Shown in pieces: positions 1-64,000 of a DNA stretch of 64,000 nt. Every line of letters begins with the position of its first letter. Positions within the stretch are counted from its first letter, which is position 1. The translations under genes and the position numbers were made by a program. Under the pieces are notes generated by a model. The model saw only the letters and a program-made list of their open reading frames with translations, searched no databases and was not told the DNA's origin. Source of the stretch: a bacterium (GTDB lineage Bacteria; Armatimonadota; Zipacnadia; Zipacnadales; Zipacnadaceae); the NCBI GenBank assembly GCA_030603495.1, contig JAUVXR010000008.1:18591-82590 (forward strand), written 5' to 3'.

Positions 1-1
1 C

Positions 2-484
2 CTGTGGGCGGGCAAGATTGGTCCGGCCAATCGCCTGCTGGGGCATCCGTACGCGCTATACGGTCTACCCCAGCCCGGCGCCGGACGTGGGCGCGCAATG
101 GGTTTTCCCACCATCAACCTGCGCGTGCCGCCTGCCAAGCTGGTGCCTGGTCCGGGGGTATACTCAGCGGTGGTCGAAGCCGACGGCTTACCCGAGCCGC
201 CAGTGGCCACCTATCCTTTGGGCTGGCCGGCAGCCGTCAGTGTTGGGGCAGCTCCCACGTTTGAACCCGACGGCGATCCCCGTACTGTCGAGGTGCACCT
301 TCTGAGCATCAATGTGGATGATTCAGGTGGGGCCCAGGGAGTGATGGTCCAGTTCCTCGACCGACTGCGTGACCAGCGTGCGTTTGCCAGCGAGGAAGAG
401 TTGAAGGCGCAGATTCACGCGGACGTAGACCAGCTTCGCCGGCAATTCCGATTGCCCACAGCACCCGCCACTGCCGCCGACTAG
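2..484 (+). CDS. ribF: Riboflavin kinase domain, C-terminal part of RibF (5'-truncated by window edge)
   Basis: This is the tail of a bifunctional riboflavin kinase/FAD synthetase, which phosphorylates riboflavin to FMN in the cytoplasm. The reading frame is open from base 2. Visible hallmarks are LLGHPYALYG followed by a glycine/arginine-rich turn and MGFPTINL, matching the conserved GRxLGFPTxN motif of the flavokinase fold. After these come VGAAPTF and VEVHLL, and a C-terminal helix rich in Asp, Gln and Leu, as in the family. The N-terminal nucleotidyltransferase domain lies outside the window. The following ccdA gene is on the opposite strand and converges on it with only 6 bases between. 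The family call is secure; bifunctionality is inferred from the usual architecture. Confidence 0.88.
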   Translation: MWAGKIGPANRLLGHPYALYGLPQPGAGRGRAMGFPTINLRVPPAKLVPGPGVYSAVVEADGLPEPPVATYPLGWPAAVSVGAAPTFEPDGDPRTVEVHLLSINVDDSGGAQGVMVQFLDRLRDQRAFASEEELKAQIHADVDQLRRQFRLPTAPATAAD

Positions 485-490
485 CTCCTG

Positions 491-1204
491 TCAGTGTCCT
501 ATTGGGCTGGTGAGTCCCTGCATTAACCCGAAGAACCAGCCCATTCTTCCCCAGACCAGCAGCACGCCGAAAAGAACTAGCAGCACTCCTGCTACTATTG
601 ACACCGTCTGCACATGCCGCGAGGCCCGCTGGATCACCCGCAGCAGCGCCTCGCCCATCAGCAGCGCCGCCGCCAGGAAGGGAATCGCCAGCCCCGCCGA
701 GTAGGCCGCCAGCAGTGTCATGCCCTGCCAGACGGTCTCCAGCTGAGCGGCCATCGTGAAGACCGCAACCAGGAAGGGACCCGCGCACGGCGTCCAGCCC
801 GCGGCGAATGCAGCCCCGATGACAACTGCCCCCAGGTAGCCGACGGGCCGGTCCTGGAGCTGGAAGCGCGTATCCTGCTGGATGGTGCGGAGCTTGAGCA
901 GACCCGTCAGATGCAGGCCTAGAGCGATGATAATGACGCCGCCGATCCGCTCGATCCACATCTGGTAGCTTCGCAGGGCACCACCTACCGAAGTCGCGGC
1001 CGCTCCGCCTACAACGAACACCAGCGAGAAGCCCAGTATAAACAGCAGTGAGTTGAGGATCAGAGAAATGCGTCGCCCGGCGGGAAGCTTCTGGTCGGCC
1101 TCCTTGAGTGAGACCCCCGTCACGAAAGACAGATACGAGGGCAACAGTGGTATCGTACAGGGTGATAGGAAGGAGGCTAAGCCCGCCAAGAAGGCCGCCG
1201 ACAA
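491..1204 (-). CDS. ccdA: Cytochrome c biogenesis / thiol-disulfide transporter CcdA
   Basis: An inner-membrane protein of 237 residues with about six hydrophobic segments. CcdA proteins carry reducing equivalents from cytoplasmic thioredoxin across the membrane for cytochrome c maturation or other extracytoplasmic thiol proteins. The two family cysteines are visible in FLSPCTIPLLPSYLSF near the N-terminus and AFAAGWTPCAGPFL near residue 140, the usual pseudo-symmetric pair. The TTG at 1204 is the nearest standard start but has no ribosome-binding site. The frame stays open upstream, and an ATT at 1222 would give an N-terminus of more typical length behind an AAGGGAAG stretch, so the true start is uncertain. 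No thioredoxin-like partner is adjacent. Confidence 0.9.
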   Translation of the reverse strand: MSAAFLAGLASFLSPCTIPLLPSYLSFVTGVSLKEADQKLPAGRRISLILNSLLFILGFSLVFVVGGAAATSVGGALRSYQMWIERIGGVIIIALGLHLTGLLKLRTIQQDTRFQLQDRPVGYLGAVVIGAAFAAGWTPCAGPFLVAVFTMAAQLETVWQGMTLLAAYSAGLAIPFLAAALLMGEALLRVIQRASRHVQTVSIVAGVLLVLFGVLLVWGRMGWFFGLMQGLTSPIGH

Positions 1205-1341
1205 GGTGACTGTTTCAGTAATCGTTCTTGACTTCCCTTCTCTGGGGAATCGGCCGGGTTACTCTACATCATTAACGCACGCCTTTGCGCAAATGATTCC
1301 CGCTCATGCTGGAGATTCCCGGGGCAGACAACATCGCGGTC

Positions 1342-1638
1342 TCAGAATGCCCCCGCTTTTTGCAGGCGGTCTTTCAGTGCGACCGTATCTAGCCCGATTA
1401 TGCGCACTACTTTGTCGCGGCTGTGGCTACCCTTGACTATCGAGATATCACCGCTGGGCACCCCCAGGGCCTTGCTGAGCATTTTGACCAGTGCCTGGTT
1501 TGCAGCGTCGTCCACGGGCGGGGCAGTTAGCCTCACTACCACTGCCGAGCCGCGCATGCCGCCAAACTCCTCCCGCGGCGACCGCGGAATCACCCTTAAT
1601 CGTAACTTGCTGCTGACTCGGGGTAGCTGTGCACTCAT
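1342..1638 (-). CDS. yggU: DUF167 / YggU family protein
   Basis: A 98-residue member of the UPF0235 (DUF167, YggU) family of small alpha/beta proteins of unknown function. The family pattern is clear: LRLRVIPRSPREEFGG, then VVVRLTAPPVDDAANQAL, then IVKGSHSRDKVVRI. The middle segment is the conserved 'APPVDGKAN' block. The gene lies at the distal end of the yggS-sepF-proC-yggT run, a neighbourhood where yggU is common in many bacteria. The ATG at 1638 has an AGGT element eight bases upstream. The biochemical role is not known. Confidence 0.85.
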   Translation of the reverse strand: MSAQLPRVSSKLRLRVIPRSPREEFGGMRGSAVVVRLTAPPVDDAANQALVKMLSKALGVPSGDISIVKGSHSRDKVVRIIGLDTVALKDRLQKAGAF

Positions 1639-1708
1639 GCCGGACTACCTATTCTGAATCATTGGGGGAGGGCCACCCCTGGCCCGACTCACTCTTACGT
1701 TCCAGTAC

Positions 1709-1727
1709 GACAGGCGTCTCGCCTGTC
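1709..1727. repeat. REP-like palindrome, copy 1
   Basis: A perfect 8-base inverted repeat (GACAGGCG / CGCCTGTC) around the loop TCT lies in the 123-base gap between the CPBP protease and yggU. The same 19-base sequence recurs exactly at 27903-27921. Two identical intergenic copies 26 kb apart suggest a dispersed repetitive extragenic palindrome. As the arms pair perfectly it could also act as a weak transcription barrier between two minus-strand genes. There is no adjacent T-run. Confidence 0.6.
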
Positions 1728-1761
1728 CGGCCGAGTGCTGTTCCCTTTCACTAACCACTGT

Positions 1762-3231
1762 TCACACCAGTGTATAGGTAGCCAGTAGCGTGAATACGAA
1801 GCTGTTGTACATTGAGTGGGCCACCATTGACGGCAATATGGAGCCTGTTCGCTCGTATAGGCAGGCCAGGACTACCCCAACCAGGACAATGACTACGAGG
1901 CCGCCTACGGGGGCGCTGACGTGAACACCGGCGAAAATCAGGGCGCTGCCCAGGGCAGCAGGTGCCACCGGCATAATGCGGCGCAGTCCCGGGTAGACAA
2001 AGCCGCGGAATATGATCTCCTCGACTACCGGGGCAATCACCGCTACCACCACCAGGTAGATCGCCAAGGTGGCCGGACTGCGCGCCTCGGTGAGCAGTTC
2101 GGTAGGGGCCTTGGCCAGAGGCAGGAACGCGTCCAGCCCCAGCAGCCTAAGGACGAGCAGTGCGACGAAGAGCAGACCTATGAAGACCGCATATCCGGCA
2201 ACGCCCTGGCCGAGCTGCCTCGGTATATTATGCAGCCGCACGCCAAGCAGTTGCCAGTAAGGCCGAGTGAAGCCGATGCGGTAAATCATCAAGGCAATGG
2301 CACCAGCACAGGCGAGAGCATAGCTTACCGCAACCAGCAGCGCGTCAATAGTCTCCGACTGCCCCGCCGGGGCGATGAGGCTACGAATGACAGCCGTGCC
2401 GATTGACAGACAGACCATCAGAAACGTTAGGACTACTACCGCCTCAGCCACATCCACCAGGGTCCACGGTACGGCTACGACTGCTCTCCGCTTGGTCCGG
2501 GCCTCCTTGGTCAGCCACGCGATGAGAAGGACCAGCAGTATGAAGGCCCCCAGGCAGCTCATGGCGATGTAGAACAGGAGCAGGGCCCCGACGATGCTGG
2601 CGAAGAGGACCTGCCGTTGCTGCCAGTCGGCTCGCAGGGCAGCAGCATGTTCTACCTGGCCGATGCGCTCGTACAGGTCGGCCCTGGTCAGCTCGGCCAG
2701 CCAGCGGTCCTGCTGCTCGAGCAGAGCAAGGCCGTCCCTTAAGCTGGCCTCGTCAGCCGGTTCGTCAGCATAGAGGTGAGAAAGGAGCAAGTAGAGCTTT
2801 CTATTGGCCTCGTCGAGTTGGCTGGCTTGGAGGAAGAGTTCCTGGGCATGGTCCGTATAGCCCGATCTTGCGTAGAAGATAGCCAGCCGATAGCTAGCCT
2901 GAGCCGAGCGAGGAGGCCCGCCCAGCGCGCTCTGTTCGTAGAGAGCCAGGGCGGTCGTCTCGAACTGGTGAGCGCTGATGAGCTGCGATTGATCGCCGAA
3001 GCTTTTGCTGGCCAGGGCCTGGCTGAGCCGGTAGATGATGTCGGCTGGTAGGGTGACCTGCGAGGGCGGCTGGAACCAGCCGCGGGATGCGAGATCGTGG
3101 GGCCTTTCCAGGAGAGTCAGCAAGACGGCAGTAAGCGCAGCCAGCAGCATAATGAAGAAAATCCGCCAGGGACGGTAGCTGTGCAGCGCCGGTCGGTCAG
3201 ATTGGGCCGGCAGCATGGGTGTGCCAGTCAT
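1762..3231 (-). CDS. TPR-containing CPBP (CAAX-like) intramembrane protease
   Basis: A 489-residue membrane protein. After a first transmembrane helix (about residues 24-42) comes a soluble region of roughly 150 residues with helical repeats resembling TPR units (YRLAIFYARSGYTDHAQELF, then KLYLLLSHLYADEP). A hydrophobic C-terminal half with several helices carries the CPBP/Abi signature. The catalytic motifs of this Rce1-like glutamate protease are visible: EEIIFRGFVYPGLRR, then FAGVHVSAP, then MVAHSMYNSF (Glu-Glu, His, His/Asn). Members process prenylated or other membrane peptides, or act in bacteriocin immunity; the substrate here is unknown. The TPR insertion suggests binding to a partner protein. 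The gene precedes yggU on the same strand. Confidence 0.85.
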   Translation of the reverse strand: MTGTPMLPAQSDRPALHSYRPWRIFFIMLLAALTAVLLTLLERPHDLASRGWFQPPSQVTLPADIIYRLSQALASKSFGDQSQLISAHQFETTALALYEQSALGGPPRSAQASYRLAIFYARSGYTDHAQELFLQASQLDEANRKLYLLLSHLYADEPADEASLRDGLALLEQQDRWLAELTRADLYERIGQVEHAAALRADWQQRQVLFASIVGALLLFYIAMSCLGAFILLVLLIAWLTKEARTKRRAVVAVPWTLVDVAEAVVVLTFLMVCLSIGTAVIRSLIAPAGQSETIDALLVAVSYALACAGAIALMIYRIGFTRPYWQLLGVRLHNIPRQLGQGVAGYAVFIGLLFVALLVLRLLGLDAFLPLAKAPTELLTEARSPATLAIYLVVVAVIAPVVEEIIFRGFVYPGLRRIMPVAPAALGSALIFAGVHVSAPVGGLVVIVLVGVVLACLYERTGSILPSMVAHSMYNSFVFTLLATYTLV

Positions 3232-3267
3232 ATCGCCTGTGGCAACTCGGTCTCCGGTCTCTCAGCA

Positions 3268-3537
3268 CTACAATAATCTGGTTATGATACTCTCGAATAT
3301 CCGCAGTATAACAAACAACAGAAGCGGCGAGAAGTCAACTGGTGCTGAGCGCTGGTAGGGAGCCAGGCAGCGGCGGATAGGCTGGAGCAGCGGGTCGGTG
3401 ACATCGTAGCTGAACTGGCGCAGCCACAGCAGAATCGGCGAACGCGCCGAGACTGGCACCCAACTGAAGATAACCCGCAACAGCAGAATCACATAGCAGG
3501 CATTAAAGATGATACGAATAAGCTGGGGAAGGCCCAA
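3268..3537 (-). CDS. yggT: YggT family membrane protein
   Basis: An 89-residue protein with two hydrophobic segments, one at about residues 8-28 and one at the C-terminus. It matches the YggT/YlmG family (CYVILLLRVIFSWVP, then DPLLQPIRRCLAP). YlmG proteins sit next to sepF and yggS in Gram-positives and Cyanobacteria and affect division or nucleoid partition; the exact role is unknown. The gene begins with TTG at 3537 behind a good GAGGTG ribosome-binding site, 40 bases after proC. It belongs to the same minus-strand operon. Confidence 0.88.
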   Translation of the reverse strand: MGLPQLIRIIFNACYVILLLRVIFSWVPVSARSPILLWLRQFSYDVTDPLLQPIRRCLAPYQRSAPVDFSPLLLFVILRIFESIITRLL

Positions 3538-3577
3538 CTGTTCGGCACCTCAGCGCTCAAGAGTGGGTGGGCAGGAA

Positions 3578-4390
3578 TCAGCCCCCGAGTTGTTCTGACC
3601 GGTGTGCGGCCGCCACGACTGCTTCCGCTGCCGCATTGCGCAGCCCCCGGCGTTCCAGGACGCGCAGTCCCACCGCCGTGGTCCCTCCGGGCGAGGTGAC
3701 GGCATCCTTGAGTTGGGTGGGGTGGCAGCCCCCGAGTACCCATTGGGCGGCTCCGCGCACAGTCTGGGCTGCAAGCTGCGTGGCTACGTCTCGGGGCAGG
3801 CCGGCAGCCACTGCCCCGTCAATCAGTGCGTCGATGAAAACGGCGGCGAAGGCTGGCCCGCTGCCGGAAAGGCCCGTGACTGCATCGAGCAGACTCTCGT
3901 CAACCTGCACCGCCACCCCCACTGACTGAAAGAGCTGTTCCACGAACGCTGCCTGGTCTGCGGATACCTTCTCGTCAGTACTGTAAGCAGCGGCGCCCTC
4001 GCCAATCGCGCACAGGATATTGGGCATCACCCGCACTAGGGCCGGCTCAGGCCCACATAGCTCGCGCAGGCGGCTGAGGGTTACACCGGCAGCAATGGAG
4101 ACGATGAGGTGGTCGTCGGCCATGAGGTTCTCGAGGGGCGAGAGCACCCCGCCCAGAACCTGGGGCTTGACGGCCACCATAATGACCTCAGCCTGGTTGA
4201 CCACCTGCTCATTACCATCGGCCGCGCCTGCCCCCAGGAAGCGCTGCATCGCCTCCTGGCGCTGAGGGTCAGGATCGTAGAAGATGATTTGGTCCTTGGC
4301 CAACGTTCCGGACGAGATTGCGCCACGGACCAGCCCTGAGCCCATATTGCCTGCGCCGATCAGACCTAGTTTGTGGTGGCGCTCGGCCAT
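3578..4390 (-). CDS. proC: Pyrroline-5-carboxylate reductase
   Basis: Catalyses the last step of proline synthesis, NAD(P)H-dependent reduction of 1-pyrroline-5-carboxylate. The protein has 270 residues. It shows the Rossmann glycine motif LGLIGAGNMGSGLVRG near the N-terminus, VMVAVKPQ-type sequence near residue 70 (written IMVAVKPQVL here), and the dimerisation/active-site block GLSGSGPAFA followed by TVRGAA. The ATG at 4390 was chosen because GGGAG lies just upstream. A longer open frame to 4456 adds only low-complexity sequence. Placement between sepF and yggT is typical of the division-associated cluster. Confidence 0.94.
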   Translation of the reverse strand: MAERHHKLGLIGAGNMGSGLVRGAISSGTLAKDQIIFYDPDPQRQEAMQRFLGAGAADGNEQVVNQAEVIMVAVKPQVLGGVLSPLENLMADDHLIVSIAAGVTLSRLRELCGPEPALVRVMPNILCAIGEGAAAYSTDEKVSADQAAFVEQLFQSVGVAVQVDESLLDAVTGLSGSGPAFAAVFIDALIDGAVAAGLPRDVATQLAAQTVRGAAQWVLGGCHPTQLKDAVTSPGGTTAVGLRVLERRGLRNAAAEAVVAAAHRSEQLGG

Positions 4391-4463
4391 CTTGCTCCCG
4401 CCACTTCCGGCGGCTCCTGCTCTTCCCTGGTGCCAAGGCTGGAGAGCGCAGGGCAACTATTAT

Positions 4464-4931
4464 TTATTGATACTCGGCGAATTCCTCCACGTATTCGTTC
4501 TCGAAGCGATCCTCGCCCCGGCGTGATGGGTCCAGGATCAGCTTTTCGACGGGCATATCAAACGGCGAACAGACGTAGACCCAATTGCCGATCTTGCGCA
4601 TATAGCCGTTTACGCCGTAGGTGACGCCGCCTACGAAATCGCGGATCCTCCGGGCCTCGCCCCGTTCTACGCCCTCGAGGTTAAGTACCACGGGGTTCTG
4701 GCGCTTGATTTCGTCACCCACCGCAGTAGCTTCCGCCATATTACGCGGCTCGGTACGGACAATGGGACAACTGATCGCATGGTGCTTTCTTGCAGCGGGT
4801 GTTACGCTGGGGTCCAGGTCGCCTTCGGCTGGTTGCGAATCGTCTTCGTAGCGGTCCATCTCGTCATAGCTGTGCTCTGTGGCATCCCACCCCAGCAACG
4901 CCATAGTCTGGGCTAGTAGACCTTTAGCCAC
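4464..4931 (-). CDS. sepF: Cell division protein SepF
   Basis: A 155-residue homologue of SepF, which binds FtsZ and the membrane and replaces FtsA/ZipA functions in many Terrabacteria. An N-terminal amphipathic stretch (AKGLLAQTMALLGWD) would be the membrane anchor. An acidic linker follows, then the conserved SepF core: VVLNLEGVERGEARRIRDF, GGVTYGVNGYMRKIGNWVYVC-type sequence and a C-terminal acidic tail. The GTG at 4931 follows a very strong AGGAGGGAG site. The gene lies between yggS and proC, all on one strand. Confidence 0.92.
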   Translation of the reverse strand: MAKGLLAQTMALLGWDATEHSYDEMDRYEDDSQPAEGDLDPSVTPAARKHHAISCPIVRTEPRNMAEATAVGDEIKRQNPVVLNLEGVERGEARRIRDFVGGVTYGVNGYMRKIGNWVYVCSPFDMPVEKLILDPSRRGEDRFENEYVEEFAEYQ

Positions 4932-5035
4932 CGGTGCTCCCTCCTTTGGTGCGATCGCTTGCGGCATCTGTGCTGCGTCGAATAGCTGCTTCGGTTGTGT
5001 ATCCGTTGTCGGCTGCTTTGCTGGCCGGTGGTTGC

Positions 5036-5743
5036 CTATTGCTGGCCACGCGCTCCGAACAAAACCGTACCCAGACGGATGATGGTAGCCCCTTCTTCTA
5101 CGGCCACCTGGTAGTCGCCGCTCATTCCCATGGATAGATGACGCAGAGCCGCGGGCGGCAGGCCCGACTGGGCTACCTCCTCTGCCAGAGCCCGCAGTGC
5201 CTGAAAGTGGGGGCGGCTGGTTTCTGGGTCATCCCCATACGGCGGCATGGTCATGAGCCCTTGCAGCTCGAGGTGTGGCAGTTGAGTGACCTCCCTTGTC
5301 AGCTCGCCCACCTGCACGGGAGTGATCCCAAACTTGCTCGCCTCGCCCGAGACGTTAACCTCCACCAGCACGGGCTGTACGCGGGCCGCCCGGGCCGCCC
5401 GGTTGTCAATCTCCTGGGCTAGGCGAAGACTATCTACCGAGTGTATCAAGGTGCAAAACGGTACCAAAAACCGTGCTTTGTTCCTCTGTAGGTGGCCGAC
5501 GGCGTGCCAGGAGATATCGGTGTAGCCCGCGGAGTCCAGTTGTTCCTTCTTCGCCAGAAGCTCCTGGACGTAGTTCTCCCCGATATGAGTAACGCCGGCC
5601 TGGATTGCCTCGATAACCTCCGGGATCGCACGGGTCTTGGTCGCCGCCAGTATGGTGATCTCGTCAGGAAGGCGCCCAACCCGGTCACACGCTTCGGCTA
5701 CTCTTGCTAGTACATCGGCGACGCGTCCTGCGATCGTTTTCAT
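5036..5743 (-). CDS. yggS: YggS family PLP homeostasis protein
   Basis: A 235-residue single-domain TIM barrel of the YggS/PLPBP family, which binds pyridoxal 5'-phosphate without known catalysis and buffers PLP pools. The PLP lysine lies in ILAATKTR (about residue 36). HIGENYVQE, the WHAVGHLQRNKAR block, LVEVNVSGEASKFG and the phosphate-binding LSMGMSGDY are all present. The gene is 104 bases upstream of sepF in the same transcription direction. The intervening DNA has no recognisable gene or terminator. Confidence 0.94.
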   Translation of the reverse strand: MKTIAGRVADVLARVAEACDRVGRLPDEITILAATKTRAIPEVIEAIQAGVTHIGENYVQELLAKKEQLDSAGYTDISWHAVGHLQRNKARFLVPFCTLIHSVDSLRLAQEIDNRAARAARVQPVLVEVNVSGEASKFGITPVQVGELTREVTQLPHLELQGLMTMPPYGDDPETSRPHFQALRALAEEVAQSGLPPAALRHLSMGMSGDYQVAVEEGATIIRLGTVLFGARGQQ

Positions 5744-5771
5744 CGGCGACCCTACCGCTTGTTCCTGATCA

Positions 5772-6332
5772 CTACTCTGTGCCTATTGACCAGTCGTCGG
5801 TGGGTCTTTCTTTGGTCGCTTCTTCTGCAGCTTCTTCTATCAGTTCAACCGCGCCCGGGGGGGGTGGGGGCGGAGGAGGAGCTTCTTCGGCTACCGGTTC
5901 CGGCGCAGGGACTGGTAGGGGTTCCTCCTCGAGGTCTATTGCCCCTGGGGGAGGCGGAGGCGGGGCGTACTCTTCTGCCTCTTCTTCTATTGCCATTTCA
6001 GGCGGGGCGGCTTCCGCAGGGGGGGCCACAACTGCCGCCGCGAGCTCTCCTGCTTCGCCAACCTCGCCCAGCCCAGCGCCGTCCATACTAACCATCTCGT
6101 AATCCGGCGCCAGTTCCTCGCCTTCCATTGCTCCGTGGCTCTCGCCTGCCGCGGCCGCGATCATAGCCGCCATAGCTTCAGGACCGGACGGTGTTTCAAC
6201 ACCCTCGGGCAGCTCGGGGGCCTGGCCCGCGTCTGCTGGCTCCCAGGGGAGTGGCGCGCAACACATCAAGCACGCTCCACGCTCTTCGTCGTTCTTGTGT
6301 CCGCATTTGCTGCAATACTTGGCTGCCACCAT
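5772..6332 (-). CDS. Zinc-ribbon protein with acidic and polyproline repeats
   Basis: A 186-residue protein of unknown function. The N-terminus carries a four-cysteine zinc ribbon (CSKCGHKND, then ACLMCC). An Ala/Glu-rich low-complexity region follows. The C-terminal third contains two similar modules in which a run of six or eight prolines is followed by GAIDLEEE or GAVELIEE. Polyproline runs and acidic patches suggest protein-protein contacts and a need for EF-P during translation. The ATG at 6332 is preferred over the one at 6401, because the latter lies within the promoter spacer on this strand, upstream of the expected transcript start. It is the first gene of the yggS-sepF-proC-yggT transcript, so a division-linked role is possible but unproven. 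Confidence 0.65.
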   Translation of the reverse strand: MVAAKYCSKCGHKNDEERGACLMCCAPLPWEPADAGQAPELPEGVETPSGPEAMAAMIAAAAGESHGAMEGEELAPDYEMVSMDGAGLGEVGEAGELAAAVVAPPAEAAPPEMAIEEEAEEYAPPPPPPGAIDLEEEPLPVPAPEPVAEEAPPPPPPPPGAVELIEEAAEEATKERPTDDWSIGTE

Positions 6333-6389
6333 AATCCCGCCTATGGGAATCAGCGTTGTCACTGCACAAGCACCAACAACTTGAGCACG

Positions 6390-6418
6390 AGTATAACCCA
6401 TGGGTAGTGCTGTGTCAA
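6390..6418 (-). promoter_or_regulatory. Sigma-70 promoter for the zinc-ribbon/yggS/sepF/proC operon
   Basis: Read on the minus strand, TTGACA (6413-6418) and TATACT (6390-6395) are separated by exactly 17 bases. Transcription should start near 6383, giving a leader of about 50 bases before the ATG at 6332. Confidence 0.75.
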
Positions 6419-6536
6419 GCGCGAGCGGGGGTCCGCTGAATACTCGGGGGCAGGAATTTGGTCGGCTTGGGGGCGGACGCGATTAGCGGGGGACGGTCGG
6501 CCTGGGCACGCCATTGCTGTACAGCTGCCGGTTTTC

Positions 6537-6545
6537 TGGTATACT
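6537..6545 (+). promoter_or_regulatory. Extended -10 promoter for the CHASE2 histidine kinase
   Basis: TGGTATACT provides an extended -10 element (TGn plus TATACT). The only -35-like hexamer, TTGCTG at 6514-6519, is 20 bases upstream and poorly spaced. Transcription would begin about 90 bases before the ATG at 6642. The rest of the 6402-6641 interval shows nothing else recognisable. Confidence 0.45.
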
Positions 6546-6641
6546 GGTAGCCAACCAGGGGCAGGCAACTACCCTTGAGCCCTCGGGACGCGGTGGGCTT
6601 TGCGGTGCGCCCTATAGATATCATTCGGTCCGGAGGCAACG

Positions 6642-9512
6642 ATGTTCGGGCCCAGACGCAAGCGGGCCGTGTGGCTAAGCGCTAGTGTTGTCGTGGTAAT
6701 TGCGCTGTTCTCGCCGTGGCTGATCCGCTTGGAGCCGGCTTTTCATGACCTCCTCTTCAAGCTGCGGGGTAGCCGGGAGGTTGCTCCGCAGACCGTCGTC
6801 GTTGCCATTGACGAGGAGAGCCAGGGCAAGATCGGCCCGTGCCCCTGGCCGTATCGCCGCCTGGCGAATCTAGTGGAGCGACTCGAGCAGGCGGGGGCAG
6901 AGGTGATTGGGCTCGACTTGGTGGCTCTGGTCACCCAGGCGCGTCAGGGGCCCGTTGATGAGGGCAGTACCGCACTGGCGGAGGCGATGCGCCGACATGG
7001 GGCCGTAGTCCTGCCCAGTGTTATACTGCCCCCGGCTAGAAGTCAGAGGGTGGGGGCGATGGGGGCTGGACCAGCGGCACGGTTTGCCTGGGGCGAAGGG
7101 GCCGTCCCCCGCCCCGTCGCGCTCCGAGACGGCCGGCTGCATCTTCCTGAGCCGGAACTCGTCAGGACGGCGGCCGGACTGGGCACCATCAATGTCACTC
7201 CCGAAGCCGAAGGGACGCTCCGCCGTATGCCTCTGATTGCCTCTGACGAGGGGCGTATCTATCCCAGTTTTGCCGCCGAAGTGGCCCGCGTCTACCTGAA
7301 TGTCCCGGCGGGGCCGCACCGTGTCCAGGTCGCGCTAGACAGAGGCTGGCTGCGGCTGGGGGATGTGGCTGTTCCCATGGATAGCGCTGGCGAGATGTGG
7401 CTGAACTTCCCCCGCCCATATCCCAGTTGCGATACAATATCCTATGCCACAGTTTTCGAGCTTTCTCCAGAGCAGCTTTCCACGCAGTTCGCTGGCAAGA
7501 TAGTGCTGGTTGGGCCTACGGCTGTGGACATTGCCCGGATGTACCGGTCGCCGCTCTCGCCTCTGGTCCCCGGTGTTGAGTTAACTGCTGTGGCGGTGGC
7601 CAATATCATCAACGGACAGGCGCTGCGGCTGCTGCCGTGGTGGGTGACTATTCTGCTGCTGGTGGCGGTCTGTCTGGGGGTGGGATGGGTGCTGGCCGAG
7701 CTGGATATCGGCGCGGCTCTGCTCGTCGGTGCTGCCGCTGCGGCCGGCTACTGCGGCCTATGTCTGCTGCTCTTTGCCAACACGATTGTACTGCCCCTGG
7801 CCCTCCCGCTCATGGGTATTGTGGCCGTGACCATGATGTTGGCAGCCATGGCTGCTGCGCTCAGCGAGCAAGAGAAAACTCGGGCGCAAGCCCAACTGCA
7901 GGCCCGTATTCAAAGCATCCTCGGTGTAGGCCGGCTTATTGTCTCGAGTCTCGACCGCGATCAGCTTCTTGAGCAGATTCTCCAGTGGGTCGAGGCCGAG
8001 CTCCAGGCTCAGGCCGCCTCGGTCTTGGTCATGGATGACAAGCGTCGGCATCTGCGATTCCTGGCTGCTACCGGGGAGAAGGCTGAGAAGATCAAGGACT
8101 TTACCGTCCAACTGGGGCATGGGATTGCCGGGGAGGTGGCTGCCACCGGTGAAGCGCTCATCGTCAACGATGCCCGCGGCGACCCCCGTCATGCTCACGA
8201 CATCGCCCAGGCTCTGGATTTCGTCACCGACTCGGTTCTGGCTGTACCGATGATGCTCCACGGTGAGGTGGTCGGGGTTATTGAGGCGCTCAACAAGCGT
8301 GGCGGCTTGCCCTTTGACGAGGATGACGCTGTGCTCCTGACCGTGATCGCCCAGCAGGCGGCTCTGGTCCTGGACAGCGCCCGGCTCTATGCTGAGTTGC
8401 AGCAGCGCGTGGACTTTGCCAATGCTGAATTGCATGAGGCCAATACTCGGCTCAACCACGAAAAGGCTCGCATTGAGACGATGGTCGAGCAGATGGCCTC
8501 CGGCGTCCTGGCCACCGACGCGCACGACCGCATTGTGCTGATTAACCGCGCCGCCGAGGGGATGCTGGAGCTGCGCGGCGCGGCCGTGATCGGAGAGCTT
8601 GTTCTGGCGGTAGTCAAAGATAGCCGTGTGGCTGACATCTTTGCTCGTCCGCTCTCGCTAGAGGCCGGCGTCCATATCGAGCAGCTCGAGCTACCTGCCG
8701 AGAGTGGCAAGATCGTCCGCGTGCAGCTGGCTTTCGTCGAGGACCGCGAGCAGCAGCTCGGCAAGTGTCTGGTGCTGACTGACGTCACCCACTTTGTCAA
8801 GTTGAACCGCATGCGCACGGATTTGATCTCGTTTGTATCGCACGAGCTGAACAACCCCTTGAGCGCATTGCAGGGCTTTGCTACGCTGCTGACAGGGGCC
8901 GTTGAGCAACTCGATGCCCAGAGTCAGTCCTATTTCGCATACATCGAGCGCCTGGTCAAGCGTATGCAACACTTGGTGGTCGACTTCTTGAATATAGCCC
9001 GCCTTGATGCTGGCCAAGCCCTGTCCTTGGAGTGGGAGGTCATTGACAGCGGCAGGCTCACGAGCCTGGCGCAGAGCATCTTTGACCTAACAACGCACGA
9101 GACGCGCGATCACCAAGTGATTCTGGACATCCCCGCTGACCTGCCGCCCATCCGGTGCGACTTCTCTAAAATAGAGGGCATCTTGACTAATCTCATCAAT
9201 AACGCTATTAAATTCTCTCCGGGTGGGGGGACTGTCGAGGTTATAGCGCGTCGGGAAGCCGATTTCGTCAGAATAGCGGTGCGCGACGAGGGCATTGGCA
9301 TGTCGCCTGAGCAGAGGAGACACCTGTTCGAGCGATTTCGGCGGGTGCATGAAACGGGCGAATTGCGCGTGCACGGCACCGGGGTCGGGCTGTTCTTATG
9401 TAAACATCTGGTCGAGGCGCACGGAGGGACGATTGAGGTTGACAGCGAACCAGGCCAGGGCTCGACCTTCAACTTCACTATGCCCGTCGCGGATCAAGAT
9501 TCGGCACGATAG
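6642..9512 (+). CDS. CHASE2-GAF-PAS sensor histidine kinase
   Basis: A 956-residue membrane-bound sensor kinase. A first transmembrane helix (residues 10-29) leads into an extracytoplasmic CHASE2 domain ([10 protein letters not shown], then GADVIGLDLV-like sequence). A cluster of three hydrophobic helices at about 325-405 follows. The cytoplasmic part has a GAF domain (about 435-585, [14 protein letters not shown]), a coiled linker, a PAS domain (about 605-700), a HisKA domain with the phospho-acceptor in [10 protein letters not shown] (His734) and a HATPase domain. That last domain shows N, G1 and G2 boxes ([13 protein letters not shown] from Asn850, [17 protein letters not shown]). The ATG follows CCGGAGG. 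No response regulator is adjacent; the nearest is the lone receiver at 16631. The ligand of the CHASE2 domain is unknown. Confidence 0.93.
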
Positions 9513-9519
9513 GTGCGTT

Positions 9520-9735
9520 ATAGCTACTCCGGATGAATTACATCTCGGGGACATCGTGCAACTCAAGAAGTCCCATCCTTGTGGCAGCAACGAGTGGGAG
9601 ATTGTCCGGCTGGGTGCGGATATCAAGGCGCGCTGCCGTGGCTGCGGACGGGTGATGATGATGCCCCGCCGGCGCTTTGTCCGCCGCATCCGCGAGCGCC
9701 GCGCTGCCGGGGAATTGCCGGAAGGCGAGAACTGA
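9520..9735 (+). CDS. DUF951 family protein (start codon unclear)
   Basis: A small basic protein of about 71 residues matching the DUF951 family. Its hallmark LGDIVQLKKSHPCGSNEWEI is followed by VRLGADIKARC and the paired cysteines RCRGCGRVMMMPR. Function is unknown; the cysteine spacing suggests a metal site and the fold is probably nucleic-acid binding. There is no ATG, GTG or TTG at a sensible position. The frame runs back into the kinase gene without one for about 30 codons. The best-placed candidates are ATA at 9520, four bases after AGGTG, or ATT at 9499. A sequencing error or translational coupling to the kinase stop codon at 9512 could explain this. The end coordinate is certain; the start is a guess. 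Confidence 0.7.
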   Translation: MATPDELHLGDIVQLKKSHPCGSNEWEIVRLGADIKARCRGCGRVMMMPRRRFVRRIRERRAAGELPEGEN

Positions 9736-9769
9736 GTTCCAACCGCACCGTTCTCCCAAAAGGTGGACA

Positions 9770-10711
9770 ATGAACAACGAGGTCTTGGTAGTTGGCTCCC
9801 TGGCTCTGGATACTGTAGAGACCCCCTTTGGCCAGGTTGAGGAAGCTCTGGGCGGCGCGGGGCTGTACGCGGCGACGGCGGCCAGTCTGCTCGCGTCGGT
9901 GCATCTGGTGGGTGTAATCGGTGATGACTTTCCCCAGCAAGCCTTGGACGATCTCGCTGGCCGAGGCGTAGTGTTGGATGGTGTGCAGATAATCGAAGGC
10001 GGTAAGTCGTTTCGCTGGTCAGGCCGCTATGAGTATGATATGAACGAGGCCGACACCCTCGAGACCCACCTCAACGTCTTTGCCGACTTCGAGCCCGTTC
10101 TGCCGCCGGCGGCCCGCCAGTGTGACTTCGTCTTCCTGGCCAACATTCTGCCCTCGCTTCAGCTCAGAGTTCTCGACCAGGTGGACCAGCCGCGGCTGAC
10201 CATCTGTGACACGATGAACTTCTGGATCGAAAACGCCCGCGAAGAGCTGCTCGAGGTGCTCAGCCGTGTACACGTCGCCGCAATGAACGACGCTGAGTTG
10301 CGCCAGCTCACTGGCCAGCCCAATCTCGCGAAGGCTGCCACAGAGGTACTCGAGATGGGGCCGAAGTACCTGGTCATCAAGAAGGGGGAGTACGGCGCTT
10401 CGTTGGTCTCGTGCGACCGGCATTTCGCCTTGCCCTGCTACCCGCTACCCACTGTCGTTGACCCTACCGGTGCCGGTGATAGCTTCGCGGGCGGCTTCAT
10501 TGGCTTTCTGGCGTGGTCAGGGGAGATAAGTGATGAACAGCTCCGTCAGGCCCTGGCCATCGGCACAGTCACGGCCTCGGCGTGTGTCGAAGATTTCTCC
10601 ATCAACGCTTTGGGCCGGCTCACAGCTGAGGAGTTGTACAAACGCTACGAGGCGTTGCGCGGCATGGTTGCCTTTCCCGATATCCCGCGGGAGGCGATCT
10701 GTTCTGTGTAG
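9770..10711 (+). CDS. PfkB-family carbohydrate kinase
   Basis: A 313-residue ribokinase-like sugar or nucleoside kinase. The N-terminal glycine motif (VVGSLALDTVETPFG, then LGGAGLYAATAASLL) and the C-terminal PfkB signature with the catalytic base (VVDPTGAGDSFAGGFIGF) are intact. The substrate cannot be read from the sequence. The N-terminus lacks the fructokinase hallmarks seen in the next gene. The ATG at 9770 follows AAAGGTGG. It lies 34 bases after the DUF951 gene and 45 bases before a second PfkB kinase, so the two kinases are probably cotranscribed. Confidence 0.85.
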   Translation: MNNEVLVVGSLALDTVETPFGQVEEALGGAGLYAATAASLLASVHLVGVIGDDFPQQALDDLAGRGVVLDGVQIIEGGKSFRWSGRYEYDMNEADTLETHLNVFADFEPVLPPAARQCDFVFLANILPSLQLRVLDQVDQPRLTICDTMNFWIENAREELLEVLSRVHVAAMNDAELRQLTGQPNLAKAATEVLEMGPKYLVIKKGEYGASLVSCDRHFALPCYPLPTVVDPTGAGDSFAGGFIGFLAWSGEISDEQLRQALAIGTVTASACVEDFSINALGRLTAEELYKRYEALRGMVAFPDIPREAICSV

Positions 10712-10756
10712 GTAGTCTGGATAGTAGCTCCAACCCAAGACGGAGGTTACAGCAAG

Positions 10757-11722
10757 ATGCCTGATATCATATGCCTGGGCGAGCCGATAGTTGATATGGT
10801 CTGTAGCCAGCCGGCCCGTGATTTGATCGCCGCTGGCAATTTCGACAAGGCCGCCGGCGGCGCCCCGCTTAACGTAGCCGCCGCCGCAGCCCGGCTGGGC
10901 GCAAGCTCGGGGATTATCTGCAAGGCCGGCGGCGACCATTTCGGCGACTTCATGCGCGAGAGTCTGGAGGCGGCCAGGGTGGACACCGAGCAGTTTCTCC
11001 AGGACCCCGACTATGCCACTCAGCTTGCCTTCGTGGCTGTGGATGAGAAGGGCATTCCCGCTTTCAGCTTTCATGTCAAACGTAGCGCGGACCAGATGCT
11101 CAGCGCCTCGGAGTTGGATTGGTCGTACCTCAACACGGCCCAGGTCTTCCACTTCGGCACCATCACGCTGATAAACACCCCCGCACGCCACGCCACGCTG
11201 GAGGCGGTCCAGTGGGCGACTGAGCAGGGGATAATGATTAGCCTCGACGTGAATCTGCGGCCGTCGCTGTGGCCCAGCCCCAGAGAGACTATGCGCTGGT
11301 CCGTGGAGGCGATAGCCAGGTGCGACTTTCTTAAAGTGAGCGAGGAAGAGATGCAGTTCATCATCGGCGTCGCCGACCTGGCAGAGGGCACGGCGGCCCT
11401 GCGGGAGATGGGTCCGGAGTTGGTGGCGGTAACCCTGGGAGAGCAGGGTGCCTACGTCTACAACGGGCACGAAGGCGGGCACGTTCCGGGCTTTGCCGTT
11501 GAGGTGGCCGACACCGTCGGCTGCGGCGATGCCTTTACCGCGGCTACGTTGGTAGGACTGCTGGAGGCCGATGCGGATCCGGCCGATCTGGACTGGTATT
11601 CGCTCCGCCAGATCGCGACCTTCGCTAATGCGACCGCGGCGCTTACCGCTACCGGCAAAGGCGGTATTCCCGCCATGCCGAGCCGACAGCAGGTGGCCGA
11701 ATTCCTGGAGACTCTTCCGTGA
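10757..11722 (+). CDS. Fructokinase-like PfkB-family kinase
   Basis: A 321-residue kinase closer to the fructokinase branch. It shows CLGEPIVDMV near the start, GGAPLNVAAAAARLGA at the substrate-binding glycine motif and SLDVNLRPSLWPS, a block typical of bacterial and plant fructokinases. The anion-hole motif is DTVGCGDAFTAA, where the usual GAGD Ala is Cys; this is tolerated in the family. The probable reaction is ATP-dependent phosphorylation of fructose, with 2-keto-3-deoxygluconate as an alternative substrate. A GGAGG precedes the ATG at a rather long spacing of about 11 bases. It is the last gene before a 389-base gap. Confidence 0.82.
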   Translation: MPDIICLGEPIVDMVCSQPARDLIAAGNFDKAAGGAPLNVAAAAARLGASSGIICKAGGDHFGDFMRESLEAARVDTEQFLQDPDYATQLAFVAVDEKGIPAFSFHVKRSADQMLSASELDWSYLNTAQVFHFGTITLINTPARHATLEAVQWATEQGIMISLDVNLRPSLWPSPRETMRWSVEAIARCDFLKVSEEEMQFIIGVADLAEGTAALREMGPELVAVTLGEQGAYVYNGHEGGHVPGFAVEVADTVGCGDAFTAATLVGLLEADADPADLDWYSLRQIATFANATAALTATGKGGIPAMPSRQQVAEFLETLP

Positions 11723-11804
11723 TAGACTGCTCTGCAGGGACCTGAGCGATGTAGTAACCTGAAGCATTCAGCCTGAGCGCGAGGAAGATGTGGAAAAACA
11801 AACT

Positions 11805-11834
11805 TTGTTGGGGTCTTGCAATTTTTCGTATGAT
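11805..11834 (+). promoter_or_regulatory. Candidate promoter at head of hydrogenase-locus leader
   Basis: TTGTTG (11805-11810) and TATGAT (11829-11834) are 18 bases apart in a locally AT-rich stretch after the kinase gene. A transcript from here would include the two inverted repeats at 11866-11987. Confidence 0.45.
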
Positions 11835-11865
11835 ATAGTACTATTAGGGTAGGGGACTTGGCGCC

Positions 11866-11987
11866 CACAACCCGGTGAAGGATTAGCCGGAGGTTGTGCA
11901 GACAGGAAAAAATTTTGGCTGCCGTTCGGTGGGCCTGGTACCTACAAAGTCTGTCGTTCGATGTACTGCTCAAAATTTTTTTGTCTG
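11866..11987 (+). ncRNA. Structured leader or small RNA upstream of the hydrogenase locus
   Basis: Two consecutive inverted repeats occupy the 389-base gap. The first pairs CACAACC (11866-11872) with GGTTGTG (11892-11898), with CGG/CCG continuing the stem. The second pairs CAGACAGGAAAAAATTTTG (11899-11917) with CAAAATTTTTTTGTCTG (11971-11987), apart from two extra bases in the left arm, and encloses about 53 bases. I do not recognise a known riboswitch class. It could be a leader controlling the downstream genes, an independent small RNA or a bidirectional terminator. The remainder of 11723-12111 contains only the candidate promoters listed. Confidence 0.4.
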
Positions 11988-12018
11988 TAGCTTGGTGATC
12001 ACCGCGGAAAACATTAAC

Positions 12019-12049
12019 TTGAGATGCCGGCGAACTCACTCCTGATACT
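12019..12049 (+). promoter_or_regulatory. Candidate proximal promoter for the molybdopterin-like gene
   Basis: TTGAGA (12019-12024) and GATACT (12044-12049) are separated by 19 bases, which is long but tolerable. The start codon follows about 55 bases after the expected transcript start and has TGAGGA as ribosome-binding site. Confidence 0.35.
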
Positions 12050-12111
12050 ATACGCAAACGAAAGCCTGTGATGGCTAAGCTTGCCCCAAGAGAATCTGAG
12101 GACTTGGACTT

Positions 12112-13941
12112 ATGAACCGGTTGGTCCCGATAATTTGCCCCTTCTGCGGGGTTGGCTGTGGGATGTATTTGCAGTGCGAGAGTGAAGTCGCCGCGTCGGC
12201 AGTCCCCAGTCTCAGCGATCCGATATCCCAGGGCCAGTTATGTGTGCGGGGTTGGCAGCTAGGGGACACGTTGCGTAATGCGTCCCGCCTGACTTCCCCC
12301 CTTGTCAAAGGCGAGCCAGTCACTTGGTCCCAAGCTCTGGCTGAAGTTGCCGAGTTGCTTGGGGGCATCGAGAGCAAGCGCGTGGGTGTGGTGGCTGCTG
12401 GTCACCTCACCAACGAGGAAGGCTTCGCTGTCCGCTACTTTGGCCGGCACGTCCTGGGCACATCCCACGTTGACAACTTCGGCCGCGCGGTGGACGGTCC
12501 CAGCCTTTGGGGCCTGCAATACAGCCTGGGTAAGCCGTTCCGGCGGCCTGCGCTAGACGAGATGGTTAACTGCGACTTGTTGGTCTGCCTCAATTCCGGT
12601 CTGCGGCACCTCAATGCGCAAGCTGGATCCTGGGTTAAGAAGGCCCAGCAGGCCGGCGCGCGTGTGGTGGTCCTCGATGAGCTGGATGATGGCCTGGCCA
12701 GCAGTGCTGACATATATATCGAGCACGTACCGGCCGCTACGGCAGCGGTGCTCCAGCAGCTTTTGAAGGTCCTGGCCGGCGGAATAGGCTCAACTGCTGC
12801 GCTCGATATGAGCAATCTCGGTCCCGCAGCGCTTGCCGAGCAGCTTGACAGTGCTGCCAAATTGATAGATGCGGCCCAGCGGGTAGGAATCGTCTTCCCG
12901 ATGCGGGCCTTCGCTACGCCTGAGCCAGGCATACTCGCCGCTGAGCTCGCCAAGCAGATCAATGCCTTGGGAAGCCAGCGGGCCGACATATTCGCGGTTG
13001 CCGGTACGCCCAACTCCGTGGGTCTCGAACAGATGGGTCTGATTCCCCAGGCGTCCGGCGAGACCGAAGCCCTGGGGCTATTTGAGATTCTCGAACCTGA
13101 CCAGCCAGAAGTCGAAGCTATTGTTGTTGTCGGTGAAGAGCTGACCGGCTGGGTCGGCGAGTCCGGCGTCCAGGCGCTCGCGGAAGCAGCGAAACCCCTA
13201 ATCGTGCTGGACAGCTTTCGTACCCCGACCGCCGAGATCGCGGACGTGGCCCTGCCAATGACGGTGCACGCTGAGAAGGCAGGCAGCTTCACGGGGCTGG
13301 AGGGGACTGCCCGGTGGACGGGTCAGGCTGTCGTGCCCCCCCAAGAGGTCCGCTACTTGCCGCAAATACTTAACGAATTGGCTGCGCAACTAGGCAAAGA
13401 GGGCGGTGCGGCAGAGGTTGACGCTATCTGGCAGCAGATTAGCGCTGAAGTATCCGGTTACGAGGATATTGACCTGGGCGCGCTGCGGGACAGCGGGCAG
13501 CAGTCACTTGGCACAGTGTCGCTCGGGCAAGAGAGCGGGCCCGTGGCGCACGACTACCAGCCGCCGGAGCTGGAAGCCTCCGAGCAGTGGCGATATAAGA
13601 TCGTGAGCCGGTATGACCGGAACTGGTGGATAAATGACTGGCGTATGCGGGCCATACCAGTGCTGTTCCGGGAGCTGCGCGACTGGGTGGCAGGATATGC
13701 AATGATGAATCCGGGCGATCTGGAGAAGGAAGGAATACGGCCGGGCCGGCCTGGTCAGCTCACCACGCCCTACGGTGGCGCCGCAGTCGCTCTGCATCCC
13801 CACCCGGGCCTGCCCTCGGGATTAATCCTGCTGCCCGCGCATGAAAATGATCTGGCCGACCAGCTGCTGGGCCCCAGCCGCTACAACCGGCGCAGCGGCG
13901 GCCGGGTGCGCTTCCCGACGCCAGCCAGCCTGCAGACTTAA
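12112..13941 (+). CDS. Molybdopterin-oxidoreductase-like protein lacking the Sec/Cys active-site ligand
   Basis: A 609-residue protein of the MopB superfamily related to formate dehydrogenase alpha subunits and NuoG. The N-terminus binds one [4Fe-4S] cluster (ICPFCGVGCGMYL plus CVRG downstream). In formate dehydrogenase the block VDxCARxU/C-H-GPSVAGL carries the metal ligand and a catalytic His. Here it reads VDNFGRAVDGPSLWGL, so by-eye alignment puts Val at the ligand position and Asp at the His. The protein is therefore unlikely to oxidise formate and may serve as an electron-transfer scaffold, as NuoG does. No in-frame TGA suggests selenocysteine. It is first in a run with HydB-like and HydG-like genes, leading into a Hyf-type hydrogenase. 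Confidence 0.85.
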   Translation: MNRLVPIICPFCGVGCGMYLQCESEVAASAVPSLSDPISQGQLCVRGWQLGDTLRNASRLTSPLVKGEPVTWSQALAEVAELLGGIESKRVGVVAAGHLTNEEGFAVRYFGRHVLGTSHVDNFGRAVDGPSLWGLQYSLGKPFRRPALDEMVNCDLLVCLNSGLRHLNAQAGSWVKKAQQAGARVVVLDELDDGLASSADIYIEHVPAATAAVLQQLLKVLAGGIGSTAALDMSNLGPAALAEQLDSAAKLIDAAQRVGIVFPMRAFATPEPGILAAELAKQINALGSQRADIFAVAGTPNSVGLEQMGLIPQASGETEALGLFEILEPDQPEVEAIVVVGEELTGWVGESGVQALAEAAKPLIVLDSFRTPTAEIADVALPMTVHAEKAGSFTGLEGTARWTGQAVVPPQEVRYLPQILNELAAQLGKEGGAAEVDAIWQQISAEVSGYEDIDLGALRDSGQQSLGTVSLGQESGPVAHDYQPPELEASEQWRYKIVSRYDRNWWINDWRMRAIPVLFRELRDWVAGYAMMNPGDLEKEGIRPGRPGQLTTPYGGAAVALHPHPGLPSGLILLPAHENDLADQLLGPSRYNRRSGGRVRFPTPASLQT

Positions 13942-13953
13942 GAGGTGTAGTTA

Positions 13954-15030
13954 ATGGCCGAGCCGACGGCATACGTTCTGAAAGCAGAAGACCTGCGCCC
14001 GGCAGTTGAACGGCTCTTTGAGCTTGGCGAGGAGGTCATTGCCCCCACTGCCCCCGCGCCCGGCGATGTCTTTTACCGACCGGTGCAGGGTGTAGATGAG
14101 ATCGAGTTCGAGTTTGGCAATGCCCTGGTCTCGCCCGTGCAGTTTCTGATGCCGGCCAAGGAAGTGCTCTTCGAGTACGAGCTGCGGCCGGGCCAGCCGC
14201 CGGAGATAACACCGCCCGAGCCACCATCCGAGCGCATCCTGTTCGGTATCCGGCCCTGCGACATCGCCGCCATCGAGTGCCTGGACCAGTTCTTTATCGA
14301 ACGCGAGCCGGTTGACACCCTGTATGAGCAACGCCGCCAGCGCACGACCCTGATTGCTCTGGCCTGCGCCGAGCCGGCCGCGGATACCTGCTTCTGCTCG
14401 TGCTGCGAGGGCACCGGGCCGGTCGCCGAGAGTGGCTACGATGTGCAACTCAGTCTGGTCGGGGAAGTCTATCTGGTTGAGTTTGCCACCGAAAAAGGCG
14501 AGCGTATCCGCCAGCAATGGCAGGATCTGCTCGAGCCGGCTACTGAAGAGCTCTTCGCCGCCCGCGAAGCGCAACTGCGGTATATGATTGAGAACCTGTT
14601 TGAGCCTGACTCTAACCTGGCGGCGGCCATTCGCCGGGTGACCGGGGACAACGTGGATCCGGAGGCGTGGGAGGAAATCGGTGCGGACTGCTACAGTTGC
14701 GGGGCCTGTTCGTATCTCTGCCCGGTCTGCACCTGCTACGACGTGATGGATGTGCCCTACGATGAGAGCCGAGGCGCGCGGATCCGGCGCATGGACTCGT
14801 GTCGACTGGGTGGATTCACGCGGGAAGCTACCGGACATATTGCCCGGCCCACGGAGGCCTCGCGGGCCCGTTGGTACGCCTATCACAAACTCAGCCACGA
14901 CTACCACGAGCAGCGCAGCAACTACGGCTGTGTGGGGTGCGGGCGCTGCATCATTGCCTGCCTGGGGCAGATCGGCATGCCGACGGTGTGCAAACTGATC
15001 CGCCAGCCCCAAGCAGAAAGAGCAAGCTGA
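13954..15030 (+). CDS. HydB/AsrA-like iron-sulfur electron-transfer subunit
   Basis: A 358-residue protein of the sulfhydrogenase beta / anaerobic sulfite reductase A family, which relays electrons between a flavoprotein partner and a catalytic unit. FGIRPCDIAAIECLD in the middle is a family hallmark. Two ferredoxin-type cluster motifs lie in the C-terminal third: CYSCGACSYLCPVCTC and CVGCGRCIIACLG. The ATG follows AGAGGTG, 12 bases after the molybdopterin-like gene. Its stop codon overlaps the start of the transporter gene (TGATG). The matching gamma subunit is one gene further on. Predicted to be cytoplasmic and attached to the hydrogenase; attachment is inference from gene order. Confidence 0.85.
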   Translation: MAEPTAYVLKAEDLRPAVERLFELGEEVIAPTAPAPGDVFYRPVQGVDEIEFEFGNALVSPVQFLMPAKEVLFEYELRPGQPPEITPPEPPSERILFGIRPCDIAAIECLDQFFIEREPVDTLYEQRRQRTTLIALACAEPAADTCFCSCCEGTGPVAESGYDVQLSLVGEVYLVEFATEKGERIRQQWQDLLEPATEELFAAREAQLRYMIENLFEPDSNLAAAIRRVTGDNVDPEAWEEIGADCYSCGACSYLCPVCTCYDVMDVPYDESRGARIRRMDSCRLGGFTREATGHIARPTEASRARWYAYHKLSHDYHEQRSNYGCVGCGRCIIACLGQIGMPTVCKLIRQPQAERAS

Positions 15031-15743
15031 TGTCACCAGAATTACTTGTTCTGACCATTACCGCCGCTTCACTAGGTTTCTTTCACACCTTGCTGGGGCC
15101 TGACCACTACATACCATTTATTGTAATGGCTCGGTCAGGAAGATGGTCCCTGGTCAAAACAACATGGGTGACTATCTTATGTGGTCTTGGTCATATACTA
15201 AGCTCTGTCCTGCTGGGCACCATTGGCATCGCGTTGGGTATTGGTGTTACAAAACTAGAAGGGGCAGAATCATTTCGTGGTGGCCTGGCGGCCTGGGCCC
15301 TCATTGCTTTTGGACTGGTGTATTTCGTTTGGGGTTTGCGCAGGGCTTTGAGGAATCGGCCGCACACGCATTCGCATGTTCATGAAGACCGCGCTGACCA
15401 CATCCACAGACATGTGCATACCCAAGACCACACGCACGTCCATGCGGCAGAGAAGAGCGCAAATCTTACGCCCTGGATTCTGTTCACGATCTTTGTCCTT
15501 GGCCCCTGTGAGCCGTTGATACCGATGCTTATGTATCCGGCAGCTAAGGGGAGCCTTTTCGGTGTGGTGTGGGTGACCGGTGTGTTCGGTGGGGTCACGA
15601 TCATGACCATGCTAAGCATTGTCCTGGTTTCGTCTTTGGGCGTAGTTCTTCTGCCGCTGAGACAATTGGAACGCTACACCCATGCGTTCGCGGGTGCCGC
15701 GATATGTCTTTGCGGAATGGCAATCCAGTTCCTTGGGTTGTAA
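15030..15743 (+). CDS. UreH/HupE-like metal (probably nickel) transporter with His-rich loop
   Basis: A 237-residue membrane protein with about six helices. GFFHTLLGPDHYIPF near the N-terminus is the metal-binding HxxxGPDH signature of the UreH/NicO transporter group. A cytoplasmic or periplasmic loop around residues 115-145 has more than ten histidines (HTHSHVH, HIHRHVHTQDHTHVH). Nickel import for the hydrogenase is the most likely role, with cobalt as an alternative. Two 60-base lines counted within the gene are 52-53% G+C, against 63% in a line of the preceding gene. This suggests acquisition from elsewhere, although the start overlaps the preceding stop by one base. It separates the beta and gamma subunit genes. 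Confidence 0.8.
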   Translation: MSPELLVLTITAASLGFFHTLLGPDHYIPFIVMARSGRWSLVKTTWVTILCGLGHILSSVLLGTIGIALGIGVTKLEGAESFRGGLAAWALIAFGLVYFVWGLRRALRNRPHTHSHVHEDRADHIHRHVHTQDHTHVHAAEKSANLTPWILFTIFVLGPCEPLIPMLMYPAAKGSLFGVVWVTGVFGGVTIMTMLSIVLVSSLGVVLLPLRQLERYTHAFAGAAICLCGMAIQFLGL

Positions 15744-15771
15744 TCCTGGGGGACAGGAAAAAGGAACAGCT

Positions 15772-16599
15772 ATGGCGCACGACGACTACATACCGATGCA
15801 CGCTCGGGTCGCGGAGATCACCGACGAGACCCCGACCGAAAAGACCTTCACGCTGGAGTTTGTGGAAGACGAGCTTCCCTTCCGCCCCGGCCAGTTCTGT
15901 ACAATTTCCGTATTGGGTGCCGGCGAGGCGCCCTTCTGTATTGCCTCCTCACCGGCCCGCAGTGACGCGATCCAGGTAACGGTTCGCCGCTATCCGCAAG
16001 GAACGGTCACCTCAGCCCTTCACGAGTTGGCGGTTGGGGACTATGTCGGCGTACGTGGGCCGATGGGCAACGGCTTCCCCCTTGAGGAATTCACGGGCCG
16101 AGATATCCTGGTCGTCGCCGGGGGCATCGGCTTGCCTGCTGTCCGTGCCTCTATCCTGTATTTGCTCGAACATCGTAGTGCTTACCGTAATGTAACCTTG
16201 TTGTATGGCGCGCGCACACCGGCCGATCGGGTCTACAATGACGATCTGGCGCAGTGGGAGCAGTCGCCCGAGATAGTATGCAGACAGACCGTGGACATGA
16301 AGGACGAGGCTGATGACTGGGATGGCCACGTCGGTCTCATCACCACCTTGTTCGAGCCCCTGGACATGGACGGGCCGCAAACCACGGCCATAATAGTGGG
16401 CCCGGCAGTCATGTATCCCTTCGTCGTGGCAGAATGTCGGCAGAAGGGTATCACAGACGAGAATATGTATTTCTCACTGGAAGCGCAGATGAAGTGTGGG
16501 GTGGGCAAGTGCGGCCACTGTGCGATGAAGGACAAGTACGTGTGTCTTGACGGGCCGGTCTTCACCTACGCGCAGATGCGGGAGATGCAGGAGTACTAG
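15772..16599 (+). CDS. HydG/AsrB-like FAD/NAD(P)-binding iron-sulfur subunit
   Basis: A 275-residue ferredoxin-NADP reductase-type flavoprotein, the gamma subunit type of sulfhydrogenases and AsrB of anaerobic sulfite reductase. The FAD-binding beta barrel has FRPGQFCTISVLG and FCIASSP. The NAD(P) domain has VAGGIGLPAVRASI. The C-terminus carries the [2Fe-2S] cysteines in MKCGVGKCGHC followed by YVCLDGPVF. It should exchange electrons between NAD(P)H and the HydB-like protein. Its ATG at 15772 follows AAGGA. Together with the two preceding catalytic-module genes it would form a soluble NAD(P)H-linked unit of the hydrogenase; that assembly is inferred. Confidence 0.88.
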   Translation: MAHDDYIPMHARVAEITDETPTEKTFTLEFVEDELPFRPGQFCTISVLGAGEAPFCIASSPARSDAIQVTVRRYPQGTVTSALHELAVGDYVGVRGPMGNGFPLEEFTGRDILVVAGGIGLPAVRASILYLLEHRSAYRNVTLLYGARTPADRVYNDDLAQWEQSPEIVCRQTVDMKDEADDWDGHVGLITTLFEPLDMDGPQTTAIIVGPAVMYPFVVAECRQKGITDENMYFSLEAQMKCGVGKCGHCAMKDKYVCLDGPVFTYAQMREMQEY

Positions 16600-16630
16600 C
16601 GTTAGCTATAACCATTCCGGGAGGCTCCCA

Positions 16631-17038
16631 GTGGCAAAGATACTTGTCGTGGATGACGACCCGAAAATCACCCGCGTCATTCAGGTCGCTCTGCAGACCC
16701 AGGGTCACGAGACTCTCACGGCCAACTCGAAGGAGGAGGCCGAGGCGGTGGCGGTCGCCGAGAAACCTGACCTGATGATCGTTGATGTGATGATGCCCGA
16801 GGGAACCGAAGGGTTTCACCTGGTCTGGAAGATCCGCCAGATGGAAGATGAGGCCCTAAGAAACGTACCGATCATAATGGCCACCGGCATTCACGAGACG
16901 ACCGAGTTGCGCTTCTATCCCGACCAGGCCGACGGGACTTACGAGCCCGGAGAGTTTCTGCCGGTCCAAGAGTGGATTGACAAGCCCATCGCGGTTGAGG
17001 GCCTGCTCAAGAAGGTCAGTGCTCTTCTCGAAGAATAG
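16631..17038 (+). CDS. Stand-alone response regulator receiver protein
   Basis: A 135-residue CheY-like receiver domain without an output domain. The acidic pocket (LVVDDDPK), phospho-acceptor aspartate (LMIVDVMMPEG), conserved Thr (IMATG) and Lys (WIDKPI) are all present. The loop between the Thr and Lys blocks is longer than usual. The GTG at 16631 follows GGGAGG. It sits inside the hydrogenase locus between the HydG-like gene and the maturation protease. Control of hydrogenase activity or a relay to another protein is possible. The CHASE2 kinase at 6642 is the nearest candidate partner. Confidence 0.88.
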   Translation: MAKILVVDDDPKITRVIQVALQTQGHETLTANSKEEAEAVAVAEKPDLMIVDVMMPEGTEGFHLVWKIRQMEDEALRNVPIIMATGIHETTELRFYPDQADGTYEPGEFLPVQEWIDKPIAVEGLLKKVSALLEE

Positions 17039-17085
17039 CGGCCGCGTCGCTTCCCGCAGGCGATGTCGCTCGGAATTAGCGCGAA

Positions 17086-17568
17086 ATGCTAGAAACGATA
17101 AGTCACCTGGCGCAGTACCCAAATCAGCATCTGCTGGTAGTAGGAGTGGGTAACCCCCTGCGCGGCGATGATGCCGCCGGGTTGATCCTGGGCGAGAAGG
17201 TCGCCACAAGGTTGGGGCTGGCATACCTGTGCTGTGAAGAGGTACCCGAGAATTATCTCGGGGAAATGTTGGACAATCCGGCGGACACGATCTTGGTGGT
17301 GGATGCCGTAGATATGAATGCCGAGGTGGGAGAGATCAAGCTGCTGCCCCTCGAGGAGTTGGCGGCGGAGAGTATCTCGACTCATAACTGCTCGGTGAGC
17401 CTCCTGGCGACAGTGCTAGCTGGGGTGAAGGGCAAGGAGATGCTGGTGCTGGGTATTCAGCCTTACAGCCTCGGGTGGGGTCAGGACCTGACAGCGGCGA
17501 TCAGCGTGGCGATTGAGCGGTTTGTGGCCGGTTTGCCGGAGGGGAACAGCGCCGCCCCGCCACAGTAG
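17086..17568 (+). CDS. hycI: Hydrogenase maturation protease (HycI type)
   Basis: A 160-residue nickel-dependent endopeptidase that removes the C-terminal extension of the large subunit once the NiFe centre is installed. The signature GVGNPLRGDDAAG, the second acidic site VVDAVDM and the histidine in STHNCS are visible, all expected nickel-sensing ligands of the HybD/HycI fold. Its substrate should be the large subunit at 24655-26322, which has a cleavable tail after DPCFSC. No clear ribosome-binding site precedes the ATG. The next 123 bases before the first antiporter-like gene hold nothing recognisable. Confidence 0.9.
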   Translation: MLETISHLAQYPNQHLLVVGVGNPLRGDDAAGLILGEKVATRLGLAYLCCEEVPENYLGEMLDNPADTILVVDAVDMNAEVGEIKLLPLEELAAESISTHNCSVSLLATVLAGVKGKEMLVLGIQPYSLGWGQDLTAAISVAIERFVAGLPEGNSAAPPQ

Positions 17569-17691
17569 TCAATTCGGCAAGAATCACTGTGGGCAGTTTC
17601 CGAGCGCCTACGGACCAACAAGTCACAGACCGCAGAAGTTGGACGCTACTTCAATGATGGTCCGTCGAGGCCAAGTGAGAAGTGGGGATAG

Positions 17692-19197
17692 ATGACAGCA
17701 TTAGCTGAGATATCAGCACGCGATTTGCTCGTGCCCCTGGTCGCCGCACCCCTGATCGGGGCGCTGCTGTGCGTATTTCTGAAGCGACGAGCCAGCGACT
17801 ACGTGGCGGCGATCTTTGCCGTTATCACTCTGGTGTTAGCCGCAGGCGCGATCGGCAACCTGTTTACCGATCTGGACACTACTCACCGCCTGCCCCTGGG
17901 CTGGCTGGCTAACCTTGCCGGTGAAAGCGGCCCCGCGCCTCTGGTCTTTGAACTCTCGATTGATGCCCTCAGCGCTCTGATGCTGTTTGTGGTGACGGTG
18001 ATAGGCTTCCTGGTGGTCATCTATTCCTCCGAATACCTCAGCCCGCGCAACGTCGAGCATCCCGTTACCAACGGCAAAGGCCGCTACTACGCCTGGCTGT
18101 TGTTTTTCGTAGGGGCGATGGTGGGCATAGCCCTGGCCGGCAACTTCTTCCAGTTGTTTATATTCTGGGAGATTACCACACTCTGTTCGTGGGCGCTGAT
18201 CTCTTACTATCAGGATGAGGCTTCGCTGAGGGCGGGTTTCAAGGCGCTGATAATGACCGCCGTCGGCGGGTTGTTCTTCCTGCTGGCGCTGGTGCTGATG
18301 TACTTGAACCTGGACACTGACCCATTCGCCTTTGATGCGCTGGGACGATTGGCGCCCGGCCTGCGCTCTTTGGTCTTTGTGTTTTTGTTGATCGCGGCCT
18401 GGGCCAAAGCCGCGCAGTTTCCCTTCTTCACCTGGCTGCCCGATGCGATGGCCGCGCCGACGCCGATTAGCTGCTATCTGCATGCCGCCGCTATGGTCAA
18501 GGCCGGGGTTTACCTGATCGCTCGAGTAGTCTCGGCCAGCTACGGCTTGTCCTACGGTGTGGGGCTGCTGAGCGGCATTATGGCCCTGGCTACGATCCTC
18601 ATCGTCGTCTTCCTGTTTCTGTTTCAGGACGACCTTAAGAAGATATTGGCGCTCTCGACCATCAGCCATTTGGGCTATATTCTGATCGCCTGCGCTCTGG
18701 GGGTGTGGGGTTCGGCTACGGCCTTCCAGGGCGGGCTGCTGCATATCGCCGCGCACGGCTGTGGCAAGGGCCTGCTGTTCCTGTCGGTGGGGATGATCAC
18801 GTATTTCACCGGCACCCGGCGCATTTCCGAGCTCTCAGGACTGGGTGCTCGCCTGCCAATTGTTGCCCTCGGCTTCTTCGTGGGAGCATTCACGGTTACC
18901 GGCGTGCCGCCGCTGGCCGGCTTCTGGAGCAAATTCCTTATCCTCACCGGCGGCCTGGAGTTGGGCGGGTTCGGGGCAGTGATTGCTATTCTGTTGCTAG
19001 TGGAAAGTATGATCGCCTTCGGATTCTTCCTGTGGGTCGGTCAACGAGTGTTCTTCGGGGCGCCTTCTTTCGATATGCCGCAGGGCAAGGGTGTCGCCTG
19101 GCCGATGACCACGGCGATCATCATCCTGGCTGTGCTTTGCCTGGCGGTGACGCTGTTCGCCTTGCCGGTAATCCAACACATACCGCTGGGGATGTGA
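17692..19197 (+). CDS. Hydrogenase-4 antiporter-like membrane subunit (HyfD/NuoM type)
   Basis: A 501-residue polytopic protein with about 14 hydrophobic helices, homologous to Mrp antiporter and complex I subunits. Residues needed for proton transfer are retained: Glu in FWEITTLCSW, Lys in AWAKAAQFPFFTWLPDAM, Lys in MVKAGVYL and Lys in GFWSKFLIL. In Hyf/Hyc-type hydrogenases such subunits couple electron flow to ion pumping in the cytoplasmic membrane. It is the first of three antiporter-like genes here. By length and position it may take the HyfD place, which in Escherichia coli lies after hyfC; the letter assignment is tentative. Confidence 0.9.
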   Translation: MTALAEISARDLLVPLVAAPLIGALLCVFLKRRASDYVAAIFAVITLVLAAGAIGNLFTDLDTTHRLPLGWLANLAGESGPAPLVFELSIDALSALMLFVVTVIGFLVVIYSSEYLSPRNVEHPVTNGKGRYYAWLLFFVGAMVGIALAGNFFQLFIFWEITTLCSWALISYYQDEASLRAGFKALIMTAVGGLFFLLALVLMYLNLDTDPFAFDALGRLAPGLRSLVFVFLLIAAWAKAAQFPFFTWLPDAMAAPTPISCYLHAAAMVKAGVYLIARVVSASYGLSYGVGLLSGIMALATILIVVFLFLFQDDLKKILALSTISHLGYILIACALGVWGSATAFQGGLLHIAAHGCGKGLLFLSVGMITYFTGTRRISELSGLGARLPIVALGFFVGAFTVTGVPPLAGFWSKFLILTGGLELGGFGAVIAILLLVESMIAFGFFLWVGQRVFFGAPSFDMPQGKGVAWPMTTAIIILAVLCLAVTLFALPVIQHIPLGM

Positions 19198-19204
19198 ACT
19201 AACA

Positions 19205-21238
19205 ATGGCGGTTATTGACCTGCTAATTGGAGCACTGATCCTGTTGACTGTGGGGGCAGCGGTTACCGCGCTGCTGGCCAAGTGGCGGGCAGTCTGCGGC
19301 TACGTGGCCTTCCTGTTTGTCGCCGTCGCCTCGGTTTGGGTAGGCGTGGCGGCGTTTCACGTGCTCAGCACCGGGTCGCCCCTATCTGGTGCTCCCGTCT
19401 TAACCATTGCCCCGCTCAACAGCTCACTGGTCTTTACAGTGGACGGACTAAGCGCGGTGTTCCTGCTCATCACCAGTCTGGTCGCAGTGTGTGCCACGCT
19501 CTTCTCGGTACGCTATATGCTCGTTTACAAGCACCACAGCCTGATACGTTACTACCCGATTCTGTTGCTGTTCTTTGCTAGTGTCATCAGCGTAGTCTCC
19601 GTGCGAAATATGCTGTTTTTCCTGGTCTTCTGGGAGTTTATGACCCTGGCGTCGTATGTGCTGGTTGTCTTCGAGACGGATAATCCCGAGGCTCGGCGGG
19701 CCGGCCTGCAGTACTTCATCGCTACCCACATCGCCAGCGGTTGTATCCTGCTGGCCACGATATTGTTGTATACCTATGCTCCGGTTAAGTCTTTCGAGTT
19801 CGGGGCGCTGTTGGAGGGAACCAGGGTGTTGATGACTACGAGTCCGGCTTTGGTTCACCTAATTCTGGGGCTATTTGTCATCGGCTTTGCCACCAAGGCG
19901 GGCATTCTGCCCTTCGGCTTCTGGTTACCTCAGGCACATCCCGTTGCCCCCAGCCCCTTTTCGGCGGTATTGTCAGGCTGTATGGTCAAGCTCGGGGTGT
20001 ATGGTCTGCTGGTGGTCTTCACCTCGCTGACGCCGCTGTCGCACTTTACAACGGTCTGGGGCGTTTGGCTAGCGGCGCTGGGCACCATCTCCGTCTTCGT
20101 GGCTTCGCTTACGGCTCTGCAGCAGACCGATTCCAAACGGCTACTGGCTTTCAGCACGATCGGACAGATGGGCTACATCTGGCTGGGCATAGGAACTGGT
20201 CTCGCGTTGCTGCGCATCAGTCCGGCCGTCGCGGTTGTCGCTTTAATGGCAGGTCTGTTTCATGTGGTCAACCACGCTTGTTTTAAGTCGTTGCTGTTCT
20301 TGAATGCCGGCGCGGCTTTGTATCGGACCGGGACGCGGGATATGGACAAGGCGGGTGGATTGATGCGAATAATGCCGGTGACTGCCGCTGCCGCCATCGT
20401 TGGCTCCTTGGCAATTGCGGGAGTCCCTGGCCTCAACGGTTTTGCCAGCAAGTGGCTGATATTCACAAGCGGCATTGTCGGCGGGTTGGAAATTCCCTTG
20501 TTTGTCTTCCTGGTTGTAGTGGCAATTTTCATATCTGCGGTGACACTGGCCTACTACATGAAGTTTGTGGGCATCCTATTTCTGGGCAAACTGCACGTCG
20601 GACCTGAGGTGGAGCGCCGCGAGGTGCCGGTCAGTATGGTCGTTCCGCAGGTGTTCATGGGCATCCTGTGTGTGGCGTTCGGGGTATTGCCCATGCTGGC
20701 GCTCAAGTACCTGTATGTGGCCGCTAGCGGGATTCTGCCTCCGGGCTACTCGCCACCGTTCGCCTCGCTGTTTGGCAACTCGGCGCTCGCCGTGCGCCTC
20801 GGCCTTAGCGGGGTGCACAGCGCTGCCTGGGGCCCGCTAGCTATTCTGGTGGCGTTCGCCGGCTGTCTGGTGTTGGGCTATCTTATCTCCCGGATGGGTG
20901 GGGCTCAGACTCGGGAAGTCCCGATGTGGCTATGCGGAGAGGAGCACGACTTCGCCGAAGTCAGGTATCCGGCACACAGCTTCCTGCTGACTTTCAACGA
21001 GTATTTCGCGAAGTTGTATCCGTCTATTCCCGTACCTAGACTGCCTCGTCCGGCCGCCATATTGAGGCTGTTTGATATTGACAGGTGGTTCTACTCTCCG
21101 GGTCTGAGGTGGGGCGAGCGGATCATTCGCGCCATCAGCGCTACTCACGCGGGCTATCCCCAATTGTATATGCTGTGGATGATTGTAGGGGCGGCTTTGG
21201 CTGTGATCGTACTGTTCAGTATGGGAGGCGGACTGTAG
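19205..21238 (+). CDS. hyfB: Hydrogenase-4 component B (HyfB/NuoL-like)
   Basis: A 677-residue antiporter-like subunit, close to the usual length of HyfB. Conserved membrane motifs are FWEFMTLASYVLVVF, FATKAGILPFGFWLPQAHP, SGCMVKLGVYG and FASKWLIF. The extra 150 residues at the C-terminus, including MWLCGEEHD and a terminal transmembrane helix, match HyfB/HycC rather than the shorter HyfD and HyfF. The ATG is 7 bases after the stop of the preceding gene. It should form part of the ion-translocating arm. Confidence 0.9.
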   Translation: MAVIDLLIGALILLTVGAAVTALLAKWRAVCGYVAFLFVAVASVWVGVAAFHVLSTGSPLSGAPVLTIAPLNSSLVFTVDGLSAVFLLITSLVAVCATLFSVRYMLVYKHHSLIRYYPILLLFFASVISVVSVRNMLFFLVFWEFMTLASYVLVVFETDNPEARRAGLQYFIATHIASGCILLATILLYTYAPVKSFEFGALLEGTRVLMTTSPALVHLILGLFVIGFATKAGILPFGFWLPQAHPVAPSPFSAVLSGCMVKLGVYGLLVVFTSLTPLSHFTTVWGVWLAALGTISVFVASLTALQQTDSKRLLAFSTIGQMGYIWLGIGTGLALLRISPAVAVVALMAGLFHVVNHACFKSLLFLNAGAALYRTGTRDMDKAGGLMRIMPVTAAAAIVGSLAIAGVPGLNGFASKWLIFTSGIVGGLEIPLFVFLVVVAIFISAVTLAYYMKFVGILFLGKLHVGPEVERREVPVSMVVPQVFMGILCVAFGVLPMLALKYLYVAASGILPPGYSPPFASLFGNSALAVRLGLSGVHSAAWGPLAILVAFAGCLVLGYLISRMGGAQTREVPMWLCGEEHDFAEVRYPAHSFLLTFNEYFAKLYPSIPVPRLPRPAAILRLFDIDRWFYSPGLRWGERIIRAISATHAGYPQLYMLWMIVGAALAVIVLFSMGGGL

Positions 21239-21265
21239 GCCTCCTGGGAAGCAAGGGTTGAGATA

Positions 21266-22159
21266 ATGACCTTCGCAATTAACCTGGGCCTGGCTTTGCT
21301 AATTGGCCCCCTGCTGGCTGGGATTGTGCGCAAGGTGGTGCGGGCGCGCGTCCACTCGCGCCAGGGCCCACCTATCACCCAGCCGTTCTACGATCTGCTT
21401 AAGCTGCTGGGCAAAGAGGACCTGCAATCTGTACCCAGCCTGGTAGTGCAGTATGCACCGCTGGTGGCTTTCGCAAGCGTCCTGGTGGCGGCCCTGCTCA
21501 CGCCGATGGGGATGCGGGCGCCGCTGGGCCAGTACGGCGATATGATCGTTTTTGCCTATTTTGTTACTATCGCAGCGGTGGCAGTCGTAATGACGGGCTT
21601 GGCCTGCGCGAGTCCCTACTCGATGATAGGCGCTGGCCGCGAGATAATGATGCACCTGGTAGTCGAGCCGGTGCTGATCATCTGCTTGATTACTGCCGCC
21701 ATCAAGGCGGGGTCGCTACTGATGTGGGATATGGCGGCGTGGAATTACCTCAACGGACCGGCGCCCTCGATGGTAGTAACGGCAGTGGTGCTGTTCTTGG
21801 CCCTGCAGGCCCAGGTTGGCAAGCTGCCCTTTGATATTCCCGAGGCCGACCAGGAGATTATGGGCGGACCGTTCATTGAGCTAAGTGGGCCGAAGCTGGC
21901 GATGTTCCAGTGGGCCTTCTTCGCCCGCCAGGTCGTATATGCCTCGGTCCTGGCGGTCATCTTCATTCCCTGGGGGCTTGGTTTCGCTTTTCCGTGGAAT
22001 GTGGGCGCGCACCTGCTGAAGGTCATCGTGCTCATCGTGCTCGTGGGCGTCATTGATGTGGTGAACCCGCGGCTGCGCATAGACCAGGCTATGTCCTATT
22101 TCTTCTGGGTCATCTTTGTGGCGATAGTGGCCATGGCCCTTGCCTTAATCGGCGTCTAG
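21266..22159 (+). CDS. hyfC: Hydrogenase-4 component C (HyfC/NuoH-like)
   Basis: A 297-residue membrane subunit with eight or so helices, homologous to NuoH and HycD, which connects the catalytic module to the antiporter-like subunits. Family motifs are visible: GIVRKVVRARVHSRQGP, QPFYDLLKLLGKED, and KLPFDIPEADQEIMGGP with ELSGPKLAM (compare PFDxxEAExEL in NuoH). The acidic loop residues thought to form the proton path near the quinone-binding region of complex I are retained. It sits 27 bases after hyfB, in the Hyf gene order. Confidence 0.92.
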   Translation: MTFAINLGLALLIGPLLAGIVRKVVRARVHSRQGPPITQPFYDLLKLLGKEDLQSVPSLVVQYAPLVAFASVLVAALLTPMGMRAPLGQYGDMIVFAYFVTIAAVAVVMTGLACASPYSMIGAGREIMMHLVVEPVLIICLITAAIKAGSLLMWDMAAWNYLNGPAPSMVVTAVVLFLALQAQVGKLPFDIPEADQEIMGGPFIELSGPKLAMFQWAFFARQVVYASVLAVIFIPWGLGFAFPWNVGAHLLKVIVLIVLVGVIDVVNPRLRIDQAMSYFFWVIFVAIVAMALALIGV

Positions 22160-22194
22160 CCGGCTATGGGGTGCAAAGAGGAGAGTAACCAGCA

Positions 22195-22860
22195 ATGTAC
22201 GATAGCGCAATCCTGGCCCTGACATTGGGTGTGCTCACAACCGGGGTGATCGCAGCGGAACTGCGCGACTTGGCGGCCTCTACCTGGGCCTACCTCGTCC
22301 ATTCCCTGTTCCTGGCGGGCACCTTCGCTGCCTTCGCCATCGTCACAGATAGCCCCCAGCTATACTGGTGGGTATTGGCGGCGGTTCTTACCAAAGTCAT
22401 CTTCATTCCTTTGCTGCTGCGGTGGTATATCACCAGGCATCCCGCCGCCGACCTGCGCCCGATATTGAGCCCCCGACTATCTCTGGTCATCCTGGCCGTG
22501 CTGTTGATTGTCTTCTTCAAAGTGGTGCATACCTACATGGAATTCATTGGCCCGACTGAGGCCGCCATTGCGGAGCCGGGCCGCTCCAATCTGGCCGTGG
22601 CCTTTACGGTGTTTGCCGTAGGGCTTTATATCCTCGTTACCCGGCGGGATGCGGTCAAGAACGTCATTGGCATATGTCTACTGGAAAATGGGGCGCACCT
22701 GTCTTTGGTGGTGCTAGCCGCTACCTTGCCCCAGACAGTATTGATAGGCATTGCGACTACCATCGTGATTTCTGTGTGGGTTCTGGTCTACATAACTAGC
22801 GGGGTATACCAGATACTTGGCACACCGGATACCGCCAAGCTGTCGCAATTACGTCACTAA
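22195..22860 (+). CDS. hyfE: Hydrogenase-4 component E (HyfE, NuoK-related)
   Basis: A 221-residue protein with about seven transmembrane helices, matching the usual HyfE length. The C-terminal half contains NVIGICLLENGAHLSLVV, the NuoK-like signature with the membrane Glu used in proton transfer. HyfE is a membrane subunit in hydrogenase-4 and related group 4 enzymes but absent from hydrogenase-3. Its presence therefore marks the complex as Hyf type. AGGAGAG lies upstream of the ATG. Confidence 0.88.
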   Translation: MYDSAILALTLGVLTTGVIAAELRDLAASTWAYLVHSLFLAGTFAAFAIVTDSPQLYWWVLAAVLTKVIFIPLLLRWYITRHPAADLRPILSPRLSLVILAVLLIVFFKVVHTYMEFIGPTEAAIAEPGRSNLAVAFTVFAVGLYILVTRRDAVKNVIGICLLENGAHLSLVVLAATLPQTVLIGIATTIVISVWVLVYITSGVYQILGTPDTAKLSQLRH

Positions 22861-22889
22861 CGAAATAGCTCATAACCGGGAGCTGTACT

Positions 22890-24389
22890 ATGATGGCTGA
22901 GTCGTCGCTGCCCATAGCTCTGATCGGTATGCCTGTCCTGGCTGCAGTAATCGTCCTCACCCTGGGGCGGAAGCTGAGGCTGTGCCGGGAGGGAGCGGCC
23001 GTGGGTGGCGCCTTGGTGACATTGTATATAGCAGTCCTGGTTGCCGCTCAGGTGCTGCGGGGAACAGAACTGTGGTCCTGGGGTAGGGCTCTGCATGTCG
23101 ATGGCCTGAGCAGCTTGATGGTTGTGCTGGTGAGTTTGGTAGCCCTAATCATCGTTGTGTATTCCCTGCGGTATATGCGTCACCAGGTTGAACAGGGCAG
23201 GACCACCACGCAGCGACTGGTGGTCTATTATGGCCTACTGATGCTTTTCCTGGCCGCGATGATGTGGGTGTGCCTCACCAATAGTATGGTCTGGATGTAT
23301 GTCGCGATAGAGGGCACCACCTTGGTCACGGCCCTCCTGGTATGTTTTTACTGGGATCCCCGGGGGCTGGAGGCCAGTTACAAGTACGTATTGCTGGTGG
23401 TGGCTGGGGTTTGCTTCGCTCTGTTTGGGACGGTGCTGCTATATTCGGCAGCAGCCCAATATGCGCCCGGCCGGCCGGCCCTGTTGCTTACCGAGTTAGG
23501 AGAGATAATTGCCCGGTTCCCCGACAGTGCCCAGACCGTGAGTCTGCTGGCCGTAGCCTTCTTCGTGGTTGGCTTTGGTACCAAGGCCGGACTGGTTCCG
23601 TTCCACGCCTGGCTGCCCGACGCCCATGCCGAGGCTCCTGCGCCTATCAGTGCGCTGCTGTCCGGGCTAGTGATTAAGGTAGGCGCCTACGCCCTGGCCC
23701 GCACCATCACCATCTTTGCCCCCCACTACGACGCGGTAATAGTCTTCGTGGCCATTATGGCCTCAGCCAGTATGCTCATTGGCATATTCATGGCGTGGGC
23801 GCAGGACGACCTCAAGAGGCTGCTGGCCTTTCACAGTGTCAGTCAGATTGGTTACGTAATCGAAGGGCTGGGGTTCGGCACTTATTTGGGGGTATATGGC
23901 GGCCTGTTCCACCTCGTCAACCATACCCTGTTCAAGGCACTCCTATTCCTCAGCGTCGGCGCGGTGATGTATGCCACTGGCGGCCTACGCCGGATAAGCC
24001 AACTCAAGGGCTTGGGCCGCCGCATGCCCATAACCGCGGCTTGCTTCTTCATCGGGGCTATTGCTATGGGCGGACTTCCGCCTCTAAACGGCTTCTGGAG
24101 CAAGCTGACACTATTCATGGCCGGCGGTGAACTACGCCTATGGTGGGCCGTTGCTATAGGTGTCTTGGTCAGTATCTTGACTTTAGGTTGCATGGTCCAC
24201 GCCGGTTACAAGATCTTCTGGGGGCATCCGACAACCGAGCCGGCCACCAATCCGGGTCTCAAAGAGGTGCCAATCAGTATCTGGCTGAGTATGGCGGTAT
24301 TGGCAATTCTGTGTATTGTGATCGGCGTCTATCCGCAGATTATTCACCCGCTGCTGCACCGCGCCACCGAGTGCATCCTGGCTTTCTAG
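22890..24389 (+). CDS. hyfF: Hydrogenase-4 component F (HyfF/NuoN-like)
   Basis: A 499-residue third antiporter-like subunit. Key residues are present: Glu in AIEGTTLVTALL, Lys in FGTKAGLVPFHAWLPDAHAE, Lys in LVIKVGAYAL and Lys in FWSKLTLF. HyfF normally follows HyfE and precedes the large subunit gene, as here. It presumably lies next to HyfE in the membrane arm. The stop is followed by a 265-base gap that contains a small interrupted reading frame and then hyfG. Confidence 0.9.
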   Translation: MMAESSLPIALIGMPVLAAVIVLTLGRKLRLCREGAAVGGALVTLYIAVLVAAQVLRGTELWSWGRALHVDGLSSLMVVLVSLVALIIVVYSLRYMRHQVEQGRTTTQRLVVYYGLLMLFLAAMMWVCLTNSMVWMYVAIEGTTLVTALLVCFYWDPRGLEASYKYVLLVVAGVCFALFGTVLLYSAAAQYAPGRPALLLTELGEIIARFPDSAQTVSLLAVAFFVVGFGTKAGLVPFHAWLPDAHAEAPAPISALLSGLVIKVGAYALARTITIFAPHYDAVIVFVAIMASASMLIGIFMAWAQDDLKRLLAFHSVSQIGYVIEGLGFGTYLGVYGGLFHLVNHTLFKALLFLSVGAVMYATGGLRRISQLKGLGRRMPITAACFFIGAIAMGGLPPLNGFWSKLTLFMAGGELRLWWAVAIGVLVSILTLGCMVHAGYKIFWGHPTTEPATNPGLKEVPISIWLSMAVLAILCIVIGVYPQIIHPLLHRATECILAF

Positions 24390-24449
24390 CGGGTCGGAGC
24401 TATGCACTAGCCAACTAGAGGGCCAGATGCGGCCGGTGATAAGAAAAAG

Positions 24450-24569
24450 ATGACTTGTAGTGTCGAGAAGTGGTAGCACCTGACCGGCTTTCGGGGCTTT
24501 GTGCCCGTCGCCGATGAAGAGTATGAATTGGTGCGGCAGCTTATGGCCCAGGCGGGGGTGCCGTACTGA
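24450..24569 (+). pseudogene. Small reading frame interrupted by an in-frame amber codon
   Basis: From ATG at 24450 the frame reads MTCSVEKW, then TAG at 24474, then HLTGFRGFVPVADEEYELV and a further 12 residues to TGA at 24567. The part after the amber codon has protein-like composition and good codon usage for this genome. The simplest reading is a small conserved protein of 39 residues with a nonsense change (TAG from a Tyr codon). Recoding or a sequencing error would look the same. I do not recognise the family. It lies between hyfF and hyfG, where E. coli has no gene. Confidence 0.35.
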
Positions 24570-24654
24570 ACAAGTATTAACAAGTCGGCGTCTTATGAAG
24601 CAGAGCAGCATGTGTAACATGCTAACATAATGGGCGATGGAAAGAGAATCTATC

Positions 24655-26322
24655 ATGACTGCACAATCGTTTGGTGACAGTCTGAAAAACAAATTCGGAG
24701 ACAAGCTGTTGGAGGTCGAGGCAGCGGGTGTGGACCAGTTGTATGTGAGGATCGTTCCCGAGTGTCTAGTCGAGGTTGCTGACTATCTTTACAACGATGA
24801 AGGCTGTCGGTTTGTGATCAACTCCGGCACCGACCGTCGCGAGCACAACGGCAAGTTTCTGATCACTCACTTCTTTGCCCAGGATGAGGAGAATCTGTAC
24901 ATCGCTGTCCACGCCGAGGTGGATGGCAACGACCCCCGTATTGACTCAATCACTCCCGTCGTTCCGGCCGCGAACTGGTCTGAGCGGGAAGCCCGGGATA
25001 TGGTGGGGGTAGCACCTGAGGGGCATCCCGATCCGCGTCGGCTGGTGCTGGCTGATGACTGGCCGGAGGACCTCTACCCGTTGCGTACCGACGTTGAGCA
25101 CGGGATCAAGCCCGAGTCCTGCCCAGATGTGGCTATGCCGCTTGTTGAGCCGCCGGAGGGCGCCAGCGTGGTGCCGATCGGCCCGTATTTCCCGGTGCTT
25201 GAAGAGCCCGCATATTTCCGCATCTTCGTCGAGGGTGAAACCGTGGTGGGTGCGGATTACCGGGGCTTTTACAATCATCGTGGTGTGGAAAAACTCGGCT
25301 GCAGTGTCCTGACTTACAATCAGATACCGTTCATGGCAGAGCGCATCTGCGGCATCTGCGGGTTCGTCCATAGTTGCTCCTACTGCCAGGCTGTGGAGCG
25401 GGCCGCGGGCATCGAGGTGCCGGAGCGCGCCGAATATGTCCGCACCATAATGTTGGAGGTGGAGCGTGTACAGAGCCATCTGCTGTGGTTAGGTATTGCC
25501 GGCCACATTATCGGCTTCGACACGGTGCTGATGCAGACCTGGCGGATGCGCGAGCCGCTGATGTGGCTGTGCGAGCGGATTACGGGAAACCGCAAGACTT
25601 ACGGGATGAATCTGATCGGCGGTGTGCGCCGCGACATCACGGCTGATGTTCACGGTGACATTACCGATGTACTTGCTAAGATCGAGAAGGAGTGGCGCGC
25701 CCTGTACGATGCTATTCCTGGCGACCCGACGCTGATGGCCCGGCTCAAGGGTACTGGGGAGCTGCCCGAGGAGAAGGCCCGCGAATTGGCGGTAGCCGGG
25801 CCAACTGCTCGCGGCTCCGGCGTTGCCATTGATGTGCGAGTGGACCACCCGTATGCGGCCTACGATCGGCTCGATGTCAAGAAGTGCGTCTATGACAGTT
25901 GCGACAATGTGGCGCGCGTGCTGGTCCGTTTGGATGAGACGCTGGACGCGATCGACATCATCCGGCAAGCCTTGGATGATATGCCCGACGGCCCCATAAT
26001 GGCCGAGATTGGCGAGGAGATCCCCGCTGGCCTTGAGGCGATGAGCGCGGTCGAAGCACCCCGGGGTGAGGTCTTTCACTGGGTACTCACCGGCGAGGAG
26101 AACCGTCCCGAGCGCTGGCGCGTGCGGGCTCCTACCTATGCGAATCTGCAGGCCGTGCCGACCATGGTAACGGGCGACGCGCTGGCCGACGTGCCTATTG
26201 ATGTGGGCAGTTTCGACCCTTGCTTCTCGTGCACCGAGCGAATGGAGGTCACTGACCTGAAGTCGGGGATCATTCGAGTCTATACCCAAGATGAAGTATT
26301 GGCTTTGAGGCAATCCAAGTAG
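24655..26322 (+). CDS. hyfG: [NiFe]-hydrogenase large subunit with NuoC-like N-terminus (HyfG/HycE type)
   Basis: A fused subunit of 555 residues. The N-terminal 150 residues resemble NuoC (WSEREARDMVGVAPEGHPDP). The rest is the catalytic subunit. NiFe ligands are intact: RICGICGFVHSCSY near residue 230 and DPCFSCTERMEV near the C-terminus, followed by about 25 removable residues. A functional NiFe site distinguishes it from complex I NuoD. The start at 24655 (MTAQSFG) is chosen behind GGAAAGAGA; an in-frame ATG at 24637 is possible. Group 4 enzymes of this type usually evolve H2 and pump ions. Maturation needs HypA-F and the HycI protease, all encoded here. Confidence 0.95.
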   Translation: MTAQSFGDSLKNKFGDKLLEVEAAGVDQLYVRIVPECLVEVADYLYNDEGCRFVINSGTDRREHNGKFLITHFFAQDEENLYIAVHAEVDGNDPRIDSITPVVPAANWSEREARDMVGVAPEGHPDPRRLVLADDWPEDLYPLRTDVEHGIKPESCPDVAMPLVEPPEGASVVPIGPYFPVLEEPAYFRIFVEGETVVGADYRGFYNHRGVEKLGCSVLTYNQIPFMAERICGICGFVHSCSYCQAVERAAGIEVPERAEYVRTIMLEVERVQSHLLWLGIAGHIIGFDTVLMQTWRMREPLMWLCERITGNRKTYGMNLIGGVRRDITADVHGDITDVLAKIEKEWRALYDAIPGDPTLMARLKGTGELPEEKARELAVAGPTARGSGVAIDVRVDHPYAAYDRLDVKKCVYDSCDNVARVLVRLDETLDAIDIIRQALDDMPDGPIMAEIGEEIPAGLEAMSAVEAPRGEVFHWVLTGEENRPERWRVRAPTYANLQAVPTMVTGDALADVPIDVGSFDPCFSCTERMEVTDLKSGIIRVYTQDEVLALRQSK

Positions 26323-26351
26323 CTGGCCTGATAGGGAGGTCTTAGCTCAAA

Positions 26352-26852
26352 GTGCTCAGCAAGCTTAAAGAAGCTATACTATGTTTCGCAGCCGGGATAG
26401 TGACGCTCAGGTATCCGTTTGCGCCCCACGACCCCGAGGGCGAAGAGGGCGAATTTCGTGGTTATCCGGAGGTAGACGTCAACCGGTGCATTGGCTGCGG
26501 CGGCTGCGCGGCAGTTTGCCCGGCTCGGGCTATTATGATTGAGGACATTGATCAAACCACGCGCCGGATAACCCGTCTGCGCGAGCGCTGTATCTACTGC
26601 GGGCGCTGTGCCGAGGTCTGTCCGCAGGACGCTATCACCATGACCAAGCAGTTCGAACTCGCTTCGGACAAGGTGCGGGAGGATCTCGAGCATGTTTGCG
26701 AGGTCTTCATGGCTACCTGTAAGCGCTGCGGGCGCTGCTACGAGCCCGCCTCGCCGCTGGATAAGATTATGGAGCCAGGCTACCGGCACGACGAGATCAA
26801 GCGCGGCGGCCAGGAGCCGCTGTACGAGCCAGTTGAGGCGTCCAGCGAATAG
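26352..26852 (+). CDS. hyfH: Hydrogenase-4 ferredoxin-type subunit (HyfH/NuoI-like)
   Basis: A 166-residue protein carrying two [4Fe-4S] clusters (CIGCGGCAAVCPARA and CIYCGRCAEVCPQDA), the electron wire between the input module and the small subunit. A third cysteine group, CKRCGRCYEP near residue 120, is shared with HycF/HyfH rather than NuoI and may bind zinc or another metal. The GTG at 26352 has GGGAGG upstream at a long spacing. It lies 29 bases after hyfG. Confidence 0.9.
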   Translation: MLSKLKEAILCFAAGIVTLRYPFAPHDPEGEEGEFRGYPEVDVNRCIGCGGCAAVCPARAIMIEDIDQTTRRITRLRERCIYCGRCAEVCPQDAITMTKQFELASDKVREDLEHVCEVFMATCKRCGRCYEPASPLDKIMEPGYRHDEIKRGGQEPLYEPVEASSE

Positions 26853-26897
26853 TCCCGGGCGGGCAGGTTTGCCGGCTGGTAACAGGAGGAATATGAA

Positions 26898-27455
26898 GTG
26901 GGCTTTTTCAAGAACTTGTGCAACAAGGCCTTCCCCAAGTCATTGTGGGTCTATCACACCAATACCGGGGCCTGCAATGGCTGCGATATTGAGGTAATTG
27001 ACGTACTGACGCCGTACTATGATGTCGAGCGCTTCGGGATCAAGCTGGTGGGCTCGCCGCGCCACGCCGACGTGCTGCTGGTTTGCGGTCCGGTGACTCG
27101 CCAGATAGTCCCGGCCCTCAAGCGGCTCTACGAGGCTGTGCCCGCTCCCAAACTGGTCATCGCTATTGGGTCGTGTGCCTCGGGAGGAGGCATCTGGTTT
27201 GATAGCTACAATATCGTCGGTGGCGCCGACACGATCCTGCCCGTGGATTACTATATTCCCGGTTGCCCGCCGCGGCCCGAGGCTATTCTCCACGGAGTCG
27301 CCGTGGCCCTGGGACTCGCCGAGAAGAAGGTAGCCCGCGAGCACATTAAGCAGCTCATTGACCGCAATGAGTCTATCTCCGTTGAGGATGATACTGGAGC
27401 CGAAGAGGTCGTGCCGGGGGACGAGGTGCCAGCGGAGCTGCCGACTTCGAAATAG
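26898..27455 (+). CDS. hyfI: [NiFe]-hydrogenase small subunit (HyfI/NuoB-like)
   Basis: A 185-residue small subunit binding the proximal [4Fe-4S] cluster. Cysteines appear in GACNGCDIEV, VCGPVTRQ, AIGSCASGGG and YYIPGCPPRPEAIL, all canonical for NuoB/HycG. The C-terminal 25 residues are acidic and low in complexity. The GTG at 26898 follows AGGAGG. It is the last structural gene, convergent with hypA, which ends 11 bases away on the other strand. Confidence 0.92.
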   Translation: MGFFKNLCNKAFPKSLWVYHTNTGACNGCDIEVIDVLTPYYDVERFGIKLVGSPRHADVLLVCGPVTRQIVPALKRLYEAVPAPKLVIAIGSCASGGGIWFDSYNIVGGADTILPVDYYIPGCPPRPEAILHGVAVALGLAEKKVAREHIKQLIDRNESISVEDDTGAEEVVPGDEVPAELPTSK

Positions 27456-27466
27456 GCGTGTAGGGG

Positions 27467-27832
27467 CTACGAATTGCCGGCTTCCTCCGCGGAATCGGCC
27501 AGCTCTGCGCTCAGTATCTGAAGCTCGAAGCCCGACTCTATTGACAAATCAAGACTCCCGCACTTGCAGCACTTCACAAACGGCTGGTATTCCTCCGTTA
27601 CAGTGCTACACTCGTTACACCGGGCATGCACAGGCATTTGCTTAATGTGCAGCGTAGCGCCCTCCAGGTCAGTACCCTTGATGACGTGGGGCCAGGCTTC
27701 ACTCAGCAGTTCCGGGACCACTGTGCTCAGTGGGCCGATAGCGACGGTGGCGCTCAAGAGCTTCCGGTGGTGTTGCTGGGCGAGTTCGGCAAGCTGGTGT
27801 GCGATGCTGCTGGCGATAGAGAATTCATGCAT
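27467..27832 (-). CDS. hypA: Hydrogenase nickel incorporation protein HypA
   Basis: A 121-residue nickel metallochaperone. It begins with MHEFSIA, whose Met1-His2 amine binds nickel. The structural zinc site is formed by ARCNECSTV and VKCCKCGSL near residues 70-95. It works with HypB to insert nickel into the hydrogenase large subunit. The gene is oriented against all other hydrogenase genes and is divergent from hypB, with 213 bases between them. Confidence 0.93.
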   Translation of the reverse strand: MHEFSIASSIAHQLAELAQQHHRKLLSATVAIGPLSTVVPELLSEAWPHVIKGTDLEGATLHIKQMPVHARCNECSTVTEEYQPFVKCCKCGSLDLSIESGFELQILSAELADSAEEAGNS

Positions 27833-27856
27833 AAATGATACTCACTTGCTGCCTGC

Positions 27857-27886
27857 ATTGTACCACCTGCTGCGCTCCTGCGGCAA
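27857..27886 (-). promoter_or_regulatory. Candidate promoter for hypA
   Basis: On the minus strand TTGCCG (27881-27886) and TACAAT (27857-27862) are 18 bases apart, about 25 bases before the hypA start codon. The -10 is good and the -35 only partial. Confidence 0.45.
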
Positions 27887-27902
27887 GCACCTCAATCAGT
27901 AG

Positions 27903-27954
27903 GACAGGCGTCTCGCCTGTCAACGAAGACGTCTCGTCTGTCGCGAGTCTCGCG
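27903..27954. repeat. REP-like palindrome copy 2 with degenerate tandem palindromes
   Basis: In the hypA-hypB intergenic region, 27903-27921 repeats exactly the 19-base palindrome found at 1709-1727. A second, decayed copy follows at about 27926-27941 (AGACG TCT CGTCT core, 12 of 14 bases matching the right part). A third palindrome, CGCGAG T CTCGCG, lies at 27942-27954. Clustered imperfect copies are typical of REP/BIME-like elements. They could also affect the divergent hyp promoters. Confidence 0.6.
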
Positions 27955-28045
27955 TAACTGTACAGTGTGCGCGCGGAGGGTACGCATCCCAAGGAGAAGA
28001 ACTACCACACAGTATTAGACTTGTCACGGGATTGGGCGAGTAGCG

Positions 28046-28702
28046 ATGAGAGTCGAGTTGATGACTGATATTCTGGGCGACAACGATGCTGCTGCGCGGG
28101 AGAATAAGCAGCTTTTCGACGCCCACGGCGTTCTCGCAGTTGACTTCATGGGCAGCCCGGGCAGCGGCAAGACCAGCCTGCTGGAGCAGGTGGTCAGGTC
28201 GCTGGACGATGTGACCGTCAAAGTCATTGAGGGCGACGTGGCAACGGCTAACGATGCTCGGCGAATCGAAGAGGCCGGGGCGGAGGCCTTTCAGATTAAC
28301 ACCGGCGGTATGTGTCATCTAAATGCGCCGATGATCGCCCGGGCGGCGGGGAAGATAGACCTGGCGGCCACGGATCTGCTCCTCATCGAGAATGTGGGTA
28401 ATCTGGTTTGCCCGGCAGCGTTCAAGTTGGGTGCGCACTTTCGTCTGGTAGTCTCCAGTATCCCCGAAGGCGACGATAAACCGGAGAAATACCCAGCGGC
28501 CTTCCGGGGTTGCGATGGTGTCATCTTGAATAAGCTTGACCTGGTCCCCCACTCGCCTTTTGACGTGAAGAAGTTCTGGGATCTATGTCGCCAGCTCCAG
28601 CCCCAGGCGGTGCAGTTTGCCACTTCGTGTGTAGCTGGTGAAGGTATCGGGCAGTTGAGCGAATGGCTAAGGCGACAACACTCACAACTGACCGGCGGAT
28701 AA
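28046..28702 (+). CDS. hypB: Hydrogenase nickel incorporation GTPase HypB
   Basis: A 218-residue GTPase that drives nickel insertion. The P-loop is MGSPGSGKTSLLE. The metal-binding Cys-His pair of the GTPase domain is in NTGGMCHLNAPM, and LLIENVGNLVCPA and NKLDL are the switch and guanine-specificity motifs. An N-terminal histidine-rich store is absent, so the protein relies on HypA or the transporter for nickel delivery. Its end overlaps the hypF start by 40 bases. Confidence 0.94.
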   Translation: MRVELMTDILGDNDAAARENKQLFDAHGVLAVDFMGSPGSGKTSLLEQVVRSLDDVTVKVIEGDVATANDARRIEEAGAEAFQINTGGMCHLNAPMIARAAGKIDLAATDLLLIENVGNLVCPAAFKLGAHFRLVVSSIPEGDDKPEKYPAAFRGCDGVILNKLDLVPHSPFDVKKFWDLCRQLQPQAVQFATSCVAGEGIGQLSEWLRRQHSQLTGG

Positions 28703-30957
28703 GGCGCGAGATCACCATCACCGGTATCGTGCAGGGAGTTGGCTTTCGGCCCTTCATTCACCGCCTTGCGCAGAAGCACGGCATCGCGGGGACCGTGCAC
28801 AACTTCACTGGTGGTGTGGTGATCGAGGCGGAAGGCCAGCCCGAAGCTGTGGCGGCGTTTATTGGCGACCTGCCTCGGGAGAAGCCGCCAATCGCGCGAA
28901 TTGACGACATCACCGTGGTGGAACTGCCTGCCCTCGGCGATGCCGAATTCGTGATCACCCCCAGCCGCGAGGCTGCCGGCGGCACGATTCTGCTCTCCCC
29001 TGACGTCGCTATGTGCGACGATTGCCTACGCGAACTGTTCGACCCGGACGATCGGCGCTACCGCTATCCGTTTATCAACTGCACCAACTGCGGCCCACGT
29101 TTTACTATCATACAGAGCGTTCCCTACGATCGGCCCAATACGACGATGCGGCCGTTTTCGATGTGCCGCCACTGTCAGGCTGAATACGACGACATTGGTG
29201 ACCGCCGCTATCACGCCCAGCCCAATGCGTGTCCTGTCTGCGGTCCCGAGGTGGAGCTAATCTTTGGTGATGAGCGCTGCAGCGCCGATGAAGCCATCGA
29301 GCAGGCGATTGAGCTACTGGCTGCGGGCAAGATTGTCGCGATAAAGGGACTGGGTGGCTTTCATCTGGCCTGCGACGCTACTAGCCAGGACGCCGTGCAG
29401 GAGCTGCGCCGGCGCAAGGGGCGCGAAGAGAAGCCGCTGGCTATAATGTCGACGTCATTGGAGGAGATGGAGAGCTACTGCCACCTCACCGAGGAAGCGC
29501 AAGAGCTGTTGACGGGCGCGATTCGGCCGATTGTGCTGCTGAAGAAGAGAACCTCGGTCATTGCTCCCTCAGTTGCGCCCGACAGCAAGTACTACGGGGT
29601 GATGACGCCGTATACACCGCTGCATCACCTGCTGCTGGCGGATGACCGTCTCCCGGCGCTGGTGATGACTAGCGGCAACCTCAGCGAGGAGCCGCTGGCT
29701 ACGCAGAATGATGAGGCGCGCGGTCGCCTCGCCCACATCGCTGACGGATTCCTGCTGCACGACCGGGAGATTGAGATCGGCTGCGACGATTCGGTGGTCA
29801 GACCGACCAAGTTGGGGCCGATAGTTATGCGACGGGCGCGCGGCTACGTTCCTTTCCCGGTCACGCTGAAGCGGGATCTGGGCCGGGTGCTGGCGGTCGG
29901 CGGGCACCTGAAGAATACGTTCTGCCTCACCGATGGGCGTAACGCCTTCTTGAGCCAGCATATCGGCGACCTGGAAGACGCCAACACACTGGACTATTTC
30001 CAGTGGTGTGTTGACCATTTGCAGGACGTACTGCGCGTTGAGCCGGAGCTGATTGCCCACGATCTGCACCCGGACTATCTCAGCAGCCACTATGCTCAGC
30101 GGCTGGCCGAGGAGCGTGGGCTGGACGCGGTTGCGGTGCAGCACCATCACGCCCACATCGCTGCGTGTATGGCCGAGCATGCTGCTGTGGGGCCGGTCTT
30201 GGGCATCGCCTGTGATGGTACTGGTTATGGAGCGGATGGGACGGTCTGGGGCTGCGAGATCCTGCTCAGCGACTACGACGACTACACTCGTGCGGCGCAC
30301 CTAGAGTACGTGCCGCTGCCCGGTGGCGAACAGGCTATCAAAGAGCCATGGCGGGTGGCAGCGGTCTACCTACACCGACAGGGGTTGCTCGATGCCGATA
30401 TTGATTTCTGCCACAATCTCGACCGGCCTCGCTGGCGGCTGCTGGAGCAGATGATCGAAAAGAATATCAACTGCCCGTCTGCTTCGAGTGCAGGACGGTT
30501 GTTCTCGGCGGTCTCCGCGCTTGTCGGATTGCGCTCGGTGGACGCCTACGAGGGGCAGTCGGCAATGATGCTGGAAGCCGCCGCAACCGATGCGGAGGGC
30601 GTGTACAGCTACGAAATCACTGAGAGCGACGGTATGCTGGTAATGTCGCCCGGCTTGATGTTCGTGGAGATTGTAGCTGACTTGGAAGCCGGCAAAGACA
30701 CTGGCGAAATCTCCGTCCGCTTTCATAATACCTTCGTCGCCATGGTAGGCGACGCGGCCGTGCGAGTTGCGAAAAAGACGGGTATCAAGCAGATCGCGAT
30801 GTCGGGGGGGACCTTCCAGAACGAGCTGGTGCTGCACGGCCTGCCCCAGCGCCTCACAGAAGTCGGCCTCGAAGTGCTTATTCACCAGGAAACACCGCCC
30901 AATGACGGCGGGCTGGCGCTAGGGCAGGCAGTGGTGGCCTCAGCAAGGAACTACTGA
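28663..30957 (+). CDS. hypF: Carbamoyltransferase HypF
   Basis: A 764-residue enzyme that converts carbamoyl phosphate to a carbamoyl-adenylate and passes the group to HypE for cyanide synthesis. Domains in order: acylphosphatase (VQGVGFRPFIHRLA, residues 20-95), two zinc-finger-like units (CDDCLRELF with CTNCGP; CRHC with CPVCGP), a YrdC-like nucleotide domain (about 205-385) and a Kae1-like C-terminal domain with the metal histidines in VQHHHAHIAACMAEH. Length is normal for the family. The ATG overlaps hypB, suggesting translational coupling. Confidence 0.95.
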   Translation: MAKATTLTTDRRIRREITITGIVQGVGFRPFIHRLAQKHGIAGTVHNFTGGVVIEAEGQPEAVAAFIGDLPREKPPIARIDDITVVELPALGDAEFVITPSREAAGGTILLSPDVAMCDDCLRELFDPDDRRYRYPFINCTNCGPRFTIIQSVPYDRPNTTMRPFSMCRHCQAEYDDIGDRRYHAQPNACPVCGPEVELIFGDERCSADEAIEQAIELLAAGKIVAIKGLGGFHLACDATSQDAVQELRRRKGREEKPLAIMSTSLEEMESYCHLTEEAQELLTGAIRPIVLLKKRTSVIAPSVAPDSKYYGVMTPYTPLHHLLLADDRLPALVMTSGNLSEEPLATQNDEARGRLAHIADGFLLHDREIEIGCDDSVVRPTKLGPIVMRRARGYVPFPVTLKRDLGRVLAVGGHLKNTFCLTDGRNAFLSQHIGDLEDANTLDYFQWCVDHLQDVLRVEPELIAHDLHPDYLSSHYAQRLAEERGLDAVAVQHHHAHIAACMAEHAAVGPVLGIACDGTGYGADGTVWGCEILLSDYDDYTRAAHLEYVPLPGGEQAIKEPWRVAAVYLHRQGLLDADIDFCHNLDRPRWRLLEQMIEKNINCPSASSAGRLFSAVSALVGLRSVDAYEGQSAMMLEAAATDAEGVYSYEITESDGMLVMSPGLMFVEIVADLEAGKDTGEISVRFHNTFVAMVGDAAVRVAKKTGIKQIAMSGGTFQNELVLHGLPQRLTEVGLEVLIHQETPPNDGGLALGQAVVASARNY

Positions 30958-30959
30958 AG

Positions 30960-31178
30960 ATGTGTGTCGCGCTACCGTGCAAGCTGATTGAGATAGACGG
31001 CAACCGGGGCGTTGCTGAGTTGGGCGGCAGCCAGGTGAAGATGCGCCTGGACTTGCTGCCCGATGTTCGGTTGGGCGACTACGTCCTGGTCCACGCGGGC
31101 TTTGCCATCGAGAAACTTGACGAAGAAGAAGCCCACAATACTCTCAGTATGCTCGATGAGGTAGGCTGGTGGTGCTAG
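30960..31178 (+). CDS. hypC: Hydrogenase maturation chaperone HypC
   Basis: A 72-residue HypC/HypG chaperone. The essential cysteine is the second residue (MCVALPCKL), retained after Met removal and used to carry the Fe(CN)2CO group with HypD. FAIEKLDEEEA in the C-terminal half is the family helix. It starts two bases after hypF. Only one hypC-type gene is present, in line with one hydrogenase in the window. Confidence 0.94.
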   Translation: MCVALPCKLIEIDGNRGVAELGGSQVKMRLDLLPDVRLGDYVLVHAGFAIEKLDEEEAHNTLSMLDEVGWWC

Positions 31179-31194
31179 CGCACACTTCACCGGG

Positions 31195-31263
31195 ATGCCA
31201 GTCAGCAACATGGTAGGTGTAGCGGCGCTGCCGGACGTGGCGGCGCACTGTACAAAGATATGA
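31195..31263 (+). CDS. Possible 22-residue leader ORF coupled to hypD
   Basis: A short frame (MPVSNMVGVAALPDVAAHC and three further residues) fills the hypC-hypD gap. Its stop overlaps the hypD start codon as ATGA. The overlap could couple translation, but the ORF has no clear ribosome-binding site and may be chance. Confidence 0.2.
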   Translation: MPVSNMVGVAALPDVAAHCTKI

Positions 31264-32354
31264 GATATATTGACGAGTACCAGGATGGCGACAAGGCGCG
31301 AGAGATAGCTGCGCAGATTGCGGAGGTCGTCGGCGAGCCGCTGGCCTTTATGGAGGTTTGCGGCACGCATTCTCATGCCGTTGCTCGGTACGGGCTGAGT
31401 GAGATGTTTCCTGAGCAACTACGCCTGATCTCCGGTCCGGGCTGCCCGGTCTGCGTGACCCCGCCGGAGGTCATTGATGCGGGCATCGAACTGGCCCGCG
31501 AGGGCATCTGGCTGGCGATCTTCGGCGATATGATGAACGTGCCGGGCAGCCAGGGCAGCCTCAGTGAGGTCCAGGCCCAGGGCGGGCAGGTGCGCGTAAT
31601 CTACTCGCCGATGCAGGCTGTCGAGTGGGCCCAGGAGAATCCCCACGAGCAGGTGGTCTTTATGGGCGTGGGCTTCGAGACCACGGCTCCCAGTGTGGCC
31701 GTCGGCATCAGCGAGGCCAATGAACTGGGCCTAAAGAACTTCACCGTTCTAGTTGCGCACAGGCTCATTCCCCCGGCGATGGAGGCGTTGGTCAGCCAGC
31801 CCGACGTGCGGATTGATGGCTTCTTGTGTCCGGGACACGTCAGCGCCATCATCGGCTCAAAGCCCTACCAGCCGCTGGCCGACCGGGGCATTCCCTGTGT
31901 GATCGCGGGCTTCGAGCCGGTGGACGTGCTCCAGGCGGTCTATATGCTGGCACGAATGTGCCAGCAGGGCGAAGCCCGGGTCATGATCCAGTACAGGCGC
32001 GTGGTAAGGGCGGAGGGCAACCCGATTGCGCGGGAGAAAGTGGCGGAGGTCTTCGAGGTGGCCGACTGCCGGTGGCGGGGCCTGGGGATGATGCCTGACA
32101 GCGGGCTGCGGCTCCGCGAAAAATACCGGGATTTCGACGCTGAAGCGCGCTTTGCGTTGGACTTGCAGGCAGCGCCGGAGCCACCCGGCTGCGAATGTGG
32201 CGCTGTTCTGCGGGGCGCCAAACGCCCCACGGACTGCGGGCTGTTCGGTACGGCGTGTCTCCCTGACCACCCGATAGGCCCATGTATGGTTTCGTCGGAG
32301 GGCGCTTGCGCCGCCGTGTATCAGTACGAGGCAGTACGAGACGGTAACCGCTGA
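31260..32354 (+). CDS. hypD: Hydrogenase maturation protein HypD
   Basis: A 364-residue [4Fe-4S] scaffold protein on which the Fe(CN)2CO unit is assembled. Canonical motifs: FMEVCGTHSHAVARYG, SGPGCPVCVTP, VGFETTAPS, DGFLCPGHVS, and the C-terminal cysteine block with PTDCGLFG and GPCMVSSEGACAA. The start overlaps a short upstream frame. No sign of damage. Confidence 0.96.
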   Translation: MRYIDEYQDGDKAREIAAQIAEVVGEPLAFMEVCGTHSHAVARYGLSEMFPEQLRLISGPGCPVCVTPPEVIDAGIELAREGIWLAIFGDMMNVPGSQGSLSEVQAQGGQVRVIYSPMQAVEWAQENPHEQVVFMGVGFETTAPSVAVGISEANELGLKNFTVLVAHRLIPPAMEALVSQPDVRIDGFLCPGHVSAIIGSKPYQPLADRGIPCVIAGFEPVDVLQAVYMLARMCQQGEARVMIQYRRVVRAEGNPIAREKVAEVFEVADCRWRGLGMMPDSGLRLREKYRDFDAEARFALDLQAAPEPPGCECGAVLRGAKRPTDCGLFGTACLPDHPIGPCMVSSEGACAAVYQYEAVRDGNR

Positions 32355-32382
32355 GCCGGCTTAGGGGACGACTAGCTTCGTT

Positions 32383-33396
32383 ATGAAAAAGCCGCAAGTG
32401 ATTACACTCGCCCACGGCGCGGGTGGGCTGCTCTCTCAACAGCTCATCGCCGAGGAGTTTGCACCGCTGCTCATGCGCGGGGGCCAAGGGCTCAACGATG
32501 CTGCGGTTGTCTCTTTCGGCGACATTCGAGTGGCGTTCAGTACCGATTCGTTCACGGTTTCCCCGCTGTTCTTTCCCGGTGGTGACATCGGTAGCCTGGC
32601 CGTACACGGTACGGTCAACGACATTGCCATGATGGGCGCCGAGCCACGCTTCTTGTCGCTCGCCTTCGTCATCGAAGAGGGCTTCCCCGCAGCGGACTTG
32701 CACCATCTGGGACAGTCGGTGGCAGCGGCCACTGAGCATTGCGGTGTGACGGTGGTCACTGGCGATACCAAGGTGGTAGAGCGCGGCGCGGCCGACGGGC
32801 TGTTCATCAACACCTCCGGGCTGGGCGTTGTCTCCCCGCAGGCCGATATTGAACCCGCACGGGTGCAGCCCGGCGACGCGGTACTCATCAACGGGACGAT
32901 TGCCCAGCATGGCACCGCGGTGATGTGCGCGCGGGAGGAGCTGGATGTCGGTGGGGAAATCGTCAGTGATTCGGCGTCGGTGGCCGACGTGGTGCGCGAG
33001 TTGATCGCGGCGCTGGGCGAGAAGGTGCACGCGCTGCGCGATCCGACACGCGGCGGAGTTGCGGCGACGCTGAACGAGGTCGCTGGTTTGGCGGGTGTGA
33101 CCATCGAGATTGATCAGGCCGAGCTGCCGATTGCGCCCCAGGTAGCCGGCGTCTGCGAGATCCTGGGCTTGGACCCGCTCCAGGTGGCCTGCGAGGGCCG
33201 GTTTGTCGCCTTCGTGGACGGTTCAGTGGCCGAGCAGGCACTGGCCACAATGAGGTCGCTGAATACCGGGCGAGAGGCGGCCATAATTGGTGAAGTGACG
33301 ACTGCCGGATCAGCACGGGTGCAGATGCGCACACCCTTGGGAACGACGTGCCTCGTGCAGATGCCTACCGGTGAGTTACTCCCCAGGATCTGCTAA
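32383..33396 (+). CDS. hypE: Hydrogenase maturation protein HypE
   Basis: A 337-residue PurM-like ATPase that dehydrates the C-terminal thiocarboxamide to a thiocyanate. The C-terminus ends PRIC, placing the modified cysteine last, as required. Nucleotide-binding motifs include HGAGG near the start and GDTKVVERG. It is the last gene of hypBFCDE, 28 bases after hypD. A minus-strand gene converges on it 29 bases downstream. Confidence 0.96.
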   Translation: MKKPQVITLAHGAGGLLSQQLIAEEFAPLLMRGGQGLNDAAVVSFGDIRVAFSTDSFTVSPLFFPGGDIGSLAVHGTVNDIAMMGAEPRFLSLAFVIEEGFPAADLHHLGQSVAAATEHCGVTVVTGDTKVVERGAADGLFINTSGLGVVSPQADIEPARVQPGDAVLINGTIAQHGTAVMCAREELDVGGEIVSDSASVADVVRELIAALGEKVHALRDPTRGGVAATLNEVAGLAGVTIEIDQAELPIAPQVAGVCEILGLDPLQVACEGRFVAFVDGSVAEQALATMRSLNTGREAAIIGEVTTAGSARVQMRTPLGTTCLVQMPTGELLPRIC

Positions 33397-33425
33397 GCAT
33401 GGGGTGGCTCCAGCAACAGGCTTCG

Positions 33426-34099
33426 TTACATCGCTTCGAGAAGTCGAGAGGTAGTACCGACTAGCCCGAGAGGGTTAACATACTCACCGATACGTGCTGT
33501 GATACTGTCAAGCACATGCCTTTGGGCATCGTCCACCACGCCTGCCTGCTGTAGATTGTGGTACATCTCGTGGCGAGCGGCAGCTACCGACGGCTCGTCG
33601 GCCAGGTAATGCCCCGCTACCCGCACTACTTCATCAAACAGTTCAGCATCGGAGCGGATAGCTTGGTCATCCAGATCTTCATGCTGGGGCAGCAGCAGCC
33701 GGTCCACGGGAACGCTACCTGCTCGTAGAAGGCGAATTCCAGGATCGGCCCACCGACCGAGAGCATCATGAGTTGGTAGTAGGCGCCAGCCTCCTCGGCG
33801 ACGTTAACCAGCGGGCACCAGATCTCAATAACTCCCTCGCCGACACCGTATTCTTCGATCCGTGCCACCTGCGCCTGAGCCGCGTGGAAAGTAGGGCGGG
33901 GCGAAGTCTGGCGGCCGATCCAGCGTCCGGTCGTCTCCTCCAGAGCTACTCGACGGGCGGTTTCCGCCAGATCTCGGTCAGTCTTCAGATAGTAGCGCAG
34001 GCGCAAGACCTCATCGGGGTCGAGATCGGGTTGAAGGTCAATGATTTCACCCGGTTGGCGACCGCGGATTTCCGGGGGCTGATACTGGGGGTAATCCAT
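33426..34099 (-). pseudogene. Frameshifted gene resembling a stand-alone RuBisCO large-subunit N-terminal domain
   Basis: Two overlapping minus-strand frames join into one protein of about 224 residues if one C is restored in the CCC near 33710, between VAFP and VDRLLLPQ. By eye, the first 130 residues follow the RbcL N-terminal domain: YYLKTDRDLAETARRVA, LEETTGRWIG (compare AxEQSTGTW), then VIEIWCPLVNV and YYQLMMLSVGGPI (compare IAYPL, QLL, GN). The catalytic barrel is absent and is replaced by about 95 helical residues. The ATG at 34099 has AGGGAG upstream. Possibilities are a recent pseudogene, an assembly error or programmed frameshifting. The family assignment is my inference; no function is claimed. 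Confidence 0.5.
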
Positions 34100-34177
34100 G
34101 TTGCATCTCCCTAATTGGCAGGGAATGACCACAGGCAAATGTTTGCTAGCGAGCTGCTCTGGGCCCATTGCGCATCG

Positions 34178-34330
34178 TCATAGATTCGCGTATTTTGGCT
34201 TCTGGTGCTTTGGCTTGACGTCACGCTTGGTCCATTCGAAGAGTTGGCAGTTCTCGTTGTACAGTCTGACGAATTCGTCGATAGCCTCTCTTATCTTATC
34301 GGCATTGCTTGTCTGCTCATGATGAACTGA
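34178..34330 (-). mobile_element. IS630-type transposase C-terminal remnant
   Basis: A 50-codon minus-strand frame bounded by stops reads REAIDEFVRLYNENCQLFEW followed by a Lys-rich tail (TKRDVKPKH, KYANL). This pattern (helix, YNE, PFxWT, basic tail) is the end of IS630-family DDE transposases. The catalytic domain and terminal repeats are missing, so this is debris of an old insertion. Nothing else is recognisable in the 34331-34492 remainder of the gap. Confidence 0.5.
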
Positions 34331-34492
34331 CTATAACATAATTCGCGAACAAAGTCTTGTGAGCAATAGCCGGAGCCCCTGCAATATGGCTGCTGTACTC
34401 GGAGCGATAGTGACCCCTCTGACAATGCACACCATGGCGGCACGCCTTACTCAGTGGCTGCAAGAGAATGCTGGAGAAGGGGCAAATGGGGT

Positions 34493-36619
34493 TCATTCAC
34501 CGCTGGGCACGATCTCCAGGAAGTCGGCCAGGCGCAGGAAAAGCTGATCAAGGGAGCGTAACAGAGCGAGGCGATTGTGACGCAGGACGTCGTCCTCGAC
34601 CATCACCATCACGTCCTCGAAATACTGGTGGACAGTCGGCAGCAGCCCCCGCATTACCTCAGCGGCCTGCCCATAATCCGGAGCCTCGCCGCTCAGTAAG
34701 ACATCAATCTCCTGCCGGGCAGCAGCAAATTCATCAGCCAGCTGCCTCTCGGTGGAGTGCTCGAACAGCGTTGCCTCAACCTCTGCCATCTCCGGAATCT
34801 GCGCAGGTCGGGTGATGCGAGCGGGTCGTTCCGCGGCGGTGACCAGCTCGTTGAAGACCTCCGGCTGGCTCTTCCGCAGCTCGGCCAGCAGCTCGGCCCG
34901 CGCTGTGGCATCAGCGATATCATCCCACACCGTACTCAGCACCGCCCGGCCGATATCGTAGTCAATACCGCGCTGTTCCCAGACAGCCTGGAGCCGCTCA
35001 CCAAAGAAATCCTTCAGCCGCTGGGCTACCTCCGGGACCGCCAGGACCCCCTCCGCTCCCTCCGGCTGTGGTAGTAGCTGCAAGGCACGCCCGATCAGGC
35101 CCGACAGCGAGAAACGATAGCCGCTTTGCACCGTGATCTCGATAATGCCGGCCGCCTGCCGCCGTAGCGCGTAGGGGTCAGCGGATCCCTTGGGGATCTT
35201 GCCCAAGCGAAAGCACGCCACCAGTTGATCAATCTTGTCGGCCAGACTGAGTAGCCGTCCCCCTGGAGAAACCGGGATCAAGTCGCCCGGCTGCTGGGGC
35301 CGAAACTGCTCGGCGATAGCCTGGGCTACTTCCTCGGGCTCTCCCGAGGCGCAGGCATAGTAGCCACCGATTATGCCCTGCAGTGCCTCGCCCAGCTTGC
35401 CATCGCTGACCATCATAGTGACCTGGTCGCACTTGGCCAGTTCTGCAGCCTGCCGCGCGATTTGCGCATCTTGTTCAGGAATATCAGCAATATGCTCAGC
35501 CAGCCAGCCAACTACCTCCACCAGACGCTGCGTCTTGTCGTAAAGACTGCCCAGGTTCGCCAGAAAAGTGACGTCCCTGAGTTCCTCTCGACGGGTGCGC
35601 AGCGGCTTGCGCATATCGTGCTCGTAGTAGAACCGGGCGTCATCCAGCCGGGGGACGATAACTCTCTCCCAGCCCTCCCGTACTGTCTCAGCCGCTGCCG
35701 GGTCGGCGTTAGTCACCGCAATGAAGTTGGGCACCAGATTCCCGGCCTCGTCTTCCACCGCAAGGGCCTTCTGATGGCCTTGGAGAACAGTGACCACAAC
35801 CTCTTCCGGCAGCTTCAAGTAGTCAGGGCTGAAGCTACCCATGATACATAGCGGACACTCGACCAGGAAGTTGACTTCAGCGAGCACGTCGGGATTGATT
35901 CGCAGCCGGTGCCCCTGAGCCGCCGCCAACTCCGCAGCCTGGGCCACAATGACCTCACCTCGGCGGCGATGGTCGGCGATCACCCCGTTGGTCTCCAGCA
36001 GCGACAGGTACTCATCCGGGCTAGATATCTCGGGCGCACTTGAGCCAATTATCCGGTGTCCGCGGGTGACTCGGCCCGCGTGGACGCCCGCGACCTCAAG
36101 GTCAAGCACTTCCCCGGCCAGCAGCGCTACCAGCCAGCGGATGGGACGGGCAAAGCGCAAATCTAGGTCACCCCAGCGCATCGTCTTACGGAAGGTCAGA
36201 CCCTCAGTAGCCTCTCTGAGCAACCCGGGAAGAACCTCAGCGGCTGCTTTGCCGGGCTGACTTACTTGGGCGAAGACGAACTCGCCCTTATCGGTGCTGC
36301 GCACCTCCAACTCAGAGACCTCCACCCCCCGCGACTGTGCAAACCCCAGCGCCGCCTGGGTTGCGTTGCCGTCACCGTCGAAAGCCGCCTGCGCCGGCGG
36401 CCCCTTGACCTCCTCGACTCTGTCGTCCTGGCGCTCATCAACACCTTCAACGACGATGGCCAGCCGGCGGGGCGTACCGTAGGTGGTGATTTCGCCGTGC
36501 TCCAGACGCAAGCGGCTCAGGCCCTGGCCAAGTGCCTGCTCAAGCTGCTCCAGCGCGGGCAGCACCATGTCTGCCGGGATCTCTTCAATGCCGATTTCGT
36601 AAAGCAAATCTGCGGCCAT
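34493..36619 (-). CDS. glyS: Glycyl-tRNA synthetase beta subunit
   Basis: A 708-residue beta subunit of the bacterial alpha2beta2 glycyl-tRNA synthetase, responsible for tRNA binding. The N-terminus LLYEIGIEEIPADMVLPAL and the HD-like block FLANLGSLYDKTQRL are conserved, as are DPYALRRQAAGI and the DALR-type anticodon-binding C-terminus. The ATG at 36619 was selected because the longer open frame reads antisense-like sequence through the end of glyQ. It lies 11 bases after glyQ. Confidence 0.95.
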   Translation of the reverse strand: MAADLLYEIGIEEIPADMVLPALEQLEQALGQGLSRLRLEHGEITTYGTPRRLAIVVEGVDERQDDRVEEVKGPPAQAAFDGDGNATQAALGFAQSRGVEVSELEVRSTDKGEFVFAQVSQPGKAAAEVLPGLLREATEGLTFRKTMRWGDLDLRFARPIRWLVALLAGEVLDLEVAGVHAGRVTRGHRIIGSSAPEISSPDEYLSLLETNGVIADHRRRGEVIVAQAAELAAAQGHRLRINPDVLAEVNFLVECPLCIMGSFSPDYLKLPEEVVVTVLQGHQKALAVEDEAGNLVPNFIAVTNADPAAAETVREGWERVIVPRLDDARFYYEHDMRKPLRTRREELRDVTFLANLGSLYDKTQRLVEVVGWLAEHIADIPEQDAQIARQAAELAKCDQVTMMVSDGKLGEALQGIIGGYYACASGEPEEVAQAIAEQFRPQQPGDLIPVSPGGRLLSLADKIDQLVACFRLGKIPKGSADPYALRRQAAGIIEITVQSGYRFSLSGLIGRALQLLPQPEGAEGVLAVPEVAQRLKDFFGERLQAVWEQRGIDYDIGRAVLSTVWDDIADATARAELLAELRKSQPEVFNELVTAAERPARITRPAQIPEMAEVEATLFEHSTERQLADEFAAARQEIDVLLSGEAPDYGQAAEVMRGLLPTVHQYFEDVMVMVEDDVLRHNRLALLRSLDQLFLRLADFLEIVPSGE

Positions 36620-36630
36620 TGGCCTACTCT

Positions 36631-37512
36631 CTAATCTGCACCTGGGTCCGCCAGCAGCGGGAAGCCCAGCTCCTCGCGTCGGGCCACGTATCTCTCCGCT
36701 ACCTGGCAAGCCATTTTGCGTATGCGCAGGATCATTGCCCCACGCTCGGTCACACTTAGCGCCCGGCGCGCGTCGAGGAGGTTGAAAGCGTGTGAACACT
36801 TCAGCACATAGTCATACGCCGCCAACGGCAAATCAGCCTCCAGGCACGCGTGGGTCTCGTGCTCATACATACCAAAGAGCTGCCAGAGCATCTCGGTGTC
36901 GGCTGTATCGAAGTTGTAGCTAGAGAACTGCCGCTCCTCTTCGTAGCGGATTTCCCCGTATTTGATCTGGTCGGACCAGTCTAGCGCCCGGTAGTCATCC
37001 ACGCCCTGAACGTACATCGCCAGCCGTTCCGGCCCGTAGGTAAGCTCAACCGGCACCGGCTGACAGGGCAACCCACCCACCTGTTGGAAGTAGGTAAACT
37101 GAGTTATCTCCATGCCATCCAGCCACACTTCCCACCCGACGCCGGCTGCTGCCAGCGTCGGTGCCTCCCAGTCGTCTTCAACAAAGCGGATGTCGTGCTG
37201 GCTGAGGTTAATGCCTAGCGCCACCAGGCTGCCCAAGTAGACATCCTGGATATCGTCTGGCGAGGGCTTCATAATGACCTGATACTGGAAATAGCGCTGC
37301 ATCCGGTAGGGGTTCTCGCCGTAGCGCCCGTCGGTGGGGCGGCGCGAGGGCTGAACGTAGGCCACCCGCCAGGGCTCTGGCCCCAGTGCGCGCAGGAAGG
37401 TGTCCGGAGTCATTGTCCCCGCCCCCACCTCAACATCGTAGGGCTGGCTGATGTGACAGCCCTGGTCCGCCCAGTACTCATCGAGGGTTTTAATAAGCTC
37501 TTGAAAGTTCAT
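36631..37512 (-). CDS. glyQ: Glycyl-tRNA synthetase alpha subunit
   Basis: A 293-residue catalytic alpha subunit. It shows [37 protein letters not shown], the class II motif [17 protein letters not shown] and [17 protein letters not shown]. Activates glycine and charges tRNA-Gly together with glyS. The start codon has no obvious Shine-Dalgarno sequence. No T-box-like element was found in the 129 bases before it, only the hairpin at 37581-37602. Confidence 0.96.
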
Positions 37513-37580
37513 AGCTACGAAGGAGCCAAGCCAGTCTCCAACTCCCCTCCCCCTAGCCCGCTCTGCCTATAGCAATAACA

Positions 37581-37602
37581 GGGCGAGTCTAGTGACCCGC
37601 CC
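37581..37602 (-). terminator. Hairpin between the sigma-factor gene and glyQ
   Basis: A 9-base stem (GGGCGGGTC / GACTCGCCC on the minus strand, one G-T pair) with loop ACTA follows the sigma gene by about 40 bases. It is not followed by a T-run, so it may be a Rho-dependent end, an RNA-stability element or a leader structure of glyQ. Confidence 0.4.
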
Positions 37603-37641
37603 CGAATAGGTACGTACGGTTCTCGAACCAGTCAGCCCTGG

Positions 37642-38337
37642 CTAGTTGCTCTCGCCAGCGACTATCCCACTTTGGGCCAGGTAGGGATGCAGATTGGGAA
37701 GCTTGCGGCGGATGCGCGAGAGGGCATTATCAATTGACTTTATCTTGCAGTCGAGCGTCCGCGCCATCTCCTTGTACGACTTGCCGGTGCGGTACTCGGT
37801 GAGCACTTCCCACTCAAACGGTGAGAGCTGCTCGCGCAGTGATTGCTGCAGGACGCGTTCGCCCTCGACTCCCAGGACAATGTGGGCCGGGTCTGACTCG
37901 TTTTCCGAAACCAGCACCTCCAGCAGGTTCCGGTCATCGTTGTCGTCATTGTGGGGAGCTTCCAGAGAAATCGAGGAGTTGAGTGGCGTCTGCTTCTGCC
38001 GCGTTGCTGCTTTGATAGCCGAGATCATTTGGCGCTGGATACATACTTTGGCAAAGCCCGCAAAGGAGGTGTCGCGATCCGCGCGGAAATCAGTGATCGC
38101 CTCCCACAGCCCGATCATGCCGATCTGGATCAGATCGTCCCGCTCCGCCCCCATCAGGAAGTATGACTTTACCTTGGCTCGTACCAGATTCCGGTACTTG
38201 TACAACAGGTACTCGCAAGCCCTTCGGTCGCCGTATTGCTGCGTCCGCCGCACCAGCTCTTCGTCAGGAACCCGCTCGTATAGGACGGTCGCAATTGCTG
38301 CAGAGGTCTCGCCCAAGAGCCCTACTACAGTAGCCAT
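37642..38337 (-). CDS. SigH-like sigma-70 family RNA polymerase sigma factor
   Basis: A 231-residue sigma factor close to the sporulation SigH group. Region 2 has the core-binding block DDLIQIGMIGLWEAITDF and SFAGFAKVCIQRQM. Region 4 has FEWEVLTEYRTGKSYKEMA and KSIDNALSRIRRKL, the last being very characteristic of SigH. In Firmicutes SigH controls post-exponential genes; similar proteins occur in non-sporulating relatives, so sporulation should not be assumed. A GAGGTGA element lies close to the ATG. The promoter appears to be nearly 400 bases upstream. Confidence 0.9.
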   Translation of the reverse strand: MATVVGLLGETSAAIATVLYERVPDEELVRRTQQYGDRRACEYLLYKYRNLVRAKVKSYFLMGAERDDLIQIGMIGLWEAITDFRADRDTSFAGFAKVCIQRQMISAIKAATRQKQTPLNSSISLEAPHNDDNDDRNLLEVLVSENESDPAHIVLGVEGERVLQQSLREQLSPFEWEVLTEYRTGKSYKEMARTLDCKIKSIDNALSRIRRKLPNLHPYLAQSGIVAGESN

Positions 38338-38722
38338 AAGTCACCTCGGAGATAGACTGAGTAGTCGGCCCAATACTCCTCGACTGACCTGCCCACACGC
38401 TAACTGTCCAGAGACTCCAATTGTCCGCGGATGGACATTGCCAAGATGACGACTTAAGGGTATCACTCTTACCGGCTTGGTCACCTCCCATCAGGCCGCA
38501 CCTGGAGTCTTGCTCATGTCGAGCCAGCAGTAAACCGCATTGGCACGCAAAACGCGAGCCCTCATCTGAGCCCGCTCTTGACCACTGCTGCTAACAGTTG
38601 TGCCAATAAGTCCTGGTCTGATAGCTTATGCTGCGACTATGGCAGTAACACCATGTGCGGCGGCATACCTGCGGGAGGGGTAACGTATTCAATTGTCCAC
38701 ACGCACAGAACAGCTTGCTAAC
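38338..38722 (-). other. Long 5' leader of the sigma-factor gene
   Basis: If transcription starts near 38723 from the promoter at 38730-38758, the sigma transcript has about 385 untranslated bases. I found no tRNA, convincing gene or known riboswitch in it. A 75-codon minus-strand frame at 38264-38491 overlaps the sigma start and looks non-coding. Confidence 0.4.
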
Positions 38723-38729
38723 AAGGGCT

Positions 38730-38758
38730 ATTATACATTGTCCACTGGCATAAGTCAA
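38730..38758 (-). promoter_or_regulatory. Strong sigma-70 promoter upstream of the sigma-factor gene
   Basis: On the minus strand TTGACT (38753-38758), a 17-base spacer and a perfect TATAAT (38730-38735). It lies just after the oxidoreductase gene and points to the sigma gene. Confidence 0.75.
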
Positions 38759-38766
38759 CCGTTTTG

Positions 38767-38793
38767 GGCCAATTTCGGCCAATTCTAGGCCAA
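38767..38793. repeat. Three direct GGCCAA repeats
   Basis: GGCCAA occurs at 38767-38772, 38777-38782 and 38788-38793, spaced about one helical turn. They straddle the stop codon of the oxidoreductase gene and lie just upstream of the sigma promoter, so they could be an activator site or chance. Confidence 0.3.
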
Positions 38794-39768
38794 AATGTCG
38801 GCTACCTCCACAACCTCGCCGCCGTTTTCGATGGAGCGGTTGGTCGCCTCGGTCACTGCCAGGCTTCTCACCGCGTCAGCATAGTCCGAACGTATCTGGA
38901 TGCGGTTGCCCGTCATCACAGCTTCCACAAACACCCGGGCCTCCTCCCCATACCCGTCAACCTGCTTGGTGTATTCGCCCTCGCCGTCCTCACTGGCCCA
39001 ACTGAGAGTGTCGCCCACGACATTGACCATAATGTCGTGGCCAAGCACCCGCAGGCTGCTCTGACCCCAGTGCTGCGACAGACAGGTGCTCGAGATCGTT
39101 CCGACTGCGCCGTTGGCGAACTCCAGGTTGGCCGCGGTGGCATCCCACACATCAAAGTCCGGATAGACGCTGTTCATAATCTGTAGTGTGCCGAAGGCCT
39201 GCACCCGAGTTATCTCCCCAGCCAGGAAGCGGGCCATGTCGAAGATATGGGTAGTCTGCTCGACGTTCTGCCCGCCGGACTGCTCCTTGATCCGCCACCA
39301 CGCCACCCCGGGCGTACGACCCCAGAAGTTGCCAAAAACCAAGCCGATGGTCTGCCCCTGGAGCATTTCCCGCGCCTTGTTGACGTGGTCATCCCAGCGG
39401 TATTTGTAGGCTACCACAGTTATGATCCCCGCCGCCTCGACCGCCTCGAGAATGGGCCTGGCCATTGCCACATTCAGCGTCACCGGCTTCTCGATCAACA
39501 TGTGCAGGCCCTTTTCGCACGCGGCCAGCTCGATATCACCGTGAGCAAACGGCGGCGTGCAGATCACCACACCGTCCAGCTCCTCACGCTCGAGCATCGC
39601 CGCGAAATCGTCGTAGGCATTGCCCCCGTACTGCTGCACCGCTTGCTCGGCCTTCTCTAGTTCAATGTCACAGTAAGCGACCAGTTCGGCATCTGGATTG
39701 TCGTTGAGGCTCTCCAGGTGCCGCTGGGCGATCCCGCCCATACCGATAAACCCTATTCGTACTAGCAT
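38785..39768 (-). CDS. Gfo/Idh/MocA family NAD(P)-dependent oxidoreductase
   Basis: A 327-residue sugar or cyclitol dehydrogenase. The Rossmann motif IGFIGMGGIAQRHL, the conserved EKP catalytic lysine (LIEKPVTLN) and the C-terminal domain block GGQNVEQTTHIFDMARFLAG are clear. The last block (GGG/QxxDxxxHxxD-like) is seen in the inositol and glucose-fructose oxidoreductase branches. The substrate is unknown. The ATG at 39768 follows GGAGA. It is transcribed with or after the DUF1844 gene, 58 bases upstream. Confidence 0.87.
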   Translation of the reverse strand: MLVRIGFIGMGGIAQRHLESLNDNPDAELVAYCDIELEKAEQAVQQYGGNAYDDFAAMLEREELDGVVICTPPFAHGDIELAACEKGLHMLIEKPVTLNVAMARPILEAVEAAGIITVVAYKYRWDDHVNKAREMLQGQTIGLVFGNFWGRTPGVAWWRIKEQSGGQNVEQTTHIFDMARFLAGEITRVQAFGTLQIMNSVYPDFDVWDATAANLEFANGAVGTISSTCLSQHWGQSSLRVLGHDIMVNVVGDTLSWASEDGEGEYTKQVDGYGEEARVFVEAVMTGNRIQIRSDYADAVRSLAVTEATNRSIENGGEVVEVADILA

Positions 39769-39826
39769 TCGTGATTCTCCTTCAAGTGGATGCAACCAAA
39801 AGAGCGTTGCCCCGAAGGGAACGCCT

Positions 39827-40279
39827 TCAAGCCCTCTTTACGTAGTTGATGCGCAAGTTGTTCAGCAGCGCATTCAGTTCAACTTGCTCCCGTTCGTCGA
39901 GCTGAGGTACGAGCTCCGCGATGATAAACTCTAAGCTGTCTATCGCGACTTTGGCCTGGATCAGGTCCTCTTTGAGATCCGAAGCGCCCGGGGCTAGCTG
40001 CACTCCCATCGTTATCCAAGCCTGCTGCGCCAGCAGCCCGATAGTGAACCGCAGCGTGTCGTAGACATCCAAGTCGCCCAGTGCAATGCCCTCGGCGGCC
40101 GGCTCTGCTTCCTCTTCCCCAACAGGCTCTTCCGGAACCGGCTCAGCCTGCTCAGCTTCGCGTTGCTCCTCGGCCTCTTCCTCAGCAGAATGCCGCTTGT
40201 CCACCTTGCTAAATCCTGGCTCTGGCTTCTCCTGCTGTTCTTCCTGTTCTTCTTGCCGTTCCTCTTCCTTGAAACTCAC
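39827..40279 (-). CDS. DUF1844 family protein with acidic N-terminal region
   Basis: A 150-residue protein. The first 65 residues are almost entirely Glu, Gln, Lys and Pro and probably disordered. The C-terminal 80 residues match DUF1844 ([40 protein letters not shown]). Its function is unknown. The GTG at 40279 has GAGGAGGA upstream and overlaps the stop of a short RtcA-like fragment as GTGA. Confidence 0.8.
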
Positions 40280-40413
40280 TTAGTCATTCCTCCTCGCGAG
40301 CGACACTGGTGCGATGCACCCGCACTAGGGGCCCCCAGCAGCACGGACATTGACAAAGCGGTGCGCAGAACCTGCCCACCGCCCTCTCCCTGCGAGCCGT
40401 CTATCTCAATCAT
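40276..40413 (-). pseudogene. RtcA (RNA 3'-phosphate cyclase) N-terminal fragment
   Basis: A 45-codon frame beginning [20 protein letters not shown], then SMSVLLGAP, which is nearly the consensus N-terminus of RNA 3'-terminal phosphate cyclase. Homology ends after about 30 residues and the frame runs on to a stop overlapping the DUF1844 start. The rest of rtcA is absent. It looks like a deletion remnant that kept its promoter and now works, at most, as an upstream coupled ORF. Confidence 0.6.
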
Positions 40414-40427
40414 GGTGCACTCAAGTG

Positions 40428-40456
40428 AGTTTACCAATAACCCCCTCGGCTGTCAA
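40428..40456 (-). promoter_or_regulatory. Sigma-70 promoter for the RtcA fragment / DUF1844 genes
   Basis: On the minus strand TTGACA (40451-40456), a 17-base spacer and TAAACT (40428-40433). Transcription should start about 8 bases before the ATG at 40413. No plus-strand promoter for tsaE was evident in the same gap. Confidence 0.7.
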
Positions 40457-40555
40457 TTACGCCAGGGGCCAACGTGAAGGTCCAATCGAGTAGTCCGCGA
40501 ACTATCCTGTGGTTGTACTGTGCTGCTTACGTGGCCGGACCCTAGCCCGCCCCAG

Positions 40556-41053
40556 ATGCCGATGCCTGACGCGACTGTAACTTCCGACAGACTGGTTGTG
40601 CATACAGCGGCCCCGGCCGAGACCCAGGCCTGGGGCGCGCGTCTGGGCGCGCGCCTGCGAGTCGGCGATTTCGTGGCGCTCTGTGGGCCGCTGGGCGCGG
40701 GGAAGACCTGCTTCGTACAGGGCCTGGGTCAGGGCCTAGGGGTCGAATCGCCCATCACCAGCCCGACCTTCATAATCATCCGCCAACATCCCGGTCCGGT
40801 GCCGCTCTGCCACGCTGATGCCTACCGCATCGCCAGCGGCGAAGAACTCGAAGACGCCGGGCTGACCGAGTGCCTGCGGGACTCGGTAGTGGCGCTGGAA
40901 TGGGCCGACCAAGTCCCCGCGAGCTGGCCCCAGGACTTCTATCTAATCCAGATTGCCTTTGATAACGACGGCCGCCGCCTGGAACTGTCTGCGCGGGGCG
41001 AATACCCAACCCAAGTAGTCAGCGAGCTTGCCGATGCGTATTCTGGGAATTGA
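40556..41053 (+). CDS. tsaE: tRNA t6A synthesis ATPase TsaE
   Basis: A 165-residue P-loop ATPase of the threonylcarbamoyl-adenosine (t6A37) pathway. It shows the Walker A CGPLGAGKTCFVQGL, SPTFIIIRQH, HADAYRI and VALEWADQVP, as expected for TsaE/YjeE. Start uncertain: ATGs at 40556 and 40562 are both possible and neither has a good ribosome-binding site. It overlaps tsaB by 20 bases. Confidence 0.93.
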   Translation: MPMPDATVTSDRLVVHTAAPAETQAWGARLGARLRVGDFVALCGPLGAGKTCFVQGLGQGLGVESPITSPTFIIIRQHPGPVPLCHADAYRIASGEELEDAGLTECLRDSVVALEWADQVPASWPQDFYLIQIAFDNDGRRLELSARGEYPTQVVSELADAYSGN

Positions 41054-41759
41054 GACATCCGGTGATACCAGCAGCGTCGCGCTGCTCGAAGGCGGGGAAG
41101 TGCTCGCAGAGAACGTCTTCGCCAGCCGCCAGACTATCTGCCAAGTGCTAGCCGACCAGATTCTGGCCGTCTTGGCGGCTGAAACAGTGGGGGAAGCCCA
41201 CCTCGACGGCGTCGTAGTCTCGATCGGCCCGGCTTCCTTCACTGGGCTGCGCGTGGGGGTGACCACCGCAAAGGCAATTGCCTACTGTTGCCGGATTCCC
41301 GTGGTGGGCGTATCCACGCCGCTGGCCTGGGCCGCCGAAGCTGGCGGGAAAGAGCCCGAGGGTGTCATAATGGTCCTCCAACCTGCACGGCGCGGTAAGT
41401 TCTACGCGACAGTCTTTGATCAGACCAATCAGTCCTGGCCCCGGCAGCAGGAGGGAACGAGCGTAATTGATGTGGCCGACACATCCGACGCCTGCGCGGC
41501 CCTCGCGCGCAGCGGCCCTCCGATCGTCACCGGCAACGCGCTGCTCGCCGAGCCGGCGCTGGCCGAGGCCTTGGCCGAGTTCGCCGAGGTGGTATCCGTA
41601 GCCGCCGACAGCCCTCGCGCAAGCACGATCGCCCGCATCGGGGCAGATAGCATGGCGCAGGCCCCCTCAGACAGCTACTTCACACTCCGTCCCCATTACG
41701 TGTTGGTCTCACAGGCCGAACGCACGCATGGCGTAGACTTGGCACTCTCAGATGATTGA
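41034..41759 (+). CDS. tsaB: tRNA t6A synthesis protein TsaB
   Basis: A 241-residue ASKHA-fold partner of TsaD. RILGIETSGDTSSVAL near the start and SIGPASFTGLRVGVTTAKA are conserved TsaB blocks. The metal-binding histidines of TsaD are absent, as usual. The ATG at 41034 is preferred over TTG at 41028. It overlaps both neighbours, indicating a coupled tsaE-tsaB-rimI operon. Confidence 0.93.
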   Translation: MRILGIETSGDTSSVALLEGGEVLAENVFASRQTICQVLADQILAVLAAETVGEAHLDGVVVSIGPASFTGLRVGVTTAKAIAYCCRIPVVGVSTPLAWAAEAGGKEPEGVIMVLQPARRGKFYATVFDQTNQSWPRQQEGTSVIDVADTSDACAALARSGPPIVTGNALLAEPALAEALAEFAEVVSVAADSPRASTIARIGADSMAQAPSDSYFTLRPHYVLVSQAERTHGVDLALSDD

Positions 41760-42309
41760 CTCCACGCCCGAAAACCAGCCAAGATTGACCATCCGCCGGG
41801 CCGGGGAAGGCGATCTGCCCGCCATAATACAGATCGAGCAGGCCAGCTTCCCCACGCCCTGGTCGGAGTGGGCCTTGCGCGCTGAGATCAGTGATACCCG
41901 CAAGCATCTGTACCTAGTAGTGGCGGTGGGGGACAAGGCAGTGTCTTACGTCGGGGGGCAATGGTTTCTCGACACCTGCCACATCAGCACCCTCGCAGTG
42001 GACGAGCCGCTGCGCCGCCGGGGCCTAGGCGAGGGTATACTGCTGGCGCTGCTGCTTCATCTGGCCGAGAACAACGCTCGACACGTAACCCTGGAGTATC
42101 GCCTTAGTAACCGCGTGGCAGCTCGCCTCTACGAGAAGGTCGGCTTCTCGGAAATGCGCATTCGCAGCGGATACTACCACGATACCGGCGAAGATGCTGT
42201 GGAGCTATCCATAGACGACCTGGACAAGGTGGAGCGGTGCCAGCAGCTCCTCGAACTATGGGAAGAATGGCGCACACGCTACGGCTACGAGGTGGAAATC
42301 ATCCTATGA
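41752..42309 (+). CDS. rimI: GNAT N-acetyltransferase, RimI type
   Basis: A 185-residue acetyltransferase of the RimI family, which acetylates the N-terminus of ribosomal protein S18 in E. coli. The acetyl-CoA loop RRRGLGEGIL, EYRLSNRVAARLYEKVGF and GYYHDTGEDAVEL are typical. The C-terminal 30 residues exceed the usual length. It overlaps the tsaB stop by 8 bases. RimI commonly neighbours tsaB and tsaD. Confidence 0.88.
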   Translation: MIDSTPENQPRLTIRRAGEGDLPAIIQIEQASFPTPWSEWALRAEISDTRKHLYLVVAVGDKAVSYVGGQWFLDTCHISTLAVDEPLRRRGLGEGILLALLLHLAENNARHVTLEYRLSNRVAARLYEKVGFSEMRIRSGYYHDTGEDAVELSIDDLDKVERCQQLLELWEEWRTRYGYEVEIIL

Positions 42310-42318
42310 GCACTGGTA

Positions 42319-43788
42319 TCAGTTGGCCTTCGAAGGTTCCTCCCGGTGGGAGACTCCCTTGCCGTCTGCGACATCACCGGATGAATCAAAGCGCCATTGA
42401 GGTTTGCCGCGAATGGGAGTCGCAGTCGGTTGAAGATACAGCCGAGGGTCATCAACAAGCGGAAGGGAAAGACTGATCCGCTCATTGGTTTGCACATTCA
42501 AGAACATAGGGTCAAGAATAGGCCATTCATCTTCCCTGCGATCATAGCGCGCATGTGTGACCAATAACCACTGCCCATCGTGGGACCAGCACTGCCGAGA
42601 GAAATGCCAATACCCCTTCAAAGGCTTGGTAAGCAATTGCCGAAACACGCCTGTGGCACGCTCCATAAGCAGAAGTCCCTCAGTGGACGGCAATGCAGCG
42701 TGGTAGCTCGCGGTGCTCTCCTGACGCAAGAGAAGGTCAGTTCCCCATGGGTGCCAACCGATCGCCACAATATTCTCAAGATCGCACAGCTTTCTCGGAG
42801 GGCCCACGGCAAAGCCCAGGTCCACCTCGACTGTCCACAACTGCCCCGCTCCAGCTCGGCCCAGCCTGAACACTACTTCGTCAGCGCGCGGCGAAAGTGC
42901 AATAGCGCATATGCCGTATCCTCCATCTAGTTTCTCCGCCTCGTCGCTCACTATTGTTTCACCCCTGGCGTCCCCGTCCCCAGCGGCAATGATCGATGCT
43001 GTCCAAGGATCGGTGTTGTCCCGGATCGCGTACAGTGTCCCCGTAGCATCAAGCCAAGGGCAATAGCAGCGAGGAAGAATCCGGACGGGCTCGCCGCGAT
43101 ACTCCCCCATTGCAACACGGGCCAAACAGGGAGCGTATACCGGAGACTTAGGAATCCGTTCATAATCAAACGCTATCGTGGCCCAGTCCAGCCAGTATCC
43201 TGACCAGGCGACATCCGACCACGTGCTTGTCCCTGGAATATCATCCGTGCACTTGATCAGTTCGCCGCGCTTCAGGTCCGCGACGTACAGTGCCACCGCA
43301 CTTTCTTCCCCCGTGTCCATCGAACGGACAAACGCAAGCTGCGCACCCTCGGGACTCCACGCAACCCCCATACATTTCGCACCACCGACCAGAAGCCGAT
43401 GATGGCTACCATCCGCACGGCACAACCAAATGTCTCCCTTGCGAACATATGCAATGTGTCCGAGTTGTTGCAGGATAGCACTCTGCTCTCTGGCAGCCTG
43501 CCATTCTGCAAACCTAACGTTCGTGTAGAAGCCAAGGGCGAAAATGATAAGTAACCCGAAGAACCATCGAACAATGCTTGCAAACATGCTGCGCCCATGA
43601 TAACGAGTAGGTTTCTTGGGGGTGGCTTCGTCGCCGATGGCTTGGACACGGGCGCGAGATCGCTTCACCCATGCCACGAAAGTGGAAGTGACCCACGCAA
43701 GAGTGGCCCGTACCAGATGAAGTGGGGCAAGAACAACACCCCCAACTGCCCGCAGAAGTTGGCGAACCCTGTGAATGCCGTTCCTCAT
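42319..43788 (-). CDS. Membrane-anchored TolB/WD40-like beta-propeller protein
   Basis: A 489-residue protein: a basic, amphipathic N-terminus, one transmembrane helix at about residues 70-90 (WFFGLLIIFALGFYTNV), then an extracytoplasmic region with repeating short strands. Propeller-like units include IAYVRKGDIWLCRADGS, MGVAWSPEGAQLAFV, ALSPRADEVVFRLG and CWSHDGQWLLVTHA. No enzyme motif is seen. The ATG at 43788 follows GAGGGA. The gene lies in reverse orientation between rimI and tsaD and appears lower in G+C than they are, consistent with insertion into the tsa operon. Function unknown. Confidence 0.7.
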   Translation of the reverse strand: MRNGIHRVRQLLRAVGGVVLAPLHLVRATLAWVTSTFVAWVKRSRARVQAIGDEATPKKPTRYHGRSMFASIVRWFFGLLIIFALGFYTNVRFAEWQAAREQSAILQQLGHIAYVRKGDIWLCRADGSHHRLLVGGAKCMGVAWSPEGAQLAFVRSMDTGEESAVALYVADLKRGELIKCTDDIPGTSTWSDVAWSGYWLDWATIAFDYERIPKSPVYAPCLARVAMGEYRGEPVRILPRCYCPWLDATGTLYAIRDNTDPWTASIIAAGDGDARGETIVSDEAEKLDGGYGICAIALSPRADEVVFRLGRAGAGQLWTVEVDLGFAVGPPRKLCDLENIVAIGWHPWGTDLLLRQESTASYHAALPSTEGLLLMERATGVFRQLLTKPLKGYWHFSRQCWSHDGQWLLVTHARYDRREDEWPILDPMFLNVQTNERISLSLPLVDDPRLYLQPTATPIRGKPQWRFDSSGDVADGKGVSHREEPSKAN

Positions 43789-43995
43789 CACTGTTCCCTC
43801 TGTCGCATGGAGAACAAATCTACTATGCTCCGGTTAACAATCAAGTATCGGCATAGCCTTCGCTAAGCAAGTGCCTTATCCTCCGCCATATGAGAGATTG
43901 GGGTGACTTCTGAAAGTGTTAGAAGGGACACATGGCGATAAGCGCGAAACAGTGCTGCGTGGCTGTGCAAAGGCAAGCTTGTCAGCAACCCGCTC

Positions 43996-45066
43996 ATGGA
44001 CCACATTCATCTGAAAGTGCAAACATCCGTGGTCACTCCATCTGACAATCTGACGCTGGGCATCGAGACCTCGTGCGACGAGACCGCCGCGGCGGTCGTG
44101 AGGGGCGGGCGGGAGATCCTGTCCAATGTTGTCGCCACCCAGGACGACCTCCACGCCGTCTTCGGCGGCGTAGTCCCGGAGATCGCCTCGCGTCGTCATA
44201 CTGAGGTCGTCACCATGATTGTTGACAAGGCCCTGCGTGAGGCGCAGGTAGCGCTGGCGGATATTGATCTGGTTGCCGCCACCCAGGGCCCAGGCCTGGT
44301 CGGGTCGCTCCTGGTGGGGGTCAGTGCGGCCAAGGGCATTGCCATCTCCTACGGCCTTCCGCTGGTCGGCGTCAATCACCTCGAGGGCCACGTGATGTCC
44401 AACTTCGTTGCGCCGCCCGGCCAGCCTCCTCCGGCCCAGGAGCTTTTCCCTACACTATGCCTGCTCGCCTCTGGCGGCCACACCAGCCTCATCTTGATGA
44501 ACTGGTTTGGTCATTACAAGCTGCTCGGAGAGACACGAGATGACGCGGCTGGCGAGGCTCTCGACAAGGCCGCCCGACTGCTGGATCTGGGCTATCCCGG
44601 CGGCCCCGCCATTGAACAGGCAGCTGCAGGCGGTGATCCGCAGGCGATACCCCTCCCCCGGCCCCGGATCGAGGGCAGCCTCGACTTCAGTTTCTCGGGG
44701 CTAAAGACCGCGCTGGCCAGGCACGTGGATGAGCACGGCGTCAGCGGAACGGGCAATGTCGCCGATCTGGCAGCCAGCTTCCAGGAAGCGGTTGTAGATA
44801 CGCTCACGCGGAATGTGGCTGCTGCCGTCCAGCAGCACAGGGTCAAGCAAGTAATAATGGCCGGAGGCGTCGCTGCTAACCAGGCGCTCCGGCGCAGTCT
44901 AACCGCCTTAGGCCGATCCCGAGGTACCCCGGTGGCCTACCCGCCGCTCGAGCTGTGTACCGACAACGCCGCTATGGTCGCTGCCGCCGGCTACTTCACC
45001 GTCCAGCGGGAAGGCCCCTCTGACCTGGCAATGGACGTATTCTCATCACTTCCGCTGACCCACTGA
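43996..45066 (+). CDS. tsaD: tRNA t6A synthesis protein TsaD
   Basis: A 356-residue catalytic subunit transferring threonylcarbamoyl to A37 of ANN-decoding tRNAs. TLGIETSCDETAAAVV, VVPEIASRRH and the metal-binding NHLEGHVMS (HxExH) are conserved, as are ASGGHTSL, EALDKAARLL and CTDNAAM. The start at 43996 is the only ATG near the expected N-terminus. The 207 bases before it hold no gene; a TTGGGG/TAGAAG pair near 43892 is a weak promoter candidate. Confidence 0.96.
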   Translation: MDHIHLKVQTSVVTPSDNLTLGIETSCDETAAAVVRGGREILSNVVATQDDLHAVFGGVVPEIASRRHTEVVTMIVDKALREAQVALADIDLVAATQGPGLVGSLLVGVSAAKGIAISYGLPLVGVNHLEGHVMSNFVAPPGQPPPAQELFPTLCLLASGGHTSLILMNWFGHYKLLGETRDDAAGEALDKAARLLDLGYPGGPAIEQAAAGGDPQAIPLPRPRIEGSLDFSFSGLKTALARHVDEHGVSGTGNVADLAASFQEAVVDTLTRNVAAAVQQHRVKQVIMAGGVAANQALRRSLTALGRSRGTPVAYPPLELCTDNAAMVAAAGYFTVQREGPSDLAMDVFSSLPLTH

Positions 45067-45216
45067 AGCAAGGGATGGGCCGCTATCAGTTGCAGTCTGG
45101 CATCAGCAGCCCTATTTTCGCGCTGCGCTGTGAATCCGTTCCCCTTCTCCTCCACCAGTTGAAGTCCTGGGTTAGTTCCCTGCCTTAACTGGGTATCATA
45201 ATAGTGTGAGGAGTGG

Positions 45217-45287
45217 CTTTCCACACAAAGAATGTGGAAAACTTCGGTGATAACGACCGGCGACTGTGGCTTGATTGTGGAAAACTT
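45217..45287. promoter_or_regulatory. Cluster of DnaA-box-like motifs
   Basis: TGTGGAAAA at 45233-45241 and 45276-45284 are reverse complements of TTTTCCACA, which fits the DnaA-box consensus TTWTNCACA. CTTTCCACA at 45217-45225 has one mismatch. Boxes 2 and 3 belong to a 12-base direct repeat (TGTGGAAAACTT) 43 bases apart. Boxes 1 and 2 form an inverted repeat with a 7-base centre. DnaA-dependent regulation or a replication-related role is possible. Confidence 0.4.
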
Positions 45288-45404
45288 GTTAGCATACCGG
45301 GCAAAGGCCAGGAAACAAGCAGGTAACGATTCTGAAAAAGCTGCAACAGCAGGCCGCGACAGGGAACTTTTTGATAACGTAATGCGTCTATATAACCGTA
45401 AGTA

Positions 45405-45513
45405 ACGTGGCGAGGCGCTCATTGCCCGCACCTGCGGGAGAGCCAGGTCATGAGAAGGTTTCACCCTCCCTCCTTCACAGACCGTACCTATTGGGCGCCT
45501 CGCCCTCTTTTTG
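45405..45513 (+). ncRNA. Candidate small structured RNA with paired ends and terminator
   Basis: GGCGAGGCGC (45409-45418) pairs perfectly with GCGCCTCGCC (45495-45504), which is followed by CTCTTTTTG. Inside, CCCGC/GCGGG (45425-45438, loop ACCT) is nested in CTCAT/ATGAG (45418-45454; the first base is shared with the outer arm). A -10-like TATAAC lies just before the 5' arm. The shape, ends paired and a terminal T-run, resembles an independent RNA of about 105 nt. I checked by eye for SRP RNA (no GGTCCGGAAGGAAGCAGC) and found no match to 6S or tmRNA. The remaining 45514-45654 looks like untranslated leader. Confidence 0.45.
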
Positions 45514-45654
45514 CCCCCGCTTTCGCCAGTTGTGGACCAAGTGCGTTCTCCGTTCTAGCCGCTTACGCCTGCAGGGATACCCGCCCGCAGGCAGGGAATT
45601 GCCGTCCCGGCGACGAATACTCGGGCAGGCTCATATCGGAGAGGGGGTCCACGC

Positions 45655-47589
45655 TTGGACAAGCGTGACGTGGTTGCCAGTCAGCTAGCGCGCCAGCGCG
45701 CCAAGGGCATCCGTGCTGCTATCGGGATTGCGGCAGTAGTCGTTGTGCTGCGCTATCTTCCTCTGACTGCTGAACTCCCCTTCTTCTCGGTCATCGAGAA
45801 CCTCGCCTATGACATGGCATTTGACCTCCGCGCGCCGATGTCCCCTGCCGATATAGTGATTGTCGCGATAGACGACGACAGCTTGCTTCCCGAGCGGCTG
45901 GGCCAATTCCCGTGGCCGCGTAGCGCCTACGCCGACCTGCTCGACCGCCTGGGCGAGGCGAAGGTTGTAGCCTTTGATGTTCTGTTCGCCGAGCCAGACA
46001 GAGATCACCCCCAAGACGATGCCCGTTTTGCCCGAGCCATTCGCGACCACGGGCGGGTCGTGCTGGCCGCATACAAGCGAGTCCGGGCAGAGTACACCGG
46101 GGATGACTCCCGGAAGCTACCCGGGTACCCAATGCCCGCCGAGGGGCCCGGTCCGCTCGACGCGATCCAGCCAATGAACTTCACTCCGCCCATCGCCAGC
46201 TTGGCCGAGGTCGCCGCCGGCATCGGCTATGTGGACATCGAGGCGGATGCCGACGGTGTCCACCGGCGCGTCAAGCTGCTGCGCCGGGGCTATGCCGGCG
46301 AAAGAACCTACCCCCACTTCGCCACGGAGGTCGCTCGCCTTGTCGCTGGCCAGAGTCCTGAGCAGATAGTCAGCCGCCTGCCACATGGTGAGGTCGCCGT
46401 CGGTGATCGCACGGCTTTCGTGAACGAAAAAGGCTCGACACTCATAAACTACTGTGGTCCCACAGGCACGATCGCCCAGTATAGCTTCTGGGACGTTCTG
46501 CACGGCGAGGTGCCCGCGGCGGAATTCGCCGACAAGATCGTCCTGGTCGGCGCGACTGCTCCCGGCCTTTATGATATACGGTCCGCGCCGTATCGCAGCG
46601 CCAACCGCTTCTTCCTGGGCGTGGAGACTAACGCCAACATTGTCAACAGCCTCCTGTATATGCCGCCGCTAACTGACAGCTCGCGGGCAGTTCCGTGGTT
46701 GGCCTTCAGCTTCGTCTTCGGCGCAATGGCCGGCTGGATGGTCTGGAGCGGGGGGGAGACCATCGGCCCACTGCTTGGTGCATTGATGCTGGCGCTCATC
46801 GCGCTGCCCTCGTTCTTCGCTGCCTTTGCCGCAGTTAACCAGATAATCCCCTATGGTGCGATCGTCCTGGCCGTTGCCATACCAGTGGCCCTGGGCATAT
46901 ATGAACGGCTGGGCGCCGAGCGGCGAATGGTCCGGGCTCAGTTCTCCGCCTACGTCTCGCCGGATGTCTTGCAGATGCTGGCCCGCAATCCAGAGATACT
47001 CCGCGAGGGCCGGCGGCGCGCCGTTACTGTGTTGTTCTCCGACGTGCGGGGTTCAACGGGCCTGTCGGAGAAGGCCGAGCCGGAGGTATGGCTGGCCCAG
47101 CTCAACGAGTATATGAGTGAGATGACCGCCGCTATCTTCCAGTTTGACGGCTATCTGGACAAGTTCATGGGTGATGGTATAATGGCCATATGGAATGCCT
47201 TTGGCACCCAGGAGCATCACGCGGAACTGGCCGTGCACGCGGCGCAGGAGATGCAGGCGCGCCTGCAAGCACTCAACGCCTATTGGGAACAGGCCCCGGA
47301 CCGCACGCCCTTCCGCATCGGCATCGGCCTGCACACTGGCGAGGCCGTCCTGGGTGACGCCGGCTCGGATCAGCGCCGGCAGTACACAGCCATCGGCGAT
47401 GTCGTCAACAGCGCCGCCCGCATCGAGTCAATGAACAAGGGACTAGGCACCACCTTCATCATCAGCGAGAGCACTGCCGGCCAGACCGGGGACCAGTTTG
47501 AGTTGCGTGAAATCGGCGAAATGCCCGTGCCCGGTCGCAGCCGGCCGATTCGTATCTTTGAGGTGACAGGCACAGATGCCTGCACCTAG
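45655..47589 (+). CDS. CHASE2-domain class III adenylate cyclase
   Basis: A 644-residue membrane protein. An N-terminal helix is followed by a CHASE2 sensor (IVIVAIDDDSLLPERLGQFP, AKVVAFDVLFAEP), three transmembrane helices at about 345-425 and a cytosolic cyclase domain. Metal aspartates are in VLFSDVRGSTGLSE and FMGDGIMAIW. The adenine-type lysine is in YLDKFMGD, and the transition-state Asn/Arg are in DVVNSAARIES. All catalytic residues appear intact, so cAMP production is expected. The gene begins with TTG behind GAGAGGGGG. The following FecR gene is 21 bases away. Confidence 0.9.
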   Translation: MDKRDVVASQLARQRAKGIRAAIGIAAVVVVLRYLPLTAELPFFSVIENLAYDMAFDLRAPMSPADIVIVAIDDDSLLPERLGQFPWPRSAYADLLDRLGEAKVVAFDVLFAEPDRDHPQDDARFARAIRDHGRVVLAAYKRVRAEYTGDDSRKLPGYPMPAEGPGPLDAIQPMNFTPPIASLAEVAAGIGYVDIEADADGVHRRVKLLRRGYAGERTYPHFATEVARLVAGQSPEQIVSRLPHGEVAVGDRTAFVNEKGSTLINYCGPTGTIAQYSFWDVLHGEVPAAEFADKIVLVGATAPGLYDIRSAPYRSANRFFLGVETNANIVNSLLYMPPLTDSSRAVPWLAFSFVFGAMAGWMVWSGGETIGPLLGALMLALIALPSFFAAFAAVNQIIPYGAIVLAVAIPVALGIYERLGAERRMVRAQFSAYVSPDVLQMLARNPEILREGRRRAVTVLFSDVRGSTGLSEKAEPEVWLAQLNEYMSEMTAAIFQFDGYLDKFMGDGIMAIWNAFGTQEHHAELAVHAAQEMQARLQALNAYWEQAPDRTPFRIGIGLHTGEAVLGDAGSDQRRQYTAIGDVVNSAARIESMNKGLGTTFIISESTAGQTGDQFELREIGEMPVPGRSRPIRIFEVTGTDACT

Positions 47590-47610
47590 CATCGCGAGAG
47601 GGTGACTGCA

Positions 47611-48807
47611 ATGCTCAGTCTATTCCGCAAGAAGAAAAAGCCCCGGACTGAAGAGGAGATGCTCGCCGACGCCTTTGCGGGGGTCAAGGCCGAGCAGGAA
47701 AAGAAGGCGCGCATTCGCCGCAAGAAATACCGGCGGTGGTGGCCGGAGTGGTTGGACCGACGCGTAGCTATCGCTCTTTTCCTAATTCTCTCCGCATTTA
47801 TCGCCGACGGAATACGCCGAGAGAATGAGGAGTTTTATGCCACGGTTACCAAGGTCTACGGCACCGTCCAGGTCCTGCCCAGAGAGGGGGGAAGTGGCCG
47901 GTCGCTGACTGTGGGCGCCAAGCTGGAGAATCGCAATGTGGTACGGACCGGCCAGCGCTCCCGCGCCGTCATGGAATTCCCCGACGGCAGCGTAGTCACC
48001 GTTGGTCCCAACACCCATATGGTGGTCAAGATGCTTGAGTACAGCCGGGGAGGAAAGTGGCGAGGGCGCTCCTTCTTCGTGAAGGCCGGACAGATCTGGG
48101 CACGTGTTTCCCCCCGCTTCGGGAAGCAATCAGAGATGCGGATCTATACCCCCTGCTCGGTGGCCGCAGTGCGAGGTACGACCTTCTCCGTCTACCAGGG
48201 TCCCCAAGGCTATCAGAGCAGCATTCAGTGCAGTGACGGTGTGGTCCAGGCGATAGGCTTCAGCGGCCGCCCTCGATCGATCCAGGCCAACACAACTGCC
48301 GCCGTCACCGTGGGACAACCGCCGCAGCAACCCGAGGCGCTCAGCCAAGAGGTGCGGCGTTACTTCAACCAGACCGACCTGACCAAGCCTATCCCCCCCG
48401 AATACTGGCTGAAGACCCTCGAGATGACTGTCACCCAGCTTCTCGATGCGCCATTGACTATCCTGGGTCTGGGCAAGAGTAGTTGGGGGGTAGGCAGCAT
48501 GGACTTCGCCCGTCGCACTGCCGCCAAGGAGCAACTGCGACGGCTCCACGTAAACCTGGAGGGCTCCTCGACCTACCCGGAATACGTGAACCCGGCTACC
48601 CTCGAGCAACTGGGCATTCCTCGGGAGCAAACTCGGCTTATTCTATCGAGCTTCCACGGTGATGCTCTGGAGCTGTACCGACAGTTGAGCGACGGCCGCG
48701 GCTTCATAGTCTTCGCGCGCGCTCGCGACAAGAAACGGACCCTGCTTAAGCTTACGGCATATGGGCCACAGCCGGCCACCGAAGACGAACTGAAGAAGTA
48801 CTGGTAA
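47611..48807 (+). CDS. FecR-domain membrane protein
   Basis: A 398-residue protein. A highly basic cytosolic N-terminus leads to one transmembrane helix (about 50-67), then a FecR beta domain (YGTVQVLPREGG, RAVMEFPDGSVVTVGPNT, VKAGQIWARV, TPCSVAAVRGTTFSVY). FecR domains transduce or tether signals in the periplasm and often co-occur with CHASE2 proteins. The last 130 residues are unassigned. Probably cotranscribed with the cyclase. The ATG at 47611 follows GAGAGG; an in-frame GTG at 47602 is possible. Confidence 0.85.
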   Translation: MLSLFRKKKKPRTEEEMLADAFAGVKAEQEKKARIRRKKYRRWWPEWLDRRVAIALFLILSAFIADGIRRENEEFYATVTKVYGTVQVLPREGGSGRSLTVGAKLENRNVVRTGQRSRAVMEFPDGSVVTVGPNTHMVVKMLEYSRGGKWRGRSFFVKAGQIWARVSPRFGKQSEMRIYTPCSVAAVRGTTFSVYQGPQGYQSSIQCSDGVVQAIGFSGRPRSIQANTTAAVTVGQPPQQPEALSQEVRRYFNQTDLTKPIPPEYWLKTLEMTVTQLLDAPLTILGLGKSSWGVGSMDFARRTAAKEQLRRLHVNLEGSSTYPEYVNPATLEQLGIPREQTRLILSSFHGDALELYRQLSDGRGFIVFARARDKKRTLLKLTAYGPQPATEDELKKYW

Positions 48808-48833
48808 GCGCTACGGGCTAGGCGAGGCCTTGT

Positions 48834-48849
48834 AGCCAGCCGACTGGCT
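48834..48849. terminator. Small hairpin between convergent genes
   Basis: AGCCAG/CTGGCT with loop CCGA lies 27 bases after the FecR stop and is symmetric for both convergent genes. It lacks a T-run, so it would be at best a weak bidirectional terminator. Confidence 0.3.
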
Positions 48850-48927
48850 CAATTATACACATAAACCAATCTGGCCGACATCGCAACACAGTATTGGCGA
48901 GTCCTGAAGACGGTGTCCTGGCCGAGG

Positions 48928-51816
48928 TCAGAACGACGTGGTATATTCCATGCGGCCCTCAATGGACCGGGTGAGTTCGGAACTGGTTTCTGGGGGTGTC
49001 GTCCGATACAGAGTGATGACCATCCGGCTCTCGTCCGACCAGCGGTCCTCGTAGCTCAGACTCAGCACGGAGATCGGCACGACCTTTTGACCATTCTCCC
49101 GAGGCACCGCCACGCCCGACTTGTAGCTGATGTCCAGATCGCCGCACTCCAGCTGCCCCTCAATGGACTCCTCGAGCTTCTGGCCGGGACGGGCGAATTG
49201 CGGCCGGTGCAACGCCAGGCGGATACGACCGAGGTCGCCGAAGCGCCGGACATAGCTCAGATCAACCAGCGCCTCCGGCCGCGGCTTCTTCTTGTCACTG
49301 GGCGCGGCCACGAAATCCCCCGTGCGGAAGCCTACAGCGACCTTGCCGCCACGGTCTTCCTGGCCGCCCTCAAGCTGCAAGTGCAGATATTGGATGGTGG
49401 CCCCGTCCTCCTGCGGCTTCTCATAGTTCCAGTAGCGGTAGCCGACATCCAGGTTAACATCGGTCAACACTTTCCGCTTCAGACTGGCCTCGTAGAGGTG
49501 GGCCAGTTGAATCGTTTTCCCATCCTCTCCCATCGGACACTGCACCGCACCGACTTGCAGGTCCCCGCCCAGGGCTGGGAAGGCCAACTTGATACCCCGC
49601 ATTGGCGCCAAGCGCTTGGAGGCATCCTCATATTCGAGCTTGACGCTCAACTTGCCTGGATCGCCGCTCTGAACCGTCATCTGGAGAACCGGCTCGTCGT
49701 AGCGCTGCCACTTCTTCTCGTCGTATTCGCTCATCCGGGCCGCGATGCTCAGCTTCCGGGGATCGCCGAACGACACGCGCACATCATGACTGGCATCGGC
49801 TTTTTCACCCTGCCGCCCCCAGGTCGTATACCCCGCTTGAACGCCCAGGCCATTGCTGCTGCTCTGCCTCTTGACATAGACGCTGCGAACGACCCTAGCT
49901 AGGTTGTCGAGATCATTGAGCTGGTGGAAGAATAGATTCAGCGACAAGTCTTTCTGCAGGTGCCAACTCGAGAAGAGTCGGCGATCACGGCTGTCCTTGG
50001 CACCCTCGTCATGGATACGGTAGTTGCCGATCACCTTCACGGCGCGTGCCGGCTCCACCTCGACGTCCACGTCCGTCGTGCGATGGTCATCCCGCCCGGA
50101 TCTCTCCGAGATAAGGTGCTCTCCGGTTATCCAAGCGTTGTCCACGAACAGCTTGAACTCAGGCAGGTCCACGATGGTTTCCCGTATGCGCTCGACCCCG
50201 TCCTCGCCCGGGATGTTGGTGGCTTTTCGCGTCAGCTTGAGGCTTTCTCCGGCCAGCGGTACGGAGAAAATGCTGTCGTGCACGATCCGGTAGTCGTTGG
50301 GCTCGCGCACCGACGTGCGCGTGTGCTTGAACTGAGCAGTCACTCCGAACAGATCAGCCGGCAGCTCCAGAATGCTCTCGCGGACTTCCTGGGTCGGCTT
50401 CTTCTTGCGCTCGACTTGCCTGAGGATGTGGCTGAACTTGGCTTGGTCAGCGACGAAACCCAGCGGTATAGCCAGCGCCATCGTGGGCCGCGATGTCTTG
50501 GTCCCATCTTTGTGCGTTACGTTGATGTCATATTCGATTGTGCTATCGCCCACCAGGGCCAGCTTGGGCATGTCAACTTGGAGAACATCAGTATTGGAGT
50601 GAGCGCCACCGCCCGCGACCCGTGAGCTTTGAAGCTGCACGCTGAGGGGCTGGCCCTCGAGCTGAGTGAGCAGCTTGGTGTCGTATCCGGTAGTGTATCT
50701 ATCTTCCTGCCGTGTGGTAGTGCGCTGCAATGTGAGTTTGGTGTCAGCGCCGAAGGCCTGCCACGGCGTTTCCAGCACGGTGGTGCGCACCTCGCGGTCA
50801 GGCTTCTTCTTCTCCTTAATCTGCTCAATCTTGTGGGCAAAGCTTGCCCCCGAGAGAATCGTGTCCAGAGGTGTCTGCAAATCGAGCGTTTGCTTCGCCG
50901 AACTGAGCCCGCCCTTGTCGGTGGCTATCCGCTGGTAAACCACACTACTTTCGCCACCGAACATGGCCAGTGCGGTGGCCAGATCGAAAGTGCGCGTTTC
51001 CTCGGCTTGCCCATCAATGACCTTGGTAACCTGAGAGAAACCCAGTCTGCCCTCGCCACCACTAAGTGCTAGTGGCACAGCTGCGTCTAACTTGCGCACT
51101 TGCTTGCTATGGATACCCTCGCGCTCCTGGAAGCTGGAAAGGGCGAGCTTCCCGGTCCCGCCCATCATCGGTAGCCCCACGCCGAACTCCTCGACCCGCT
51201 GATGCAGCCCGAAGTAGTCCGGAGCATCGGTCGTGGTCAGCTTCGCGCTAACGTCGTAGCCCTTGCCCAGCCCGGTCTGCAGTGCTATGACCTCGGTCAG
51301 TAGTCGGTCGGGATTGCGGCCAGGGGCAAACTTCGTCGCCTCAATCTGTTTGTACTCGAAGATCCCGCTGCTGTGCCCAGCGCCGAAGCTCTGGGCGAGG
51401 CTGAGGGTCTCTTTCATACTGCCCGAGAGCATGGCCGAGCTGAGGTCGCGTACGTTGTTTATCTCCCGCGAAAAGCCCAGCTGTGTTGCCGGCGTCACGT
51501 CCAGTGTAAGGCTGTCAATCAGATCGCGCTGGATAGCGGTACCCAGCAGAGCACCCTTCCGGGAAATCACTGACTCACTGAACTGCCGTTGCAGTCCGAG
51601 GCCGGGCACGGCCTGGAACTGCAGTTTTTGGAGGCCCGTCTCGCCGCGTCTGCCAAGTGCCCAGGCACCCTCGCCAGCCATTATGGTCTGCAAGGAGGTA
51701 GCCGTGGGATGGAACCTCTCCACCGCAAGACCATCCTGCGCGCAAGCCAAGCCCCCACTCCAGGCGGCCAGCACCATAATAGCTATCGCGGGTTGTACCC
51801 AACCAGGCCTATACAT
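48928..51816 (-). CDS. Large secreted beta-rich protein, probably outer-membrane barrel
   Basis: A 962-residue protein with a signal peptide (hydrophobic core AIAIMVLAAWSGGL, likely cut after ACA). The remainder alternates polar and hydrophobic residues in strand-length stretches, and the chain ends YTTSF; a final Phe is the usual outer-membrane insertion signal. Two copies of a module with KKKPxxEVRxxxLExP followed by an FG turn lie about 150 residues apart (near residues 340 and 480), with a third weaker copy. No known family is recognised. The ATG at 51816 has only a weak GAG upstream. It converges on the FecR gene, so a sensor-envelope link is possible. Confidence 0.7.
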   Translation of the reverse strand: MYRPGWVQPAIAIMVLAAWSGGLACAQDGLAVERFHPTATSLQTIMAGEGAWALGRRGETGLQKLQFQAVPGLGLQRQFSESVISRKGALLGTAIQRDLIDSLTLDVTPATQLGFSREINNVRDLSSAMLSGSMKETLSLAQSFGAGHSSGIFEYKQIEATKFAPGRNPDRLLTEVIALQTGLGKGYDVSAKLTTTDAPDYFGLHQRVEEFGVGLPMMGGTGKLALSSFQEREGIHSKQVRKLDAAVPLALSGGEGRLGFSQVTKVIDGQAEETRTFDLATALAMFGGESSVVYQRIATDKGGLSSAKQTLDLQTPLDTILSGASFAHKIEQIKEKKKPDREVRTTVLETPWQAFGADTKLTLQRTTTRQEDRYTTGYDTKLLTQLEGQPLSVQLQSSRVAGGGAHSNTDVLQVDMPKLALVGDSTIEYDINVTHKDGTKTSRPTMALAIPLGFVADQAKFSHILRQVERKKKPTQEVRESILELPADLFGVTAQFKHTRTSVREPNDYRIVHDSIFSVPLAGESLKLTRKATNIPGEDGVERIRETIVDLPEFKLFVDNAWITGEHLISERSGRDDHRTTDVDVEVEPARAVKVIGNYRIHDEGAKDSRDRRLFSSWHLQKDLSLNLFFHQLNDLDNLARVVRSVYVKRQSSSNGLGVQAGYTTWGRQGEKADASHDVRVSFGDPRKLSIAARMSEYDEKKWQRYDEPVLQMTVQSGDPGKLSVKLEYEDASKRLAPMRGIKLAFPALGGDLQVGAVQCPMGEDGKTIQLAHLYEASLKRKVLTDVNLDVGYRYWNYEKPQEDGATIQYLHLQLEGGQEDRGGKVAVGFRTGDFVAAPSDKKKPRPEALVDLSYVRRFGDLGRIRLALHRPQFARPGQKLEESIEGQLECGDLDISYKSGVAVPRENGQKVVPISVLSLSYEDRWSDESRMVITLYRTTPPETSSELTRSIEGRMEYTTSF

Positions 51817-51980
51817 ATCAACTCGTGCCCACAACGTAGGGACTATGACCCCTTTTGCAGTCTCTTATGTTAGTAGACAATCCACCCCGCTGGAAAGTTT
51901 CGTCTTTTGCCAAAAGATGTCCTGCCCACGCTACTATTATCGTACATTTCACCAAAATAGTAAAGGCCAGACCCAGAAAA

Positions 51981-52024
51981 GCGGCAAGCGGATGGCGAGC
52001 CCTATCTCGCTATCCGCTTGCCGC
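51981..52024 (-). terminator. Strong intrinsic terminator after gdhA
   Basis: Two 19-base arms (51981-51999 and 52006-52024) pair with a single G-T, loop of six bases. On the minus strand they are followed by TTTTCT. It lies 40 bases after the gdhA stop and would end the guaA-hisF-gdhA transcript. The rest of 51817-52063 has a CTTTTGCCAAAAG palindrome at about 51904 and no clear promoter. Confidence 0.8.
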
Positions 52025-52063
52025 TTGACATACTAGCTACGCCCAGACCAAAGTGGCCCAGCG

Positions 52064-53317
52064 TTAGATCCAGCCCCGCGCTGTGACGGCCTGAGCTACC
52101 CGCTGGATAGCTACCATGTGCGCCGCCGTGCGTATATCTACATTCTCCTGCTTGGCGAGCTGCAACACGTCGTGATATGCCTCAGTCATTTTCGCATCGA
52201 GACGCTCGTGGACATAGTCCACAGACCACTGCTCCCAGCAGGCGTTTTGTACCATCTCGAAGTACGACACCGTCACGCCGCCGGCATTACAGAGCACATC
52301 GGGTATCACGTGGACGCCGTTTCGGTAAAGAACCTCGTCGGCCTCCGGAGAGGTTGGCCCGTTGGCGGCCTCCGCAACGATCCTGGCCCGGATGCGTTCC
52401 GCACCATCTTTGCTTATGGCGTTTTCCAGTGCCGCCGGCCATAACACATCCACGTCCAACTCCAGCAACTTATCGCTGGCGATCGCGTCTGCTTCGGGGA
52501 AGTCAGCTACCGAGCCGGTCTCCCTCTTATGGGATAGTACCGCCTGCGGCTCAAGGCCGTCTTCGTTAATGATCGCCCCGCCGGTGTCACTGAGCGCGAT
52601 TACCTTGCAGCCGAAGAGTTGTTGCCCGAGAATCGCCGCGTAGGAGCCCGCGTTCCCGTAGCCCTGCACCGCCATAGTTGCCCCATTCAGATCAATGCCC
52701 AGCTCTTGTGCTGCCTCGCGCACGGCGTACCACCCACCGCGCGCTGTTGCGTCCGCTCGGCCTTGCGAACCACCGACGCTTAGCGGCTTGCCGGTAATGA
52801 CACCAAAATGGTTCTGGCCCGATATCGTGGCGTATTCGTCCATCATCCATGCCATCATCTGCGGCGTGGTATAGACGTCAGGAGCGGCCACATCCCGGTC
52901 CGGCCCAATGACAGAGGCGACTTCGCGGATGTATGCTCGGCACAGCGCCTCCAGCTCTCGCTCCGACATTGCCTTTGGGTCGCAGATCACACCCCCCTTA
53001 GCGCCGCCCAGGGGCAGATTCATAACCGCACACTTCCACGTCATCCACATTGCCAGAGCCCGGACCGTGTCCAATGTCTCGGCGGGATGGAAGCGGATTC
53101 CGCCCTTGGTTGGTCCACGGGCGTCGTTGAATTGCACCCGGAAGCCCTGAAAGACTTGCACGCTGCCGTCATCCATTCGCATAGGCAGCCTCATCGACAA
53201 CTCGCGCATCGGCCAGCGCAGGAACTCGTGCATTGCTGGTTCAACGTCTAACAGCTCAGCAGCTCTATCCAACTGTATCTGAGCCACACGAAATGGATCA
53301 TAGTCAGCCACTTGCAT
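52064..53317 (-). CDS. gdhA: Glutamate dehydrogenase
   Basis: A 417-residue NAD(P)-dependent glutamate dehydrogenase interconverting glutamate with 2-oxoglutarate and ammonia. [20 protein letters not shown], the catalytic lysine region [27 protein letters not shown] and the nucleotide motif [12 protein letters not shown] are present. The ATG at 53317 follows GGAGG with an unusually short spacing; the longer frame upstream has no family similarity. It is the third gene of the guaA-hisF-gdhA unit. Cofactor preference cannot be read safely. Confidence 0.94.
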
Positions 53318-53402
53318 ACCTCCACAGTATTCGAAAGATAAGTAATCAGTACGCCAACGCACTATAGGTTGCGATTGCCGGTTTCCATTGGATCTCCACA
53401 GT

Positions 53403-54182
53403 TTAGTCCTCACCCAGGCGCACCGGCACGCCGCGCTCGGCCAAGTATTGTTTCACTTCTCGGATTGAGATCTCCCCGAAGTGGAAGACTGAAGCTGCCA
53501 ACACCGCAGCCGCTTTACCCTCGGCTACCACCTCGTAGAAGTGTGCCAACTCGCCGGCACCACCTGAAGCAATAATCGGCAGCCCGGAAGCCTCCGCGCA
53601 TCCCCGCGTAAGGGGGATGTCATAGCCGGTCTTAACTCCGTCAGTCTCCATACTGGTGGGCAGGATCTGGCCGGCACCTAACTCGGCGACCTGCTTGGCC
53701 CACTCCAGGGCATCCCTTCCTGTGCCTCGAGTGCCCCCGTGGGTGACCACTTCGTATCCTGAGGGCGACTCGGCATTCCGCTTGCCATCAATGGCTACGA
53801 TAATCCGATCCGCGCCGAACGCCTCACTGGCCTCTCGGACCAGCTCAGGCTGGCGGATCGCTGCGGTATTCATCGAAACGGCACTGACGCCGGCGTTCAG
53901 AAGCTGCTCGATGTCGGGCAGCGAGCCGATCCCACCCCCGACGATGAACGGCACGGAGATAGCCTCGCACACGCGCAGGGCCAGCTCCCGTATCGTGTCT
54001 CGGTTCTCCAGCGACGCACTGATATCCAGGAAGGTTATCTCATCGGCGCCGCCTTCGTCATACGCGACGGCCGCCTCCACCGGATCAGCCGCGTCGCGCA
54101 AGTCTACGAAGTGTATGCCCTTGACTACCCGCCCGTCTTTGATGTCCAGACAGGGAATAACCCTAACATAATCCTCAGCCAT
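53403..54182 (-). CDS. hisF: Imidazole glycerol phosphate synthase subunit HisF
   Basis: A 259-residue cyclase subunit of histidine synthesis, using ammonia delivered by the HisH glutaminase. [46 protein letters not shown] and ASGGAGE are textbook HisF. The start at 54182 sits seven bases after GAGGAG; two further ATGs lie just before it. No hisH or other his gene is nearby, so hisF is separated from its pathway and grouped with nitrogen genes. Confidence 0.95.
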
Positions 54183-54214
54183 CATCATTCTCCTCGCCAA
54201 AGTCGCCAACCCTG

Positions 54215-55144
54215 TTAGATATACTCGATGGTGCTCGGCGGCTTGGGGGTCAGGTCGTAGAGCACCTTGACTACCCCGGGCACCTCTGCACAGATGCGTT
54301 CTTGAATCTGCCGTAGCTTACTCCACTCCACTTCGGTCGGAGTCGCGGTAAGCGCGTCATTTGACTCCACCGAACGTACGACAATGATCTGCCCGAAGGC
54401 GCGCCCCCCGTCCCGCAGGCCGGTGGCGCGGTCGCTCAGCAACACCGCCATGCACTGGAAGGGCCGCAACTCGGCCAATTCCTCTTCTACGATTACTGTC
54501 GCCGCGCGCACGGTGGCAACACGCTCGGGAGTCACTTCCCCCACGACCCGCGTGGCCAGACCCGGCCCAGGGAACGGCATGCGCTCGGAGATGCTCTCGG
54601 GCAGGGCCAACTCCCGCGCCACCTCCCGCACCTGCGGCTTGAACAGCTCGCGCACCGGCTCGAGAATCTGGAGGCCGTAGCTACCCGGGTCCAGCCCGAT
54701 CTGCTCGAGCACGTTGTGCTGGGTCTTCACTCCGGCCTTGGTCTCCGCGACATCAGCAGCGATAGTACCTTGAAGCATAAACTTAGCATCGCTGTCGCTC
54801 ACTGCTGTCCCCAGCGTCTTGTAGAAGGTATCGCGGAAGGCCTTGCGTTTGTCTTCCGGGTCGGTTAGGCCTGTCAGTGTCGCGAAGAACTCCTCAGCGC
54901 GATCCAGGATCTCGACATCTATCCCCTCGTCAGCGAATGCCCCGGCGACCATCGCCCCCTCGCCCTCGCGCATGAGACCATCATCAATGAAGACAGCCAC
55001 GAGCTGATTGCCGAGGGCGTGGTGGCCCAGGACCGTCACCACCGCGCTGTCCACTCCGCCTGAGAGCGCCACTATCGCCCGATTCTCACCCACTGCCTGC
55101 CGGATCTCCTCGGTCTTCTCGGCAACAAAACGCCTCGCATCCAT
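54215..55144 (-). CDS. guaA: GMP synthase ATP-pyrophosphatase subunit (no glutaminase domain)
   Basis: A 309-residue protein equal to the C-terminal two thirds of GuaA: the PP-loop IVALSGGVDSAVV, FMLQGTIAADVAE, PFPGPGLATRVVGE and the dimerisation end PKPPSTIEYI. It converts XMP to GMP. The N-terminal GATase domain is missing. The ATG at 55144 follows GGGGAGAG, so the gene starts cleanly rather than being truncated. A separate glutaminase subunit elsewhere, as in archaea, or direct ammonia use is implied. Confidence 0.9.
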   Translation of the reverse strand: MDARRFVAEKTEEIRQAVGENRAIVALSGGVDSAVVTVLGHHALGNQLVAVFIDDGLMREGEGAMVAGAFADEGIDVEILDRAEEFFATLTGLTDPEDKRKAFRDTFYKTLGTAVSDSDAKFMLQGTIAADVAETKAGVKTQHNVLEQIGLDPGSYGLQILEPVRELFKPQVREVARELALPESISERMPFPGPGLATRVVGEVTPERVATVRAATVIVEEELAELRPFQCMAVLLSDRATGLRDGGRAFGQIIVVRSVESNDALTATPTEVEWSKLRQIQERICAEVPGVVKVLYDLTPKPPSTIEYI

Positions 55145-55251
55145 AGCTCTGGCTCTCCCCTTATACTTGACGTTGATAAGGCAATACGCCGAGACTGCCG
55201 CAGCTGGATGCAGCATTGACTCAGGCGCATACTCTCGCTCTTAGCAACCAT

Positions 55252-55280
55252 ATTCTAGGGCGACATAGTGGCGCTGTCAA
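55252..55280 (-). promoter_or_regulatory. Sigma-70 promoter for guaA-hisF-gdhA
   Basis: On the minus strand TTGACA (55275-55280), a 17-base spacer and TAGAAT (55252-55257). The leader before the guaA ATG is about 100 bases. Confidence 0.75.
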
Positions 55281-55306
55281 CGGAACTGCACCGGCAAATT
55301 CTTCCG
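55281..55306. promoter_or_regulatory. Candidate operator between divergent promoters
   Basis: CGGAA (55281-55285) and TTCCG (55302-55306) form an inverted repeat exactly between the two divergent -35 boxes. Archaeal NrpR operators have GGAA/TTCC half-sites, but with shorter spacing than the 16 bases here. Confidence 0.4.
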
Positions 55307-55315
55307 CTCGCTGAC

Positions 55316-55344
55316 TTGACATTCGGGCTTGTTTCCGCTATATT
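55316..55344 (+). promoter_or_regulatory. Sigma-70 promoter for nrpR-like gene
   Basis: TTGACA (55316-55321), a 17-base spacer and TATATT (55339-55344), about 57 bases before the ATG. It is divergent from the guaA promoter, with 35 bases between the two -35 boxes. Confidence 0.75.
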
Positions 55345-55407
55345 TCCTCTAGTCTATGGCGTTCAACTGAATTATGGCACCTCAAGTGCAATCGCGGAGG
55401 GAAAATT

Positions 55408-56388
55408 ATGCCGGAAATTGATAGGAAGACTTTGGCAATTCTTCGCGTACTAGACCGGGCGGGCGAGCCGCTGGGCAGCAGCCGGCTAGCCAGTGAGCTA
55501 TCCAACTTCGGCGTGGACCTCACCGACCGCGCCATCCGCTACCACCTGGGCCGGCTCGACGAGGCGGGCCTAACTGAACCACTCGGGCGTCAGGGCCGGA
55601 GCATCACCGAGGCCGGCCGGCAAGAACTGGCCGACGCCAGCGTATCCGACAAAGTCACCCTGGTTATCTCCCGGCTCGAACGACTGGCCTACCAAACCAC
55701 CTTCGACCTGGCCACCCGTCAAGGCCAGGTCATCCTCAATATTTCGCTGCTGCCCGCGGAGGCCCTGGAGACGGCCATCCGGGTGATGCGCCCGGTCTTC
55801 TTAGCAGGCCTGTGCACCAGTGACCTTGTCGCTATCTACCAATCCGGCCAGAACGTCGGTGACGCCCAAGTGCCGGCGGGAATGGTCGCTATCGGCACGG
55901 TGTGCAGCGTCACTATCAACGGTATCCTACTCAGCCACGGCATCCCCATGCAGTCTGAGTTCGGTGGTCTGCTGGAGCTTGCCGGATACGAACCGGTGCG
56001 CTTCACCGACCTGATCAACTACGGCGGCACTTCGCTGGATCCGCTCGAGATATTCATCAAGGGGAAGATGACCTCAGTCACTGCGGCAGCGCGGGCAGGA
56101 TCTGGTAAGGTCGGCGCGAGCTTCCGGCTGATTCCCGGCGCGGCCCACAGCCGGTTCCTCCAGCTAGCCGAAGAGATGGCGCAGGCCGGCATCCACGGCG
56201 TGGCCGCAGTTGGTCAGCCCAGTCAATCGTTGCTGGAAATCCCCGTCCCTCTGGAACGCATCGGCGTGATTCTCCACGCCGGCCTGAACCCGGCTGCCGC
56301 AATTGAGGAGGCGGGCATTGAGACGACTAGCCACGCTATGGGCGGCTTGGTTGATTTCTCCGAGCTGGTCAACTTCCGGCAAGTGTGA
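55408..56388 (+). CDS. NrpR-like transcriptional repressor (winged helix plus DUF128)
   Basis: A 326-residue regulator. The N-terminus is a winged-helix domain (LAILRVLDRAGEPLGSSRLA, AIRYHLGRLDEAGL). The remainder is one DUF128/NrpR domain (VSDKVTLVISRLERLAYQTT, PAGMVAIGTVCSVTINGILL, GKVGASFRLIPGAA). In methanogens NrpR represses nitrogen-assimilation genes and is released by 2-oxoglutarate. Here it is divergent from guaA, hisF and gdhA, all enzymes of nitrogen transfer. A similar role is likely but inferred. Confidence 0.87.
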   Translation: MPEIDRKTLAILRVLDRAGEPLGSSRLASELSNFGVDLTDRAIRYHLGRLDEAGLTEPLGRQGRSITEAGRQELADASVSDKVTLVISRLERLAYQTTFDLATRQGQVILNISLLPAEALETAIRVMRPVFLAGLCTSDLVAIYQSGQNVGDAQVPAGMVAIGTVCSVTINGILLSHGIPMQSEFGGLLELAGYEPVRFTDLINYGGTSLDPLEIFIKGKMTSVTAAARAGSGKVGASFRLIPGAAHSRFLQLAEEMAQAGIHGVAAVGQPSQSLLEIPVPLERIGVILHAGLNPAAAIEEAGIETTSHAMGGLVDFSELVNFRQV

Positions 56389-56451
56389 GAAAGCCCTGAC
56401 TGTTCGCTCACAGCGGGCACTGCTGTACTACTCCTGCTTGCGCTCGCTCTA

Positions 56452-57264
56452 CTACGCCACGCTAGCGGAGGCGGCAGTAATCAGCTCGCCGAACGAATCC
56501 GCCTCCAGCGACGCCCCACCCACCAGCCCGCCGTCAATTTCCGCCTGCTGCATCAAGCCGACGACGTTATCGGGCTTGACGCTGCCGCCGTACAGAATCC
56601 GTATTTCCTGAGCGACTGACTCGTCCGCACACTCGGCCACAATGCCACGAATGACACCCAGCACGCGGTTGGCCTCATCAGCATCGCAGACCTCGCCGGT
56701 GCCGATGGCCCAGACCGGTTCATAGGCCAATACCAGCGAATCAATCTGGTCGGCGGCCAAGCCGTCCACCGCCGTGCGGACCTGACTGGTGACCACCTCA
56801 TCAGTCTGGCCTGCCTGCCGCTCGTTGAGCAGCTCCCCGACGCAGACTATCGGCGTCAACTCGTACGACAGCGCCGCCTTGATCTTGCGGTTGACGCTGG
56901 CATCGCTCTCCCCGAACACCTTCTGAAGCTCGGGAGTAAAGTCATCGGCAACGCTGCCGAAGCGACCGCGCCGCTCGGAGTGGCCGATGATAACGTACTC
57001 GCAGCCGCATGAGAGCAGCATCGGCCCGGAAAGCTCGCCGGTATAGGCGCCACTCTCCTCCCAGAAGATATTCTGAGCGCCGAGGCCGATGTTGGTGTCC
57101 TCGATAGCGGCGAGGACGGTGGTAAGTGCCGTCGCTGGCGGGCACAGAACCACCTCGCAGCCTTCGACGTCACCTTTCTCGTCGGCAATCGCCGCAGCCA
57201 GTTGCCAGGCCTCCTCGTTATCGCAATTCATTTTCCAGTTTCCGGCCATAATGGGGGTGCGCAT
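56452..57264 (-). CDS. tpiA: Triosephosphate isomerase
   Basis: A 270-residue glycolytic TIM barrel. It shows IMAGNWKMN, the electrophilic His in VIIGHSERR, the catalytic Glu in LAYEPVWAIGTG and the phosphate loop ILYGGSVKPDNV. The chain is some 20 residues longer than most bacterial enzymes. The ATG at 57264 follows GGGAGG; an in-frame TTG at 57270 is possible. It is last of the gap-pgk-tpiA run. Confidence 0.95.
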   Translation of the reverse strand: MRTPIMAGNWKMNCDNEEAWQLAAAIADEKGDVEGCEVVLCPPATALTTVLAAIEDTNIGLGAQNIFWEESGAYTGELSGPMLLSCGCEYVIIGHSERRGRFGSVADDFTPELQKVFGESDASVNRKIKAALSYELTPIVCVGELLNERQAGQTDEVVTSQVRTAVDGLAADQIDSLVLAYEPVWAIGTGEVCDADEANRVLGVIRGIVAECADESVAQEIRILYGGSVKPDNVVGLMQQAEIDGGLVGGASLEADSFGELITAASASVA

Positions 57265-57336
57265 GGTCAACCAACCTCCCGGTAGCCATCAGGTATGGTG
57301 CAGGCTTCGTGACACTGTGATTATTCAGACATACAG

Positions 57337-58533
57337 CTACTCTTTGGAATCCAATGCCTCCACTGCCGGTAATGAGCCATTATTCTCAATAAACTCCAGC
57401 GACGCTCCGCCGCCGGTGGAGACGTGATCCATCTGCTCGGCCAGGCCCATCTGGGTGATAGCAGCCACTGAGTCGCCACCGCCGACTACATTGTAACCAG
57501 AGCAATCGCCCATCGCGCGGGCCACGGCCAGCGTACCCTCATCAAAGGGCGGCTCTTCAAAGTAGCCCATCGGGCCGTTCCAGAAGACGGTCTGGGCCTG
57601 CTTGACGATAGTAGCGTAGTGAGCCCGTGTTTCTGGACCGATGTCCAGCGCATCCCAGCCCGGCTCGATGCCGTCGGCGGGGACATACTTGGTCGCGCCG
57701 CTCTCCAGATTCTTCATATGTACGTCAAGCGGCAGAGCCATATTGCCCAGATAATCAGACATTGTGTCCAGAATACCCCGAGCGCCGGCAACGTTTTCTT
57801 CGCTGCACAGCGACTCGCCAATTTCCATGCCTTGCGCCTTGAAAAAGGCCCAGGCCATCGCCCCGCCGATGAGCAGGCGCTCGACACGGGGGAGGAGCTG
57901 CTCGATGACGCCGATTTTGTCGCTAACCTTAGCTCCCCCCAGGACGGCGACGAAGCCCTGGCGGTCGGCATCCAGCACTCGCTGGAGCTTGGTAAGCTCC
58001 TCTTCAACCAGCAGGCCGGCCACGCACGGACTCAGGTACTTGGTCACTCCGTAGGTCGAGGCATGCTTGCGATGGGAGGCACCAAAGGCGTCGTTGACAT
58101 ACATCTGCGCGGGGGCCGCGAGCTGCTCGGCGAAAGCCAGCATCTCGGCTTTGTCATTGGACTCTTCGCCGGGGTAGAAGCGCGTATTCTCCAGCAGAAT
58201 AACGTCCCCCGGTGAGGCAGCGGCCACCGCCTGCGCCACCAGCTCGCCAATGCAGTCATCCACGAAGGCGACCGGCGACTCCATCAGCTCAGCTAAGCGA
58301 TCAGCGGTCGGCTGGAGGCTCTCTTCGGGAACGCGGTTACCCTTGGGGCGACCCAGGTGGGCGCAGAGGATGACCACTGCGCCTTGTTCCCGGAGATAGT
58401 TGATCGTGGGCAGCGCGGCCCGGATACGGGTATCGTCGGTGATCGCGCCATCCTCCATTGGGACGTTAAAGTCCACACGGACCAGAACACGCCGGCCGCT
58501 GGCGTCCACGTCACGGATGGTCTTCTTGTTCAT
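57337..58533 (-). CDS. pgk: Phosphoglycerate kinase
   Basis: A 398-residue enzyme producing ATP from 1,3-bisphosphoglycerate. RRVLVRVDFNVP, ILCAHLGRPKG, YVNDAFGASHRKHAST, FVAVLGGAKVSDKIG and the C-terminal VVGGGDSVAAI with STGGGASLEF are all in place. The start at 58533 lies only two bases after the gap stop, showing cotranscription. The longer open frame upstream reads into gap and is discarded. Confidence 0.96.
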   Translation of the reverse strand: MNKKTIRDVDASGRRVLVRVDFNVPMEDGAITDDTRIRAALPTINYLREQGAVVILCAHLGRPKGNRVPEESLQPTADRLAELMESPVAFVDDCIGELVAQAVAAASPGDVILLENTRFYPGEESNDKAEMLAFAEQLAAPAQMYVNDAFGASHRKHASTYGVTKYLSPCVAGLLVEEELTKLQRVLDADRQGFVAVLGGAKVSDKIGVIEQLLPRVERLLIGGAMAWAFFKAQGMEIGESLCSEENVAGARGILDTMSDYLGNMALPLDVHMKNLESGATKYVPADGIEPGWDALDIGPETRAHYATIVKQAQTVFWNGPMGYFEEPPFDEGTLAVARAMGDCSGYNVVGGGDSVAAITQMGLAEQMDHVSTGGGASLEFIENNGSLPAVEALDSKE

Positions 58534-58535
58534 TT

Positions 58536-59552
58536 CTACCAGCCTTTGTCCGCGAGCACCTTCATCAACTCGGCGGTGCGGCACGAATAGCCCCACTCGT
58601 TATCATACCAGCCCAGAACCTTGACCAGATTGCCGCCGATGACCATCGTCTCCAGCGAGTCGAAGATACACGAGGCGGGATCGCCCACGATATCCTGGAG
58701 CACAATAGGCTCATCGCAGAAGTCGAGGTACGGAGCCAGCTCCCCTTCGGAGGCAGCTGCGGCGAACGCCGCGTTGACAGCCTCCTTGTCGGTAGCCTTC
58801 TCAACCTCGACCACTAGATCAACGATCGAGCCAGTCGGCGTGGGCACGCGCAGGGCCATTCCATCCATCTTGCCATCCAGCTCGGGGATGACCAGACCGA
58901 TAGCCGCGGCGGCCCCGGTGCTGGTGGGGATGATGTTGAGCGCGGCCGCACGGGTCCGGCGCAGATCACTATGCGGGAAGTCCAGCAGCCGCTGATCACT
59001 GGTGTAGGAGTGAATGGTGGTCATCAAGCCGCGGTTGATGCCGAAGCTATCGTTGAGCACCTTGCACAAGGGGGCCAGACAGTTGGTGGTGCAGGAAGCG
59101 TTGGACAGAATGTGATCGTTGGCCGGATCGTAGACGTCGGCGTTTACGCCGAGCACGACGGTGCAGCAGTCGCCCCGGGCCGGCGCGGAGATGATAACCT
59201 TCTTGGCCCCGGCTTCCAAATGCCACGCCACCTTCTCCACTTCCCGGAAGACGCCGGTGGACTCCAGGACAATCTCGACGCCCATCTCCTGCCACGGCAA
59301 CTCCTGGGGGTCGCGGATCTCCAGCGCTGCCACGCTCTGGCCGTCCACGGTGATTGCCTCCCCGCTGGCCTCCACAGTACCTGGGTACTTCCCGTAAACG
59401 CTGTCGTACTTGAGCAGGTGGGCGAGCGTGTCATTGTCGGTCAGATCATTCACCGCCACCACTTCGATTTCGTCGGCAAATTGCTCCTGGATTACCTTGA
59501 AGACTTGCCGCCCAATGCGTCCGAACCCATTGATGCCTACTTTTGCAGCCAC
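58536..59552 (-). CDS. gap: Glyceraldehyde-3-phosphate dehydrogenase, type I
   Basis: A 338-residue enzyme. KVGINGFGRIGRQVF begins the NAD domain, the catalytic cysteine is in SNASCTTNCLAPL, and the substrate-binding TGAAAAIGLV and WYDNEWGYSCR are conserved. Residue 33 or so is an Asn (AVNDLTD), compatible with NAD. The ATG is preceded by AGGAGG. First gene of the glycolytic cluster. Confidence 0.96.
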   Translation of the reverse strand: MAAKVGINGFGRIGRQVFKVIQEQFADEIEVVAVNDLTDNDTLAHLLKYDSVYGKYPGTVEASGEAITVDGQSVAALEIRDPQELPWQEMGVEIVLESTGVFREVEKVAWHLEAGAKKVIISAPARGDCCTVVLGVNADVYDPANDHILSNASCTTNCLAPLCKVLNDSFGINRGLMTTIHSYTSDQRLLDFPHSDLRRTRAAALNIIPTSTGAAAAIGLVIPELDGKMDGMALRVPTPTGSIVDLVVEVEKATDKEAVNAAFAAAASEGELAPYLDFCDEPIVLQDIVGDPASCIFDSLETMVIGGNLVKVLGWYDNEWGYSCRTAELMKVLADKGW

Positions 59553-59656
59553 TTTGCTTACCTCCTGGTGGGGTTTGAGTGAGAGCCTAAACTCACGAAA
59601 AGGTCCTATGCGCTCAGCGCCCCCAGCTTCGCCCAGGGGGCCGGCCCAGGGCCTGA

Positions 59657-60955
59657 TTACCAGATGGAACGGTCGCCCCGCTTAGCGGCGATCTCCAGAA
59701 TCGCCGCCGCCAGTCTGTCCGGGTCATGCCGGACTATATCCTCCTCGGCGATTAAGTGCCGACAGACAGGAATGAAGCCGAGCCGGGCAATAGGTTGAGA
59801 CGCCGGTGCGACGTACTCGGCGCCTTCGGCCTGATATCGCGCCAGCACCGATCCCGGCGGTTTCATATCGTTGAGCAGAACATAGTCGAACACCGGCCGC
59901 GGCACGTGGCGAAGGATGGCTGCCACATGCTCGGCAGCATCAAAGCCGTCCGTCTCACCGGGTTGGGTCATTACGTTGCAGACCAGCACGCGCACCGCCT
60001 CGGTATCGGCGAGTGCCTCGGTTACTCCTGCCACCAACAGATTAGCCACGATACTGGTAAAGATGCTGCCCGGCCCCAGCACCAACACATCCGCCTGCGC
60101 AATTGCTTCAATTACGTCGGGCACCGGCGCGGGATTGGGCGGGTCGAGATAGACGCGATCAATCTGCTGACCGCCAGCATGGGCGACCTGGAGCTCCCCG
60201 CGCACTGTCTCGCCGTTGCGCAGACGGGCACACAGGGTAACGCTCTGCAACGTCGGCGGCAGTACGCGCCCGCGAATGGCCAGAATCTCGCTGCTCGCGA
60301 GGACTGCCTTTTCGAAATCCCCAGTGATCTCGGTCAGGGCAGCGATCAACAAGTTGCCAAAGCTGTGTCCGCCCAGAGTGCCCGCCGCGTCGGCGAAGCG
60401 GTGCTCAAAGAGCTGCGTCATCGTCGGCTCGGAGTCAGCCAGCGCGACCAGGCAGTTGCGCACGTCCCCTGGCGGAAGCACCCCCAGGTCCTGGCGCAGC
60501 CGGCCTGAACTGCCGCCCTCGTCCGAAACAGCCGCCACCGCCGTGATGTTGACCGCATGCTGTTTCAGCCCGCGCAGCAAGGTGGCCAGACCAGTACCCC
60601 CACCGATTACCACGCACCGCAGCCCGGTGCCCATACTGCGCCGCGAGAGCATCACATCCACCAGGCGCTGCTCCTCAGCAGGCAGGAAAGTCCGGGCGAC
60701 GGACTTCATCATGCCGCGCACGCCGAATATCACGGCGACCAGGCCCAGAGCAATGCCTAACGCCCCGAAAGGGGCAGCGTACGGCGGGCCACCAAACACT
60801 GCGGCCAGCTCATAAGCGAACAGATTGAAGAACAGCACGGCGCCGATTCCCGCCAGTGATAGACCGACGAAAATGAGCGCATACCAGCGCTTAACGCCCA
60901 GCCCAGGCGTCAGCCAGCGTAGCGGACGAGCCAATTCGCCCAGATCAATGCGCAT
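59657..60955 (-). CDS. YvcK/GlmR-type UDP-GlcNAc-binding protein with two N-terminal membrane helices
   Basis: A 432-residue protein of the UPF0052 (YvcK, CofD-like) family, which supports cell-wall precursor synthesis during gluconeogenic growth and binds UDP-GlcNAc in Bacillus. CVVIGGGTGLATLLRGLK, VSDEGGSSGRLRQ, PPGDVRNCLVAL and VLGPGSIFTSIVANLL are diagnostic. Unlike Bacillus YvcK it has a 100-residue extension with two transmembrane helices (about 25-45 and 60-80). The transcript passes a terminator-like hairpin before the start codon. Confidence 0.92.
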   Translation of the reverse strand: MRIDLGELARPLRWLTPGLGVKRWYALIFVGLSLAGIGAVLFFNLFAYELAAVFGGPPYAAPFGALGIALGLVAVIFGVRGMMKSVARTFLPAEEQRLVDVMLSRRSMGTGLRCVVIGGGTGLATLLRGLKQHAVNITAVAAVSDEGGSSGRLRQDLGVLPPGDVRNCLVALADSEPTMTQLFEHRFADAAGTLGGHSFGNLLIAALTEITGDFEKAVLASSEILAIRGRVLPPTLQSVTLCARLRNGETVRGELQVAHAGGQQIDRVYLDPPNPAPVPDVIEAIAQADVLVLGPGSIFTSIVANLLVAGVTEALADTEAVRVLVCNVMTQPGETDGFDAAEHVAAILRHVPRPVFDYVLLNDMKPPGSVLARYQAEGAEYVAPASQPIARLGFIPVCRHLIAEEDIVRHDPDRLAAAILEIAAKRGDRSIW

Positions 60956-61042
60956 CTTCCCTCGTCATCTCCCCCCGGCCTCGGCCACTGCTGCTCCGCC
61001 TGGTAGCTGCACTACAAGACACGCTGACAGCTCTGCCGCCAC

Positions 61043-61066
61043 AAAAAAAGAGCCGGCGGCGGCTCT
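61043..61066 (-). terminator. Intrinsic terminator in the yvcK leader
   Basis: On the minus strand GAGCCG/CGGCTC (loop CCGC) is followed by seven T residues. It stands about 75 bases after the expected transcript start and about 90 bases before the yvcK-type gene, so it either ends a small RNA or attenuates the gene. Confidence 0.75.
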
Positions 61067-61134
61067 GAGCTGCATCGCTTGGAGGTGCTGCGTCCTGCGC
61101 CTGCACACGGCAGTCTCTACTAGGATAATTGAGT
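61067..61134 (-). ncRNA. Short transcribed leader or small RNA upstream of yvcK-type gene
   Basis: The stretch between the promoter at 61141-61169 and the terminator at 61043-61066 would give an RNA of about 90 nt including the hairpin. It contains no start codon with a ribosome-binding site. A GTGTGCAGGCGCAGGACGC segment could form alternative pairings. I recognise no riboswitch class. Confidence 0.4.
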
Positions 61135-61140
61135 ATGCTA

Positions 61141-61169
61141 ATTATAACATCAAACCTCCGCCTCGTCAA
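61141..61169 (-). promoter_or_regulatory. Strong sigma-70 promoter upstream of yvcK-type gene
   Basis: On the minus strand TTGACG (61164-61169), a 17-base spacer and a perfect TATAAT (61141-61146). Confidence 0.75.
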
Positions 61170-61206
61170 ATGCCCCGCGACTAGGACGCCTGGCCAACAG
61201 AGCAAG

Positions 61207-61235
61207 TTGACAAAGCGGCCGATAACCGCTATCGT
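61207..61235 (+). promoter_or_regulatory. Candidate promoter for the UspA-domain gene
   Basis: A perfect TTGACA (61207-61212) with a 17-base spacer to TATCGT (61230-61235), a weak -10. It is divergent from the yvcK promoter. Confidence 0.5.
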
Positions 61236-61323
61236 CTTACGCGGGGCCGGCATCGCAGCAAGCAGCGGGGTGCCAGCGTGCCACTCTCAGCGGATCTTAA
61301 GTTGTCCCGAATGGCAAGGGTTG

Positions 61324-62163
61324 GTGATACCGGCTGTGCACCAATACACTGTTGTCGTCGCGGTGGCCAATCCTGCTACCGTTGGAGAGCTGATCGAGAC
61401 CTCCGCCGTGATAGCTAAGCAGCACAACGGACGGCTGATAGCCACGAGCGTGGTGCCCTCCCCAGACGAACCCGAGGGAGAGTCCCGCCATCCGGAGGAG
61501 GCGTTCAGCCAGGCCCAGAATCTGGTGGAACGCGCCCAGCACGCGGCCCAGGCCCGGGGCCTAGAGTGTGAACGCCGAGTGGCTGTCGGCCAGCACATCC
61601 ATGAAGGTATCACCACTGTCGCCGAAGCCTACGATGCCGACCTGCTGGTCATCGGCATGTCGGAGCGTGCTCATCCTACTTTGGCCCAGTGCGATCTTGA
61701 CTTCGACCGCATCGTGGACGCCGTAGCCGCTCACACGTCGTGCAACGTGCTGGTAGCCAAGTTCCGCGGCAACTTGCGATTCGACCGAGTCCTCGTCCCA
61801 GTCGCCCGTTCCACCCACCTGGGCCTGGCCCGCGAGATCATAGTGGCGCTGCACCACCAGGTTGGTGCCCACATTGACTTCCTGCACTTTGCGCCGACCG
61901 AGACAGCAGTCCCGAAAGCGCTGGGCCGACTCCAGAAATGGCTCAACGATGCCGGCTTGGACGGCTACGGCCGCGCCCTGGTCAAGACCGCCTCCGACCC
62001 GGCCGAGGCGATCATATCTGCCAGCGATGCCTACGATGTGGTCGCGGTAGGTGCGCCGCCGCTCCACACGCTCCAGCGCCAACTGCTGGGCTCGCTGGCC
62101 GAACAGGTAGCGAGCACAGTTCACTGTACCACCCTGGTGATGCGCACCGCGGGGCCGAGATAG
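61324..62163 (+). CDS. Tandem universal stress protein (UspA) domains
   Basis: A soluble protein of about 279 residues with two UspA-like domains. The first runs from YTVVVAVANPATVGELI to DADLLVIGMSERA. The second starts at RFDRVLVPVARSTHLGLA and ends at YDVVAVGAPP with CTTLVMRTA. The ATP-binding glycine motif of the first domain is weak. The start is uncertain: GTG at 61324 and GTG at 61336 are both plausible, while the open frame to 61129 is not protein-like. Function in stress response is a family inference. Confidence 0.78.
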   Translation: MIPAVHQYTVVVAVANPATVGELIETSAVIAKQHNGRLIATSVVPSPDEPEGESRHPEEAFSQAQNLVERAQHAAQARGLECERRVAVGQHIHEGITTVAEAYDADLLVIGMSERAHPTLAQCDLDFDRIVDAVAAHTSCNVLVAKFRGNLRFDRVLVPVARSTHLGLAREIIVALHHQVGAHIDFLHFAPTETAVPKALGRLQKWLNDAGLDGYGRALVKTASDPAEAIISASDAYDVVAVGAPPLHTLQRQLLGSLAEQVASTVHCTTLVMRTAGPR

Positions 62164-62256
62164 CTGCTGTCGGGCATTCCCAGCTTCCCAAAATTTCTGC
62201 CTTGCTCAAGCACGACGATACGCACTCGCAGCGAACTCTCCTACACCAAGGAGGCG

Positions 62257-62838
62257 GTGATAAAATTGACTGATGAATACGATGAGCTCGATCTCGACCT
62301 GGGTGGCCCCCCGCCCGCACGCCCTGCCCACGCCAGGCGAGTGGGGATGTATGCGTTCCTGGCCTTTGTTCTGGCCGTTGCCTGCGCCTTCTTGGTCTGG
62401 GAGCGCAACGAGACTGCGGCTACTACTAAGCAGATGCAGAAGCGACTGCAAGTCCTGCAAGATCGATGGGACAAGATCCAGGCCAGGCAAGAGGGGGTCG
62501 GTGATGCCCTGGTCAACTTGTCCGACCACGCCGTTGCCGAAGCCGAGCTTCACCATAGCCTAGGCAAGCGCAAGCAGGCGCTGGCTGATATTGACCGGGC
62601 TATGCACCTGTTCGAACTGGCCGAAAAGATGGGCAAGTGTGGCTGTGGGGACACCCTCGGCGCACAAGTTAAGAGGAAGATGAAGGCCGTGATAGAGACC
62701 TTACAGCCGACTGAAGAAGAACTGCCCCGCCTGGCGGCCCTACTAGATGCAGAGGAGGGCGAGACCGAGCCGGCCTCCGATGAGGAGGCCGAAGACGAAG
62801 CGCTGCCGCAGGCCGCCGAACCAACCGGGGAGCCATGA
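62257..62838 (+). CDS. Small membrane protein with coiled-coil and acidic tail
   Basis: A 193-residue protein of unknown family. An acidic N-terminus precedes one transmembrane helix (about 29-48, VGMYAFLAFVLAVACAFLVW). A heptad-like helical region follows (QMQKRLQVLQDRWDKIQARQ), then KCGCGD, and a Glu/Ala-rich tail. The GTG at 62257 is very close to GGAGG; the TTG at 62266 would be better spaced and gives almost the same protein. Probably anchored with the coiled coil outside. Its role is unknown. Confidence 0.6.
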   Translation: MIKLTDEYDELDLDLGGPPPARPAHARRVGMYAFLAFVLAVACAFLVWERNETAATTKQMQKRLQVLQDRWDKIQARQEGVGDALVNLSDHAVAEAELHHSLGKRKQALADIDRAMHLFELAEKMGKCGCGDTLGAQVKRKMKAVIETLQPTEEELPRLAALLDAEEGETEPASDEEAEDEALPQAAEPTGEP

Positions 62839-62967
62839 TGGGCGAGGTGTGGGCACTGTCGCCAGCCAGCGAACAAGCTGCGTATTCGTCTGGCGTAAGT
62901 CTGGCTACCACATACCGAACAAGTATCCGCCGCAAATGCCCGCCGCGCAGACACTAGGTCCAGCTAT

Positions 62968-62996
62968 TTGACTGAGATGGGAAAATATGATATACT
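62968..62996 (+). promoter_or_regulatory. Strong sigma-70 promoter for the SLH porin
   Basis: TTGACT (62968-62973), a 17-base spacer and TATACT (62991-62996). Expected transcript start near 63003. Nothing is recognisable in 62839-62967. Confidence 0.75.
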
Positions 62997-63002
62997 CCTT
63001 AA

Positions 63003-63282
63003 GATCGCCGCGGCATAATGTGCTGTTCGGCGATCCTCTGAGCACTCAATCGCATTGCCTGTCCAAACTGGCCAGGAAGGGAGGGTACCTCAAGGCCTGA
63101 CCGGTAGTTGGTCAGCGGTTGAGAAGCCAAGCGAGCTGTATGTGACAAGGGCAATGACGCGAGGAAACATAGGACACTCACCGGATCGCCCTGATGGGAG
63201 CTTACGCTTGCTTGGGTGAAGTGAAGACGTATTATCATCACTTCCTTAAGAGTCTTCATAATATGAAGGGAGGATAAGATAA
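63003..63282 (+). other. Long structured 5' leader of the SLH porin
   Basis: About 280 untranslated bases. GATCGCCG (63003-63010) pairs with CGGCGATC (63028-63035) right at the predicted 5' end, and CTGACC pairs with GGTCAG at 63097-63115. Such leaders often stabilise abundant porin mRNA or are targets of small RNAs. I match it to no riboswitch family. Confidence 0.45.
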
Positions 63283-64000
63283 ATGATCAAGCACAGAGTA
63301 CTGTTGTGTTTAGTTGTTGTGGTGTTCGCAGCCCCAGCTTTTGCAGGGGCTGACGCGACCGGGACCGTCCCCCCCGATCACTGGGCCTACGACGCTGTCA
63401 AGGAGCTGGTGGACGCGGGGATCCTGGTCGGTTATCCCGACGGGACCATTCGTGGTAATGAGTTCTTGACTCGTTACGAGTTCGCGATGGCCATCAGCCG
63501 CCTGATGGATGCCATCGAAACGACGGGTATCGCTGGTCCCCAGGGCCCCGCCGGCCCGCAAGGTGCCGCTGGCCCAGCAGGTTCGGCTGGTGGCCAGGGT
63601 CTGGCATCGGCAGCACCACCTGCTACAGTGGTCGCAGCCGCACCCGCAGGTGCCACCGCGGCAGCTCCTGCTGCCAGCGGCAATTGGGCCGACCGGATCT
63701 CGATTGACGGGTACTTGCAGTTCCGCTACGAGGACCGGGATATGGGTCGTTCTTCCGGTGTGAGCGCTGCGGGCAGTGGCAGAGATGGCCAGTATGACGG
63801 CTTTTATCTGCCCCGGTTGTATGTCAGCCTGCGGGCCAATGTCAACGAGCGAACCAATGCCGTAATGACCTGGGCAAGTCTGGGCGACACGTCCTCTGAC
63901 TGGACGGACATCTACGTGGACTACGCTCCCAGCGACGACTGGGCGATTCGCATCGGCCAGGCGCCGAACCGGTTTGGGCTGGAGTGCGCGCAAAGCTCGT
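63283..64000 (+). CDS. S-layer homology domain porin with collagen-like linker (3'-truncated)
   Basis: The first 239 codons of an outer-membrane porin. A signal peptide (LLCLVVVVFAAPAFAG) is followed by one SLH domain (PPDHWAYDAVKELVDAGILV, GYPDGTIRGNEFLTRYEFA), which binds pyruvylated or amine-modified cell-wall polymers. Next comes a GPQGPAGPQGAAGPAG collagen-like stretch, an Ala/Pro/Val-rich linker and the start of a beta-barrel (SIDGYLQFRYEDRDMG, YLPRLYVSLRANV, WAIRIGQAPNRFG). SLH porins of this kind tether the outer membrane to peptidoglycan in Cyanobacteria, Deinococcota, Negativicutes and Armatimonadota. GGGAGG precedes the ATG. The gene continues past the window. Confidence 0.9.
   Translation, partial: MIKHRVLLCLVVVVFAAPAFAGADATGTVPPDHWAYDAVKELVDAGILVGYPDGTIRGNEFLTRYEFAMAISRLMDAIETTGIAGPQGPAGPQGAAGPAGSAGGQGLASAAPPATVVAAAPAGATAAAPAASGNWADRISIDGYLQFRYEDRDMGRSSGVSAAGSGRDGQYDGFYLPRLYVSLRANVNERTNAVMTWASLGDTSSDWTDIYVDYAPSDDWAIRIGQAPNRFGLECAQSS

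Follow-up and report, generated by a model that had tools for sequence, protein, structure and literature searches.

A Hyf-type NiFe hydrogenase locus with a Mo-site-less FdhF-like protein and HydB/HydG homologues in Candidatus Zipacnadia encodes a putative NAD(P)H-linked, ion-translocating complex

Gene content and hydrogenase core

The locus comes from a sediment bacterium, Candidatus Zipacnadia (Armatimonadota), and lies within a 64,000-nucleotide stretch of DNA, called the window below. Its gene order at 12112-27455 is MopB-HydB-(NicO-like)-HydG-(response regulator)-HycI-HyfDBCEFGHI, followed by hyp genes. The MopB, HydB, HydG and Hyf genes are all on one strand, where a preliminary description of this DNA had placed them.

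12112..13941, + strand: MopB, FdhF-like, 609 aa, without Mo-ligand residue, [4Fe-4S] cysteines kept
13954..15030, + strand: HydB/AsrA-type beta subunit, 358 aa, Fer4_22 dicluster domain plus an extra Cys-rich segment
15030..15743, + strand: NicO/UreH-like (PF13386) His-rich membrane protein, start overlapping the hydB stop (TGATG)
15772..16599, + strand: HydG/AsrB-type gamma subunit, 275 aa, with FAD-binding, NAD-binding (GGIG) and 2Fe-2S motifs
16631..17038, + strand: stand-alone response regulator receiver domain
17086..17568, + strand: HycI-type hydrogenase maturation protease
17692..19197, + strand: HyfD, antiporter-like subunit 1, TM5 Glu, TM7/8 Lys and TM12 Lys motifs retained
19205..21238, + strand: HyfB, antiporter-like subunit 2
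21266..22159, + strand: HyfC, membrane anchor, NuoH/HycD-like
22195..22860, + strand: HyfE
22890..24389, + strand: HyfF, antiporter-like subunit 3
24637..26322, + strand: HyfG, NiFe large subunit, fused 30-kDa/49-kDa, with a 26-aa C-terminal tail for cleavage
26352..26852, + strand: HyfH, ferredoxin-like subunit with two [4Fe-4S]
26898..27455, + strand: HyfI, small subunit, NuoB-like, 4 Cys
27467..27832, - strand: HypA, by resemblance (no NCBIfam match at E<=1e-20; homologues adjoin hyfI in relatives)
28046..28702, + strand: HypB
28663..30957, + strand: HypF
31260..32354, + strand: HypD
32383..33396, + strand: HypE

Intergenic gaps within the block are mostly 50 bp or less, the exceptions being 123 bp before hyfD and 247 bp before hyfG. 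The gene order was found again in tens of genomes, indicating that the arrangement is not due to chance. The genes named in the preliminary description are all present, with MopB and the sulfhydrogenase-type beta and gamma subunits preceding the hydrogenase genes; its list left unnamed three genes inside the block, those for the NicO/UreH-like protein, the response regulator and the HycI-type protease. The NicO/UreH-like protein is a possible Ni permease; it has no counterpart in the mapped relatives' loci and is not conserved, while the response regulator gene occupies the same place in some congeners only. An Rfam scan of the window gave no match, and promoter-like sites, being no commoner than in shuffled sequence, were left out of the argument.

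The core had been described as a complete group 4 hydrogenase with three antiporter-like subunits, HyfE and an intact NiFe site, and every one of these parts was recovered. As shown by its L1 (RICGICGFVH) and L2 (DPCFSCTER) motifs, HyfG retains all four ligand cysteines, and HycE of the E. coli FHL structure 7z0s is its best solved relative (462 bits). The fused large subunit, together with HyfB/C/D/E/F/H/I partners, assigns the enzyme to the Hyf/Hyc type of group 4, and the pump-type residues of the antiporter-like subunits are intact. A hydrogenase-related complex (Ehr) was ruled out, since the NiFe ligand cysteines are not lost. The genome search returned one NiFe large subunit over the cut-off, the HyfG of this locus; it found no FeFe hydrogenase and no RnfC over the cut-off. 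Some relatives, among them L018, L022 and most of family f5, have a single antiporter-like subunit. Sec is predicted in the L1 NiFe-ligand pair of some members (L038, L093).

MopB, its HydB/HydG partners and their linkage to Hyf genes

The alignment of MopB with E. coli FdhF showed that the four Fe-S cysteines are retained (C9, C12, C16, C44), while V127, D128, A297 and T299 stand where E. coli FdhH has Sec140, His141, Arg333 and Gln335, which bears out the earlier naming of MopB as a "dead" molybdoenzyme. The same pattern was seen across the family: Cys or Sec occurs in the Mo-ligand column of 0/39 hydrogenase-linked MopBs, 13 different residues being found there, whereas the Fe-S cysteines are kept in 39/39. 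Many other FDH-invariant positions are lost as well. In the tree, the dead MopBs form one clade (SH-aLRT 95), which is separated from NuoG (99) and closer to formate dehydrogenases. The structure model (pLDDT 90) fits FdhH within E. coli FHL with Z 32.5 over 591 residues, and its FDH-like fold is complete, C-terminal domain included. The separate clade and a poorer structural match to NuoG than to FDH rule out that MopB is NuoG.

HydB and HydG matched the beta and gamma subunits of Pyrococcus SHI (9nez_B, E 2e-39; 9nez_C, E 8e-50); both score below the curated NCBIfam cut-offs and are called homologues only. HydB is single copy, at this locus, in the genome and in wholly searched congeners; in the fragmented genome G005 it is on a separate contig piece. 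The HydB tree united the partners of dead MopB in one clade (95), and placed this clade with FDH-linked HydB, apart from the HydB of group 3b and Hdr-linked systems (98). In the HydG tree the dead-MopB-linked HydGs were not recovered as one clade, an observation that counts against the reading proposed below.

A survey of linkage, as the preliminary description had suggested, found HydB and HydG beside dead MopB in 40/40 loci with more than 2.5 kb downstream, and Hyf genes in 37/37 loci with more than 5 kb downstream. Such loci occur in Armatimonadota, KSB1 and Holophagae, in genomes that are nearly all MAGs, and no dead MopB without Hyf genes was seen among loci on long enough contigs. By comparison, the true FHL of relatives (L114, L124) has intact FdhF, HycB and HyfDBGC. 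The earlier proposal that the formate module was replaced thus holds in that a HydB/HydG-type input is linked to Hyf and HydB-HydG take the place of HycB/HyfA; the FdhF-like protein itself was not replaced, but kept in a dead form.

A putative NAD(P)H-linked hydrogenase complex and its alternatives

We consider it fairly probable, judging from gene content and conservation, that the locus encodes one membrane complex, in which a Hyf-type (group 4) NiFe hydrogenase would carry MopB-HydB-HydG as its soluble electron-input module. The best reading of its function is a putative ion-translocating NAD(P)H:H+ (or H2:NAD(P)+) oxidoreductase. With the subunits assembled together, HydG would take NAD(P)H and pass electrons through its FAD and 2Fe-2S to the 4Fe-4S clusters of HydB, and these to the 4Fe-4S cluster of dead MopB, or past it if MopB serves as scaffold. 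From MopB/HydB, electrons would reach the NiFe site of HyfG (2H+ <-> H2) via HyfH and HyfI, with ion translocation through HyfC and the antiporter-like HyfD/B/F. MopB is proposed to be an electron-wiring and docking subunit. It may be a scaffold only, because in the solved structure of Sporomusa ovata StnABC the clusters of the inactive FdhF-like domain are off the electron path (PMC10482914). This Stn transhydrogenase resembles the present locus in that inactive domain (fold match 8oh5_C), but differs in its GltD-type NADPH site, its HydBC-type bifurcating partner and its lack of a hydrogenase.

The complex would probably run in both directions. NAD(P)H lies at about -320 mV, so that H2 formation from it is favourable only at low H2, and even there the energy suffices for no more than about one ion per H2. 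Such a weak driving force makes H2-driven NAD(P)+ reduction plausible, as well as H2 evolution with the help of ion influx or of another low-potential donor. Three pumping subunits fit these energetics poorly if NAD(P)H is the sole donor, which counts against the proposed reading, as do the relatives with a single antiporter-like subunit.

Reduced ferredoxin, entering via HyfH or HydB clusters, might instead drive H2 evolution jointly with NAD(P)H in a confurcating manner, with several ions pumped. NAD(P)H alone would be a weak donor for three antiporter-like subunits, the genome is without RnfC over the cut-off or FeFe hydrogenase, and Hdr/FrhB/MvhD-like clusters, which by gene content only look like flavin-based bifurcating systems, contain HydBG-like pairs too. 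We nevertheless regard this as unlikely, as the cluster has no HdrA-, NfnB- or HydBC-type bifurcating flavoprotein, a HycB/CooF-type ferredoxin subunit is missing from the locus, and an extra flavin site was not identified.

Less likely still, MopB-HydB-HydG would form a soluble NAD(P)H oxidoreductase of its own, sharing only a transcript with the hydrogenase. Marine Gammaproteobacteria have standalone FdhF-HydB-HydG clusters without hydrogenase, suggesting that the trio can act alone when its MopB is active. Their MopBs, however, are intact FDHs; on contigs of sufficient length, dead MopBs were always accompanied by Hyf genes, and no soluble acceptor is evident for a dead MopB. The soluble trio without hydrogenase, put forward earlier as the refuting case, was thus not encountered for dead MopB. 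On direct descent from the gammaproteobacterial cluster the trees disagree, the HydB tree grouping the two (98) and the HydG tree placing them far apart. That the trio serves another enzyme was rejected, as searches of the genome found neither a further NiFe large subunit or HydB nor any FeFe hydrogenase.

It is very improbable that MopB is not dead, binding a pterin for some other reaction, perhaps non-redox or Asp-liganded. The whole FDH-like fold with its C-terminal domain would suit such a role, and Asp is present at position 128 in 21/39 family members; D128, however, aligns with His141 rather than with the Mo ligand, the ligand column is as variable as described above, and Arg333, Gln335 and many FDH-invariant positions are gone.

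Relation to known hydrogenases and to complex I

Membrane hydrogenases of the Hyf/Hyc kind usually split formate. E. coli FHL-2/hydrogenase-4 (Hyf) and FHL-1 (Hyc) have in common with this locus the HyfBCDEFGHI set, the NiFe motifs and a FdhF-fold protein. The block here differs in lacking HyfA/HycB and HyfJ/HycH, in a MopB without the Sec/Cys, His and Arg of FdhH, in the added HydB/HydG and in a HycI gene within it. A formate hydrogenlyase was ruled out by V127/D128/A297 in MopB and by the lack of a HycB/HyfA gene in 12112-27455. Group 3b sulfhydrogenase (Pyrococcus furiosus SHI) likewise has HydB and HydG homologues, whereas the genome here has no group 3b large subunit and its HydB falls in another clade.

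How a dead formate dehydrogenase gave rise to the NADH-oxidising arm of complex I has long been asked. Like NuoEFG, the module here joins a dead FDH-fold subunit and a pyridine-nucleotide flavoprotein to a group 4-related core, but with HydB/HydG for NuoE/NuoF, MopB in its own clade and a working-type NiFe site for the quinone site; NuoE/NuoF at the locus and a NuoG-clade MopB were both looked for and not found. The preliminary description saw in this a step between group 4 hydrogenases and complex I. Despite the common plan, a surviving intermediate is hardly credible: both the tree and the fold place MopB nearer to FDHs than to NuoG, HydB/HydG and NuoE/NuoF are not homologous, and the Mo site would need to have disappeared repeatedly, barring a regain of activity. 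As the clades of MopB and HydB are distinct from those of NuoG and of the group 3b and Hdr-linked relatives, the module is better read, at the level of sequence, as parallel to the complex I input module. Tentatively, bacteria may have built a complex-I-like machine a second time: an FDH stripped of its Mo site would have come to wire a HydB/HydG NAD(P)H dehydrogenase to a NiFe hydrogenase that pumps ions, as a parallel to NuoEFG and not as its ancestor. The recurrence of the set in dozens of genomes makes it probable that it couples NAD(P)H to hydrogen and to the pumping of ions, much as NADH is coupled to quinone by complex I. It would then be a widespread enzyme organised like complex I, but with other flavoprotein parts and a NiFe site at its end, and H2/NAD(P)H assays could address its wiring, its pumping and what a dead Mo-protein does in it. 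To our knowledge, no Rnf has been reported in Zipacnadia and their complex I is without the NADH arm; the locus is a candidate membrane-bound site of NAD(P)H/H2 coupling for them.

The gene set has been reported once before, by Matheus Carnevali et al. (2019, PMC6349859), who described a region with a group 4 NiFe hydrogenase in Saganbacteria RX5A and related ones in Zixibacteria and Omnitrophica. The account of that "enigmatic" region lists the hydrogenase with Mrp antiporter-like subunits, an unclassifiable molybdopterin oxidoreductase, AsrA and AsrB, and proposes an oxidoreductase module (PMC6349859). Compared by this published description only, the Zipacnadia set is the same except for RX5A's CooF-like gene; the loss of the Mo site, the clade structure and the breadth do not figure in that description (PMC6349859). 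What is new here is the breadth, the lost Mo-site residues, the clade structure and evidence on "Asr" calls. HydB/HydG were ruled out as AsrA/AsrB of a sulfite reductase because the siroheme subunit AsrC is absent, with no match over the cut-off in the genome and 0/46 in the class. Published "anaerobic sulfite reductase" or "Asr" calls in these genomes may thus be, in part, subunits of this hydrogenase.

Gene content of the block, MopB and the NiFe site

The window falls on contig C58 of a genome of 62 contigs and 2.67 Mb, whose closest relatives are MAGs of Candidatus Zipacnadia, a class within Armatimonadota. A preliminary description had proposed that a Hyf-type hydrogenase, a dead molybdoenzyme (the FdhF-like MopB) and HydB/HydG (AsrA/AsrB-type beta and gamma subunits) form one module. 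All the genes it named were present, but three genes within the block had been left out of its list.

12112-27455, + strand: MopB, HydB, NicO/UreH-like membrane protein, HydG, response regulator, HycI-type protease and HyfDBCEFGHI, in this order
After hyfI: hypA (opposite strand), then hypB, hypF, hypD and hypE

Most intergenic gaps in the block were 50 bp or less, with two exceptions of 123 and 247 bp.

As shown by alignment with E. coli FdhF, Cys8, 11, 15 and 42 correspond to C9, C12, C16 and C44 of MopB and Lys44 to R46, while Sec140, His141, Arg333 and Gln335 are replaced by V127, D128, A297 and T299, respectively. Neither Cys nor Sec was found in the Mo-ligand column of the hydrogenase-linked MopBs (0/39), where 13 different residues occurred, and the four Fe-S cysteines were retained across these 39 proteins. 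Among 115 columns near-invariant in 36 active formate dehydrogenases (FDHs), 32 were retained in 20% or less of the dead set. The AlphaFold2 model of MopB (pLDDT 90, pTM 0.91) matched FDHs over its full length, among them FdhH in E. coli formate hydrogenlyase (FHL; 7z0t_A, Z 32.5, 591 residues, 3.2 A); for NuoG-type chains the match covered about 430-440 residues (Z 28-29). By the full-length structural match and the lost residues, MopB has a complete FDH fold without the catalytic residues. Judged from its sequence, MopB can no longer act as a formate dehydrogenase, as had been proposed.

HyfG (561 aa) scored 462 bits against HycE in the E. coli FHL structure. It carries the L1 and L2 motifs RICGICGFVH and DPCFSCTER, which bear out the intact NiFe site of the preliminary description, plus a 26-residue tail, and a HycI-type protease gene is present inside the same block. 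The TM5 Glu motif was retained in HyfD and HyfB by motif check and is visible in the sequence of HyfF, and all three antiporter-like subunits retained the Lys motifs of TM7/TM8 and of TM12. On these motifs, the hydrogenase is genuine. HyfG was the sole NiFe large subunit in a PF00374 search of the window genome, and no FeFe hydrogenase was found there.

Conservation and history of the module

We examined 48 loci with a MopB lacking the Mo-ligand Cys/Sec. HydB and HydG were present in all of those having more than 2.5 kb downstream (40/40) and Hyf genes in all having more than 5 kb (37/37), so that every long-enough locus showed the linkage for which a survey had been suggested. Such loci were found in many Armatimonadota families, candidate division KSB1 (L093) and Holophagae (L126), and in about 26 of the 46 genomes of the class, counting strong matches. 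Antiporter-like subunits ranged from one per locus (L018, L022 and most of family f5) up to three in the window, and neither the window genome nor the congeners searched had more than one copy of HydB. The MopB-HydB-HydG trio without hydrogenase, which had been expected to speak against the module, occurred only in marine Gammaproteobacteria (L064-L111, e.g. L067 9057-13986), whose FdhF has intact FDH motifs and is thus another thing. A FocA-like transporter gene lies in front in Photobacterium and in L067, and no hydrogenase genes are nearby. The gammaproteobacterial FdhF-HydB-HydG probably serves as a formate dehydrogenase linked to NAD(P).

The trees of MopB, HydB, HydG and HyfG were quick ones, each with an assumed root and a single measure of support. 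For MopB, a branch with SH-aLRT 95 set the dead proteins apart, together with KSB1 protein L120, also without Mo ligand, and active FDHs (99) and NuoG (99) formed two further groups. A separate clade of MopB proteins of 780-990 aa, mostly from Chloroflexi (L097, L100, L106, L116, L117), has Tyr or His in place of the Mo ligand (motifs DNGSRLY and DNGSRMH) and is possibly a further inactive FDH-like group. In the HydB tree, dead-MopB-linked proteins formed one clade (95) and grouped with those linked to FDHs (98), apart from the group 3b and Hdr-linked HydBs; the HydG tree was mixed. In the HyfG tree, true FHL enzymes of relatives (L114 and L124, with intact Cys-type FdhF, HycB and HyfDBGC) nested inside the dead-MopB set, indicating that input modules were swapped at least once. 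L114 shares its MAG with a dead-MopB locus (L054).

A group 4 region of Saganbacteria RX5A, termed enigmatic by Matheus Carnevali et al. (2019), combines antiporter-like subunits with CooF, AsrA, AsrB and a molybdopterin oxidoreductase that could not be classified; the authors also reported related hydrogenases from Zixibacteria and Omnitrophica (PMC6349859). Going by that description, the gene arrangement itself is not new; what is added to it here is breadth, the loss of Mo-site residues with the wire retained, the clade structure and the single-copy argument.

Proposed electron route and physiology

From the observed gene content, motifs and linkage, we infer assembly of the complex, its electron path, cofactor preference, pumping and direction. 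NAD(P)H would be oxidized at HydG, which has FAD, NAD and 2Fe-2S motifs and whose closest solved relative is the gamma subunit of Pyrococcus furiosus sulfhydrogenase I. Electrons would pass to HydB and then to the MopB cluster, or bypass MopB. A scaffold role of MopB is a live alternative, because in StnABC an inactive FdhF-like branch sits off the electron path (PMC10482914). With MopB as wire or bypassed, electrons would then reach HyfH, HyfI and the NiFe site, and their transfer would be coupled to ion movement. Textbook potentials are about -320 mV for NAD(P)H and, for H+/H2, -414 mV with H2 at 1 bar, rising to about -266 mV when H2 falls to 10^-5 bar. At the latter pressure, 54 mV times two electrons gives about 10 kJ per mol, which at ordinary pmf falls short of the cost of one proton, so NAD(P)H as sole donor is unlikely to drive three full pumping strokes for each H2. 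The enzyme may instead work as an H2:NAD(P)+ oxidoreductase, draw on ion influx or have a second donor.

In the window genome, a complex-I-type operon is present on contig C39 (L131 9979-19800) with NuoE/F/G not nearby, the sole NuoF homologue adjoins a Cys-type FdhA on contig C61, and the search for RnfC gave nothing above its cut-off. A published survey of these classes reported no Rnf in Zipacnadia and complete Nuo in no MAG, and deduced sulfite reduction from 'Asr' in 65/77 MAGs (PMC10290634). AsrC above cut-off was absent from the window genome and from the class (0/46 genomes), suggesting that many or most of these 'Asr' hits may be HydB/HydG subunits, either from this complex (window pair, 13954-16599) or from related ones. 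HydB-HydG pairs also adjoin HdrABC/FrhB/MvhD-like genes in Flox-like clusters (L150, L156, L163) of many Armatimonadota.

Probable selenocysteine in relatives and other observations

In L038, HyfG has an in-frame TGA at both L1 NiFe-ligand cysteines (RI-TGA-GI-TGA-GFIH; reverse strand, about 964-993), and in L093 at one (RICGI-TGA-GSVH; 18667-18696). A strong short SECIS-like hairpin directly follows the TGA in both, the top two of 41 homologous sites. SelB was above cut-off in both genomes, and not in the window genome or genome G103. TGA at ligand positions, hairpins and SelB together indicate probable selenocysteine in L1 of these group 4 hydrogenases; in characterised NiFeSe enzymes, selenocysteine is located in L2.

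Two CHASE2-like sensor proteins, assigned by eye from the window sequence, lie at 6642-9512 and 45655-47589; one appears to end in a histidine kinase and the other in an adenylate-cyclase-like part.
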